The notes under the pieces are model-generated. The model was not told the DNA's origin, made no database searches, and saw only the letters and a program-made list of their open reading frames with translations. 64,000 nt of DNA. Origin: Ulota crispa (taxonomy: Eukaryota; Streptophyta; Bryopsida; Orthotrichales; Orthotrichaceae). Location of the stretch: assembly GCA_963920765.1 (NCBI GenBank), contig OY987244.1:4714501-4778500 (forward strand), given 5' to 3'. Positions 1 to 64,000 of this stretch are shown piece by piece (the stretch's first letter is position 1; each line of letters starts with the position of its first letter). The translations under genes and the position numbers were made by a program.

Positions 1-2751
1 TGCTTGAAGTAATCCAACGCACATCCAGAAAACCTGAAGAACCAATCAAAAACTGACTTTACCAGCTTCCAAGCAATGAGGAACTAAATCATCGTCATCA
101 TTAGCCTGCAAAGTAAGGGGGCGCCATCTTCGATCTTGGACTTGAAATAAAACACTCTTTCATACTCACCTTTTCCTGCCCTACTCTGACACTGAAGGTG
201 CTTATACCAAAAATCTTATCTCCTTCTATATCTGGAATGTCCTGCAAGGCCACAATGCAAAATCGAGACCGATTATTGCATTTGCTAAGTTGTTAGAAGT
301 TAAAACTTTTGTCATGAAGTGGTGTATCAACAACCACGACACTAATCTTTCCCAGCTCTATTCATTTTCGAACACTCTTCTAAATTTTTATGTACATGAA
401 ACAAGAGGACTATGCTGCATACCTTAGCAAGAGCAATTACAACGGAGAAAAAGCTCATGAAGCCCATCGTAAACCACAGTGGTCTCGTCAAAGCTAATGT
501 TCTGCCGAATACAGAGGCCTGCATGCACAAACACATATTAAACTACTAACTTTTGTATTTATTGAAAAACCACCTGAAAAAAAAACTACTGTAAAGGGCC
601 TGCAACTTCCAGCTGATAAACTCAGCCAATGTTTAGGTCCCAAAATCACGTCGCTCACGCCTAACATCGAATGTATCTATCGCGTCAAATCCCGTTGTTA
701 TAGTCAATTGCTAAATAGCAGAGACATAGACACTTTCTGTCCAATAAAACCATCGACATATCCGTTGAATGGCAAAATTACAAGAAATCGGCACTTCCCA
801 GATGCCCTTCTTCAACCCTAGATTTTACCAGTCCTAGTTTATAGATCTTTGAACATATAATGCCATAGATTTGGCACTCTAAAACAGGCCAATTTAACGA
901 ATATGACCATACCTGCATGTGTAGGTAGAACCCAAGCTGTACAACAACAGCTCTTACGGCCAAAATACAGGATGCAGCAGCAACTGCAGACCTCTTCCAT
1001 CTTAGAAGTGGAAACTGCAAAAGATAACAATGAAAGATAAGTTCACCATTTTTTAGGTCCCTTGTATCAAGCATCATATCCTTCGTTATTCGCTAGCTAA
1101 TCCCGTCTTCCCAAGGCCTTCGTAACTTTTACAGCCTATGAGCATGTATGTAACACCAGTAGAATTACTGAAGTCAATTTACTATCATCTGCTGCTACCG
1201 TTTTTCGAAGTCATAGAGAGAGAAGTAGCAACTCACGTCAGCTGAATAAGCAGTGCCAAGAACAAAGCTTACAGACAAAGCCCAAAGTAAAGGTCTTGAT
1301 CCAACAATTACTCCAATCGCGAGACTCTGTGACAAACATTAGCTGTAAGTCAGGATCCACATGAGAAACTGTAGATGAAGGGATCCAGAACATTTGCAGC
1401 ATAACCTTTCAGCCGACCAAATCTAAGAACACCATGCATTCTCGACCCGAGTCTTCGGTATTACGGTCCAGGTCTTAACATAACCTAGCCCACCAGACAG
1501 CAGATCTAACGCAATTACAATGCAGACGACCTTACCATAATAGCAGAGATGGTTACTAATGCTATGCCAGTGTTGAGAGAAAATTCGCCAGATGCCAGCG
1601 GGAGATATGGTTTATTCACCTGCAGACATTGGTTCAATGCTAACCGTTAAGGGTCAAGTGTACGTAATTGCATTGGCAAAGATAATACCAATAATTGAAC
1701 AAGATTATTCTAGTTGTTAACGGCGTATGGAGAAACAACTTCTAAAAAATCAAGAGCGATAAAAACTCCAGTGATACGATCTGAATTCAAATGACCATCT
1801 TGCCGTTTCTTTGCATTCTTGTGGTCAACCACCAATGATGTGAGTCCTGCTCGAATTTTTCCATTTACATACCTTATCAATGTCAATATCAAATATTTGA
1901 TTTAATCCAACTATGTAAATGTTCATCAAAATTGCAGGAATCAATGCCTGCAAAGCGTGAGACAAAATTCAGGTCGCTAAGGGTTTACAAGTAAGTTAGA
2001 CGAGCAATATGAACAAAAAAAGAATTTCTTTCGTCGAGCACAAAGTCACCAAGCCATGACAGTATAATATCCAGCCTGCGTGTCAAAAGCCATGACAAAA
2101 TTGCCGTCAGACAGAGATAAATACCAAGAAGAAATTACTCGGGTCCAGAGAATTTGCTACTTGCCTGAAGCAGCCCAACCAAAAAGGTTACAGAGATGTC
2201 AGCTGAATTTTGAATAGCCAGCATCGATACTGAGATCACACTCAATGCCTGTCAAAAAAAGTTCAGTCGGCGATTCTAAACAGCCTTCTTCACAATAACG
2301 TTCAAATAGTTGGCAATGGACAACCTCTGCTGACATCATAAACCGAATTGCTAGCTGGATTATAAGCTGAATCCTGGATTTGAAATTAATAAAGTATTCT
2401 CCACTCGGTTAATCTCAAACAATTTAACAGCGCATAGTAGAAATCCACTCACCGAGCCGATAATGGTGTGAGGACGGGAGAATCTATAGAAAGCATCAAA
2501 CCATCCGACACCTGTCTGCACCAGGTTTCCAGCATCTTCATCAAAAGAGTCTACATCTACGTCCAGGGGCCTCGCAGTTGCTGCGATATAGCAGTAAGAT
2601 GTTTTTACAACATCACGATCTGCTCTCTTATTCGCACTTCGGAGAAGCCTAGCGAGCTGCTCACCAAAATGTGCGCCAAATAGCCTACCAGACGCCTGTC
2701 GGCCAAGAGGATTTGGTGGAGATAAAAAATGGCGAGGTTTCCGCCTTCCCC
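1..2751 (-). CDS. VTE2: Homogentisate phytyltransferase (VTE2/HPT type), 3' end off window, 5' exon unresolved
   Basis: Plastid UbiA-family prenyltransferase that joins homogentisate to phytyl diphosphate, the committed step of tocopherol synthesis. Exons read on the minus strand: 2751-2453, 2248-2165, 1947-1873, 1619-1536, 1326-1237, 1014-913, 518-423, 241-170 and 33-1 (cut by the edge). From 2453 onward every junction is phase 0 and the joined reading frame is open. Both Mg-diphosphate motifs are present: NQIFDIDID in the 1947-1873 exon and DIPDIEGD in the 241-170 exon. Family landmarks also appear: [35 protein letters not shown] and [22 protein letters not shown] and VFGR favour the phytyltransferase over homogentisate solanesyltransferase. 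The intron 2164-1948 has a GC donor (CAG/GCAAGT). The 2751-2453 exon has no Met, so the start and most of the transit peptide lie in an unplaced upstream exon. Missing 3' part: about the last quarter of the protein. Confidence 0.93.
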
Positions 2752-5436
2752 CTGTTTTGCAATAGTACACAATTACTATATCAAATTCGAATTATACCAT
2801 CAATATGCACAGACAAATGCTGAACAGACGTTAATCACAAGATATAAGAAAATTCTGAACGTGCTACACGTCCTATCTCAAGTGACTCCGGAGCCAATCG
2901 CAACAGTCCCGGCCACGTCGTTTTCCGAAATAGGGCGCCGCTACTGTTCAACAATGTAGGAAGTGAAGGCCGCAAGTGACACGAGGATTTAAACTCAAGG
3001 AAACGTATTTCAAAGAGCCGGTATCTACAAATAAGCAGTATTCAAAGACAGCATCCCGCCTCGCTGAAGAACAATGCAACGAGCAAGTTCAAATTTTCAT
3101 AATGCAAACCATACCCTCCGCAAACATGCCAAGGCTCAACCAGCTTTAGTGAGAAACAAATAACTGAACCTAAAGGTCATCACTATCTGCAAATCAAACT
3201 ATAGTTTCTTCAAAAGAAAATCTGCATTCGTTGCTTTCAACTACCGGTGATCTTTACACAGTGCCTCACTTCATTGACTCAGTACGCTGCAACAGTGCTA
3301 CTTATATTATTTATCAGTGTAAGAATATCCTTTCATGCTAATAAGCAGAACGAACACGTTTGTCATCTTCACTAGTTAGAGTGAGGCATTGAACGAACAC
3401 GCTTCGTACAAAAGGCGATGCGCTGAGACAAGTGCAGGCATTGTACGCACTTCACGTCTAGGTACATTATTAACAAAGCAAACACTAGAAATGATAGCAT
3501 AACTCACATTGCAAGCACGTTACTCGAGTTGATTGAAAAGTGGCAGAGGATTGTTGCTGGCATTGTGTATTGAAACACCGCCTCTGAATACTGGATGCGA
3601 GACTTCCGCTGGAATACACGATGGCTGAGTGCAAGGTTTCCATCATACGAGACTCTTGTCGTCGATCGCAACAATTGTAACAGTTGCTGTCTCCAATATA
3701 CAGAAGGTCGTCAAAGTACGCTCCTCGTGTGGCTCGTGACTTCCGACATTGATGATTCTAAAACTGTCTCAAGTACTGCCGGCGAACTTCTATTGAACCG
3801 ATTAGAAAATTATGGGAACGCTTTCTCCTTGCAGTTCAAACAGAGGCTTCCATTACTTCAATCTTGCCGCCGGGCTATCGATCGAAGGCCTTCTCCAGAA
3901 TATTAGTCACCTACCACGCCTGACGACCAAGTTTTCCCCGAAACTATGATGCCGGTAACTCTTCTTCACAATGTGATTTCTTTGTAGATTAAATTTAGCT
4001 CCGTCGCCCGGGATTCACAACAGTCGCGTCCGCACTGTTACAAGCAAAACGCAAAACACACCTGAAAGATCACTTCGCGTGGCCGCGCCACGCGCTTCAC
4101 CATAGGCGCAGCAACACGAGCCAGGGCTTGCGCCTAAATCCACGACGATTCCTCCGTGATCGCCCTCAACACCTGGTTTCGACAACTCTCCAAGTTGCGC
4201 GCAAGGATGCGGAAGCTCTAACACCTCTCCTATTCACTTCTATTCACAAAGGGACTGACAGGCGTCACCTCAGGAACGACCAGCGCAGGCGCAGGCAATT
4301 CGAATCCGCAAAACGTGATACAAAACGGGACGAATCAAAATAAAATCAGAACAGAAGAATTGTTCAAAAATGCGCGATATGTTTGCCGCGAATCCTTGTT
4401 AATAAGCTCAATAAACTGGTGTATACTGTGCAAAGACGTACCCCGGCTCCAATGCCTCGGGCTAAGGGCATCCTTCCATTTCCACGTCGGGAGGAGGTGG
4501 AGGTGGTCAGGATCGGGACCAGGCCCTCAGATGCTCTGTAGAAACGAGCAAGAAAGAAGCACACGGCAACTCGAAAATGATTCGATACATTGCTCACAGA
4601 ACGTAACGTATTTGATGCTAAAAAGCCACTTCCATGAGCCACCGATCGGGCGAACTCATGTCGTGTAGCGCTTCGACCGATTACCATAGAAGGATGCCCT
4701 AGAAACTTGCCCAGCTGAAGACTTGCCTAAACGACAATAGGAATGGTTGAATTTTAGAATCCCGGAGGTGGAGAATGCAATGCAATGGAAGGAGCGGGCA
4801 GGCAGGCTATGGCGACCGTGGCTAGTAAGTGACGCCCTGCACAGGCGGGCACAGGCGGGCACAGGTGGCTATGGCATTTGGGCGGGGTGGGGGCTCCACG
4901 TTGTCACTGGACACGCTCCTGAACAAAGCATCTCTAGACCTGAACTAGCCGATGACTGCAGTGTGAAAAGAGATTTTTGAAGCGTCGAATGCATGTGGAT
5001 TTCTTGGTTCACATATTTGTAGGTCATTTTTTCAGGACGCTTGTACAGAGTTCTCCCTCGTTTTTGTGATCTGTATTGGGCAGGTGTTTTTTTCATTTCT
5101 TAAGGAGTGTCAAAATGGCCATTTAAAATGTTATAGTGCTGCTCCAAATTTCAACATTCATTCACATACAGGATAGAAAATATCACATTAGCATGTATTA
5201 CATGTCTATAATTTGGTTTTCATCCAAAATTTGGCAATTTCATCCAAGTTTTTTTTTTTAAATTTGAAGCTTTTCTGACGATTTCATCCAAGTATTTTGG
5301 CAAAAAATTTGACATTTTTTAGTCACATTTTTTTTGGGTGCAATTGAGCACCAAATAGCCAAAGAAAAACATTGGTATTGGGGGCACAATATAGAGGTCA
5401 CTATTTGGAGGGCAAAATCCAACAAAATCTACTTCT
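2752..5436. other. 5' flank of the VTE2 gene; no further gene resolved
   Basis: This stretch is richer in G+C than the repeat fields and should hold the missing first exon(s) and promoter of the VTE2 gene. On the minus strand an open frame at about 2995-2850 (containing LRPSLPTLLNSSGALFRK) is basic and Ser/Leu-rich like a transit peptide, but it has no visible ATG and its splice to 2751 is unproven. A three-fold run of a 10-bp unit (acaggcgggc and variants) lies at about 4850-4870. The other short open frames on both strands have no recognisable domain. From about 4980 the sequence becomes AT-rich. Confidence 0.4.
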
Positions 5437-5440
5437 TTAA

Positions 5441-5679
5441 CCCCTAAAGGCTGTTGTTGTATTGTATACTCTCTCTTATGTTGTTTACAAATGGGGTGTT
5501 TGGGTAGCACATGAATCCCATTGGAGTTGTAAATTTTAAGTCAAGTCAGAAACATGTCATTAGTCAACTAGGATTTTTTGGAGAGGTTTTGACATTTATC
5601 ATAAAGTCGTTTCTTCAAGTACTAAATGGTTATTATATGAATACAACCAACACTTTTGGTAGGCAACATCCTTTAGGGG
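5441..5679. mobile_element. TTAA-flanked MITE, copy A (239 bp)
   Basis: Starts CCCCTAAAGG and ends CCTTTAGGGG, with TTAA immediately outside both ends (5437-5440 and 5680-5683). The interior, inverted, matches the element ending at 27498, including the subterminal stretch with caccaaacacttttggtagg-like sequence, so this is a dispersed family. It has no coding capacity. Confidence 0.85.
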
Positions 5680-5683
5680 TTAA

Positions 5684-6427
5684 CCCCTAAGCGCCCAAGC
5701 CATTTTCACCAAAATTAGGGTTCACAAAGACCTAGAGCTTTGAAGCTTTGTATCTCAATCATTTGGATGATCCACAAGAAATGACCATTGAAAACAATTT
5801 GACACTTCCTTAGAAAATGGTTGCAAAATTTAGGGACACTTGATCATAGGAGATGGGAGATTATAACATCTGATGAAAGAACATGTGATGGCAAAATCTC
5901 ATTTTTTGGCAAGTAGTTGGTATTTGTTAATTTTTACAAAATTCTAAAAGACTCTACTTCACCCCAAATTTTGCAAGTGGCAAGATTAGGTGTTAGGAAA
6001 GTTATTGAAGGCCGTACTTCTCTAAATGTTAAGTTTTGAGGTTTCAAATTGACGCTCTACATGAAACGGTGACCCTTACAATTGGCGGGGGTTGCCACGA
6101 TAGATGTCTAAAATATGCTTGAACTTGTGTTTGCCAATCTCCCGCCATCACAAAGTACACACAAGCAAGCTTGCAACTGGTGTTAACAGCTTGCACCCCA
6201 CAAGACACTCTTTGCCACCCCACCATGTATAGTATTCCACCCAATTGAGGCTCACCAAGCATTTGTATGCCGTCAAGCTTCCTTTGTTATTACTCCACTT
6301 ACATGAACCACTTGAATATCTTGATAATTGTAATTTACAATAAGATCAAAAATCCAGATCTGGTCCGTCAAAATGGCTTGCAAAATTCTATGAGGACACT
6401 TTATGTCCTATAGGACATTGAGGGGGG
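5684..6427. mobile_element. TTAA-flanked element B (about 744 bp), abutting copy A
   Basis: Begins CCCCTAAGCGCCC directly after the TTAA at 5680-5683 that also closes copy A, so the two elements share one target site. The proposed right end is a run of G followed by TTAA at 6428-6431. The right terminal repeat is a weaker match than in other members, so that boundary is less sure. No coding capacity. Confidence 0.5.
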
Positions 6428-6431
6428 TTAA

Positions 6432-6947
6432 AGACACTAGAAAGGACGTATTTTCTCATTTGTGGATTTTGCATCTTCTTGTGTAGAAACTTCGTAATTT
6501 TTGAATGAGGGACATTCCATTAACAAGAGTTGCACACACCCAACAAGATAATTTGGATGAAAAACATCCATTGTCAGTAAAAATGACTCTAATCTAACCA
6601 TTGATACTGCCACTTTGACTTTTGCCACCTTCAGAAACCAAGAAGTATTACCAACCCCTATCAATATATATTTTTGAAACAACCACTCCTTTGTCGTCTC
6701 CATTCCACCAGAAACATGCTCACATTTTTCCAAATGTGCAAGAACTAGCAAAAACTGGGAAGAACTGGCTCCATTTTGCCACAAAAAAAAAATGCCCTAG
6801 CCCAATAAGATGAAAGAGGATTGAGGAGGCCCCCTTACCAATGATGGCTCAGAATGCAGGGACCCTGCTGGAGCAGGTCCCAGTAGTACCAGGGAGAGGG
6901 AGCCTTCCCAACCTCAGGTACAGATTCAGGGGAGTTTGGTAAACTTA
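6432..6947. other. Intergenic, no gene; GC-richer patch at 6830-6940
   Basis: No open frame resembles a known protein. The 6830-6940 patch is noticeably richer in G and C than its surroundings and contains a small inverted repeat (caggga-ccctgctggagcagg). Its origin is not clear. Confidence 0.4.
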
Positions 6948-7689
6948 GAGCATCTCCACCATGGGCTTCCCTATCCCCATCCCCAAATGGATGAAGATGG
7001 AGGGAAAATGGAGATAGGGATGGGGAAGCTCCACCAGTTCTTCCCCATCTCTAGTCATTCTTACCGGGGTCCTAAATTGAGATTTTAACATTGCTGGTTC
7101 TACTGATGTGCCATTAGTTTATGGGTTGGTATATCACTGGTTCTAATTGATGTGGCCGTGACTAATTCTAATTACTCATGTGCAAGACCACTTATTCATG
7201 TCTTATGTAATCAACCACTTATTCATGTCTCATGTACTCAACCACTAATTAAACTACTGATTAATGAAGTTGGATTATTAATTAGGTTACTAATTATTAA
7301 CTATAAATAACCAAAACATGGAATTAATTTAGTTTAAAAAAATTGGAAACAAAGTGACAATAAAATAATTTAGTAAATGTGATAATTCTCAAAAAGGGTT
7401 TAGAAAATAAATTAGGAGATAGGAAAACATTTTCTTCTTTTACAAAAGAGAAGAATCATGTAATTTTAAAAATCAAATGTATAGTTTTTCTTCTTGTAGT
7501 AAAACAAATATGTTGTCGTTTATCTTCTAATTTTGTCTCCATATTATTTTTTTATGGGGGCACATTTATTAAATTATTATAAGAGGAATTTATTTTCAAA
7601 TTAATGTAATTTTATTTATTGTTCTTTTCAATAACTGAGGCATGAAAAACATGTAACCTATGCTATGTATGAGAATTAGTTTGCCTTAA

Positions 7690-8539
7690 CCCTTAAAGGT
7701 CTGTGCATCCAAAAAGTAGATGCGCCTTGCTCAACCCTAATTGTAACTTTCAAAATATCAATTTTTGGTGCATGGTTCAATCTAAGAAAATGAAGCTTGA
7801 CAAGTTTCCTTTCTATTCATTTTTCTTTTTTGAAAAATGTCAAAAATCAAAAGAGTTATTGTCATTGAAAGCTCCAAGTGTTAAAATCCAAATAATACAA
7901 TATGGTGTGTTTTTCATTCATATTTTCTACTCTTTAAATGCATTTTAAATTTAAGCTACAAAATTATGTTTCTCATTCTACCATTCATTTATAATAGAAA
8001 TTATATACATTTTTAATATGTATTCTAATTGATATGATTTTATTCCCACATTTAGCTTTGAAAAAACACATTAATTCAAAATTTTCATCAAGCTTATCAA
8101 AAAAATTAGTTTAAATAGAAAATGAATGCGTCTTCTAGTAAAAATTATCAAAACTTTATAAGTAGATTCAATATAAGGATAAATTTGGTTTGATAGGCAA
8201 ATTTAACTTTAGACTATTTGTTGTGGTTGTTTTGGGTAAAATAAAATAACCAATTGAATTTTTTTCACCCTTATCTTTAATGCTACTTGTACCTTTTGAA
8301 AAAATTCAAGTAATTTGGATGTTTTTTGCTATTTTAACTTATTTATGTTCGTTTTTTGAAAAGAAAATGATAACAATTACAATATTTCATGAAACAATTT
8401 GAAATTTCTTGTAGTGATGTATTAGTCATAGTTTCAAGCAATTAAAATAGAAAATTGTTGTTTGAACTCACATTAAAAGGCAAAATTGAGCTTAGACATG
8501 AAGTTTGACCATTTCAAAATGGATCAAGTCCTTTAGGGG
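7690..8539. mobile_element. TTAA-flanked element D (850 bp)
   Basis: TTAA at 7686-7689 and 8540-8543; ends CCCTTAAAGG and CCTTTAGGGG. Its whole length is matched, inverted, by the element at 60972-63033, which carries two further insertions. The matched pair supplies the empty site (here TTCA at 8168-8171) for one of those insertions. No recognisable protein. Confidence 0.88.
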
Positions 8540-8904
8540 TTAACAACTAGAGTGTTTTATTCCAATAAAGTTAAATCATAAGACATAAAATTCATCAAAT
8601 ATTTTTGTAGATCTTTTTGTTTGTACAAATAATGATTTATGACCCCCAATTATTACAACATCAAATTCAAGAGTAGTTCATACTTATAGAACAACAACAT
8701 ATATTGATAGTGTCAAATGACAAGAACTTAATGCGGAACAACTTAACTTTATTATTTAAAAAATTTAGTATCCAAGCTCTAAATGATGTGCACCAATTAT
8801 ACTCATTAATTAGTAGTTTGAACTTAGCGTAAATCAATTATTGTAGCTTGAAAAACATTGGACACACAAGTGGTTCAATTATGATGTGATGGGTAATAAG
8901 TTAA

Positions 8905-9490
8905 CTTCTAAATGCCCAAGGCACCCAATTTGGGTGTTTACAAAACTTTGAAGATGAATAAAACTTTATCAAACCACTATTTTCAGTAAGAAATTCAATA
9001 CAGGTTTTTTTTAAAATCTATTTTCAATATCAAAAAATTGATTTTGAAAATGAATGCTGATGATTTTTCTACTCAAGCTTTTGTACAAGATGTCAATTGC
9101 AATCTTGATTTCCTTAGTGTTAGAAAATCTTTAAAACAAGCCTCAAATGCACTAGATTTTGAAAGCCGTAAATTGATTAAAGTTAGATATGTAATGACCC
9201 TAAACCTCATATTTTTTTGGTAACCAACTTTTTAGATTTGACACGTGAAATGAGGATTGGAAGACTTCAAGTCACCTTTGCAAAATGAAGACCCTCATGT
9301 TCAAACATTAGAATCTTTCAAAGTATAATTGATATTGTTGTGTATTTTTTCCATGTATTCTCTAACATGTTTAGCTAAAATTTGTATGATTGCAATTAAA
9401 AAGACATGATTAAGTTTATAAAAAGATTACTTGATTGTTCAGTTCATGGAAAATCAAAGAAGTTCAGAATAGCCTTGTGCATTTAGGGGG
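8905..9490. mobile_element. TTAA-type element C (about 586 bp)
   Basis: The left end is TTAA/CTTCTAAATGCCCAAGGC and the right end GCCTTGTGCATTTAGGGGG/TAAT. The terminal repeats match over about 18 bp with few changes, and the right TTAA has decayed. The subterminal AAATGCCCA word is shared with the 71-bp element at 32846-32916. Confidence 0.65.
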
Positions 9491-9773
9491 TAATAAAGGT
9501 GCCCAAGCTAGGGAGACATGGGTGTAGGTGGGTTGGTACAGGTGGGCTAGGAGGTGAATGAAGTAAAAAGCAAGCACTTTTTTTGGAAATAACAGGATAC
9601 GGTTTACAAAAACCGAGTTCCGTATATGGCCCTCTCAATACAGAACTAAGGTCCCCAGAAAATCTGAATCCCTATATATTTCCAGGTACAAGCGCCTGAT
9701 GGGGAGGTTTTTCCCCTACCCGGATGGAAATCATCCAGATACAGATACGGATGTCCTGCTGGTGGAGATACTC

Positions 9774-10531
9774 TTACACCATTTATGGAAGATGTCCGCA
9801 GTCCGCACTGTCCTAGAAACTAGAGCCGGACAAAAATGGTCAGGGGTCTAGATTGCAATCATTGCATGCACTGTCCAATAGACTCTCATTTGCAAGGAAG
9901 GGACCCAATCACAGTTAGGGGAGTTTTTTTTAAGCCCCTCAACGTCACAAAAGCCCTTTGTTGCCGTATGTATGGCCGTATGTGCAGACGTATTTGAGCT
10001 GCTTTGAGGGCTTTCCAAATTTTTTTACGCACCCACCATCATATAGCCCTTCAATATGTATGGTTGTAACACTTAATTTCTAATTGATTCAAACTTCTGA
10101 ATATTGGTTGTGATTGTATTTGGTACTATAACTCTAGAGCCCAAAGGCCCTTTAGGGGCTAGCTTAACCGGCCAATATCTTACATTCTCTTGGACCAATG
10201 GATTGTCTAGAGTATACTCCCAGCTAAGCTCATAGAAATAAAGAATATTCTATTTTTTTCTTCTTAAATGGTCAATTTTTTTCCTAAACTTTTGAATTCA
10301 ATTTGGTAATTCTCAAAATCAAACGGCTAGCTTGTAACTAAATGCTCATACTTCCCGTACATTAACTAAATGCTCATACTTCCCGTACATTGGACCCAAT
10401 CACCTTTCTCATATAGCAGGCCAATCAAGATTCATCTTGATTTGAATATGAGAGCGTGTTCCATCAAGACGCGTAGTTAAAGTAAACTTACACAAACTGT
10501 TTTGGAGCATGGGTTGAACTTTGATAAACTT
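9774..10531. repeat. Intergenic with a solo TTAA-family end and a 28-bp tandem duplication
   Basis: The segment ccctttaggggctag at about 10148-10162 looks like an orphan right end of the TTAA family. At 10335-10390 a 28-bp unit (taactaaatgctcatacttc and 8 more bases) occurs twice, head to tail and without change, which implies a recent slippage or duplication. No gene. Confidence 0.6.
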
Positions 10532-10853
10532 GCCAAGGTAAGAGGCTTGTAAACCGACCATCTAAGAGCAAAAATTGAATTTTGGGTGGTGGAACTTCTT
10601 GAAATATTTTTCAGTAAATTTTCCTTGAAAAACAAGAGGAATTGGCATTTAACTCATGTTATTTTGTATTTTTTAGAGCAATGTGGAATTAGTTATGAAA
10701 TTTTGAAGTGGAAAGATCATAGGGCTCTAAATGGTACACCTCCTCAAATGTACGTTCACTGTACATTATGGAAAGGCTATGAATAAGATATGTACTAATA
10801 GAGATCATTTAGGGAGGTGAGCGGAATTAGTGCCCTAACAAAGTTTGAGCCTC
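10532..10853. repeat. Dispersed repeat, inverted partner at 22118-22445
   Basis: About 320 bp matching the reverse complement of 22118-22445, with scattered substitutions through the whole length. No terminal inverted repeat was recognised at its ends, so the element class is unknown. Confidence 0.7.
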
Positions 10854-10867
10854 TCACCTTACACTTG

Positions 10868-11777
10868 AAGCATCTCCAATGTTGCCCTTCAAGAGTCTAA
10901 CATACTTCAACATGGATGATAAGTGTTTTGGGTCCCTCAAAATATTCTCATGGCACTCCACCTTAATGTGTAAAGCAATAGCCATTCAAAACATTGTTCA
11001 TCCTAAGTTTAATGTGCTTTGTCTTATATTCCCTTTGGTGAATGGTCAAATAATTATTTGTAGGGCACATTTGAACTTAGGGAGATCACTGTGTGTATCT
11101 ATAGTATACCACATGTGGCCAAGTGATTTTTGACCCCTATTTACTTTTCAATAAACTATAATTTCAGCCTACAACTTTGAGCATTGTTTAATCAAGACTA
11201 TAGGATTCTATTGCCAAAATCTTCTATCCAAATAATATATTAAATGATTTCTAGAGAAAGTTGAAAAGTGAATCAAATTAACATGTTTTTCAACTCACAT
11301 ATTTATAAAGAACACATTTAGACGACCATTGCATCAATATTCAAGAATTATAAACTTTCAACAGAGCCTCATTTTTGAGAATTTTTTGTGTAATTTTTAA
11401 ACAATTATTTCTTATATAAAGTAGGGGTGTGAAAGTTATTTTCAGCTTTACAATGTATCATTTTATTTCAAAAATTTGTAACTAATTATACTTAATGAAA
11501 AAAAATATCCATAATTCAAAACATAAACTTTCAAAGTAGGAAAATCTACTTGTACTTTTTTCTTTTCCTTTTATTTAAATTTTTGGACATAATATAGGGG
11601 GGTCAAAATATTTGCCACACCTTGATTGTATAAATGCATAGAGTGACCTCCCCAAGCATTTGAAAACTAGTTGTTGTATTTGAAGTGCGAGGATGGAGAA
11701 CAAGAACTTTGAGGACTTTTCAAAAATAAATATATCTCTTGAAGTGTCAAGTTTGAATTTCTATGCTGGAGATGCTC
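10868..11777. mobile_element. Probable PIF/Harbinger-like element (about 910 bp)
   Basis: Left end AAGCATCTCCAATG and right end GCTGGAGATGCTC followed by TTA. These ends belong to the GAGCATCTCCA terminal class seen at 54.2-54.9 kb. The left TTA has changed to TTG. No transposase is visible. Confidence 0.5.
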
Positions 11778-11792
11778 TTAGAGCAACCTTAA

Positions 11793-12684
11793 CCCCTAAA
11801 AGCCAATTGTCCCTATAAGGGACAAAATGGATTTAGAGCAAGCTTGGTCTACTGAGATTTTTTTCTCAAGTTCTTTAAACTATATTCATGAAATAGAGTT
11901 TTGCAAGGGCTACATGGGAATGTAATTTTTATTGAAATCAAATTTATGGCTCAGATGTTATTGGTGGTTTATGGTTTTCTTTTGTTCAATGGGCAGGTTG
12001 GAAATACTATTTTCCATTAACTTCTCCCAAGGGCAACTAATGAAGGCATGATCCTTTGTTGGAGTATATCCAAAGCAATATTGTATAGATAAACACATTA
12101 TTGTATTAGATAAAAGTAGTAGCTTAATCATGAAATGCAATAGCTACTAGAGATTTGGTAAATTATAAAAAAAAAATTGTGGCTATTTATAAAGATAAGA
12201 CTGTCTAGCCCATCATTGGGATTTTTAATTTTCAAAAACAACCATTGGAAATTACGTTTGCAAAAAACCTTAGTGTAGTGTGAATTTCAGCCATATGTTT
12301 GCAATACAAGCCCATGTAGGGAATATTCCTAGTTTTTATTGACCACAAAAAATTGTGGAAATATGCCTAACATGATTTGGAACATGTTAAGCTTATCTCT
12401 CCCACATCTATAGTGCAAAAAATGTCCATCACATGTGGTCAAAGGGCCTAAAATTTTTAGGCAAAGGTCAAAAACACTTTCTATACTAACTTCAAATGAT
12501 CAAATCACTCAATTTGTACAATCAAACCTTACAAATTTTTTGTCTTGGTTACTTTCATAAGTCTAATGCAAGATCTTGTGGTTAGATTTGTACAAAAAAG
12601 AAATAGATTACTTTGGATCAAATGTCCAAATATGGCAAATTTGGACTATTTTTTGATTAAAAAATGGTTTTGGGCGTTTAGGAT
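11793..12684. mobile_element. TTAA-flanked element H (about 892 bp)
   Basis: Left TTAA at 11789-11792 followed by CCCCTAAAAGCCAATTGTCC. The proposed right end is GGGCGTTTAGGAT/TTAA (12685-12688). The left terminal segment resembles the ends of elements G and Q (AATTGTCC...GGGACAAA...TGG). The right boundary is tentative. Confidence 0.5.
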
Positions 12685-13067
12685 TTAATGATTGCACAAT
12701 ATGTGAGCGCTATATAAGGTAATTAGTGTTGGGATCTTGGGCTCTTGTGCTTTGAAGGGTAGGGTTTGAGGTAGAGGGACCCAATGACAAACTTGCCAAA
12801 GAAGGGACTTGTGCTGCTTGTTTGATTAGTTGACAGTGTTATGGCCTTGAAAGTATTGAGGAATGTGCTTGGTCATTGCCATAATATTGTTGATTGCACT
12901 TCTTGTTCCACTTGGCATGTGCAGCAACAAGTTGCAAAATGGAGCTCTGGAGGTCTATGTTGATATGCACCTCAACCAAAAGCATTAGTTACATTTCCCA
13001 TTGGGTCCCTTGTTTCCCATGCCACCTCCATCATACAATTATAGTGTCTACATGGCGCGGCCATTAA

Positions 13068-13999
13068 CTCCTAAAGGACCACGCCATTTTTTTAGCAAAA
13101 ATCAATGAAAATTGCCACTTCTAGGGGATGAGTAAGAAAGTAGATTTTTCTTCTTCTTTTTAGAAGCCAACTATAGGATCTTGCCTTACACTAGAAGAGG
13201 TACTTGGTGGGAAAAATCGGGTCATTTTGGATGGAAAGAAGGGAGATATTTACATCTGAAGCAAAGGGTAAAGGTTTTTCTCCTTGTTACCAATAAATTT
13301 CAGAAGCTTTTGACCTCTCTTCCATGAAAAAAATTGCTCTACCCAAAGTTGTGCTTTTATTTTTCCATGTAGGAGATCAAGTTAGGTGTACGTGGGAGAA
13401 TTTTCAAATCAATTTGAACTATACAACACATGGGAAAAAAATATTAAGTAAAAAGAAGTAGAGAATGAGTCAAAACACTAAATTGTTTAGAACTTAATTA
13501 TTGAAATGAAAAATGCAAATCCCAACAGTTGTAATGTTGTAATAAACAATCTACTTCCTTTTGTTTAATTATTTTTCAAAATATTAAAAATTGAGTAAAA
13601 CAAAGGACTTCAAAATTTATTTTAGAGTAGAGAATCCATAACTGCTTGCAAACAAAAACTCCTCATAACTTTCATATCATAGATTGAAATTGAATGATTT
13701 GAAGCTTCCCACATAAAAAAAATCTAAAGAACCAATTTCAAATTTTTTATTTTTAAAAGGTGTACTTTTTAAAGAGGTTTTTTGGGTTGCCAGTACTACC
13801 CCTCCTCCCCTAGTTTCAATAAAATCTTGCGTAACCTCTTTGTCAAATGTCCATATGAAGAAAAAACTAGATGCCCACGTAGATCTCTAAATTTCCCACC
13901 TTCAATAAAAGTTTCAAAAAATCACACAAATTAGCTTATCCAAATGTGCATGCCCAAAATCCCATTTGTTCCCCTTAAGAGACAATGGTCCTTTAGGGG
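13068..13999. mobile_element. TTAA-flanked element G (932 bp)
   Basis: TTAA at 13064-13067 and 14000-14003; ends CTCCTAAAGGACCACGCC and GGTCCTTTAGGGG. Its two halves are related to those of the elements at 41624, 50607, 59819 and (inverted) 29653: a left module with TTGCCACTTCTA and TAGGATCTTG, and a right module with CCCATTTGT...GACAATGGTCC. No protein. Confidence 0.88.
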
Positions 14000-14003
14000 T
14001 TAA

Positions 14004-15246
14004 GATAGCTCTTACAAAATGTGATGACTTGACTCCATTTGGATGTGTCGAAGCATTTTACAAGTTGCACTAGGGATGCTCTAAGGACATCTTCAATGTG
14101 CCCAATAATTGGGACTAGCATACTAAATATAATATTCTAATGGGCAATAAATTACAATATGAAAATACAATTGTTATGTGAAGGACATTGGTTTTTTTCT
14201 TATTGTGGAAGCATACAAAATTTTGGGTTTGGACGTTGGTTGCTTTAGATACACCTCATCCAATGTTAGCTAGCTTCCTAAAAACTGAGAGGGATCTTCA
14301 AAACAAGCCAAAATCAAACAAAAAAAAATGCTAACTTTTCTTTGGTTTTGGTTAAAATTTCTATTATATACTTGTTTTGAAGAGCTATATATAAATTTTG
14401 TGATAGCTAGCTGACATTTGAAGGGACTTTCGTCACTCAACCAACATCCAAACCCAATATTTTGTATGCTTTCCAAATGAAAGTTTCCGTGTTTTCATAT
14501 TATGATATACTACCTATCAAGATTAGATTTAATATGTTGGACTTGAGTATTGGGTGCATTGTCTCCCAAAAATGAATATTCATCCCAAGATGTCAAAAAC
14601 AAATTATTATTATTATTTTGATAAAACATTAGGTTTCCCTAAACAAAACACAGAAACAAAAAGAGGAGGTGAAATATTTTGTTGTTGCCAGAGGTTGGAA
14701 ATTCAACAAGTTTCATGACCTTACTAAAAGTTCTTGCGGAAAATATTCAAATGGCTAACTATTGCATCATGTCACACATATTCAATAAAAACCTTTTTTT
14801 TCAATGCAAATTTATGTACTGAGGCACACAAAACCCTTCTACTCTTACAAAACTTGTCCCTAAAGAACGATTTTTCTTTACTTTCATGTTGAAGATATAA
14901 ATAGTAAATTTCAAGATGGATATTTGAAACATATGGACCTTGAGCAGGTATTGTATATATATTAACAAAAAAATAGTGTGGGAGAACTAAAACTCGGATG
15001 TGTGTATTCCGATGTTTTACGTTGTGAACTCTTGTAGAGGAATAACATATTTAGCAAGATGTGGATTTTTTTTGTTCCAAACATGCAGGATCCATAAGAA
15101 ACAAAGCAGGCCTTAGAAACAGAATTTGATAAGAAAAGTGCCTGATCTGTTATGAACTTCGGATATGCAAAAGCTTATACTGATAGTGTCCATTTGTATG
15201 CAGAATTGAAAAGTGATGATAAGAGGGACATATGCAATCACAAATA
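14004..15246. other. AT-rich intergenic, no gene recognised
   Basis: No open frame of interest. A sequence resembling a Harbinger-type end (GGGATGCTC/TAA) lies near 14072-14084, immediately followed by a second such end in opposite orientation. No clear partners were found. Confidence 0.4.
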
Positions 15247-15631
15247 GGGAATTACTAAAGCGATACCCCAATCGTTAATTTCGTTAATTTCACATTCACC
15301 TTGAGCATGCAAATTGAGAATTTATGCTAATTTTTTTGTCTTGAACTTTGAGAGTTGTTTCACTTCTAAAAATTCTACGGCTATATTCTAGAAACCCAAT
15401 TTGCATTTGAAATACAAGACTTTGGAATTATGTAAAATAAGAATTTACTATAAGAAAGAGCAATGGTATAGGAAAGGTTCAATAAGAAACCATGTTCATT
15501 CTTATTTCTTCAAAGAGGTGGGAATGTCCCACTTGGATTTAGAACTTTAGCATTAGATTCTCAATTCGCATGCTCATAGTGAACCGTGGGGTGTGCAATT
15601 AACAATTTGGAGTGTTAGTTTAGTAACTCCC
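15247..15631. mobile_element. Mutator-like MITE, about 385 bp
   Basis: Ends GGGAATTACTAAAGC and GTTAGTTTAGTAACTCCC form an imperfect terminal inverted repeat. The flanks TCACAAATA and TTACAATTA agree at 7 of 9 positions, which fits an old 9-bp duplication. A relative lies at about 20788-21175. Confidence 0.5.
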
Positions 15632-16097
15632 TTACAATTATTGTGTACAATATTTACATAAATATTTGTAATCTGGATTATTAAAACAATATGTTTCATT
15701 AAAATATTTACAAAAATAACATTGAGATGCCAAACAACGTAATGAAGAGCATGTAAACAATGTGACTATGTAACTACTAACTACTACCGGTAGTAGAAGT
15801 AAGGTTTTGGGGGCACCAAGCTACATTGTCAGAACTTGGTGCGTTCAATCCATTTGGGCATTAGCTCCAATGTTCATTTGGTACCCAAGACCTTACTTTT
15901 ACTTTACTTTTACAAATGAATAGATTCCAAAATACATTACAAAATAAAAAATACAATAAAATTCCTCTAGTCTAATATGCTTGGAACTGGAGATTATTTG
16001 TTATATAATGGGGTGGGAAGAGGGTGGGTAGTGTTGGAACATGCAAGATATTAAATTAGGTGATATTAATTTAGAAGAGTTCTACTATATACTAGAA

Positions 16098-16507
16098 GGG
16101 AATTGATATGCGTACCACACCTTCTTGACTATCCCACCACACCCCGGGGTAAATTTTAGATTTCTACCATCAAAAACCTGAATTTGAGAATTTGGAATTC
16201 AGATTTGAACTTAGAGATCGTGATTTTGTCTAGAATCACAAAAAAAATTCTAATTGAACAATACCCAATGAAAAAACTTATCTTTTTTATTAAAAAAAGT
16301 AAAAGTAATACTTTTCCCCCAAGCTAAGCTTTTTCATTAGGTGTTGTTCAATTACAACATTTTTTTGTGGTTCTAGACAAAATCCAGGTCTCTAAGTCCA
16401 AATCTGAATTCCAAATCCTCAAATTTAGGTATTTAATGGTAAAAATCTAAAATTTACCCTGGGTGTGGTGGGATAGTCAAGAAGGTGTGGTACGCATATC
16501 AATTCCC
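16098..16507. mobile_element. Foldback Mutator-like MITE with exact 9-bp target duplication (410 bp)
   Basis: The element is essentially one long palindrome: it begins GGGAATTGATATGCGTACC and ends with the inverse, and the arms pair over most of their length. ATACTAGAA flanks it exactly on both sides (16089-16097 and 16508-16516). A 9-bp duplication with long terminal repeats is the Mutator signature. A second copy lies at 20363-20776. The left flank carries a remnant resembling the pogo-like element at 17110. Confidence 0.88.
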
Positions 16508-17109
16508 ATACTAGAAATGTGCAACTGCAAAAAGGTTCACGGAGAAGTTGGACTCAATTCACCATTATTAATAGAGCCTTCCTGATCTCATGTCCCCTCA
16601 TTTATCCAAAAATCATCCACATACTAGAAAAACTAGAAGGGATATGCCCAAGCAAGATTCCTTGTAACTAATATCTCCCTAATAAAAACTGATTAACGAG
16701 AACTTCTATACAAAGGAGACCAGTGATAAGATTTTACAATTACTTAGTTTATACTTATTTTACTTCCTCCCCACTTTTTTCTATTTTTTTCAAATTACAC
16801 TAAACACCAGTTCTCCCCCATGCATAGGACTCCAGACATAAGTGAGATTTAAGAGGGCTGAAAGTACCGGTCATGGACAGCAGAGCTTATGATACCAAAA
16901 AAGCGCCAATGCCTTCAAGTATGATAGAGTACATGAATTGGCTATAATTGCTGAGAATGCAGCTTGCTCTACAATGACATAATGTCAGATGAGCAAAAGA
17001 AACAGCACAATTCTAACGCAAATACTTCCTCAAAAACCACAGTGTTGGATTACAAAGAGCAGAGACATTCAAGGCTGGACTGCAGGACCTTCTGTGAAAT
17101 CCACAAGTA

Positions 17110-17344
17110 CAGTAGAACTCCTTTAAACTGATATGGTTGGGACCCCAAGAACTAAATTAGTTTAAGTAAGTTATTAATTAGTTACCTTGAGATTAGTGCA
17201 GGGATAGCACCAAGGAGTATTACTACTATTGAATTAATTGTTTTGGTTTATGACTGACGTATGATCGGACATTGAGATTTGTGTTGTATATTAGATTATA
17301 AAGGATATCAGTTTAGAGGATATCGGTTTAGAGGAGTTCTACTG
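17110..17344. mobile_element. pogo/Emigrant-like MITE with TA duplication (235 bp)
   Basis: TA/CAGTAGAACTCCTTTAAACT at the left and GGTTTAGAGGAGTTCTACTG/TA at the right. The TA duplication and CAGTA-type terminus fit pogo-type Tc1/mariner elements such as Emigrant/Lemi of Arabidopsis. Non-coding. It lies about 200 bp beyond the stop codon of the minus-strand gene that ends at 17548. Confidence 0.75.
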
Positions 17345-17547
17345 TACCTAGAATCGTGCATTTTAAAAGTGTTAAGAGAGGAAAATCAATCTTCCGAAAG
17401 AAAAGAATTTAGAAAAAGGAAATGAATAAGTTGATAGTTACCGGCACCTCATATCCTGTACTAAAAAGAAAACTAGAGGATTTCGTGATACCTCTGCTTT
17501 GATGTAAAAAAGAATATATGAAAAGTACACCCAGGGCCTTCGCACTT

Positions 17548-20180
17548 CTAAAACCAAGTCCGGATCCTCCTGGTTAAATCTTTTGTCTCAACTTGATCTA
17601 TCTTTGATGCGAAAATAAAATCATTCTCGCTCAAGCCCCCTGCATACCCGAATACAAACGGTTAGCTTGACCAGCGCCAAACCCAAAAACTCATATTCCC
17701 TGATTCTGTGCACAAAAAGCATCGTGCAAAACCCCTTCACAATACTTTGGGTAAAATTGAATCGGGTCTAATTAGTGTGAAGGTGTCGCAAGCCTCCCAC
17801 TAGGATTTCCAAGTATGATTTTGCTTACAAACTTTTGTAGCTCCTTAGGCAAGATCTGTAATGCACCATCCTTCACGCACTCTCTAGTCGAAGGTGCATG
17901 CTCACAAACTCTTTTCAACATTTTGACCACTTAGATCACGATATTTCAAGTAGGATTGAATATTGTAACCCAAAGTATATTGAAGTTACCTTGAACTACC
18001 TTATTAGTATGCCTTGCAAATTCACTAATTCTTTTAAACTAGTGCAAGTTAACGTTATTAGTGCAGGGTGTACTCAGTCACATATATCTACAAATATTAT
18101 TCAGCACCCAGATTGCAGCATAATGTTTAATAGACAGAGAGAGATAGTGCCCACCGATCGACGGAGTCCAGACATCCATTTGAACTTTGTTGTTCTCCAA
18201 AGTTTGAATCTCATGTTGGTAGTTCTCAGCCTCAGCGACCCTGGCTATGCGGGCATACAATTCCTTCACAGCATCAGGGTTTTGCAAATTCCAGTCACAC
18301 TGGAGCTTCAACCCTGCTTCACTTGAGCCCTGATTCAAAAGTCTCCATCCTATTACCTGCTCAAACCAACCCCAAAAGCTTTTAACAGGTCCACATATTC
18401 CGACCGTTTTAAGGCAAACTTGAAGGCTCACAGAATACAAAGCCAACCGTGGAATGGATGAAATGCTTTGAAATAACTATTCAGAAGGGCTAAGATAAAC
18501 TTCATCACAGAATTTGCAAACAAATGAGGTTCGTACAACAACTAGCATAGGATTGAACGGAAAAGATGAAGTAAATATTCACCTTGCGAAGCAAAGCCTT
18601 AGCTTCAGCTTCGGTAAGAGGAGCAGTCCCCTCTTGGAGAGGTGTAATTGATTTCTCAGAAAGACTCAGGACAGTCAACGTCGGAACCAAAATTTGATGT
18701 TCGGTAGTTGCGTTACCCAGTGTTATGTTACCAAAGTTGCTCCCCAACTCCTCTGCAGACCCAAAACCAAAGCAGACCAGGAGGTAAGGCACTTCACTGG
18801 AATCTCTAATCATCTTAACATTTCGAAAGACAACATATACCTACGTAAACCACTGCCAGAAAATTTACAAGTTCAAAATACGGTCAATCGTTACACTAAA
18901 TATTGCGTTTACGTTATCCCACAATAATTCCTTCACATTTTACACTAAGGTAGTAGGCTCTCAAAGTGACCATGTTCTACTATCTAGGAATGAGTGACAT
19001 GTTCCTTCACATATCTGTTGCTATCATTCATGAGTTAGGTGGGCTTACATGGTTGGTTTATGAACCTCCTACCTCATATAAATCTTACTGGTACTACAGT
19101 AATTTTCATTAATAATTACTACAAGAAACAATTATCATAGGGCTTGGTAACAACAACAAACAACAACAAAGTTGCAAACTAATGATGTTTAAGTTGTAAA
19201 CCCTACTAATCTAGAGAATTGCATGCACCTCCAAGTGACCAAGCAATAAGTCACAAGGTAACTTTCCATTGTAAGGCAACCTAATTGTCAAGGCAACCTA
19301 AATGTACTATTTACTGTAGCAGTACTTACAGTTTTCAAAGTCATTACCTAAGAATGCCCGCAGAATTGGGCATTATAATTTTCTAATCCAATTTGAAATT
19401 TATTCATCGAAGGCCATCTTTACCATTCTTCAACTATGGGAACATTACTTGTGGGAACTCACATGCCTCACAGGGGAACATGAAAAAATAATGCACTCTT
19501 AAAGAGCATCGCCCTATTTTAACGTTAAACGGCAGCGAAAGATTGTTTTTCATGCTCACGACAAACACCGTTGCCGTCCCAGCTCCTCTCAATCACGGGC
19601 AAGTCGTCCTAATTCTTAATCACAACTCCTAAAAAACCTTCTAAAGACCTAATATTAAATGACTTCAATATCCCCGAGGAAGAGCTATCACTCTATGTGC
19701 AAATTACCTTGAATCTGACCGAAGAAAACTGCACAAACCTAACATCCGGTTGGAACAATGTCAAATCACATGACAATAACAGAACGACGCTCAATGAATT
19801 CTACAAGTAGTAGTCTCCATCCACTGGGGACCTGGGCGAAGATAGGCTTCCTTCGACGCAAAGTGTTATGGCGCAACTTGACGACGGGAATTTCACCGAC
19901 AATCATGCATTTGATGAAATTCGGGCTCCCAATTCGAAATCTAGCTGGAAAATGGCCACGAGAATGTCAAGATTTTGGTACCTGGAAACGGGTCCCGAGC
20001 TCCAAAATCGCCCATATCCGATTCCGCGCGCACCACCAATCCGTTGCCCACGTTTCTTCTCTGTCCTCCTGGAACCGCAACCACACGGAACTTGGAGCTG
20101 CAAGCACTCGAAGCCGAGAGATGCTGGGGTGGAGCTAAACTCAGAAGCGCCTGTTGGGTGGTGGAGCACGCCATCGCCAT
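17548..20180 (-). CDS. Plastid pterin-4a-carbinolamine-dehydratase-like protein (RAF2-like), four exons
   Basis: Exons on the minus strand: 20180-19982, 18752-18583, 18356-18155 and 17639-17548. All introns are GT-AG and the phases (1, 0, 1) agree. The joined frame gives 220 residues and ends at TAG. The start ATG at 20180 (MAMACSTT) opens a Ser/Ala-rich, acid-poor stretch typical of a chloroplast transit peptide. Then come FGARDPFP, a family spacer (NFGNITLGNATTEHQILVP), and the PCD/DCoH fold: EAKALLRK, GWRLLN, WTPSIGG and LSENDFIFASKID. Plant proteins of this build include RAF2, a Rubisco assembly factor. The usual dehydratase His-His-Pro cluster is replaced by ENYQHEI, so enzymatic activity is doubtful. 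An in-frame start further 5' cannot be excluded. A hairpin MITE sits about 180 bp upstream. Confidence 0.93.
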
Positions 20181-20362
20181 TTCCTGAGACGAACGAAGAG
20201 GCGAGCTGCAACTACGAGCTTCTCCATCTTCTTCACTCTCACAGTTCACCTTATCTCAATTGGGAGCGGATTCCAGGTGAAACTGTCATCCTCTGTTCCA
20301 AAATCTTCCCTATGAGGATTCTCCTCAGAATCTTGCATCCTCCTCTACTTTACTCTTTTTTT

Positions 20363-20776
20363 GGGAATTGATATGTGCACACCGGGGTTGATATTTGCAC
20401 ACCCTCTTGGGAGGTAAATTATAGATTTCTACTATCAAAAAGCTGAATCTGTGAATTTTGAATTTAGATTTGGACTTGGAGACCCATGTTTTAGTCTAGA
20501 ATCATAAAAAAGGTTGCAATTGAACTATACTCAATGAAAAAGCTTAGTTAGGGGGAAAAGTGTCACTTTTACTTTTGTTTGTAAAAAAAGATAAATTTTT
20601 TCATTGAATGTTGTTCAATTACAGCCTTTTTTGTGGTTATAGACAAAATCATGGTCTCTGAGTCCAAATCTGAATTCAAAATTCTTAACTTCAGCTTCTA
20701 GATGGTAAAAATCTATAATTTACCTCCCAAGAGGGGTGTGCAAATATCAACCCCTAGTGTGCACATATCAATTCCC
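20363..20776. mobile_element. Foldback Mutator-like MITE, second copy, in the promoter of the RAF2-like gene (414 bp)
   Basis: Begins GGGAATTGATATGTGCAC and ends with its inverse. The interior is a near-complete palindrome related to 16098-16507. The T-rich flanks do not give an exact 9-bp duplication. It ends 183 bp before the ATG at 20180 of the minus-strand gene, inside the expected promoter or 5' leader region. Confidence 0.85.
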
Positions 20777-20787
20777 TTTTCTTTTAA

Positions 20788-21175
20788 GGGAGTTACTCAA
20801 ATGACACCTTAAATTGTTAAAACAACGCCTCACGCCCCCAACTTGTTAAAGCAACACCCAAAAGTGTGCAATGAGCATGCAATTTGAGATGTTTAATGCT
20901 AAAATTCTTGATTTGATTTAGACTTGAAGAGTTAGGAGCTTCAATTGAAATTGATGTAAGATTTTGGAATTCACAGAGAGCAAGGGTATATTAAAAAAAT
21001 CAAAATGATATAATCAGGGTTAATTAAAAATATATATTTATTTTTCTTTCAGGTTGTGGTAATGCCATGTTTGAAGGAATGATGGGATAATTGGATCAAG
21101 AATTTTGGTTTAGATTCTCAAATTACGTACTCTTATGGGTGTAGCTTTAACCATTTGGGGTGTTGCTTTAGCAAT
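20788..21175. mobile_element. Relative of the MITE at 15247, degraded
   Basis: Begins GGGAGTTACTCAAATGACACC next to the hairpin element and ends near TTGGGGTGTTGCTTTAGCAA. The inner part shares words with 15247-15631 (AGCATGCAATTTGAGA, TTTGGAATT, TTAGATTCTCAA). The right end is imprecise. Confidence 0.5.
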
Positions 21176-21179
21176 CAGA

Positions 21180-22117
21180 TATTTTTATTTTTATTTTTTT
21201 AGTTTTTTTCATTACACACATAGATATATCATTTAAATTTAGCAGCGGTCTCACATGACATTTAAACATGCAACAGTTATAAGTGGTTAAAGCCAAATGG
21301 TAAATTTTCTAAATGCACGTTTTGATTTCAACAAACTAGCGTCGAATGTTTTGCAATGTATGTTGATTTAATTCTGGACCTTCCCCAATATGAATCTCCT
21401 TCTTGTGTGGATTTGTCAAGGATTATTATTGGATGCACACTCTCTTTTTTATGTAAAAAGCACATTTTTGGGTTATTCAATCTTGCTTGGACATTCAATT
21501 CTTACTATTGACGCTCTCTAATAGCATAATCTTTTTATTATAAAATACATATAAAATATGTCCCTCAAGTATTTCAAAACATCAAACATATCCCTCAACT
21601 ATTCAAAATATCAATAAAAACCGTTGACTTTGTGTAAGAATATCTATTACACCTTGGTCTTTTTGAGAACATCATTAGTAGTTTTTTGAGAAAATATCAA
21701 AAGTTTGTGCCTCTTTATTGCAATTTCTTTGTAAATATTGAGATGACAATAGATATACTATGCAATCAATGCAATGGCTCTAGCCTCAATAGACTTACAT
21801 GCAAAAAAACATTTTTAGAGCTTGAAGAGCTCACTTCCAAAATTTGGCTTGCATTCAACTTGCATCATATTTTTATAATTTTCATTGTCATCCTCATATT
21901 TACACAAATTTGCAACAAGAAGCACAAGAAAACTAGGAATATTTATGATATTCTCAAAAAATAATTAAGGATATAGTCTAATTGATTTTCTTAGAGGTAT
22001 TCTTGATAATTCAATTAACAAGTGTGGATGAGTTTCTATTGTTGTGCATCCACAAGGGGCTTATCACCCAAGTCAAAGGTTGTGGCCAGAAGCCTTCACA
22101 ATTTTACATTAAGATCG
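21180..22117. other. AT-rich intergenic, no gene recognised
   Basis: One plus-strand open frame (21686-21964) has a hydrophobic C-terminal half, but no family resemblance and no coding bias. I treat it as chance. Nothing else is supported. Confidence 0.4.
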
Positions 22118-22445
22118 GAGGCTCAAACTCTGTTAGGGCACTAATTCCACTCACCTCCCCAAATGCTCTCCATTAGTACATGTCTTATTCATAGCCTTTC
22201 CATAATGTACAGTGAACGTACATTTGAGGAGGTGCATCATTTTAGAGCCCTATGATCTTTCCACTTCAAAATTTCATAACTAACTTCACATTGCTCTAAA
22301 CAATACAAAATAACATGAGTTAGATGCCAATTCCTCTTGTCTTTCAAGAAAAATTTACTGAAAAATATTTCAAAAAGTTCCACCACCCCAAAATTCAGTT
22401 TCAGCTCTTAGATGGTCGGTTTACGAGCCTCTTACCTTACCTCCT
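22118..22445. repeat. Dispersed repeat, inverted partner of 10532-10853
   Basis: Reverse-complement match to 10532-10853 over about 320 bp with substitutions and small indels. Class unknown. Confidence 0.7.
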
Positions 22446-22884
22446 CCCATTGTTTTTTTGGTTCTAATAGCACCACGTGTCCTCCTAGGAATGGAGAGTT
22501 CTGCGTGGGAGGCAGTCCCATTACCTGAAATTATGACAGGGTGGCCTCATGCCCAAAAAAAACACTGCTACAATGAGACACGCCAACCTCCGAAATATTT
22601 GAAGCAAATGTCCTTGCTTCAGAACCTACCACCCTCAGACGCTTCCCAGGTCGATCCCAAAGTGTAATTTAGTCTCTTAGAAAGATCAATCGACTCTGCA
22701 CATTGTGCTTCCTTTTAATATAACTTAAATATCTACATACCGGCAGTCAGAGGCTTCAGAGTCGCACATAATTAATGCTCAAGGATACGGTATGGATGAC
22801 AGCGTTCTAGGCTGGCTTCTTTGTCCTCCTCTGTTACGTATGTTTCTTATCTTTGCTACTTGAAGCTATCGATGTGTGTTCCAT

Positions 22885-23085
22885 GCTTGCGTTTTGAAGT
22901 CGTATAAGAGTTGGAAGCAGATAGGATTAGGCAAAGACGATGGAGGGGGGGGGGGGGGGGGGGTTAGATACGATACTCGTCTTTAATGCTTGCAGTTACC
23001 GCTGTTTCTTTGATATTTGTGACGGAGTAACTTACAAGAGTAGGAAACAGATAGGATTTATCAGAGACGACGCAGACTCGCAAGT
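22885..23085 (+). repeat. Local imperfect duplication around a 19-G run
   Basis: A segment reading about 14 codons (SYKSWKQIGLGKDD) at 22898-22943 recurs at about 23026-23075 as TYKSRKQIGFIRDD. The two are separated by an uninterrupted run of 19 G at 22945-22963. The second copy lies in an open frame that continues to 23266. I recognise no domain. The similarity at both DNA and peptide level suggests a duplicated exon or a short repeat protein remnant. The G run is likely to vary or to be misread. Confidence 0.5.
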
Positions 23086-23345
23086 TGAGGAGGTGATTAG
23101 AAGTTTCAATCGGATCGTAGTTTGCAAAGAGTTATATCGTTTCTTGGTTCTTGTGTTTCAGATTTACCTCTTGCTGTTGTTGCATGTATTGATTCTAATA
23201 CTACCTCCTGCGATTTGCCCCTGCGATACAAGCCCTACTTTTTCCAATAATATTCGGAGAGAGTAATTCACAATCTGTGTTGATACTGTAACCCATTTGT
23301 GAACAATCTTATCATCCAGGTTCTCAGAATCGTAGTTTGGTTGTT

Positions 23346-23428
23346 CCGACCATAGCTCAGTTGGTAGAGCGGAGGACTGTAGAGTTGCAGATATCCTTAG
23401 GTCACTGGTTCGAATCCGGTTGGTCGGA
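23346..23428 (+). tRNA. tRNA-Tyr (GTA) with a 10-nt intron
   Basis: A full cloverleaf can be drawn. The acceptor CCGACCA pairs with TGGTCGG, followed by discriminator A. The D arm is AGCTCAGTTGGTAGAGC, the anticodon stem GAGGA/TCCTT and the T arm ACTGG-TTCGAAT-CCGGT. The anticodon GTA is at 23379-23381. The intron 23383-23392 sits one base 3' of the anticodon, the canonical nuclear position and a constant feature of plant tRNA-Tyr genes. The internal A and B boxes serve as the Pol III promoter. Confidence 0.96.
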
Positions 23429-23431
23429 AGC

Positions 23432-23437
23432 TTTTTT
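23432..23437 (+). terminator. Pol III terminator of the tRNA-Tyr gene
   Basis: A run of six T starts four bases after the tRNA 3' end. Confidence 0.8.
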
Positions 23438-23513
23438 GCCTTTCTGCTTTATAAAAGTCGTCGCTTATTCAAAATTCGACCGTAGCTCTAATTTTCTTTG
23501 CACAATGAAAAGG

Positions 23514-23550
23514 ATTTTTGGTTAGGGTTTAGATTTTTGGTTAGGGTTTA
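23514..23550 (+). repeat. Duplicated 18-bp unit with plant telomere-like core
   Basis: The unit atttttggttagggttta occurs twice, separated by one G. Its core TTAGGGTTTA is the plant telomere word and equals the telo-box found in promoters of translation-related genes. It lies about 85 bp beyond the tRNA. Confidence 0.7.
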
Positions 23551-23584
23551 GGATCTAGCTTAGAAATGGCAGCTTTGATGTCCT

Positions 23585-26036
23585 CATGTTAAACGTACTC
23601 CAATGGTTCAGGCTCCTAACTTACTGCCTTATGCGGTGTAAGGGCATCATCAACCCATACACGAGGTTCACGATTGGGAAAGGCAACTCCTGCACCACTT
23701 GTCCGCGTAATTTTGCAGTCTCTTCATCAGACAAATCCTCCCAATCCTGATGCAAGTTTTATTGCAAATGTACATACATGAGAAAGACATTTTGCAAGCA
23801 CTTGTGAATTGTTATCTAGAAGTTAGTTGTTGTAAGCAACATGTCATTCCCATTCCTATAGCAAATGCAGTGGATGTCCTCAAGGCACTGGAAATCAAGC
23901 AAATTTTTATTTGAGGAGGTTGTTTTCACGAGGCCATCTCCTGGTTATGTGTTGATGTGGTTGCATTAAAGCCCTAAAGATACCTCATTCTCACACACAA
24001 TTGGCCCCACCAAGAGAAATGAAGTTATAGTCCCATTCCTTGTCTTGGGTTGATGATGCTTTAAGACCTGCTCCTGCGGGCATTTTAGTAAGGTTTTCAT
24101 GAGAGAGGATCTTACCCATATATGTAATCTACTACTGGGGGACACAAAGGATCTTTTCATGCAAAGCTCTTTTAAAGAAGCCTCAAGGGGCAAAAAGGCG
24201 GAGAGAACGCACCTAGACCGACAATGCAAAAAGCTCTCTATATGTTTTCTCCTGCCAATTCTCACATGACTCAGAAGCTCTATAAGTATTTGTGCTTTTT
24301 GCAATAAGCTTGTCCTTTCTCAAAGTATCATCCAAGTTTTGGTGACTTCTCACAACCTTGTTTTAAACCTCAAAATACTTGCTTGCAAAATCATTGAAGA
24401 TTTGGTTTTGTTTCAGGGTTTAAGGTCTTACCCCCACCTGGCAGCTTCAATGAACCCAATGCAAAGACTCCGAGTTTTGCACTTTGGTGGCTTAGAAAGC
24501 ATACTATAAATTGGTATAGGAGGACACAAAAGTTTTCACAATTTCTCAAAAAAGTTTACACCTGCTCACTATGAAATTTACGAAGTATGTTGCATGACTG
24601 CTTGTGCATGTATGTATGTAGAGTAAGCCTCAGGTGCCCAGAGTGTTTATATTGTATGTGCAGTTGCAACATGTAGTCAAGTTGTAGTTTCTTTAGAGGT
24701 TTCAATTCTTCCTCTATATGGTACCTGAATTCATGGCAGCCTCGTTTGTCTTGTGCAGTTTATCTTGAAGCTCTTTGGTTTCAGGGTTTCTTCTTTCAAC
24801 GTAGGATGTGCAGGACATGCTTGGGCTTGTGCAGTCTACGAATTTAGAGAGTGGCCAGACAGGCTGAAATTTACAAGGTCTTGATCTCCTTAATAGCTAT
24901 GACAGAAGATTGATCAAGCTCGCCAACGTCTGAAAACTGTAATGTTATGTGCACTTCATGAGATTTTCTGCATTCCACAAAATATCTTGACTTTATATCT
25001 TTTGAGTACGGTGAGCTTATTAGGGGTAGCTACACCTTCTTCTCCCCATTCTCAATTTTTAGAGAATGGGATCATGGCAGTCTCTACTTGATTTGGAAAC
25101 CCCATTCTTTGAAGATCTATTGAGAATTTTTTCCAAACAAACTTTTGGAGGAGAAGAATGGGATGAAGAAATTTTTGCGTGTAAAATTTTCACCCTCACT
25201 TGTCTCTTTTTCACCATTGTTGATCAATATTTAACCGTTACTTTTTCCCCTTTTTAGACGTTGCTCCTCCTGCATTCACCATTCTCTATTCTCAACCACC
25301 CACATAAGGGGAGTCATACCTTCTTCATGGAGAAGTGCTCCCATGGACTCCTATTTCTCCACAACTTCTTGTTCTTGACAAAAGTTTCAGTCTTTGAAAA
25401 GGTGTGCCTACACCTGTTGTTTCATGCATCGATTTGGTGAAAATCTGTGAAAGACTATTTGTAGTGTGTGAGTGAGACAACTTGTAAACCACCTTTGTGA
25501 TGCCTTTTGATTACTCTTGGAAAACTCTGAAATGGTATTTCGCTTTTTCTGATTATGCTCATCTGAATGATGCTCGAAAGACCACGGACCATGGCATTTT
25601 AAAGCTGTTTGGCTATGTTTATTCACTCTTGTGCAGGGTACTGGTTCTGCTTGAAGTAATTGCATCACATGCAAGATTACTTCACGCGTTGTAAGTTTCG
25701 CCAGTGACTGTTACTACGGGATGTAGGCTGTGTGGAGAATGATAAGAGTTTGTTGATGGTACACAGAATGGTAGTATCACTATTTGTCACATTGTTTTTT
25801 TGGTACAAATTAATTCTATAAGTTCATCTATTGAGTCTGATTGACAAGTGTACAACGCTAGTATCATGTTTGGCATCATTAAACACTTGAATTTAACTGC
25901 TTATTGAGTTTAGGGTCTTGTTGAGGTTTTTTTGGAGCAGCTGCCGAAAAACTGGTCAAAGAAAATGAGAGAATTTTTCTTAGACTTGAAGGTTATGTGA
26001 CGTTGATTCAGGAAGAAACCCACAGTAGAGTGTAAA
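23585..26036 (+). pseudogene. Unidentified exon-like fragments, plus strand
   Basis: Several plus-strand stretches have coding texture but no continuous frame. Examples are a frame near 23640-23770 with TPAPLVRVILQSLHQTNPPN, one at about 23787-23910 with NAVDVLKALEIKQ, and one at 25931-26036 with KLVKENERIFLRLEGY that ends in TAA. A candidate spliced exon lies at 25639-25692 (acceptor TGTGCAG, donor GTAAGT). I cannot assign a family, and the pieces may belong to different genes. Stops between the first two suggest either introns or decay. A GC-balanced MITE-like stretch lies near 25018-25318. Confidence 0.25.
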
Positions 26037-26039
26037 ACC

Positions 26040-27290
26040 CAGTATTACCACAATGGTGCAATTGAAGTAAACGTCTATGTTTTATTTTGTTTGCCTTATA
26101 AGGATAACCTTATAACTTATTAGAGCACTTTGAGCAAAGCCACTCCTGCAAAATTCACTTTTGTCATGATTATATCCTCACAAACGTTGGAATAATTCAA
26201 TCGTATCTGAATGAATGTAATATGTCTAAATTTTGATGAGTAACAACTAGTAAAACACTCTCTCAATGAAATCAATCAAATTCGCCCAACTAAATCTCCA
26301 AATGTAAAAAGGGAGAATGTTTTCTAAAAGCATAATTCTCTTAGTTATCAACATTCTGAGCATCAATAAGAAACCAAGCCTCTATAAACTTCTTACTTGT
26401 GGGATTGTACTCCATAAAACATAGTATCCTAGCTTTTCTTGTTCTAACCTATGCGAAAATCACCTTTTAAATCTCTCCAAAGTGATAAACTCCAAAAACA
26501 GCATTTGAAAAGTATAGTAGAACATGTCTTATTGAATATCGTTCAATTCAGTAATCAGCATAAGTGAATAGTAGCACTTGTCCCAATAACCTTAAGTCCA
26601 GAGCTAACACCAACTCTATTATCGAAACAAATCGTCTAAGTGCATATTCTACCCCACTCCTAGCTATATGCAATTAGAACATAACTCTGCTGCATATGCA
26701 AAAGAATGAAGTTCATTTGAAAACCTTTTCCAAAGTGTACCACAACGTCCTTGCGTTGAGCATTGTAACAGCAAACAAAATATCTACTACAATTTGCTCA
26801 AATATTTGGAGAGAATATTGGCTAGATGGTGTGCACAACATTGCTGTGCAACAAAGACTAGTCCTTCAAAACACCATGTCCATGTTGACCAAGTAATGCA
26901 TGTACCGATTACTGATTCCTTTACCAAAGCAAAAAAAAAGTCAGTGATTGCCTCTTTGCCTTTTTTTTCTCTCTTTCTTTTTTCTTACCACAGTCTGACT
27001 TGTGATCATCGGTTGCTTGGAAGTAAGTCAAGTAACAAGTTCTCTTTGACTTTGGAGTCGTAGATTTGTCTATTGTTTTTGCTTTTGTTTGGTGCAAGTA
27101 CAGAAGAGAGTCACATGGCCTTTCTCACTGGAGTAGCAAACGAGAAGAATTGACTGACACTGTATCGGTGTACTACACACTCTAGTGTCTCCCAATCTCT
27201 TATAGCCAGATGCCTGAGCTTGGCTCGGCAAGCCTGGCTGCGAAATCAGCAAGAGTACAATTATGGCCATTTGAGTGGCGAGCTTTGTTC
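26040..27290. other. Intergenic, no gene recognised
   Basis: Only short open frames without family resemblance. A polypyrimidine patch lies at about 26955-26990. Confidence 0.4.
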
Positions 27291-27498
27291 GGTGTCTTAA
27301 AGGATGTTGCCTACCAAAAGTGTTTGATGTGGGCTTTATGACAAATGCCAAAAATTCCCAAAAAATCATAATTAACCAATAGTATGTCTGTGACTTGGCT
27401 TAAGTTTTACAACTCAAATAGAATTCATATGCTACCCAAATACCCACTCTGTATACAGAACAAGAGAACGAATACAATACAGCAACATCCCTTAGGGG
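27291..27498. mobile_element. TTAA-type MITE, second copy of family A, left end decayed
   Basis: The right end CCCTTAGGGG/TTAA is at 27485-27502. The body is the inverted relative of 5441-5679. The left end retains only TTAAAGGATGTTGCC, so the outer CCCC and TTAA are lost or mutated. Confidence 0.75.
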
Positions 27499-27502
27499 TT
27501 AA

Positions 27503-28674
27503 TCAACCTCCGCAGTCCTCAGTCCTCATGATGGGAGCTGAGCCAAGCCATGGCATGGATGGTCCTTGGGGCTCCTGCTCCTTTAGTCCTTTGGATTACC
27601 CGTACATAATCCAGTACTCCCACTTCACTTCCATAGACACTAACAAAAGGACAATCGGAAAATTTGATGGATACCCCTGAAATTTGCAATATTTGTACAG
27701 ACGTCTTTGCTTTTTCAGAAATTGTACAAATACCCTTAACATTCTTTCAAAATTGCAGAAATAATTTTCTCCACGGTTATCAATGGTACAAGTCCCTACC
27801 AAGAAATTGATAAGCTGATCACATAGCACAAGTCCTTCCTAAAAGTGGTTGATATGCACATTTTATAATTGTGGAGGAAGATATTTCCGCAATTATATGA
27901 AAGAATGTCATGCGTATTTGTGCAATTTCAGAAAAAGCAAAGGCATTTGTATATGTATTTTGCAAATTTCAAGGGTATCTTATCATGTGATATTGTTGTG
28001 GCTTGTAAAAGTTGCCTAAGCTCTCATTATCTCCTTGGTGATGTGAACTCTAGTGTCATGTTCTTTTGAGGATGATTGGACCCTTGGATTTTGGAGATTT
28101 TACACTAAAAATTGCATATAAACCCTGTAATAGTTGTAGGGTACTGAGTGAAGCCCAAAGCTTAGATTGAAGTGTTGTAGATTTTAATTCATAGACACTG
28201 GTATCTGATAAAAGTGGAGGGATACTCTTGTTAGACTATGATGAGTGTTTGGAGGTTGTTTTTGAGACCATTTGTGATAAGATTTTGGTCCAATTGGTCA
28301 TAAATTTTTATAACCTTGGCTTGTAGTTTCTCTTGCAAGAAGTTTGTGACTTTGGCCTCAAAAAAATAAAAAACCATTTTTCTGTTGGAAAGGTTCCCAT
28401 TTTTTAATTTGCTAGAAAGTTCCAAAATATGGGTTGTGGCACAAGAATTTGAAATCTTGAAAGTTTGAAATTTGTTTAACTATAATTAGATAGATTCTTG
28501 TTTGAATCATCTGAAACATAGATTGTTGTTACATAAGGTGTATTTCATAGCTCAAAATTGAATGGGGTGTGTTTTTGGTTACAATTGTTACAATGAAAGT
28601 AATGGCCATTTGCGCCCTTGAACGTGGAAAAAGAAAATATATAGATAGAAGCAATTAGTCTACACTTTATTCAA
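27503..28674. other. Intergenic, no gene; short inverted or direct repeat near 27660-28000
   Basis: A segment containing TTTGCAATATTTGTACAG, with TTTGCTTTTTCAGAAATTG following, near 27675-27730 recurs inverted near 27900-27970 (CAATTTCAGAAAAAGCAAAG), making a loose foldback of roughly 300 bp. No gene. Confidence 0.45.
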
Positions 28675-28678
28675 TTAA

Positions 28679-29585
28679 CCCTTTAAGGACCACGCGACCA
28701 TATTTTGGTTGCTGGGAGTGGTTTTTGGCTTGTAGGTTGAAATCGCTCAATAATTTGGAATTTGGTCTTGAAGTACACATGTGATCACAAGAATTTTGCA
28801 TCCATCTAAACAAATAACAATGCAATTGGGTATGTGAGTTGATAAATAATGGTGTTTATACGGCATGGCTTCAAAATACGTATCCAATTTTTGTCAAAGA
28901 TGGATCAAAGCAACAACACAATACATCAAGTATGCAAGAAGAATGTCAAAATTCAATTGCACAATTCTAAAAAATTTCCATTTGCTTAAGAAATACGCTT
29001 GTATTGTTTTCATATACGATAGTAGTATAATTGTAGTATTTGAAGATCTATTGAAATATTGTTGTCATTTTGGCTTTAAATTTTGTCATCCTACATTTAA
29101 GGCCAATTCTTGATTGTTTTCACCAATTGGATTTTCCAAAATAATTATCAAATTTCTTGTAGAACCATTTTAGGGTAGCAAAGAAAGTGGGTTTTTTGAC
29201 CCTTTTTGTCCACTTAGCTACACCTTGTGATTGCTATTTTTGTTTATTTTGTGTGAACCTAGTCTTGTTGGAAAGGTGGGAAACCTTGCTTTCTAGAAAT
29301 GTAAGGCTCTTCTCAATCAAAGCTTGCATGAAAGGTTAACATTCAAAACTAAACAAGAATGAAACACAAGAGATTTTCCCCATACGGCTCACTCAATCAT
29401 TATAATATTTCATCTCCAACGGTAGATCTAGCTGAAATTTTGATGCTTTAAAGCAAACAAGGTGCACTTCCCATTTGTACAGTTGGATTATTGAAAATGG
29501 GTCCATATTTGAGTCAATTCCAAATCTAAGCTTACAACCCCTGTTTTCAGTGGATTTTGTGAAAATGGGTGTGGTTGTTAAAGGG
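28679..29585. mobile_element. TTAA-flanked element E, copy 1 (907 bp)
   Basis: TTAA at 28675-28678 and 29586-29589; ends CCCTTTAAGGACC and TTAAAGGG. A second copy of exactly the same length lies at 61643-62549. The interiors appear identical over about 850 bp, while the outer 45 bp on the left and 10 bp on the right differ. An 82-codon open frame (28865-29113, MASKYVSNFCQRW start) is identical in both. It has no recognisable domain, and its conservation is explained by recent copying. Confidence 0.92.
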
Positions 29586-29652
29586 TTAACTCAATGAGAA
29601 TATAGATAACAAAAAAAGATTTTCTAGTTGTTTTTATTACTAAATTTTTTCA

Positions 29653-30946
29653 ACCTATAAACCAATTGTCTACTCAAGGGACAAGTGGATTTTGGGCATG
29701 TATCTATAGCTAAACTAGTTTTTGTGATTTTTGAAAACTCTTATTGAAGGTGGGGAATTCAAAAACCTACGTAGGTATCTCATTTTTTCTTCATTTCAAC
29801 ATTTGACAAAGAAGTTATCAAGATTTTTTCAAAACTAGGGGAGAAGGTGTAGTTTGAGCAAGGCCTCTCCTCTGTAAGGAGAATCAACTAGAAAGTGGTG
29901 CAGCTAGCAAAGGGCAAAATCACCAATTGCTTGGGCAACAAAATCCAAGGGCAAATGTGTTAGACTCACACTGACAAGCTCTAGATTGGTCTAATAATAG
30001 CTTGAAGGAGGGGCCACGCCACACATAACAATGGAATTTATAGACTAGAGTGACCCTGCAGAATACGTGTCAGCAAAAGAAGCACAACTGGGCGTGGAGC
30101 AACAAGAGAGTGAGTGCAGAGCAAACAAAGAGCAGTTCCAAGCCAAGTAGGGAGTGGTCCTTGGCCGGACATGGAGCGGTTTGTGGTCGGTTGGGGAGCA
30201 GTTGAAGGTTAGGCAGAGCAAGGAATGGGCCCCTTCAAATTGTTAGATTTGCAAGAGGCCTGCATGTGCTGCCTTGTGGCAACTACCGTAGGGCAAGGAT
30301 GTGGCTAGGGAGATGGAAGTGAAGGGGCCCGTGCCAAGTGTCCTTGGATCCCCCTATCTCATTTGCTCGCTTCAAAATTACTACAAATTCTTGATATCAA
30401 TTTATTGAGCAACTTTTGGATTTGTATTATAATTATTTTCCTTTTTCAAGTGGTAATGGACTAAGATTCCAATGTCTCACAGTTTTGATCAATGTAATTT
30501 GAATTTTTGAATTCAACATAAAATCTCCAATTTTGCATAGTGTATTTGCAAATTTTTTTACCTTTTGGCATTCAAAGATTGTTTGAAGGATGTTGTACTC
30601 TCCAAGTGATCTAAAAATTCTCCCACATATACCTAACTTGGTTTTCTACATGGAAAAATTAAACCTCAACTTTGTAAAGCAATTTTTTTGCTATAAGAGT
30701 GGTCAAAAGCTTCTGAAATTTTTGGGGAGGAAGGAAAAAAACTTTTTTTTCACTTCAAATATCAATATCTCACTAGTCTATATCTTGAATGAGCCGATTT
30801 TTTCCTACAAGCATCTCATAGTCTAGGGCAAGATCCTATAGTTGGAATTTCAAGAAAAACTTTTGTTCCTACCTTTCTACTCATTCCCCCAAAAGTGGTA
30901 GTTTTGAGTGATTTTCACATAAAAAAAGGGCTTGGCCCTTTAGGGG
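29653..30946. mobile_element. TTAA-type element J with a GC-rich internal insert (about 1294 bp)
   Basis: The left end (TCAA/CCTATAAACCAATTG) is decayed. The right end GGCCCTTTAGGGG/TTAA is at 30947-30950. Read on the minus strand, it has the same module order as the elements at 13068 and 50607. Between about 29850 and 30370 the usual AT-rich interior is replaced or interrupted by a much more GC-rich segment with many GAGC/GGAG words (for example GTGGAGCAACAAGAGAG), perhaps a nested insertion. Confidence 0.7.
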
Positions 30947-31173
30947 TTAAGTACAAAAATTAGGATGAATGTATGATAACAAAAGTAGCAGGGTTTTTTT
31001 TAACCAAGGTTCAATAACAAAGCTAAAGCATGTAGATGCTCAATGACAGTTCTTTTTTGCATAGAATTAAAAACTTTGAATTTGAGATATTCCCATCTTT
31101 TTCGAGGTCCAAAAACAAGTTGAATTTGGTTATTGTACATTGGTGTTGATTTTAACACTAGGGTGCTAATTAA

Positions 31174-32117
31174 CCCATAAAGGACCACACGTCCGTTCAA
31201 TATACACTTGAGAAGTTGGGTAGGGTCATAGAAGTCAAATTTTATGAGATGTTGTCAAAATTGTTACACAAGGTATTAATATGCATTTCCAAGTGAAAAT
31301 GTGATTTTTTTTCCAATCAGATGCCCAATTCAAAGGTTATGATGCTCAAAAGAATTTGGGCAGCTTAGGCAATTTGGGTATCTTTGGAGAATCTTATGCT
31401 AAAATTCTCATCAACTTTTGAAATTAGGCATGTACGTAACTAATGAAATATGGTGTATAATTGTCCAAAAAAATTTTGAGCTCTCAAATCATATTCTAAA
31501 GGGAGTCAAACTTTGTTAACTATATTGGTGCGGTTTCAAGAAAAAACATTTCCTTCTAACTTTAGGCCTATCAACTTGCAACCTATAAATCCAAAACTCT
31601 TGCATTTTATTCACATATTCAGATGATTTGTCTCTAACTTTTCCATATTCAGATTTCAAATAAAAGACTTCATCATTGCACAAAAATCATGAAAAAATGA
31701 CCAACTTATTGTCAATTCACTTAACCTCTTTGCACTGCAAGGTGATTTAGAATAAGTTAGACTTTGCTTCTAATTTTTTTCATGAGTTGACCTAACATCA
31801 TGTACTTATGAATGGTCAAAAAGCTCATTTATGAGTAGAGCAAAAAAATTAATCTTAGAGGGCTAGAAGTGTGTTGACCTTGTTTTGGAGGAATGAAAAT
31901 TAAATAGTTGTTTTATTTTTCTCACTTCAAACTTTATAATCTTGCAACCCACATTGTCAAATGGGCTGGACTTTTTTTGCGCGCATGGGATAAATATTTT
32001 GCTATAAATTTGCACGGTTTAGTTTTCAAAAATAAATTGTTTTAATTTTGGGCAATGCACTAAAAGTTGACAGTTTCTGAGATTTTTTCTCAGAAGACAC
32101 TCTTTGTCGTTTAGGGG
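31174..32117. mobile_element. TTAA-flanked element K (944 bp)
   Basis: TTAA at 31170-31173 and 32118-32121; ends CCCATAAAGGACCACACGTCC and GTCGTTTAGGGG. Only the termini are shared with the other families here. The interior has no partner in this window and no protein. Confidence 0.82.
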
Positions 32118-32343
32118 TTAACTAACTAAACGTTATTGTTGGTCCCATGTAGAATTTGTTTTTGTTAGAAATAATAAATAAAAGAGTGACATATGAGCCA
32201 AGAATAACAGTTATAAAAAGGACCCCTTCTAATCCCCCAGGGGTATTGGTCCAAAACATTGTCCCAACTAATTATTGAGCAATCGTGTTCTTAGGCCATT
32301 GGCTCCCAGCCCCCTCTTCTTTTCTTTTTTCTCGTCAATTTGA

Positions 32344-32667
32344 GGCCCGGTTCAGACTAGTGACCGGCCAAGACACAAAAATCGTCACCCAGTCCGGTGT
32401 TTCTGTCGATAGAATTTTTTCCTTGTAATTGCATGTTATCCAAGAGTGTGCCTCTGTTGGACAAGTTTGGTACCACCCTTGGAGCAGGCCCCAAATCTTC
32501 ACTATCTTGGCCGTTGACATGGCTATTTAGGGTGGTCCCCATGGCGGTGAAGATGAATGTAAAAGTGCCGGACAAACTCGCAATCTAAACCCAACAGCAG
32601 AGAAAAACCAAATTTCAACCAATCACATTTGAGAAATTTTCGGCCAGACGCTAGTCTGAACCGGGCC
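32344..32667. mobile_element. MITE with GGCCCGGTTCAGACTAG terminal repeats (324 bp)
   Basis: The first 17 bp and the last 17 bp are exact inverse repeats, with a further partly matching CCGGCC. TGA lies on both sides (32341-32343 and 32668-32670). The element is GC-richer than its surroundings and has open frames on both strands that look like chance. The 3-bp duplication suggests a PIF/Harbinger- or CACTA-like mechanism, but the terminal sequence is not one I can place. Confidence 0.72.
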
Positions 32668-32845
32668 TGAATTACAAAAATTCCACGAACAATAGAAGAG
32701 TTCTCAATAAGATAATTATACTTGCCCCGGCCGGATTTTGCATCGCTCTTCAAGAACGTTTTGAACAGGGACAATTGAATTTAAAAATTGGGCCAATGGA
32801 ATTGAGAAATTGTGTCAGAATCAGCAATGGTACAACATTATTTAA

Positions 32846-32916
32846 CCTCTAAATGCCCACGGTATCAGATCTAAGTGTTGAAAACACCCAAACTGGATGC
32901 CGTGGGCATTTAGGGG
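32846..32916. mobile_element. Minimal 71-bp TTAA-flanked hairpin element L
   Basis: TTAA at 32842-32845 and 32917-32920. The ends CCTCTAAATGCCCACGG and CCGTGGGCATTTAGGGG pair over 17 bp with one mismatch. The inner part (GTGTTGAAAACAC) can fold again. The terminal word AAATGCCCA links it to the element at 8905. Confidence 0.88.
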
Positions 32917-33059
32917 TTAAAATTGTACTTTTCAGTGGAAAAGCAGGAATTGACTGTCAGGCCTATGCCGGTGGGCTAGCTAGACAATAGGGGCTACCCC
33001 TACGAACGACCCAGCATGTTTCTATAAAATATCTACTACTTTTACAAGTTTTCCTTTGA

Positions 33060-35045
33060 GTGTTTTTATATCAGAATACAAAGTAATTGTGAGAAACGAT
33101 GCAATAGATACTATCATCGCACGTATAATGGCCTCCAATAATGGTTGTCACCCCCTTTTACCACTCAGCAATAAAAATGGCACCAATTGGCATTTCATTA
33201 TCTTGCATTTTATATATGTGATTCTTAATGGCAATCCCAGTCGAGCTGATCAAAATCCAACAGCAAGAAATCATTACTCTATTTTGGTAAATTATTTTAA
33301 ATAAAATATGTGATTTTACAAGAAAATTGATTGAAAAACATTAGTGATGAATTTTGTACACTTGATAACATGAATATCTACAAAAAAATAGATGCACATC
33401 TTTTCTTCTAACAATTAAAAAAACTTCAAATTTTCTTTTATGGAATTTTGATTGTGTGGTGTGCACATGTCCAAGTTTTGTGAAAAAGATATTTCTCTAT
33501 AATACTGAAGTTTTGTTGTTTGACTTATAGATTATAACTCCAATTGTACTCTCAATCAGAGTGATGCATTTACTTGGCCAAAAACTAGTCAAAAAATGGA
33601 GATTTGTATTTTTCAAAATTTGGACATGAGCACACCAATCACATTGAAAATTCCATATTCATGCAATCAAGTCTAAGTATTCATTACCAAAGTTTTTCAA
33701 TCAATTTTTTTGTAAGACCACATATTGTATTTAAAATGATTCACCAAAGATAGGATTTTGGTTTTTGATGTTGAATTTTGATATGCTTGATTGGGATTGC
33801 CATTTAGAATCACATATAAAAAATGGAAGATAATGAAATTTCAATTGATGCCATTTTTATTCTTTAACATGTTTAGTGGTAAAAGGGGGGGTGAGAACCT
33901 TTGTTGGAAGGCATTGTATAGTGGGGTCAGCAAGTATACAACACCATGTTATGTCATTCAAAGAACTTTGCACATAACCTAGAATGTAATTGGCATTTTG
34001 TTGTTTTGCATCATTAATATTGATTTCTTATGTAATCTCAATCAACACCATGAGATTGGGCACCTCTCAAAATAACCATGTTGATCTCTACTTGAATCGG
34101 CAATTTCCATTAAAAGTAGATTTTTCAGCTAAATTGACATAAAACCTTCTAATTTTAGGTTAGTTTTGAAAGGTTTTATTGCAATTTTGCGTCGACTTGA
34201 GCTAAATTGCAATAAACCTTTCATCAGATTTCCTTTCAACTACCTCTCAATTCACTAGAAATCTCTCATTTTAATGAATATGGTGTTAATCAAGCTCACC
34301 AAATTTTAGTTTCTAAAAATCAAAATTCCATTTTTGGTGAATCCTTTTGTATAAAATTTATTGTTTCACATAATAATTGATTGAAAACCATCATTGGTGA
34401 ATTTTTGAAGTTTGGTTGTATGGGTATGTAGGAAACATCCATATACACATCTTCCACATCATATAATACCCCGTTAAATATCAAAAATTTGGTCTACAGA
34501 GGATTTAATGTAACTTGTGATATGCTCAAATTTTGTAAAATAAATATTTTTAATCTTTTAGCAAATTTTTCACCAAATAAATGTAACATCATGTTCAAAG
34601 GTACAAACTTTGTTGCAATGTATGAGTCAAAGAGCAAAATTTGATTACCATAAAGAAATATCAGTTTTACAAAATTTGGGCATATCACAACCACACCAAA
34701 TCCTTTGTAGGCCAAATTTTTGTTGCTTAAGGGGGTGTTTTTTAATGTGGAAGATGTACATATGGATGTTTCCTACATACCCATACAACCAAACTTCAAA
34801 AATTCACCCATGATGGTTTTCAATCAATTATTATGTGAAACAATAAATTTTATACAAAAGGATTCACCAAAAATGGAATTTTGATTTTTAGAAACTAAAA
34901 TTTGGTATGCTTGATTGGGATTACATAAGAAATCAATATCAATGATGCAAAACAACAAAATGCCAATTACATTCTATGTTATGTGCAAAGTTCTTTGAAT
35001 GACATAACATGATGTTGCATACTTGCTGGACCCCACGGAACATCC
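33060..35045. repeat. Two overlapping long imperfect palindromes (foldback region)
   Basis: Segment 33060-33440 pairs with 33560-33985. Segment 33920-34490 pairs with 34690-35045 (for example gtatgtaggaaacatccata against its inverse). The two palindromes are themselves related. The left arm of the second is interrupted at 34047-34271 by a smaller foldback with CACCAT/ATGGTG ends, flanked by TCAATCAA and TTAATCAA, like an 8-bp hAT duplication. No protein. Confidence 0.75.
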
Positions 35046-35313
35046 CTTGAAACTGGAATCTCAAGCCATTTTCATTTACTTTTTTGCTTTTGGGCATGCC
35101 CTAATTGGTGCAAATATAATCAATGCAAAATTTTAATCCAAAAAGAAACCAGTTTAAAACATTGTCCATAGCATTTGTGATGCTTGCTCCACTCTACTAG
35201 TGTAGTAGCTTGGATTGTGGAGACAGTCAAGAAGGCAAATGTTTAGCAAACGTAGGTGGAAAACATTTACCTTTCAAACAAAGTTTACCTTTTGAATGGT
35301 GAAAATATTTTAT

Positions 35314-35545
35314 CCCTTAACAACAGTTTGTCGTAGTGATCAGTGCAATACAAGGTTTTATTTTTGTGTTTGTAATAGATTCACACCTTTACTATATTTG
35401 AGATCAACAAAGAAGTTAGAATATAGATCAATGCGGTCCTAATGAGCTATTTAAATTTTAAAATGAAAATGTCTTGTTGATAACAAATGCCAATTATACA
35501 ACAACCTGTATACTAAGCCCTTATTGCCCTATGGTTGTTTAAGGG
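35314..35545. mobile_element. TTAA-type MITE, family O, inverted copy (232 bp)
   Basis: Left TTAT/CCCTTAACAAC and right GTTGTTTAAGGG/TTAA (35546-35549). The body is the inverted relative of 48870-49092, with shared words TTGAGATCAACAAAGAAGTTAG and ATTCACACCTTTACTA. Confidence 0.78.
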
Positions 35546-35549
35546 TTAA

Positions 35550-38500
35550 ACCACGTGAGATTATTAAAAAAAACTTGGTTGTATCAACTGATTATTTTAT
35601 TTTTGCACATACTCTCAATACACTTATGCAAAATCATTTAAAGAGCTGCAAAGTCATATAAGTACAAGGCTCCCAAAAATAGTGTTCCTCTTTCTTCAAA
35701 CGCATCCCAAGTTTAAGAAGTCCCATTTTTTAAAATTATGCCATTGACAAATGATAAGGACCTTCATATCGAAGCATATAATCACAACATAAAATCAAGT
35801 TGATTGGGAGATAGTTCAATCAAGTTTTCCAAAATATCGAAATATCCTTCACAAATTTAGAACAAGGGCGTTTTCCAAAAGGCTGTAGCTTTTGGCAGTT
35901 TTGGGCAGAAACCCAAATAGGACTTCCGGAGTTAACAAAGCTGGATATATATTTATATCATATTTGAACGAGTGAAACTTAAAAAGCAATATGACTATTC
36001 TACTATAAATTTTTTGATGAGAATCAAGCAGAGGGATTCTACCTGTTGGGCTCAATTGCATGATTAAATTCCTTGTATTTTCAAGGCTTATAGAATCTGT
36101 ACGGCCATCCAGGTTGTATAATATCCATTACTTTTGTTGACCCTCTTGGGTAAAGGAGAAATAAGCAAATATTAGATTCCTATTGGAAGGTGTGCCAATT
36201 GGGACGGAAAATGCATAACCCACTTTATCATAGCTTTTCGTCACGTGAAAGAGGCACATGAGCCAAAGTCTATCTCCTCTCTCAATTTTAGGGGATTTAA
36301 TGAGTTTTCTTTTTTACTTTTTTAAATTAAGTTTTTTGTTATGATCAACTCATACATCACGACCAACCGACCTAAGATTGCTTGCATCACACAAAGGTGG
36401 CATGAAACCAGGCTCAAGACGATCCCACAAATCTTTACATATTTACTAATCAGAAAAGAACAAGTGTTGATTAACAACCCAATGGTCAATGCCACATGTA
36501 GCACTTTAGAATTTTGAGATTCAGAGGGTTTTCTTCCTGAAGTTGGGACCATCAAAACTTCGGGTCATTTGAACCCAAGTTTTTTTTTTTTTAAATGCAA
36601 AAAGTGCAATTTATTTTGGTACATCCTTAGTTAGGGCAATAATTTGATTAACCCGTGTTGAAGTGAACCTCTTATTTCAAAAACCCGCTAAAGATTTTAT
36701 GAGAGTCACCACAACTTGATCACTTTACTTTAATTAACATATCCTACTTGTATTGTAATTTTTGTTAAATGTAAAAACCTCTCACATTTTTTATTAGAAT
36801 ACTTTCCCAAAACAAGGCAAGAATGAATTACAATAACCATCAAACTCAATATTCAAAGTATGGTAGAGACAATCTTGTGAAAATTTGTACAAAAAGCTCC
36901 AAAAGTATTGGACCTAATCAACATTCATGACATTCAACATCAATTTGTTAGGTTCATTGTTGTATACCAGGTGTCTTCAGCCCTACAAGCAGCATTGACG
37001 CTTGCTGTTTTGAAGAAGAAAAAAGAAAACAATCAATGAAAAAAACTTAAAAATATGTTGTAAATATTTTCATGAACTTTATTTTTAATGTATGAGTTGA
37101 GACATTGTCATAATAAACTTGTGAGAATCCACCCTAAGTTCTTTTTTTCTCAGAAACTAAGAATTGAACCTTTGTGCACACTTAAGTCTCTATAGCAGGT
37201 AGGTTTTAGTTTAGCATAAAATTTGATGACCTTTCAACTTTGCTATACACTAATCCTATTAACAAAACTCTTATTTGAGAAACATCAAAATGCTATGGAA
37301 TAATGCAATAGGTAGACAAGAAAACAAGGCAAGTGACTTTTGTGTTCCTTAGCTAATAATAGTCATGTTAAAGAGCTTGAATGTGATTCGTTGTTCAATC
37401 TACTTGTACATTGTGCAAGATCATACTCATCTCTTAAAACAAGCAGTAAAAACCAGCTAAATAAAACTATTAAACTATTTGGCTTGGTTAATCAAACTCA
37501 ACAAATCATGGATTAGGTTGTGGGTTTTTCAATTCCTTGGTTGCGTAATTAGCTTAGTTATCTATATTGGTTAAAACATCATATTAGGGAAATTGGGAGA
37601 AAAAAAAAAGGGACCATTTGTACTCCACCTTAATCCCACATGAGTAAATGTAGGCATAGCTATTGCTCAAAAGTTGCAATTATCAAAGTTCTTGGAGGCA
37701 ATCAATGAGACTTCACTATTGTATTGTACAAGAAAATGTACGCTTGTTTTTTGGTGCTATATGTTGACATATAAGTTACATAATGGTAAAAATAGTGAAA
37801 GTCCTAGAATGTAATGTTTTCCCAAATTTACCTAATATGGTGTTTTAGGTGATTCATTGAGCCTTACTTAGCCTCTAAGTGGCTTTAGCATGTTCTTATA
37901 AGCCAAGAATCTAGTGGCAATCTTGCCAAGGAAAACTTGTCCTAAACAATCCATCCACAGTGGTTGCAAATATCTGTATTAACTATGATTGAGTCATTCA
38001 ATAATCATTGTGAAAATTTATAGTCATTATGTACCACTTGTTTAGGACACATTTTTCTTCACAACCACCTATTAGGTGATTGATATGCAAAGGTACTTGA
38101 TTAGTAATGCATTTGTCCATTTTAACTACAATCTACTTTTCCTCGAGATCTACCCCTTCAGTCCTAGAGATTAACAAGTGAAGTTCCTATTTGGGTAGAT
38201 GTTGTTTTACCTTTTTCATGCCACTGTTCTTCATATCTCATAATCAATCAATAATTCAATTGGCATTCTTGATTTTGCCTCTCTTTATACTATGACAAGA
38301 GTTTTTGAAATTTTAACAAACAAAAATTGTAATTTTAAAGTTTAAGTAGTTTTTCTATTTTCATTTTTTACTTGCTAACACTACAACAATTGCCTATTCT
38401 CTCCTAACATTGAGCGCAATCATTTTTCTAGCCAACTCGTTATAGTTGATTCATGTATTCAAATTTTAATAAGTGCAAGGTGGCCCTCCATCTCTCAAAG

Positions 38501-38612
38501 AGCTCCTTCTTTATCATTACGTGGACTTGGGGTAGAAAAATCCAAATACTCATCTTCAAGAAAATGCAAGGATTGGCAAATTTATGACTTGGAATTCCAA
38601 ATTCAGATAACC
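35550..38612. other. AT-rich intergenic, no gene or clear element
   Basis: Open frames are short and without resemblance to known families. A small inverted pair (AACTTCGGGTC / GAAGTTGGGACC) lies near 36535-36565, next to a run of T. Nothing else stands out. Confidence 0.4.
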
Positions 38613-38616
38613 TTAA

Positions 38617-39322
38617 TCCCTAAAGGACCATTGCCCCCTTGGAGGACAAACAGGATTATGGGCATGTACTTACAACTAAATCACTTTGTGTGATTTTTAA
38701 AACTTTTATGGAAGATGGTGAATTCAAAGATCTGGGTGGGAATCTATTTTTCTTCATTCCGACATTGAAGAAGTTATGCATGAATTTCTAGAAAAAGGGG
38801 GAGAGTGGGGAGCCCAAAAACTTCTTTAAAAATTGCATTTTTTTGAAATGAAAATTTGAAAATGGTTCTTTAGATGTACACATGTGTGGGAAGCTTTGAA
38901 TCACTCATTTTTGATTGATGAGATGAAAGTTATGAGAAGTTTGAGTATGCTGGTACCATACCTACCCGCGAACTACAACTTCTCATAACTTTCATCTCAT
39001 CAATCAAAATTGAATGACTCAATGCTTCCCACATATGCGTATATCTAAAGAATCATTTTCAAATTTTCATTTTAAAAAAAAAAAGCAATTTTAAAAAAAG
39101 TTTTTGGGCTGCCCAAGTTGCCCAATAAACAAAGAAAACTACACATCATGCAATAACTTTTGAACCATGTAGCCATAAGTTATAAAAATTGTTGGACCTT
39201 AAAGCTACTCCTTGGACCCATCATGTTTTAAAATTTTCAAAGAGAAAATATAAAAACCCCTTTAAAGGTGAGCTGCCCGAAACCGCTATGTTGCCAAAAA
39301 ATGTTGTTCAGGGCTTTAGGAG
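38617..39322. mobile_element. TTAA-flanked foldback element M (706 bp)
   Basis: TTAA at 38613-38616 and 39323-39326; ends TCCCTAAAGGACCATTGCC and GGGCTTTAGGAG. The centre is a palindrome of about 140-bp arms (about 38800-38945 and 38975-39125) around CTGGTACCATACC. The arms are the same sequence as the right module of elements G, N' and Q, so M looks like an inverted duplication of one half of that family. Confidence 0.85.
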
Positions 39323-39326
39323 TTAA

Positions 39327-41619
39327 GTTGTAAATTTATCATTGCTAGCCACTAATTTATTTCATCTTTTTGATTTTTCAATACTATAATTATCATTGAA
39401 TTTTATTGTTAAAAGAAAAAATTTATAATAGAAGTTATGTCAAATGTATATGTTAAGTCCAATTATAAGTATGTTTGTGAATGTGTTTTTGATTTTGTAT
39501 ATTTTATAGATATACATTGTATTAGTTGCTCATGTCAAAACTAAATAAAAATTAAGATGTGGGAGGCATGCCAACGAGTTCCTTTCTATTAACAATTCAT
39601 TGTGCATTTGCCTACGGCCAACAAAATGATGAATTCTTTTTACTTTGGGCATTGCCTTGATTAAACAACATAGGGTCCAAGTGTCCTATGATTTGCAAAG
39701 CATACCAAACTTCAATCACTACCGTGTCAATATGGAAGCATTTACAAACAAAAAGTTACGATTAATAGTAAATCAATCATATTGTATTGAAAAGCTAGAA
39801 ATGATATGTTTCCTAATATTTAAATAAAATTACCGGCCTGTACCAGAGGCAAATATCTAGAATATAGAGCATTTCCTTTGTTAAATGCATTGGAGAAATT
39901 GTTAAAATAGAGAGCACTCTCCTTTTCAAGTATAGAACAAACACCTTCCTTTTTATATTTGTCTCTAGGCACACTTGGGAGACTCAGGTCTCAGGGTACA
40001 TGAAAAAACCAAAGCATTGTAAGGTCCAATTTTAAATACTTTTACGACCAAGTAAACAAATATCATAATTTTCGCCCCAATGTTGTTAGTAGTTAAATTA
40101 ATGTTCCATTTTTATTAACATATAATTCAATGTTTCCAAACTTAAGTATGAAATCAAGGCTTTTCCAAACTTAGGAAAACTTATCGAAGTGACCCAAGGT
40201 GAAAAATCAAAGTTTGCATGCACACCCGAGATCCATGTGTTGAAACTTGAGAAACTTGGAAGATAGTTGTTTACCAAGCCAATTATAATTCCGCCTTCAT
40301 GCATTATTTTTGAACAACCAATGTCACAAATGTACAAACTTGTTACATAAAGATAAAGTTGGTAATAAGGGGGTTAAAATTTTAAAATTCTACAAGAAAA
40401 GATAGATGTAATAACCAAAGTAAGAGTATCTCCAGTCAACCTCAAAACTTTCATCATTGGAAAAGAGGATGTTTTTTGTTTCTATGTTGACCACTTATTT
40501 CCCCCACCATTCCAGTTAGGTAAAGTATTGTTCAACAAATAACAAGCATCTTTGTTTGCAAAAATAAATAAATTCTCAATCGTTGATTCTTCAACCTATT
40601 AATACTTCAAAAAAAGATACTGCTTGAAGAAGATAACGTGCAGTCGTGCACAAGGATATTGCAAATTTTGTTGTGTCAAAGCAAATATTTTGGTGAATCT
40701 GTGCATTAGTTGCTCCCCTTTCATCCAAAAGTCTCTCTCACTCAATGTTTTGTAGTATAGGTGGAGATATTCCAAGGATTGCAAATATCTGTATTACTAA
40801 GTGGGAGGATATCAACTCCGTGGCCTTTTTAAAAACCTTTTAGAAACTTTAGGTGTAAGCTGAAGCAACAAATAACACTTAGATATAGAACACCAAGCAC
40901 CCTCCAGTTATGTCCTTTTCAAATTTTATCTAGAGCAATTTGGTGGAAGTTGAAACAATAAGGATGTCCCAAATATAAAACACCAAATGCCCTTTAACCA
41001 TGTGCTAGAAAATCAACAAAATAGCAAATGCCTCCTAACAAAGTTTGAAAGAGTAGCATTGTGATGAAAATAATTATTGTTTTTTTTTTTTTTGCAAAAA
41101 ATGACCAAAATAACATTGCATCTAGACTAGATTTTCAACTAATTGTAAAATATTGATTTTTTGTAAATTACTTCAAGATTAAAATTTAAACTAATTGATT
41201 AGATACTTCAAAATCGAATGTTGCATTACCCATACGTGTCCAACTTGCGCAAAGCAAATGCCTATATACTAGTTTAGTATGGAGGACTGATCGAGTAAAA
41301 GGGCCAAGGATTCTAAGGTCATGTCTATCCGTATGATTTTTTGCTGGAGGTGCATAGAGACACCAGCCAACTAAGCCAAGCCACCAAGTTTGAAAGAGAC
41401 AGGCTTCTAGAGCCGAACCAAGTGCGCCGAGATCTTTCTTGTATCTCATGAAATATATAAGCACAAATGAATTGTAGACACCTGGCAACACTACAAGGGT
41501 TCATCAAGCTTCTCAGAGAAAGGGATGCAAAATTAGGGATGCAAAATTACAGAAAAGAAAACGAAATTACAAGGGCTGCTTTACTCTAGGAGTGAAGATC
41601 ATGAAAACTTGAGATCAAT
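39327..41619. other. AT-rich intergenic; possible Harbinger-type ends at 40428 and 40771
   Basis: TAA/GAGTATCTCCAG at about 40428 and GGTGGAGATATTCC at about 40758-40771 could be the ends of a small PIF/Harbinger-like MITE, but the duplication is not clean. No gene is recognised in the rest. Confidence 0.3.
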
Positions 41620-41623
41620 TTAA

Positions 41624-42518
41624 CTCTAAAGGATAACGGCCTTTATTATGTCAAAAGACATTTAAAATTACTATTTCTATGGTAAAGAGTAAAAAAGTTT
41701 GAAAATTGATCTTTTTGCATATCTAACCGTAGAATCTTGTACTAGACTTGTATAAGAATTTAAAGAAAAAAATTCAAAAATTTTGACCACACAAATTGCA
41801 AGATATTTGCTTTTAAAGTGTAAAGAAAACTTTTTTGCACATGATTAGATTATTTGATTTTGAACTTTAACTTAAATTTTTTGTATCATAGAGTTTGGAA
41901 GTTTAAATCTTTATGGTGGAAAATTGAGTTGAGAATCTTTGGAAAAAGAACCAAAACAAAGAATACTTAATTTTCATTCTTAAAAAAAAAGGGGGGTAGA
42001 AGAAGGAATGAGATTGAACAAAAACTTGAATTATTAATTACCTTGCAATGGTATTGAAACACAATAATCCCAATGGTGAGATTGTTCTAGCAAGCAAACT
42101 TCACCCTTTCCAACATTTTTTTTTGAAAAAATGTTAAAACTTGCATTCAAAAATGAACTTTATAAATTATCTTTTCAAGAAGATGTTTAAATTGCCCAAA
42201 TAACTTTCTCATAACTTGTCCAAATGGAATGAATCAAAGCTTCAGATGTAGACTAAGATATAATCTTTGAGATTTATTTTTTGAATAAATCAAGTTTTTG
42301 TAAAACAAAGTTCTATTGCTTGGACTCCCCAAATTTGTGCTTATGTGGGCATAACTTTTGCTTCCACGCATAGATTGAAATAAAAGTTATATTCTCCCAA
42401 AACTAATGTATTTATCTATCTTGAAAAAAGTTTCAAAAAATCAAGACAAAAATTGAGGTGGTAAGTACTTGCTCAGAATCCCATTTGTCCTCCCAAAGGG
42501 AAAACTTTCTTTTAGGGG
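41624..42518. mobile_element. TTAA-flanked element N, copy 1 (895 bp)
   Basis: TTAA at 41620-41623 and 42519-42522; ends CTCTAAAGGATAACGGCC and CTTTTAGGGG. It matches 59819-60737 in the same orientation over most of its length (shared words GTCAAAAGACA, TTTGCATATCTAACCGTAG, CAATAATCCCAATGGTGAG). The two copies differ in the right-hand third. Confidence 0.86.
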
Positions 42519-42522
42519 TTAA

Positions 42523-43195
42523 CCAAAATTTTAGTCCATATCAATCTCCAAGTGCTTATTATATTATGAGTATAATAAGACCAATTCCCTTTTATGTAAA
42601 AGCCTTAAGACCAAAAAGTTGAGGTCCCTAGACCAAACTTTGGGATTTTCAAGAAAAATGGGATAAAAAAAAAGAGGCCAAAGAGAACCATTGGTAATCT
42701 CAATCCATCCTACAATGTTGATTATCTTAAAATTATGTTTTAAATTCAAGTAATCATATTTTAAGAAAATTTGACAATGATCCTGGAGTCAAGAATTGGC
42801 TTCCCATTTTTGGATGACCCCATTGTTGAAGTTGGGGCCAAGTTAGATCTTATCATTTAAATATTGCAATATGCTTTGAAAATATGGCCATGCCTCCTAG
42901 TGTAAAGGGCTTGAGGCCATGTTTGTAAAATTAACCAATTAGAACCAAGTGTTGGAGATGTTAGACTCTAGAAACCAATCTCAACTTGTAGTGTAAAGCG
43001 CCCCTTATAATGATCGTTTTACATAACGCTTTGTGTGTTTTTAGTGTAAACATGATTGTTATTGGGGAGATTTTGAGTTTCCTTGATAATAAAACCCGTA
43101 CTTATCATTTTCAAGCAGTCTTTTTAATGCATACACTGGATATTGCCTATACATTTATACTATAACTAGAAATTTTCAAAAGTCTAATTGATTTT
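42523..43195. other. AT-rich intergenic, no gene recognised
   Basis: No supported feature between the TTAA element and the retrotransposon. Confidence 0.4.
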
Positions 43196-43200
43196 TATCT

Positions 43201-43403
43201 TGTTGTGATAGAGCTACAGACTCTAAAGAAAGTGTTGGGAATAGAAAACACAACAAGGACACAAAAGAGATATAGGAAGACCAAAGATAGGATGTAAAAG
43301 TCCTTCTCTACTATTGGTCCATGGGATCCCTTTACTAAAGTAAACTCCAGTGAACTCTAGTTAACTATGTGTAGAGCGTATTAATAGAATACTTATCTCA
43401 ACA
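43201..43403 (-). repeat. Copia 3' LTR (203 bp, internally deleted)
   Basis: Same sequence as 48210-48480 apart from substitutions and a 68-bp deletion after AAAGAGATAT. Confidence 0.92.
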
Positions 43404-43414
43404 CTCCTCTTTGC
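43404..43414 (-). promoter_or_regulatory. Copia polypurine tract
   Basis: GCAAAGAGGAG on the minus strand abuts the 3' LTR, the position where plus-strand synthesis is primed. Confidence 0.75.
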
Positions 43415-43650
43415 TCAACACAATATTTGTATCAAATTCTAAACAATGTCTTATATGATAATTCCCGTAATCTTGTAAGATATATGGTTGTTGCCTCATT
43501 AAAACCTTATCCGGGAAGACCCTGTTAATGATCAAGGATAAAACCATAGATGAGGGAAAAAGAGTACAACACCCTTAACAATCCATTCACATGGTAAAAT
43601 CCAATGGGAAAAATCCATGGAAAGATGGTAAGGGTTACTACAATACAAAC

Positions 43651-46600
43651 CTATTGAATCTCTTGCTCCAAAGTATTGAGTCGCCGCATTCTAATGCCAT
43701 GAATAAGTTGGCAATGTGTACATAATGGAAGGGCTTTGGTGAAGAGTTCCGCAAGCTTATTTGCCGATATGACTTTCTTGATTTCAAGTGCTTGCGCTGT
43801 AATCAAGTCATGGATGTAGCTAAAGTATTTGGGATCAATATGTTTTGGTCCAATCACCTTTAATAAAACCCGCTTGCATTTGTGCAACACAAGCACTATT
43901 ATCTTCATATAAAATAGTTGAAGAATTATTATATGATAATCCTTAATTTGTTTGAATAAACTTATCAACGGATTTCAACCAAATGCATTCCCTAGAAGCT
44001 TCATGTAAAGCAATAATTTTTGCATGATTAGATGATGTTGCAATTAGTGTTTGTTTTACCGATTTCCAAGATATAGCAGCTCCATGCCTTAAGAAAACAT
44101 AACATGTTTGAGACTTGGCTGTTGCAGGATCAGATTTATAACCAGCATTAGTATACCCAACCAATATAGGATTTGCTAATTTAAAATAATGCAATCCCAA
44201 ATCTTTAGTCCCTTGTAAATAACAAAGAAGATGTTTGATACCATTCCAATGTCAAAGTGTTGGACGGGCACTATGTCTTGCAAGTACATTGATTGCAAAT
44301 GCAATGTCAGGCCTTGTAGATGTAGCCAAATATAAAAGCGCTCCAACCGCAGCGAAGTATGGATATTGTTCACCCAATGGTTCCTCCTCCTCCTTGCAAG
44401 GACAATAAGGTCCTTCACTATTGTTACTCCAACCAACCATAGGCGTAGATAACGGGTAAGCATCCGTTATATTAAACCTTTTCAATACTCGGTTTATATA
44501 AGCCTATTGGGAAAGAAATATGCTACCATTTTTCAAGTGAATCATTTGTAAGCCAATGCAAAAGGTAGTTTTACCAAGGAGTTTCATCTGAAACTCATGA
44601 ATAAGTAATTTTGTAGCTGCAATACATGCTAATTTGGTGCCCACAAGGTTTGAATCATCAACATATATCGCAATGATCACAAATCCATGGTTATCTCTTT
44701 TAATAAAAAGACATGGCAACAATGGATCATTTATAAAGTGATGCTCAACAAGATAGTTCCGCAATTATTGATACCATATGCATTCATATTGCTTAAGACC
44801 ATATAACGCCCGTTGTAATTTGACACCACAATATTTTTTTGGAATAGGGGTGACTTGCTTATTGGTTTTGAGGCCAAGTGGAACCTTCATATAAATATTA
44901 TTATGAAGAGAATCATAGAGATAAATAGTAGCAACGTCCATAAGACGCATTTCCAATGTAGTGTGTACGGCCATTCCAAGAAGATATTGGAATGTAATAG
45001 AATCCATAGCCGGTGAATATGTAGATACATAATTAACTTTAAAATTTTGAGTGAAACCCTGAACCAAATGCACTTTGTAACAAATGATTTGTTCTTTGTC
45101 ATCCTGTTTGCGCACAAATATTAACTTGTATCCAAGAGGCTAAGAAGAAAGATTATTAATAATTGGTCCAAAAATTTGTCTCTTACGCAAAGAAACATAC
45201 TCCTCTTCAATAGCGGCTTTCCACTTCATCCAATCAGAGCAACGCATCGCTTCATCAATAGTCATTGGTTCAGGATTATCTTTCTTGCAAGAAAGATATT
45301 ATGCAATCATACAAATAAATGTTTCATTTATGTCAATAGTTACTCTGTCTCAAATATCATGTGTATTGCAATACATCATAGATAATTCAATATCTGACTT
45401 GGGAATATTATGTTCAGAAACAAAATTTTCTTCCTCAGGAGTTGCAAATCCCATAAAAGTAGAAGTGGTTGCTGTAGGAGTAGATGAAATAGTCTTGCGC
45501 TTGCGTGGTTGTTTATCAAATCCACAAGTCCGCTTGCCCACCAATTGCAAAGTTGGAGTAGAAACGGTTTTTGGAATTGAAACTTGAGCAGGGAGATTTT
45601 GAGCTTCACTTAATGGAGTCTTGGTTATCCTTGGTGCATCATTGAAATCATCAAGTGTTTGATCCGCAATCTTTTGCAAATGCAAAATTTTAGCAACCTC
45701 AGTTTTAGCCAAAGATGTTCGAGGATCAGGGTTCAATGTAAATACTTCAGTTGCCTTAAATATAATGCCATTAGAATGCTCCTGAATAGATGCTTCTTCT
45801 TGAAAAGATGGAATCTCATCCTCTTCAAATCAACAATTGGCAAAACGAGCTCAAAGCAACGTACGAGTGTAAGGATTGATATAACAAATAATGCTTAGAG
45901 AGTTAAATCCAATATAAATGCCTTTTTGTTGACGAGCTCCAATAGTATGGCATTAGGGTTCTGGAACTGGAACCTATACACAACAATCAAACACTTGCAG
46001 ATGAGATACATTAGGAATACGCCCTGAAATAAGCTCTTATGCAGAAGCATTCTCCAAAGAAGAAGCGCGGAGTCAAATCAAAGCTGCTTGTAAAACTGCA
46101 TGTCCCCACATAGATGCTAGCAGGTTTGAGTGAAGAAGCAATGGTCTTGTAATAAGCTGAATCCGTTTGATAAAAGACTTTGCCAATCCATTTTGAGCAT
46201 ATTCATATGGAAGTGAATATGTTAAATCAATCCCTGTTGCAATACAATAGTCTTCAAAGGATCTTCATCGAAATTCCCAAGCATTATCCATACGTAATGT
46301 CTTGATTGAATAGTCAAGGAAATGGGCTTTGAAGCGGATCAACATTGATAATAAATTGACAAAAACCAAATTTCTTACTGATAATAATGAGACATGTGAT
46401 TGCTTGCTTGGTGCATCAACCAAAACCAAAAAATATTGGAATGGTCCTGATATAGGATTTATTGGACCACAAATATCACCATGTAGCCTTGAAAGCATTG
46501 GTGGTAATTTATGAGGAAGCTTCCATAATGATGGTTTGGCAATCAATTTGCTTTGCACTCATGCTTGACATAATTTCATAGAATTTACGTTTGCAACTTG

Positions 46601-47164
46601 CAGATTGTGTCCAGCAACACAAGGAATAATTTTCCTAAACAATGTAGAACATGGATGACCAAATCGTCCATGCCAGAGTGAAATTTTATTATCTTTAGAA
46701 GATATAGCAAAATTGTATACACTAGGTGGCCGGATTGCAATCCAATACAAACCACTTGCCGCAGCAAAGGCTGTTTCCACAATTTTATTATTAAACATAA
46801 TAACCAAAGCCTCACGACTATCTAGAATTTTGGTCGAGAGGTGAAAACCCTTGGCGCACACATCCCAATAGCTGATCAGACTTTGGGGGGCAAAGGGAGA
46901 ATACATAGTACGCATGCATGTAATGGTGGTGCCCTCATGCAATATCACCTTTGCTGGCCCCTCCTGGAATTGAAACACATTCAATCTAGCCATAGTAATA
47001 AAACTTTTGGTTTTCCAAGATGAAAGATTATGTTCATCAAAAAAATGTTTATTATGCAAAATTGTATGTGTTGTTGCAGAGTCAAGGAGGACATCAGATG
47101 ACTCACTGGTATGAGTGTTTTCAACAACATATACTTTGAAAACCTCAGCTTCAAATGGATCCAT
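43651..47164 (-). pseudogene. Copia pol remnant: protease, integrase, reverse transcriptase, RNase H
   Basis: 47164-46559 carries a protease-like DSATTHTI site and the GAG-pre-integrase region (LWHGRFGHP). After an in-frame TGA, 46558-46265 continues into the integrase core (HGDICGPI, LVLVDAPSK). A poorly conserved linker follows (45736-45350). Reverse transcriptase follows at 45115-44765 and, after another stop, 44764-44504 with the YVDD catalytic box. 44485-43651 holds the RNase H region (VGYTNAGYKSDP, SCH-like HAKIIALHEASRE) in shifting frames. At least two nonsense codons and several frameshifts rule out a functional polyprotein. Confidence 0.88.
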
Positions 47165-47218
47165 AGACGCATCTATGGAATGAGCCTCTTGAGCTTCAGC
47201 TCACAGCTTTTTGTTGTC

Positions 47219-48142
47219 CTAGAACATTTTTATAAAATATTCCAATGTACGACAACTAGTGGCCAAATGACCCACTCTGCCGTACTTGTGACAAGAACGC
47301 GTCTCTAGTGGACGCTTACCATTATTATTAGAAGGAGTGGTATTCTCCTTTGGAACATGGTGATTAGGACGTCTAGACTGACCTGAGTGTTTATACTTAT
47401 TTTTCCTATGTTTCTGTGCCTTAGACATGACACTAAAAACTTTAACAACATAAGACTCAAGAACCGGGGTACCAACTAGATGTGACTTTGCATTACAAAG
47501 TAAGAGTTCGTTTTGCTTTTTGGCAAGAAGTAACAGAGACATGAGATCTAAGAGAATCTCATATTTCATGTTTCTGTATTGTTGTGCAAGTACAACAGAG
47601 GCGGGTGGAAATGTTGAGAGAGTTTTTTCAATCATTTCCTCCTTAGTGATAGCCCGACCGCACAACCTCAACTGCGATACAATACAAAATAATTCACTAT
47701 TGAAGGAAACAAGTGTTGGAAAATCCAACACTCGTAGATGAGTCCAATCATGTAGGGCTCTAGGAAGAAAAATGGTTTTTTGGTTATCAAAACAAGACTT
47801 GAGCTTATTCCAAAGCTCATTAGGATTTTTGACCTCTAGGTACTGATATTGTAAAGATGGAGCAAGATGGCGACAAAACAAAAGTAATGCTTTGTAAGAC
47901 ATAGCTGTTAAATCAGTGGTACTTACAGTAGAAGGCTGATTAGAAGGGTTATCAAACGCAATGCACTGGGATAATTGCTCCCCATAAACATGTGCTTTTG
48001 CAGTTCTTGCCCATAGAAGGTAATTGCTCCTATCAACCTCCAATTGTGCAAAGAGAAGAGGCTGAAGCCTTGGTGCTTCAACGTTGGGAGTAGCTGCTGG
48101 CACTACAACAGATGTGGTAGCAGAAGAACGTGAAGTAGCCAT
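47219..48142 (-). pseudogene. Copia gag (UBN2-type) with altered zinc knuckle
   Basis: Open for 307 codons from ATG 48142, about 65 bp after the 5' LTR. The N-terminal two thirds have the UBN2 capsid-like pattern (FAQLEVDRSNYLLWARTAKA, NPNELWNKL). A zinc-knuckle-like CHKYGRVGHLATSC lies near the C-terminus, but its second Cys is Tyr, so metal binding is doubtful. The product would form the virus-like particle. The frame is intact, but pol behind it is broken. Confidence 0.85.
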
Positions 48143-48194
48143 GAAGGATGAAGGACAGTACTAATAAACTCCCTCAAAGGGATTAAAGCAAAGA

Positions 48195-48209
48195 AGCGTG
48201 CTAATAACG
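48195..48209 (-). promoter_or_regulatory. Probable Copia primer-binding site
   Basis: CGTTATTAGCACGC directly after the 5' LTR resembles the TTATCAGCACG-type primer sites seen in many plant Copia elements. The complementary tRNA cannot be confirmed here. Confidence 0.45.
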
Positions 48210-48480
48210 TGTTGTAATAGAGCTACAGACTCTAAGGAAAGTGTTGGGAATAGAAAACACAATGAGGACACAAAAGAGATATAACAAAGTATGCAAGGAG
48301 AAGAAGTAACAAGTGTTTCCATCCAAGTAGGGTTTGCCTACTATATACAAGGGAAGACCAAAGATAGGATGTAAAAGTCCTTCTCTACTATGGGTCCATG
48401 GGATCCCTTTACTAAAGTAAACTCCAGTGCACTCTAGTTAACTATGTGTAAAGCGTATTAATATAATACTTATCTCAACG
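48210..48480 (-). repeat. Copia 5' LTR (271 bp)
   Basis: Upstream LTR in element orientation. It carries a 68-bp segment (about 48281-48348) absent from the other LTR. Confidence 0.92.
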
Positions 48481-48591
48481 TATCCAATTCATTCAAGTTT
48501 CAACAATTTTTTTAACATCTCATTTGGATCATGACTTTGTATTGCTTTTTGAATCTCCCCACTCATTGAGTAGGAAATTGGGAACATCAAA

Positions 48592-48830
48592 GCACTATGG
48601 TGCATGACTTATAACCAACAACTCCCAATTCAAGTGGTTAGCCTAAGGCTTTGTCAAAAAAAATCATCAAAAAATTGAGTCCACCAAGATGATTCTTAGG
48701 ATTTAAGCTTCATCTTGGTGGACTCAATTTTTTGATATATATTTTTTGACAAAGCCTTAGGCAAACCACTTGAATTTGGATTAGCTGGTTATAATTGTCA
48801 TACACTATATTACTATGGTGGAATATTTTT
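48592..48830. repeat. Palindromic element, arms about 115 bp
   Basis: TTGAGTCCACCAAGATGA and its inverse flank a 17-bp loop near 48700. Pairing continues outward through GCCTAAGGC, CAAGTGG and TATAACCA. No clear target duplication. Probably a foldback MITE. Confidence 0.7.
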
Positions 48831-48869
48831 AAAGCAAAATACATCCTCCAACCCATGGGCATACATTAG

Positions 48870-49092
48870 CCCTTAAACGTCACGGGCATAATAGATACAT
48901 TGCCGTATATTTGGCATTTGCTACCAATAAATTTTTTTAACTTGGGATCTCAAATAGCTTACTAGAATTGCATTTATCTATATTCTAACTTCTTTGTTGA
49001 TCTCAAATGTAGTAAAGGTGTGAATCCGGTCCAAATACAAGAAAATACCCCATATTGTACTGATTGCAAAGGGTCTTTTTGATGTTTAAGGG
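48870..49092. mobile_element. TTAA-type MITE, family O (223 bp)
   Basis: Left TTAG/CCCTTAAACGTCACGGGC and right TTTGATGTTTAAGGG/TTAA (49093-49096). Inverted relative at 35314-35545. The left TTAA has one change. Confidence 0.78.
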
Positions 49093-49096
49093 TTAA

Positions 49097-50602
49097 TAAA
49101 TGTAACACAAAGATTTTTACTTATTTATTTACTTTTGTTTACAGAGCAATATGCACTTTATGATCCAGGCTTGGTTGCAAAAATTGGATGCGAATCATTC
49201 ATGTGTGCATATACATCCATAGAATTAGCTATTTATATTAAAAGAGTATATATTTTTGGCACAATGAATCTTTGAGAGGGACTTGACAATTTAGTCTATA
49301 TTTTCCTTCCAATTTGTTTTGTATTAAGGCGAGTATTAAGGTTGCTAGTGTCAAAATGAGGTAAGCTTTTGGTGAAAATTTGCCCAAACAAAGTTCCATG
49401 CTCTAATACAAAAAGAATTGATAAAACTCCCAAATCTGTGCTTTGGTTCTAATGTACAAAAGTTGAACATTCTACTCGAGATCTTTTTTATTATCAACTT
49501 TGGTCTCTTGAAATGTTTTGATACAAAATTCCCGTGTCAAACACTGCCTAATCTTATATGCAATTTGTTTAAGCATACTAGAAAATACTACACTTTATTG
49601 GCGCACAAATGTGGCTGTTAAGTGAAATTTGCTTTGGTAACATATCAATAAATCTTACATTTTGCACTTTCATCAAACTTGCCTTGGAAAAATGGGAGAG
49701 AATGGATTCCAATTGCAAAATAATATATCTAGTTTCTTTGTGGGTCGTGATTGTTCAAGACTCAAAGTTTATGTTTACATGAGCAGAATCAATTACAATC
49801 TTTGCTTCCAAAAGATCGTATCTAAGCCCAAAACCAAATTTGAACGATAAGCTAGAAAGTTATAAAACATTTATAACCTGTTTATGTTATATTAAAAATA
49901 GCAAAATAGTACAAAATAATGACACTATGATGATAACATTCTTCTCAAACAATGTTTTCTTTGACTTTCAAAACTTATATAGTATTTGGTTCTCAAGATA
50001 CAATTGTTATGATTTTCCTATCCAATTTTCTTGAATGTTTGATGTTTTGATCCTTTGAAATCAAACATTTGAATTTCAGAGGCCACAATTCTAACAAGCT
50101 TTCCTACAAAAAAAAAACATGAAAGATGAAAAAAATTGATATTAAAGGTGCACAATGAAGTCCTTCTTAAGTTATTCGAAGTTATTTGACATATTTGCAG
50201 CATTAAAAAGACACATTTTGTTTAATATCTTGCATCATTGAATATCTTTCATATTTAAATTCTAAAATCCTTTGGCCTTTTGAAGTCCAGGTTTGTTCCA
50301 AATTACTCCTAAAAATAAAATTTCAAATCTTCATTTGCTTAATTTGGAGTTGAATACAATTATTAAATCTATTGGCTAATATGTTCAAGGTTTATTTTTT
50401 AAGTTCTCATAAAAATGACCTTGTAAATTGCAAGATTGTAATACTTAAACTTCATGAGAAAGAAACATAGACACTTCTAGTTTTTTTCAAACATGCAATT
50501 TTTGCTAATGACCTTTTTTATTAAAAAGTCATGTGTGTTTATAGTCATTGTACAAACGATCTTGTATTGGGAATTAAATTTGAGGATTCAAGAATTTTTT
50601 TT
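49097..50602. other. AT-rich intergenic, no gene recognised
   Basis: Short open frames only. No terminal repeat pair or domain was identified. Confidence 0.4.
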
Positions 50603-50606
50603 TTAT

Positions 50607-51514
50607 TCCCTAAAGGACCAAGCCCTTTTTCAGTGAAAGCTACTAAAAACTGCCACTTTTATGGGAATGAGTACAAAGGTAGGAAAAACAATTATTTTTG
50701 GAAATCCAACCATAAGATCTTGCCCTAGACTATGGGAGGTACTTGTGGAAAAAAATCAGCTCATCCTAGATGTAGAGGAGTGAGATATTGACATTTGAAG
50801 TGAAAAAAAGTTTTTTCCCCCTGCTGCCCAAAATTTTCAGAAGCCTTTGATTGCCTCTAAATCAAAAAAAATGCTCTACGCAAATTTGAGGTTTATTTTT
50901 CCCATGTAGAAGACCAAGTTAGGTAAGTGTCGGAGAATTTTCAAATGAATTGGAGGTGTGAATCATACTTTGTAAAATCTTGCAATGCTGTAAGGCCATC
51001 AAATTTGCATACACACTAGGCAAAATTGGAGGATTTATGTAAAATTTAGAAATGTGAATTACTTTTATCCAAATGGTGAAAATCAAGGAGTTTTAGTCTA
51101 CTACAACAAGGAAAAAAAAATAAAAAAAAAGATTCACAAAGAGCATAAAAAAATAAAGCACCAAAGGCAAAAGGAATGGAAGTATGGGAGTTCCATACCT
51201 GCCCGCAAACTAAAACTTTTCACTCATAAATTGAAATTGAATGATTCAAAGCTCCCCACATATTTCAAATTTTTTGTTTGAAAAAATATTATTTTTAGAA
51301 AAGTTTTTGGTTGCCTGATCTCCCTTGTTTTTCAAAAATTCATGCATAACTTCTTCAATAAATGTTGGAATGAAGAAAAAATTAGATGCCCACGTAGGTC
51401 TTTGAATTCCTCATCTTTCATAAGAGTTTCAAAAAATCATACAAAGTAGTTTAGTTTTAAGTACATTCCCAAAATCCCAATTGTCCCCCAAAAGGACACT
51501 TGGTCCTTTAGGGG
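50607..51514. mobile_element. TTAA-type element P (about 908 bp)
   Basis: Begins TCCCTAAAGGACCAAGCCC after TTAT and ends GGTCCTTTAGGGGG. The left module matches the right end of element J and the left end of G (TAAGATCTTGCCCTAGACTATG). The right module matches G. Its right end runs straight into element Q, with no TTAA between them. Confidence 0.75.
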
Positions 51515-52223
51515 GCCCAAGGGCCCTTTTGGGAGACAAATGGAATTTCAGGCATGTACCTATGGCTAAACTACTTTGCATGATTTTCTGAAACTTTTAT
51601 TGAAGGTGAGAAATTCAAAGATCTATGTGGGAATATAGTTTTTTCTTCATTCCGACATTTATTGAAGAAATTAAAATGAATAATTGAAAAATAGGGGAAT
51701 CTGGGCAACCTAAAAACTTCTTTAAAAATTGCATTTTTTTTAAATAAAAATCTGAAATAGGTTCTTTAGACTTATATATATGTGGGGAGCTTTGAATCAT
51801 TCAATTTTGATAAATGAGATGAAAATTATGAGAAGTTTTAGTTTGCAGGTAGGTGTGATTTCTCTTGAAATCACACCTACCTGCAAACTGAAACTTCTCA
51901 TAACTTTCATCTCATTTATCAAAATTGAATGATTCAAAGCTCCCCACATATATATAAGTCTAAAGAACCTATTTCAGATTTTTATTTGAAAAAAACGCAA
52001 TTTTTAAAGAAGTTTTTGGGCTGCCCAGATTCCCTTGTTTTTCAATTATTCATTTTTAATTCCTTCAATAAATGTTGGAATGAAGAAAAAATTACATTCC
52101 CACGCAAATCTTTGAATTCCTTACTTTCAATAAAAGTTTCAAAAAATCACGCATAGTAGTTTAGCCATAGGTACATGCCCGAAGTTCCATTTGTCCCCCA
52201 AAGGGACAATGGGCCTTTAGGGG
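51515..52223. mobile_element. Near-perfect hairpin TTAA-type element Q (about 709 bp)
   Basis: The arms 51540-51855 and 51885-52200 are inverse copies of each other with few mismatches. They meet at GTAGGTGTGATTTC/GAAATCACACCTAC. Both arms are the right module of the G/N/P family (CAAAGATCT, CATTCC, GGCATGTACCTATGGC), so Q is an inverted duplication of that half. The right end is GGCCTTTAGGGG/TTAC; the left TTAA is missing at the junction with P. Confidence 0.85.
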
Positions 52224-52227
52224 TTAC

Positions 52228-54245
52228 AAAAACAAATTATACTGATTTTTTTTTTTTTTCTTTTTTTTGAATAAATGGAAGTACATGATGAAAAGAGACC
52301 CTAAATTGATGACAATTTCCACACAAAATTGGAAGACACTATTTCCAGTTATGAGATAATTGTAATAACCAATAAGCAATGCGTATCTAGTGCTTTTAAA
52401 AATTTAGCAATCGTAGAGAACTAAAAACACAGTTTTTTATGAAATCATGAGACAACTGGTTACAAAGCAAAAACCCAATACTCATCCCATGCCACTTCTT
52501 ATCATAGATTGATTCAAGACTTTTCATATCTCATCACAAAGTGTTTTCAGCCTATTTTTCATACCCGCAAGTTTATCTATGTCACGAGATCCAAAATTTT
52601 CCATTTGTTCTTTGATAAGGAAATATTCAAACCATCAAATGCGCCCACACATGAACCAAAAGAAAAGTAAATACAAGTAAGCATTGCAATACTTATCACA
52701 AGACCTCAATAAAGAAGTTCCCTATGAATTTAATGATATTTAGAAGCTACAATGAAAAAAACTAAAAAACAAGACCACCAATCTAATATCGCAACTTCTC
52801 TAATTTATCCCTAAATATATACCTAAACAAGTAAGAGTTGAGTGTCATAGAAGATTATTCACTACATATATAAGCTATCTCTTTGTGGATTAAATTATCA
52901 CTACAAGACTTTTGATTCGCCTCAATCTATAGTTAATCATGCTTCTTTTGATAACCCAAACACAAGTATGATTGTTTGAAAAAATGTGAAACAAAATTCA
53001 GAGCTTTTCCACCTTGGCCCCCCACAAACACGTACTGTATGTGCAGTAAACCAAGCCATAGTAAATGCTTCCACTGAGCCTATTCAAAGTAAGGAGTTGT
53101 TCACTCTATGTCCCACATTCCATTGAAATCAAAGAATGTAAAGCCAAAAAGTTGGGACTTGGCAATGCATACTACACCCCAAGTTCCATGGGAACACTTT
53201 TTGAAAGTTTTGACAAAAAAGAAAGTGGGACTTCATTCAAGGTTTAAGTCAACTATTTTGCTAGACCCAACTTTCCACCCATGTCTCACCAATATTTTTG
53301 CATAAAATGTTCATGACGTTCTTTGGTATTCCATTTTGCCCTAAATAACCCAATGATGTTGGGAACTCAAGTTGAGGTGGGACTTGCAGAGATGGGTTGT
53401 GGGCATGGTTGTTGCATTGGGCCACCCATCCGTTCGCCAGAAGTGCCTGATTGAGCTTATGTCTGTCCAATGTGGTCAACTCATAGTTGACTTCAAAAAA
53501 TGATACAAAATGTTAAAAAAAACTTACTTTGTACATGCTAGTGATACTCAATGTTGCCAATATGAAGTCAAAATGTGGATTTAAAGTCATATCATGTGAT
53601 AAAAATGAAAAATAATAATTTGATTCTTCCATTTTTAGGTCAAAAACCCTAAAAACGGTCATAAAACTATGAGAGGACAGACACATCCGCCCGTCCTGTC
53701 TTTTTTGCCCGCCCGACTCTCCCATCCGATAGCCAAAAGTCGCCTGATGTAACAACCATGGTTGTAAATGTAGTAGAGATGGGTTGTGGGATGTAGTGTG
53801 AACAGCCCCCTAATTCTGTAAGTGAGTGCCCAGGCTGATGATCATGGTGCTGCACGGTGCGCACAGTGCAGCAGTCCAGTCCCCAAAAGGATCCCCGTTG
53901 TTGCGGGGACCTGCTCCTTTCAAGTTTCAACTCAAGCGCATCTTGTAACAAGCAAAAAAAAAAGTAGGTACCAACAGTTAAAAACTCGTCGGTGACCAGC
54001 AGTAACTTGTTTTCAATCGAGAGCGCACCTGTCCGAATGCATGGACCCAACCAGGTCATAGACTCATGGCCGGCAGGCAGCCACTGACCATACTCATGCG
54101 TAGTTGCAGGAAATCAACGTGTTACATGATAGCGGACAAATTTAGTTGTAGAATCGAATGTTTTGCATTCTCTGTTGTCCGATTCAGCAACTCTTTGTAA
54201 TGCTTTGCGATGTTGTCCCGTCTTGGCAAGGGTCTTTACAGTTTA
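52228..54245. other. Intergenic, no gene recognised
   Basis: A T-rich run at about 52243-52270. Two partly related GC-richer patches (about 53375-53460 and 53680-53800) share CCCATCCG, GCCTGAT and GAGATGGGTTGTGGG words and may be the ends or copies of an old element. No protein family is recognised in the open frame at 53667-54059. Confidence 0.4.
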
Positions 54246-54248
54246 TTA

Positions 54249-54539
54249 GAGCATCTCCACCGGTGGCTCTGGCTCGCTCAAAGTGTATGAAAAGTAGCTA
54301 GGTCCTTTTCAAATTTTCTTATTTGGCGAGTCTAGCAAGTCACTATTCATGCACTATTCAACCTAAGTTTAGTGAGCTTTATTCTCTACTTCCCTAAATT
54401 AGTGGTCAACTACTTATTTATGGGGTGTGTTTGAGTGTAAGGCCACTTTTTCAAAGAGCATGGGTGGAGATTGAGAGCCTTCATGCCTTGCCAAATGAGA
54501 TGGAAAACTTTGAGCGAGTCTAGACTGGTGGAGATGCTC
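54249..54539. mobile_element. PIF/Harbinger-like MITE 1 (291 bp)
   Basis: TTA/GAGCATCTCCACCGG at the left (TTA 54246-54248) and CTGGTGGAGATGCTC/TTA at the right (54540-54542). Exact 3-bp duplication. The interior is related, inverted, to the next element. Confidence 0.82.
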
Positions 54540-54545
54540 TTATAA

Positions 54546-54854
54546 GAGCACCTCCACTGGTTTGGGCTCTTTCAAAGTTTTCCATCTGTTTGGGCCGGCC
54601 CTCACACCCCATGATCTCCATGGCCATGCTTTAAAACAAGGTGGCCTTGCATTCCAACATGCCTCATAAATAGGCAGGTGACCACTTATCAAAGAAAGTA
54701 GAGGATAAAGCTCATTAAACTTAAGGTGAATAGTGAATGAATAGTGGTTTGAAGGGCATTTGCTAGACACTGTAAGACAAAATGTCTCAAATGAGAAGAT
54801 TTTGAGAGGGACCTCAACACTTTGAGCATGTTTGAGCCACAGATGGAGATGCCC
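54546..54854. mobile_element. PIF/Harbinger-like MITE 2 (309 bp), inverted relative of MITE 1
   Basis: TAA/GAGCACCTCCACTGG (TAA 54543-54545) and GATGGAGATGCCC/TAA (54855-54857). It lies 6 bp from MITE 1 in opposite orientation. Confidence 0.8.
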
Positions 54855-55284
54855 TAATCGTCTTGAATATCCAGGAACAAATTCTGTAAAAATTTAGGCA
54901 TTCCAAACCAATATTCGAGGTCAGCCGGTTGACTAGTTGAAACTTGAAAATATCAAATAAATAACTGAGCATTTTTCTCTCAAAATCTCATTGTAATATA
55001 TTAGAGTATATTTATAGAATTTTCACAGGAAATAACCGGTCCATGCTATGCTAGTGAAAAAAAGAAGATCCGGTTGAAATTGGGAAATGCTGGATTTGAG
55101 CCGGTGAAACGAAAAATTTCTCCCCCAAACACTGTTCCAAACTCAAGTGGTTACACTTAGTAATACTAACAGTACTTTATGTTCACCCATGTGCTAACCT
55201 GTAGGTGGACCGACTGCTGTCTAGAGAAGAAAATCATTGGCGAGACGAAGAGTGTCACGTGACACAGCTATGCTTTGCTTGAAA

Positions 55285-55520
55285 CACCATATTCGTTAAT
55301 TTGGGAAAACCAGGTGTCCCATTTTGTACTCCACTCAAACCCAAAAAGTTACTTTAAACCATATTCGAAGGTATCAGATTTAGTTTGAGCCACTAAGAAT
55401 TTTTCCCTCGCAAATCTCTCCTCTCAAGTACGAGCACGTGTCGGTTTGAGGTGATCAAACTTCCTAACTCACCTGAAAGTCCCAAAATATACCATTTTTC
55501 TCAAATTAACAAATATGGTG
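55285..55520. mobile_element. MITE with CACCATATTCGTTAA ends, copy 1 (236 bp)
   Basis: Left CACCATATTCGTTAATTTGG, right its imperfect inverse ending AATATGGTG. The internal sequence (CCCAAAAAGTTACTTTAAACC) recurs in the next element in the same orientation. Confidence 0.7.
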
Positions 55521-55543
55521 ATTTGAGCTCCTTTTCCAATGAA

Positions 55544-55782
55544 CATGATATTTGTTAAATTGGGAAAATCGAAAGTACCATTTTGTACTCCATCTCAAAC
55601 CCAAAAAGTTACTTTAAACCATATTTGAAAGTATCAAATTTAGTCAGAGCCACTAAGAATTTTTACCTCGCAAATTCCTCCTCTCAGGGCACGTGTACCA
55701 AAAAAAACTCTGCAAGCTCGGTTTGAGGTGATCTCAAAGTCCCAAAGTGTACTCGTTTTCCCAATTTAACGAATATCGTGTT
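55544..55782. mobile_element. MITE with CACCATATTCGTTAA ends, copy 2
   Basis: Left CATGATATTTGTTAAATTGG, right CCAATTTAACGAATATCGTG. It is a direct neighbour of copy 1, with about 85% similarity by eye. A T-to-C-rich leader (CTCGCAAATTCCTCCTCTCA) is shared. Confidence 0.68.
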
Positions 55783-55789
55783 GGTGATC

Positions 55790-56851
55790 AATGATCAGGA
55801 TAGATTGTTGTTGAGCAAGTGGCGAGCGTAAAAATTAGTATGAGTATGAGTAATTGAGTATCTTAGCGTCACGCAAATTATGGATGAAGAACAATGAGCC
55901 ATGGCGAAGTTGAACTTCGATCTACAATAGTAACTAGTAATTGAACCACATGCTTGACCTGCTCTTACTACGAGACGTTCGGACAAGTCGCTTAATCTAG
56001 GGGAGGTACAAGCTAGCGGAGTTCGAGATTCCTAAAGAAGCTTATGTGCACGCTCGAAGGGTAGGGCGTGCTAGTGTACTCACTTTAGAAGCACATTCTG
56101 GAAGGCGCTGTCTTGCAAACGTGTGAATGAATCCGTTTGTCAGGGCTCAGGCATAAGTTTCATTACCTAGATATTTTGCTTACCTTGTAGAATTGAGACA
56201 AGTAAGAGTTAAGAAAGCACATTCTAATACACAGATCTGTTGAAAAAGTGCAGGCAAGATCTTACAGAAGAGGAAAATTAGCACATTTTAATGCTGAGGT
56301 AGAGAGCGAGGGCCAACCAGAGTAAGAATTTTTTTATTACAAAATGTGCTTGTAGCACCACCAGTATGGGGTTTTAATATCTGGAAATGTACAAGGACAC
56401 TTCTCGTGAAACTTGCGGAAGAGATTTAGAGCATTTTTGGGGGGGAACAGCAAAAATTGAGAAAGTTCAGTCTACGCAGCTCGAAATGGAACGAGCCACC
56501 TCATGTTCGTACAGCCATGGGACACTTGTTGCCTGCCTGATGCAGACATAGTGCTTCTATTTGTTCGAAAACTATACTTATGGCTGGTTATGGAGCAAAA
56601 TTATTCGGCCTGATGCTACATCGATTCCGACAAGTCCATTTTTTCGAAATGAGATGTGCAAGAGCGGGACCGTGTGGTAATATATCTATCTCTATCTCAA
56701 GAAAACTGTGCAGGGTGCACAAAAAATTGTGCCCTTTGCCTCTAAAATAATAGGAAATTCGGCTTGAGCACGAAGATGGACAGGTATGTAGCTTAAAGAA
56801 GCTACGCATCTACACATACACCAAATTGGTAGAAAAGATCTCCATAGAGAT
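55790..56851. other. 3' flank of the HD-Zip gene
   Basis: Likely 3' untranslated region and downstream sequence of the minus-strand gene that stops at 56852. No other gene is recognised. Confidence 0.45.
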
Positions 56852-58539
56852 TTAGGCCCATTCCCACCATGGGAGTACTTTACTATCTTCTAACTGAGCT
56901 AATAAAAAATTACTGGCATCGTCTTCGTTTGAGACATCTTCGGGCTTAAAGGAATTGCTCTGGCTAGCAGGGGAGAGCATTTGGTCGAAGAGGTTGTCGC
57001 CCATATGAATGAAATTGGAGTCCATCTCTAGCGAAACTTGCGGTTGAACAATGTTCTCTGGTGGGTCGACGAGGGAGCCACTATAAGCGTTGGAGATTTG
57101 GCTTGAAACGCTGCCAGAGCTGAATGCCTCCCGATTCGAAACCTCTGCTGAAGCCTCCTCTATGCGTGCCTGGACCGACTTTGATCCGTTCTCGCTGCTG
57201 GCATTAATAAGCTCAGATGGAGCTGGTTCCAGATTCTCAGATTTCTCAGATGGTGGTGTCAAGGCTGTTTTAGATTTCATGTTTTCCTCCGGTAGATCGC
57301 CGACAGTATGACTTGTATGTGAGGTTTGCACCTTTGCCGTCAAGCTATTAACCTGTGGAAACCGAGACCAACTGAAAATTCAGCTCCGATCGAAATGAAT
57401 GGATAAAACAGGAACACTCAATCGTTCACAGAGTACTTAATGCACTCCAAGTGCCAGAATCAGCTCAAGATTTCTCACACCTCTCTCCCCTCTTTCCTGA
57501 GATGCAATGTGGCGAATGACACGAACACTGTAGGGGAAGCGAAGGACGGAATTAAAAAGTTAGTACCGGACTTCGACGAGAATTACAGTTTCTAAAGGTA
57601 GGTGGAAGAGTCGTGTTTATATTATTGATGCCTTACCTCAATCTGAAGCTGCTTGTTCTCGTCGAGCATTGCTTCTAATTCACCTTTAAGACGATTGTAA
57701 TCTGCAGTGAGGATCTCGAAATCCCCTTCCAACTTTTTGGTTTTCCAGCGTGCGCGACGGTTCTGGAACCACACGGACACTTGCCTTGGCTGAAGCTTGA
57801 GATCCTCAGCAAGCTGCGTTTTCCTCTCAGGATCGAGCCTGTTCTCTAACTCGAAGCTTTTCTCGAGTGACTTGACTTGATCATAGGAAAGTCTTCTCTT
57901 CTTCTCTACAGGTTGTGAGCAGTCGTCTCCATTATCATCTTCGTCTCGATCTTCAGCCGATGCTTCGAACGTGGGAGAGAAGAAGAGCCTTTGACCGCAA
58001 CTGGTCAAGGAATCCTCCAAGCCTCCACCTACACTGCGAACTGCACAATGCTTGACAGTAGAAGATGTCAGATAAAGAGCATACACAAGAATACAACAGC
58101 ACCTCCATCTTGTCACAAAAACAGAGATAAATTCCAACTAGTACTATTCCTTCACTCTTAAAATCGAGAATTAGAGTGTTCTGAATCTAAGTAATAATCA
58201 TCCGATCCAGCCTCACAAAAACATGTGGACTAGTTTATCCTGCAACACCAGTGAAGCATGCAAAGAAGAGCAAAGCCTTCGTGTTTCCTCTTACTTCTTA
58301 TTCCACAAATGAATTTCGGTTCCAGATTTGCGGAAGCGGACTAAGTAACATAATGTTCAGATTCATAAATATGCACATAGCAAGCACGAGATGGCAAACT
58401 TAAGTCTCTCCTACTAACCTTTACACGGAACAGGAGAACAAGAGGCAAGCATAGCCACCAAGGACATATCAGGCGGATTATCGTTATGCACGAGCATGAC
58501 ATTAGAACCATTGTAGCCTATAGCACCTTGATTCGCCAT
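56852..58539 (-). CDS. Class I HD-Zip transcription factor, three exons
   Basis: Exons on the minus strand: 58539-58419, 58040-57637 and 57352-56852, with GT-AG introns in phases 1 and 0. The protein is 341 residues. Residues about 1-40 include [10 protein letters not shown] and ASCSPVPC, an N-terminal motif of HD-Zip I proteins. After an acidic patch ([11 protein letters not shown]) comes the homeodomain ([17 protein letters not shown] to [12 protein letters not shown], helix 3 intact). A leucine zipper follows without a gap (L-L-L-M-L-L heptads from LEGDFEIL to VNSL). The C-terminus is acidic, Ser-rich and ends WWEWA, like the aromatic activation motif of this class. The zipper directly joined to the homeodomain and the lack of START and MEKHLA domains place it in class I or II. 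The lack of a CPSCE motif excludes class II. It would act in the nucleus as a dimer on pseudopalindromic CAATNATTG sites, typically in stress or developmental responses. The ATG at 58539 is the first in frame. Confidence 0.95.
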
Positions 58540-58609
58540 CTCTGACCAGGCAGTAGCACTCGTGCTATTATACACACCGGGTAAGCAGCTCACTGGCTCT
58601 ACAGGATGG

Positions 58610-58764
58610 CTAAGAGTACTTGAACACGTTTGCGCGTCCCAACATTGCTCCGCGGCTTGGTCCTCGCATTGAACCGATGCTTCCAGCGCGAAGATAGTAA
58701 CTACACTTCCACAATTCTGAAAGATCTCCACTCACGAGCACCGAGCCACGTCTATCACACACAT
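58610..58764 (-). promoter_or_regulatory. Two upstream ORFs in the HD-Zip leader
   Basis: Between the TATA box and the main ATG, two short frames start with ATG on the minus strand: 58764-58732 (11 codons with stop) and 58669-58610 (20 codons with stop, MRGPSRGAMLGRANVFKYS). If the leader is unspliced, ribosomes meet both before the main start, so translation may be damped or conditional. Arabidopsis ATHB1, also class I, is known to be controlled by an upstream ORF. Whether the peptides are related is not shown here. Confidence 0.5.
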
Positions 58765-58950
58765 TTCCCTCACGATCCGTCTTGGATAAGAAAAAAGAAT
58801 TCGCTTAGCAACCTGCAGCTTCAAAACTCCTCCTCTCACACAAACAAACAGCAATTCAGAGCGCACTCCGACTCTCCAGAACACAAGAACTCTTCGAAAA
58901 GAGCGTATTCAGCTCAACGTTGTTTCCAGACTAATGAGGAGCACCGCTAA

Positions 58951-58958
58951 TATATAAC
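58951..58958 (-). promoter_or_regulatory. TATA box of the HD-Zip gene
   Basis: TATATTAG-type sequence (GTTATATATTAGCGG on the minus strand), about 410 bp before the start codon. It predicts a leader of nearly 380 nt. Confidence 0.55.
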
Positions 58959-59249
58959 ACTTTTCTGCACAGAAAAAGCCAAAACACCTGTGTCCGAATG
59001 GTGGCCCCAGCGCTCTCTGTATAATTTTCCAGAAATTTACGGTCAAACATTTCCCCCTCGGTCTTTATTACTCACTTTAGCTCCTCTTACGCAATTTTAA
59101 ATAAAAAAAAACAGAGACTCCATCTATAGACTCCGATCCTCTCACGCGGTTTAACACTATCATGAGTGGAGAAAGGGAAACTTAAAGGCTCTCGATCCAC
59201 ACGCATGTGCCTAATGTTTTGCCACCAGGCAGGGCTATCCCGGCGCTCT

Positions 59250-59386
59250 AATCGCCGCAACTCTGGTTCTGGTTCTTAACACCGACACGTTCATCACTCG
59301 TTTTGACTTAATCCTATCTTAATCGTCGCAACTCTGGTTCTTAACACCGACACCGTTCATCAACTCGTTTTGACTTAATCCTATAG
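59250..59386. repeat. Tandem duplication of about 67 bp
   Basis: Two units start with CGCAACTCTGGTTC and end with TTTTGACTTAATCCTAT (59250-59317 and 59321-59386). They differ by small indels. They lie upstream of the HD-Zip promoter. Confidence 0.85.
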
Positions 59387-59818
59387 CTTCGCTAGCTGCC
59401 ATGGCTGTGGCTGTACAATAAAATGCAGCCATGGACGATTGGACGGACGATCGTTAGATCTTTTTGTCGTGGCCAGTCTGGCTGGGACAGACGCGACCGT
59501 TCTGCCGTCTCGCTCTCTGCCGCCCATGGAGATCTGGCAATGTCATTTACCACGAGATAAAAAATTCATCAAAGCAAAGCAAAGGACATCAATATCTATA
59601 ACAGAAAGCGAAATGAATATGCACGGCTACGAAATCGTTTTCGGTGGAAAACTAAGTCAAAACAAACTTCGATCTGCGGTAAGTTCGATCTATGGATTGC
59701 TAACACTATGGCCTGTGTAAATCTTAGTTCTACTGTGTGCAGGAATTGGATAAAAAGCAATGTGCTCAAGCCTCAAGGGCTCTGGCACCATCTCCGACAT
59801 CGCTGTAGGTTTCTTTAA

Positions 59819-60737
59819 CCCCGGAAGGACCATGGCCATTATTTTGTCAAAAGACACTCAAAACTGCCACTTCTATGGCAAAGAGTAAAAAAGTTTGAAG
59901 ATTGGTCTTTTTGCATATCTAACCGTAGGATCTTGTACTAGACTTGTATAAGAATGTGCTATTCAAAACTTAAAAACTTTAACCTGACAGATTGCAAGAT
60001 ATTTGCGTTTAAAATGTAAAAAACAAGCTTTTTTGCACCTTGTACGATTAGATTATTTGACTTTGAACTTTTTTAACATTTTTGCACCATGGATTTTTGA
60101 GGTTTCTTTTTTTATGTTGGGGAATTGAGTCAAAAATCTTTGGAAAAAAACCAAAACAAAAAATACTTTATTTTCATTCTTCAAAAAAACATTAAATAGA
60201 AGAAGGTTTGAGAATTGAACAAAATCTTCTATTGTTAATAATCTTGCAATGGAATTGAATCACAATAATCCCAATGGTGAGATTGTTCTAGCAAGCAATC
60301 TTCACCCTTTCTAATAGTTTTTTTTGCAAAAATGTTAGATTTGCATTCAAAAATGAAGTTTATAAGTTATTTTTTTAGAGTGAAACCACACTTATCTGCA
60401 AACTAAAGCCTCTCATAACTTTCATCTCATCTATCAAAATTGAATGATTCAAAGCTCCCCATGTCTATATAAGTCTAAAGAACCTATTTCAGATTTTTAT
60501 TTGAAAAAAATGAAAATTTTAAAAAAGTTTTTGGCTGCCCCTTGAACAGCTATTTTCAAAAAAATATGTATAACTTCTTCAATAATTGTTGGAATGAAGG
60601 AAAAATTACATTCCCACCTAGATCTTTGAATTCCTCACCTTCAATAAAAGTTTTAGAAAATCACGCAAAGTAGTTTAACCATAGGTACATGCTCAAAATC
60701 CCATTTGTCCCCCGAAGGGACAATGGTCCTTTAGGGG
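59819..60737. mobile_element. TTAA-flanked element N', copy 2 (919 bp)
   Basis: TTAA at 59815-59818 and 60738-60741; ends CCCCGGAAGGACCATGGCC and GGTCCTTTAGGGG. The left two thirds match 41624-42518. The right third matches the arm of the hairpin element Q (TCTCATAACTTTCATCTCAT), so it looks like a recombinant of two family branches. Confidence 0.88.
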
Positions 60738-61232
60738 TTAAATAAACGCGCGTAGAGTCGGAGTTTAAAGAAACCCTGATAGAGATGAAGCGCGCGTGCT
60801 TTTAACGAGAAGATTGTAGAAGAAATTCTTCATGGAGCTCGATTTGTACCGCAGTACCAAAGTAGAAAATAATTAATGCAAAATCATTGTGGTAGTAGTA
60901 GTCCTAATCAAACAATTGTTTGCCATGAAAATCTAAGCTAAATATTGCATTTAGGTTGCCTTAACAATTAACTCCTAAAGGACTTCATCCATTTTGAAAT
61001 GGTCAAACTTCATGTTTAAGCTTAATTTTGTCTTTTAAAGTGTGTTGAAACAACAATTTTATATTTTTATTGCTTGAAACTATGAATAAAATATCACTAC
61101 AAGAAATTTTAGTTTGTCTCATGTAATTGTTATCGTTTTTTTTCAAAAATTGAAAATAAATAAGTTAAAATAGCAAAAAAAATCCAAATTACTTGAATTT
61201 TCTTCAAGAGATACAAGCAGCATTAAAGATGA

Positions 61233-61533
61233 AATAACATTCAGTATCACTCAGTGGGCCTGCCCTCCCTCTAAGTGAAGAGTATGGAATATTCCACACC
61301 CATCTTTAGCTATGCGGACACTTGGCTGAATTTGTCAGAGAGTTCATGAAAGAGAGGCTCAATTTAGTGCACATACGTCGATGTGGGGGCTAGCCATGTC
61401 AAAAAAATTATTAAAATACAATGAAATAATAAAATAAATAATATAAAAATTTGTGTGTTTGTTAGTATGAAGTTTGTGGATGAGACTTGAAGAGAGGGAA
61501 AGGTAGCCTCTCTTCAGGCTACTAAATGTTATG
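61233..61533. mobile_element. Unclassified insertion F in element D' (about 300 bp)
   Basis: Absent from the homologous position of element D (8269-8280). The ends ATAACATTCAGTA and TACTAAATGTTAT are a short imperfect inverted repeat. The target duplication is not clear. The interior is GC-richer on the left and AT-rich in the middle. Confidence 0.6.
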
Positions 61534-61642
61534 GAGTGTGAAAAAATTTCAATTGGTAAATTTATTTTTTACACCCAAAATAACCATAACAAATAATTTA
61601 AAGTCAATTTTACTATCAAACCAAGTTTATCCTTATATTTAA

Positions 61643-62549
61643 CCCTTTAAGGACCAGGCGACCGTATTTTGGTCTCTTGGAGTGGTTTTTGGCTTGTAGG
61701 TTGAAATCGCTCAATAATTTGGAATTTGGTCTTGAAGTACACATGTGATCACAAGAATTTTGCATCCATCTAAACAAATAACAATGCAATTGGGTATGTG
61801 AGTTGATAAATAATGGTGTTTATACGGCATGGCTTCAAAATACGTATCCAATTTTTGTCAAAGATGGATCAAAGCAACAACACAATACATCAAGTATGCA
61901 AGAAGAATGTCAAAATTCAATTGCACAATTCTAAAAAATTTCCATTTGCTTAAGAAATACGCTTGTATTGTTTTCATATACGATAGTAGTATAATTGTAG
62001 TATTTGAAGATCTATTGAAATATTGTTGTCATTTTGGCTTTAAATTTTGTCATCCTACATTTAAGGCCAATTCTTGATTGTTTTCACCAATTGGATTTTC
62101 CAAAATAATTATCAAATTTCTTGTAGAACCATTTTAGGGTAGCAAAGAAAGTGGGTTTTTTGACCCTTTTTGTCCACTTAGCTACACCTTGTGATTGCTA
62201 TTTTTGTTTATTTTGTGTGAACCTAGTCTTGTTGGAAAGGTGGGAAACCTTGCTTTCTAGAAATGTAAGGCTCTTCTCAATCAAAGCTTGCATGAAAGGT
62301 TAACATTCAAAACTAAACAAGAATGAAACACAAGAGATTTTCCCCATACGGCTCACTCAATCATTATAATATTTCATCTCCAACGGTAGATCTAGCTGAA
62401 ATTTTGATGCTTTAAAGCAAACAAGGTGCACTTCCCATTTGTACAGTTGGATTATTGAAAATGGGTCCATATTTGAGTCAATTCCAAATCTAAGCTTACA
62501 ACCCCTGTTTTCAGTGGATTTTGTGAAAATGGGTGTGGTCATTAAAGGG
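61643..62549. mobile_element. TTAA-flanked element E', copy 2 (907 bp), nested in D'
   Basis: TTAA at 61639-61642 and 62550-62553. Same length and near-identical interior as 28679-29585. The aligned unoccupied site in element D shows one TTAA-like word (TGAA in this orientation), so the insertion duplicated exactly TTAA. Confidence 0.95.
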
Positions 62550-63035
62550 TTAATTCATTTATAAAGTTTTGATTTTCTTTTTGCTAGAAGACATTTTCAT
62601 TTTCTATTTATTTTATTTTATTTGGTAAATTTGATGGAAAATTCAAATTATTATGATTATTTAAAGCTAAATGTGGAAATAAAATCATATCAATTAGAAT
62701 ATATATTTAAAAAATATGTAGTTTCTACTATAAATGAATGAAAGAATGAGAAACACAGTTTTGTAGTTTAAATTTAAAATGAATCCAAAGAGTAGAAAAT
62801 ATGAATGAAAAACACATCATATTGTGTTATATGGATTCTAACACTTGGAGCTTTCAATGGCAATAACTCTTTCAACTTTTGACATTTTTCAAAAAAATTG
62901 AATGGAATAGAAAGGAAACTTATCAAGCTTCATTTTCTTAATTTGAACCACATACAAATATTTGATATTTTGAAAGTTACAATCAAGGTTGAGCAAGGCG
63001 CATTCACTTTTTGGATGCACAGACCTTTAAGGGTT

Positions 63036-63352
63036 AAGGTAGGAGCACCCATAAGCGTTAGTGTCCCCATAACCGTCACCTTTTAAAATATTGGAAAATA
63101 TGTGGAAATGAATAGATGTAATTACAAGGATGTACAACATGTGAACATGAAACCTTAGTGTTGATTATGGGTGCAATGGCAACTTGCTCTTTAATAATTC
63201 ACAAATTATTCTCACAATATCCAAATAATACATTCAAAAGTGCAAACTCATTATTTTTTTGTTCCTAATAGGATCCTATAATTTGCTAGACGTTTATTAA
63301 TAGTCATCATATTCAAAACCCTTAAACTGGGGCTTATGGGTGTTCGTACCTT
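63036..63352. mobile_element. MITE R with AAGGTASGARCACCCATAAG ends (317 bp)
   Basis: The left end AAGGTAGGAGCACCCATAAG and the right end CTTATGGGTGTTCGTACCTT are inverse repeats with two mismatches. The left end overlaps the TTAA of element D'. Class unknown. Confidence 0.7.
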
Positions 63353-63384
63353 ACACCAAATCAAGGTCCATGAAATATTTGAGT

Positions 63385-64000
63385 TTTTTTGGTTGATTTC
63401 CTTCAATTCCCATATTGAACATGTTTATCAAGGAACTATTTTTTTTTTATTTTCTCTATTTCATACTTAGAAAAAAAGCCCAATATTTAAACAATTTCAG
63501 CCAATGTTTATAAATCACAAATGATTTTTTCTCATTTCAACCGGCTAGCTTTGAACTAGCTATTGGTTCTTTGCAGACCTTGTACCAAATAGTGTATTTA
63601 GGTTCCCGTAACAATTACACCAAAATAGTGTATTTAGGTCTCCTTACCTTGGCAAAGTTATCTCATGATCCACCTTTGGTCACCTAGTGGGACATGCAAC
63701 TCTCTTTATGCTACAGTAATTTCTTATTCTATCTAAAGTTTCAACTTCCATGCTCCCTAACTTTGCCGCTTGTTGTTGCACCCAACCTTTGCTTACTTCC
63801 TCCATTTTTTATCACAATAATGATTGACAAAAGTTACTTTAATCTTAAATATTTAAGTAATGTGAAATGTCAATAAATTGGTATGGGGCAACCTAAATGC
63901 CGCTATTTGGTGTAGGTTCCTTACAAGTTCTGGGAATATCTGAGTTTTTCAATTCATTTCCTTCAATTCCAGTATTGAATTGGTTTAGCAAGGAACTATT
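63385..64000. repeat. Direct repeat at the right edge
   Basis: About 60 bp containing TTTCCTTCAATTCC and AAGGAACTATT occur at 63385-63442 and again at 63940-64000, where the window ends. They bracket the preceding MITE, and the second copy is cut by the edge. Confidence 0.6.
63617..63913. mobile_element. MITE with ACACCAAATAG ends (297 bp)
   Basis: Left ACACCAAAATAGTGTATTTAGG and right CCTAAATGCCGCTATTTGGTGT are imperfect inverse repeats. A near-copy of the left end lies just outside (63586-63606). A fragment GCATTTAGGTTGCC of the same family is at about 60948. Confidence 0.6.

Follow-up and report, generated by a model that had tools for sequence, protein, structure and literature searches.

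Short TTAA-flanked elements in a plant genome as probable non-autonomous members of the piggyBac superfamily

Introduction

The stretch of DNA analysed here, a 64-kb window of a 275-Mb genome, contains many short elements that are bounded by TTAA and carry inverted ends starting with CCC. This raises the question of which transposon superfamily they belong to and which enzyme might move them. TTAA is duplicated by several superfamilies, including Kolobok and Sola3. In a passage of a 2014 paper on common bean, piggyBac is described as confined to animals or other organisms and absent from plants (PMC4093653).

Results

Elements in the window

In the window, 12 elements are complete and flanked by TTAA at either end (Table 1). 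All 11 elements that a first-pass annotation of this DNA had listed as complete are among them, and the twelfth, at 11793, had been called decayed. Decayed copies were confirmed at 8905, 27291, 29653, 35314, 48870 and 50607; the one proposed at 51515 turned out to be the internal junction of the copy at 50607-52223. The ends face each other in pairs, as described in that annotation, and its figure of about 14 kb agrees well with the 13,576 window bases that we counted for the complete and decayed elements listed. Several subfamilies are present, which have little in common beyond about 13 bp of end sequence. The frequencies of C at positions 1-3 of 48 ends from 264 kb were 0.96, 0.92 and 0.98, values that are inflated since the ends were picked by likeness. 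The element at 28679-29585, 99.2% identical to 61643-62549, is to be regarded as young. None of the 12 complete elements contains an ORF of at least 110 aa.

Table 1. Positions of complete and decayed elements in the 64-kb window
Feature	Position	Strand	Remarks
Element, 239 bp, complete	5441-5679		Right TTAA (5680-5683) doubles as flank of a further left end at 5684
Element, 850 bp, complete	7690-8539		Homologous copy that lacks the insertion present at 61643
Decayed element	8905-9489		Left TTAA, right GTAA
Element, 892 bp, complete	11793-12684		TTAA both sides
Element, 932 bp, complete	13068-13999		Right end is exact CCCCTAAAGGACC
Decayed relative of 5441 element	27291-27498		79% identical across 166 bases; TTAA on the right only, left end missing
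Element, 907 bp, complete	28679-29585	+	Left end CCCTTTAAGGACC; 99.2% identical to 61643-62549
Decayed relative of 13068 group	29653-30946		TTAA on the right only; left end missing
Element, 944 bp, complete	31174-32117		TTAA both sides
Mini-element, 71 bp, complete	32846-32916		TTAA both sides
Decayed element	35314-35545		Left TTAT, right TTAA
Element, 706 bp, complete	38617-39322		TTAA both sides
Element, 895 bp, complete	41624-42518		Left inverted end short by one C
Decayed element	48870-49092		Left TTAG, right TTAA
Composite or rearranged copy	50607-52223		Kin to 59819, 38617 and 29653 elements; ends TTAT/TTAC; internal junction near 51514
Element, 919 bp, complete	59819-60737	+	TTAA both sides
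Complete element, homologous to 7690-8539 (inverted)	60972-63033	-	Split by 61643-62549 and a ~300-bp insert of another kind
Element, 907 bp, complete, nested in 60972-63033	61643-62549	+	Related empty sites: window 8271-8021 (TGAA), L034 (single TTAA)

The window also contains an HD-Zip gene, encoding a homeodomain and HALZ. HD-Zip genes are known from the plant lineage only; the assignment to land plants, made in the first-pass annotation, is thereby shown only in part.

Abundance of the end motif

When up to three mismatches were allowed, the 17-mer TTAACCCCTAAAGGACC gave 27 matches in the window, compared to 0.24 expected and a maximum of 2 in 100 shuffles. Genome-wide abundance was observed directly: the exact 17-mer occurred in 8,154 copies (reversed control 0), and 20,140 copies were found with up to one mismatch (control 1). 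Recurrence of the motif by chance was ruled out by the window count (27 versus 0.24) and by the exact genome count (8,154 versus 0). The element at 59819-60737 had 8,616 first-look candidates in the genome, and the non-self copies among the 40 that were scored were 88-93% identical. TTAA was present on both sides in five of the eight copies fetched for the corresponding 927-bp element (59815-60741), which had no match in a phage collection. Pairing of ends without regard to the flanks gave 33 pairs, with TTAA on both sides in 19, on one side in nine and on neither in five; several of these pairings were forced or hairpins, the L001-L008 rows had been preselected by TTAA, and the tally is no proof.

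The target duplication is TTAA

The target duplication is a true 4-bp TTAA and not TA. For 48 ends from 264 kb, selected by the inner 13 letters with up to two mismatches, the flanking bases were conserved at 0.85 (T), 0.88 (T), 0.90 (A) and 0.79 (A), and the base next outside was unconserved. Conservation of only TA or only TAA, which the first-pass annotation had named as evidence against its reading, was looked for and not seen. Six empty-site alignments were obtained, of which three showed a single TTAA (L033 at 94% identity, L034 and the C1 sample) and the others TGAA, CCAA or a gapped site.

Since TTAA includes TA and empty sites alone look identical under both models, these alignments would also suit a Tc1/mariner or Stowaway-like family that duplicates TA with a strong preference for TTAA. 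Two observations led us to reject a TA duplication and to regard such a family as very improbable. Genome-wide, the inner A was conserved no better than the outer T (286 versus 325 changes), indicating similar decay. In addition, 11 of the 13 off-type facing pairs, in which one end had TTAB and the other VTAA, carried the identical 4-mer on both sides (TTAG in nine, TTAT in two), which is not given by TA duplication. About 1.2 such pairs were expected under independent decay, and two control pairings gave one each.

PIF/Harbinger and hAT elements are among the usual plant MITEs, and their TWA or 8-bp duplications might have been misread as TTAA. The unconserved base outside TTAA and the duplication of four bases speak against the 3-bp TWA duplication, which was rejected, and a longer duplication was not seen in the window flanks listed; we consider this explanation extremely improbable.

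Off-type sites make up about 2.5% of the sites here, by a rough estimate. For insect piggyBac, the relevant part of one report gives TTAG/CTAA and TTAT/ATAA as off-type sites, at 2% (PMC6651600).

PiggyBac transposases elsewhere in the genome

A search with the PF13843 (DDE_Tnp_1_7) profile yielded 120 matches over the cut-off in the genome (best 1.3e-73) and none in 14 control genomes. First-look candidates for this profile in the assembly numbered 528. Stops are contained in 110 of the 120, and the ORFs of five loci were recognised as DDE_Tnp_1_7 transposases. When ORFs from five transposase loci were compared with the window by tblastn, nothing matched at E 1e-3, consistent with the earlier statement that the window is without a transposase. 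Comparison with PDB entry 6x67, which we take to be the T. ni piggyBac enzyme, gave E 3.6e-20, and comparison with piggyBat (9c0f) gave E 1.4e-16. PiggyBac transposases have three catalytic aspartates. The first two align in L037, and the region of the third reads KGVDIVDQ in L038 and HGIDVVDQ in L041 but GGVNVGDQ in L037. The C-terminal cysteine-rich motif was found in three of the eight loci scanned (L038, L040, L041), the stretch of L042-L044 probably beginning too far downstream; L037 has a partial motif only, in another frame. Upstream of this domain, at a distance of 1.2-3.7 kb, lies a conserved segment of about 90 aa for which Pfam, NCBIfam and PDB sequences returned nothing credible. 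The domain meant here is that of the transposase.

Ends of the transposase-bearing elements

Locus L040 harbors a transposase element of about 5 kb (967-5985) with TTAA and CCCYT ends, and its copies on C10 (90%) and C8 (88%) terminate at the same TTAAs. Both ends are known for this element only. A TTAA-CCCYT right end was present downstream of the transposase at five of eight loci (L037, L040, L041, L042, L044). By chance, TTAACCCYT would be present in 17% of stretches of this kind, which gives P about 0.005 for five of eight, with the stretch defined after the first loci had been seen and the end present in two of the three loci fetched later. A second copy terminates at the L042 end. L039 has TTAA-TCCTT on the right, and no right end was found in the stretch read at L038 and L043. 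On the left, no end was found in L037 and L039, and L038 showed only ATAA-CCCCTTAGGGCCC. A DNA search with L037 listed matches that all came from an unrelated repeat of about 400 bp.

Between the L037 end, CCCTTTAGCGACC, and CCCTTTAAGGACC of the 28679 element in the window, 2 of 13 positions are different, and the L042 end, CCCCTAAGCACCC, departs from CCCCTAAAGGACC at 4 of 13. Five of eight transposase-element ends match CCC[C/T]TNANNG[A/C]C, and those of L039, L041 and L042 are off by one letter. The exact CCCCTAAAGGACC end was not found among the transposase loci read; membership of the short elements therefore rests on TTAA, the likeness of the ends and site behaviour.

Both this result and the TTAA duplication, which by itself does not discriminate, would fit short elements belonging to Kolobok or Sola3, with the piggyBac elements of the genome being a coincidence. 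However, these piggyBac elements carry similar TTAA and CCC[C/T]T ends, and the off-type TTAG and TTAT sites match those of piggyBac. Kolobok ends are AGG-like. We regard this alternative as unlikely.

Discussion

The elements in the window are very probably non-autonomous, MITE-like piggyBac members, most likely moved in trans by transposases of their ~5-kb relatives. The piggyBac reading proposed in the first-pass annotation was supported by the 4-bp TTAA duplication, the many piggyBac transposase sequences in the genome and the transposase-bearing element with TTAA and CCCYT ends, observed in three copies. Most elements are about 0.07-1.3 kb long. Their inverted ends of ~13 bp have the sequence CCCCTAAAGGACC or a variant of it, and insertion took place at TTAA, with duplication of this site. 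Piggybac-type relatives of about 5 kb elsewhere in the genome would provide the transposase, and we infer that these enzymes move the CCCCTAAAGGACC elements. Transposition would proceed by cutting at the ends and insertion into TTAA, occasionally into TTAG/CTAA or TTAT/ATAA. Hairpin-based, seamless chemistry is established for insect piggyBac and may apply to the window elements.

With thousands of elements carrying TTAA and CCCCTAAAGGACC and with many copies of a transposase best known from animals, piggyBac appears to have expanded widely in this plant genome. It is likely that the genome hosts a plant piggyBac lineage that has its own upstream segment, was recently active, gave rise to at least ~4,000-10,000 mini-elements of one end family (~1-3% of the genome) and follows an insect-like rule for off-type sites. 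If such elements are native and recently active, plant transposon annotation that ignores TTAA elements misses a percent-scale share of such genomes. A native plant piggyBac could provide a plant-adapted version for gene-delivery tools, and it makes the arrival of piggyBac in plants, by descent or transfer, open to test. An off-type site rule common to the insect enzyme and plant fossils informs how the enzyme reads its target.

The first-pass annotation knew of no well-characterised family in land plants. This held insofar as no described plant piggyBac or TTAA-MITE family was found in the literature searched, whose coverage leaves out most subscription journals. A 2024 review includes PiggyBac in the class II superfamily list, in a sentence on plants; elsewhere it presents PiggyBac as a tool that has been borrowed (PMC10794571).

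Among known systems, Kolobok/T2-MITEs and Sola3 share the TTAA duplication and differ in the end letters. Animal piggyBac-derived MITEs are likewise short, with TTAA flanks and CCC ends; one paper reportedly deals with those of moths. The elements described here differ from them in the plant host and in subfamilies that are alike in little beyond the ~13-bp ends. The closest correspondence is to the piggyBac superfamily itself (6x67; piggyBat 9c0f), in the DDE_Tnp_1_7 domain, the aligned aspartate motifs, the C-terminal cysteine-rich motif, the TTAA duplication, the CCC ends and the off-type sites TTAG/CTAA and TTAT/ATAA, whereas the plant genome, the upstream segment of about 90 aa and the very large MITE population set the present system apart.

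Results

Short Elements in the Window

With up to three mismatches allowed, the 17-letter word TTAACCCCTAAAGGACC matched the window 27 times, compared to 0.24 expected. When facing ends were paired, 12 elements proved complete, with TTAA at either border, and several others were decayed; together the listed elements covered 13,576 bases. None of the 12 complete elements contained an ORF of at least 110 aa. Window 11793-12684, taken as decayed in the first-pass annotation, was complete by this pairing, and 61643-62549 was nested within the older element 60972-63033, which also corrects that list. The latter element carried an insert of about 300 bp (window ~61203-61520) that the homologous copy 7690-8539 lacked and whose borders showed no TTAA end.

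Elements of exactly 71 bp, which is very short for a transposon, were present at three places with TTAA, TTGA and ATAA as left 4-mers and TTAA on the right. Adjoining elements had one TTAA in common (GGGGTTAACCCC) at window 5679-5684 and, in the whole assembly (G000), at G000:C1:1097596-1097601 and G000:C2:5099573-5099578, as though the TTAA of an existing element attracted the next insertion.

The window also carried an HD-Zip gene, which supports the plant setting. Two 128-bp repeats with 97% identity (window 43275 and 48352) bracketed Copia-type remains.

Positions of features in the window, in the assembly (G000) and in loci cut out of it (L)
Feature	Position	Strand	Remark
Copia-type retrotransposon remains	window 44765-48142	-	gag, pre-integrase matches
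tRNA gene	window 23346-23428	+	Rfam
71-bp element	window 32846-32916
71-bp element	G000:C1:1072868-1072938		L016
71-bp element	L040 725-795
Left end of L040 element	L040 967		TTAA-CCCCTCATCGCCA
Transposase domain of L040 element	L040 3488-4624
Right end of L040 element	L040 5985		TTAA-CCCTTCATTGCCA
Upstream segment	L037 1094-1372
Upstream segment	L038 5977-5690	-
Upstream segment	L040 1648-1950

Abundance and Probable Recent Movement

In the assembly (274.8 Mb, 157 contigs), where the window is G000:C3:4714501-4778500, the exact 17-mer occurred 4,072 + 4,082 times, and 10,119 + 10,021 times with up to one mismatch; the reversed control gave 0 and 0, and 0 and 1, respectively. A facing partner end defined an element of 740-950 bp at seven of the eight loci cut out by this match. 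Assuming about 0.9 kb and two ends per element, this end family would comprise roughly 4,000-10,000 elements, or 4-9 Mb and 1-3% of the genome. First-look counts, which are loose and in which related families overlap, were 8,616 candidates for a 927-bp query (window 59815-60741) and 2,415 for a 915-bp query (window 28675-29589). Among 40 scored for the former, identity was 88-93% (self aside), and five of eight cut-out copies, self included, had TTAA on both sides. Among 40 scored for the latter, one other was 99% identical and the rest 94-95%, and two additional pieces reached 85 and 81%.

Window 28679-29585 and 61643-62549, 33 kb apart, were 99.2% identical over 907 bp, with the next relatives at 95% among those scored genome-wide. 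Together with the position of the second copy inside an older element, this suggests that the family moved recently and perhaps locally, although gene conversion may instead have produced the identity. Three copies of this 907-bp family lay in a row at G000:C3:27254184-27256913.

The Target Duplication Spans Four Bases

We picked 48 ends by the inner 13 letters alone from 264 kb (the window and two 100-kb samples). The outside TTAA was conserved at 0.85, 0.88, 0.90 and 0.79 across its four positions, with no conservation at the base beyond. With the remaining 16 letters exact, the outer T was altered 325 times genome-wide (4.0% of 8,154) and the inner A 286 times (3.5%), with 0 and 1 matches in the reversed controls. 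Under a TA duplication, with the A as the first base of the element, the inner A would be expected to be much better preserved than the outer T. It was hardly better preserved, and this model was rejected. Six related empty sites could be aligned in the window, the samples and the cut-out loci: three showed a single TTAA (L033 at 94% identity, L034 and C1 sample 5996), the others TGAA (window 8271), CCAA (L005) and a gap at the joint with TTTA to its left.

The strongest test concerned insertion sites other than TTAA (off-type) and drew on 96 VTAA and 100 TTAB ends, those at the head of each listing, from C1, C2 and the beginning of C3. Of 13 facing VTAA/TTAB pairs among these, which may include duplicated genome segments, 11 had the same 4-mer on both sides (TTAG 9, TTAT 2) and two were TTAT/TTAG. 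Had the two sides decayed independently, about 1.2 such pairs would be expected, one third of them with matching 4-mers; the control pairings TTAB-TTAB and VTAA-VTAA gave one pair each. We concluded that four bases are duplicated, which bears out the TTAA proposed in the first-pass annotation, and that off-type targets are used at a rate of roughly 2.5%, an extrapolation based on the 17 exact pairs within the initial 2.14 Mb of C1. Two elements of about 929 bp combined a TTAT flank with a TTAG flank, both in the same sense (G000:C1:40368651 and G000:C2:18681410).

PiggyBac Transposases and Their Ends

The piggyBac transposase profile PF13843 had at least 120 matches in the genome (116 of 528 candidates scored; best E 1.3e-73), many of them nearly full length, and none in 14 control genomes. 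Stops were present in 110 of the 120 rows; ORFs of five cut-out loci matched the profile. The ORF of transposase locus L037 matched PDB 6x67 (named 'Transposase'; E 3.6e-20), which we take to be T. ni piggyBac, and piggyBat 9c0f (E 1.4e-16). The first two catalytic aspartates were visible in the alignment. The region of the third read KGVDIVDQ in L038 and HGIDVVDQ in L041, but GGVNVGDQ in L037. A C-terminal cysteine-rich motif was found in three of the eight loci scanned (L038, L040, L041). The ORFs were about 31-66% identical to each other across most aligned stretches (27% in one short stretch) and thus represent several lineages.

A query extending past both ends of the L040 element (L040:800-6250) matched copies on C10 (90%, query positions 164-5191) and C8 (88%, query positions 164-5190). 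In both copies the match began with the first base of the left TTAA and ended no more than one base from the close of the right TTAA. Since both copies stop at these TTAAs, the boundaries of the element are fixed. TTAA-CCCYT in the right orientation 3' of the transposase was also present at L037, L041, L042 and L044, thus at five of eight loci (P ~0.005, given that 17% of such stretches would carry the motif by chance; the stretch was set after the first loci, and two of three loci cut out later had the motif). The counterpart at L039 was TTAA-TCCTT, and L038 and L043 had no right end within the stretch read. The TTAA at the L042 end also bounded another copy of that element.

Eight ends of transposase elements were read (both of L040, the left of L038, the right of L037, L039, L041, L042 and L044): five fit CCC[C/T]TNANNG[A/C]C and three were off by one letter. 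The short-element end CCCCTAAAGGACC also conforms, and the L037 end differed from that of the window 28679 family at 2 of 13 positions. The first-pass annotation had proposed piggyBac or Sola3. With transposase sequences present and a transposase element mapped, piggyBac is very probably right, but none of the eight ends was exactly CCCCTAAAGGACC, which is the main gap in linking the short elements.

Most top matches to L037 were to a repeat of about 400 bp (L037 6468-6870), with listed copies 92-94% identical.

A Conserved Segment Upstream of the Transposase

L037, L038 and L040 shared a segment of about 90 aa 5' of the transposase domain, with the core W/L-R-x-L-x-x-x-x-IAK-x-LG; the L041 copy was weak (E 0.026) and carried a stop. 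The L037 segment (93 aa) had 90 matches genome-wide at E ≤1 and 46 at ≤1e-3, one place being entered in two rows. In at least 21 of the 46 rows, L037 included, a listed transposase domain lay on the same strand, 1.2-3.7 kb further downstream; this is a lower bound because the transposase list is partial. The chance of such a neighbour is about 0.2% per match, and none of the 46 rows had its transposase domain exclusively upstream or on the opposite strand. The segment had no match in Pfam (E ≤0.1) or PDB sequences and one chance-level row in NCBIfam. It could represent either a first exon or a protein in its own right.

Discussion

A passage of PMC4093653 has piggyBac restricted to animals or other organisms, and a sentence on plants in PMC10794571 lists PiggyBac among class II superfamilies. 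No described plant piggyBac family was found within the literature searched, and we claim undescribed status no further. To the first-pass annotation this analysis adds proof of the 4-bp duplication, the piggyBac transposase sequences, one transposase element with mapped ends, the rule for off-type sites and the upstream segment. As to off-type sites, the small sample of PMC6651600 itself had different ones. Li et al. (2013), as quoted there, gave 2% for insect piggyBac, chiefly CTAA/TTAG and ATAA/TTAT, and this rate and these sites agree closely with those in the Ulota crispa genome.
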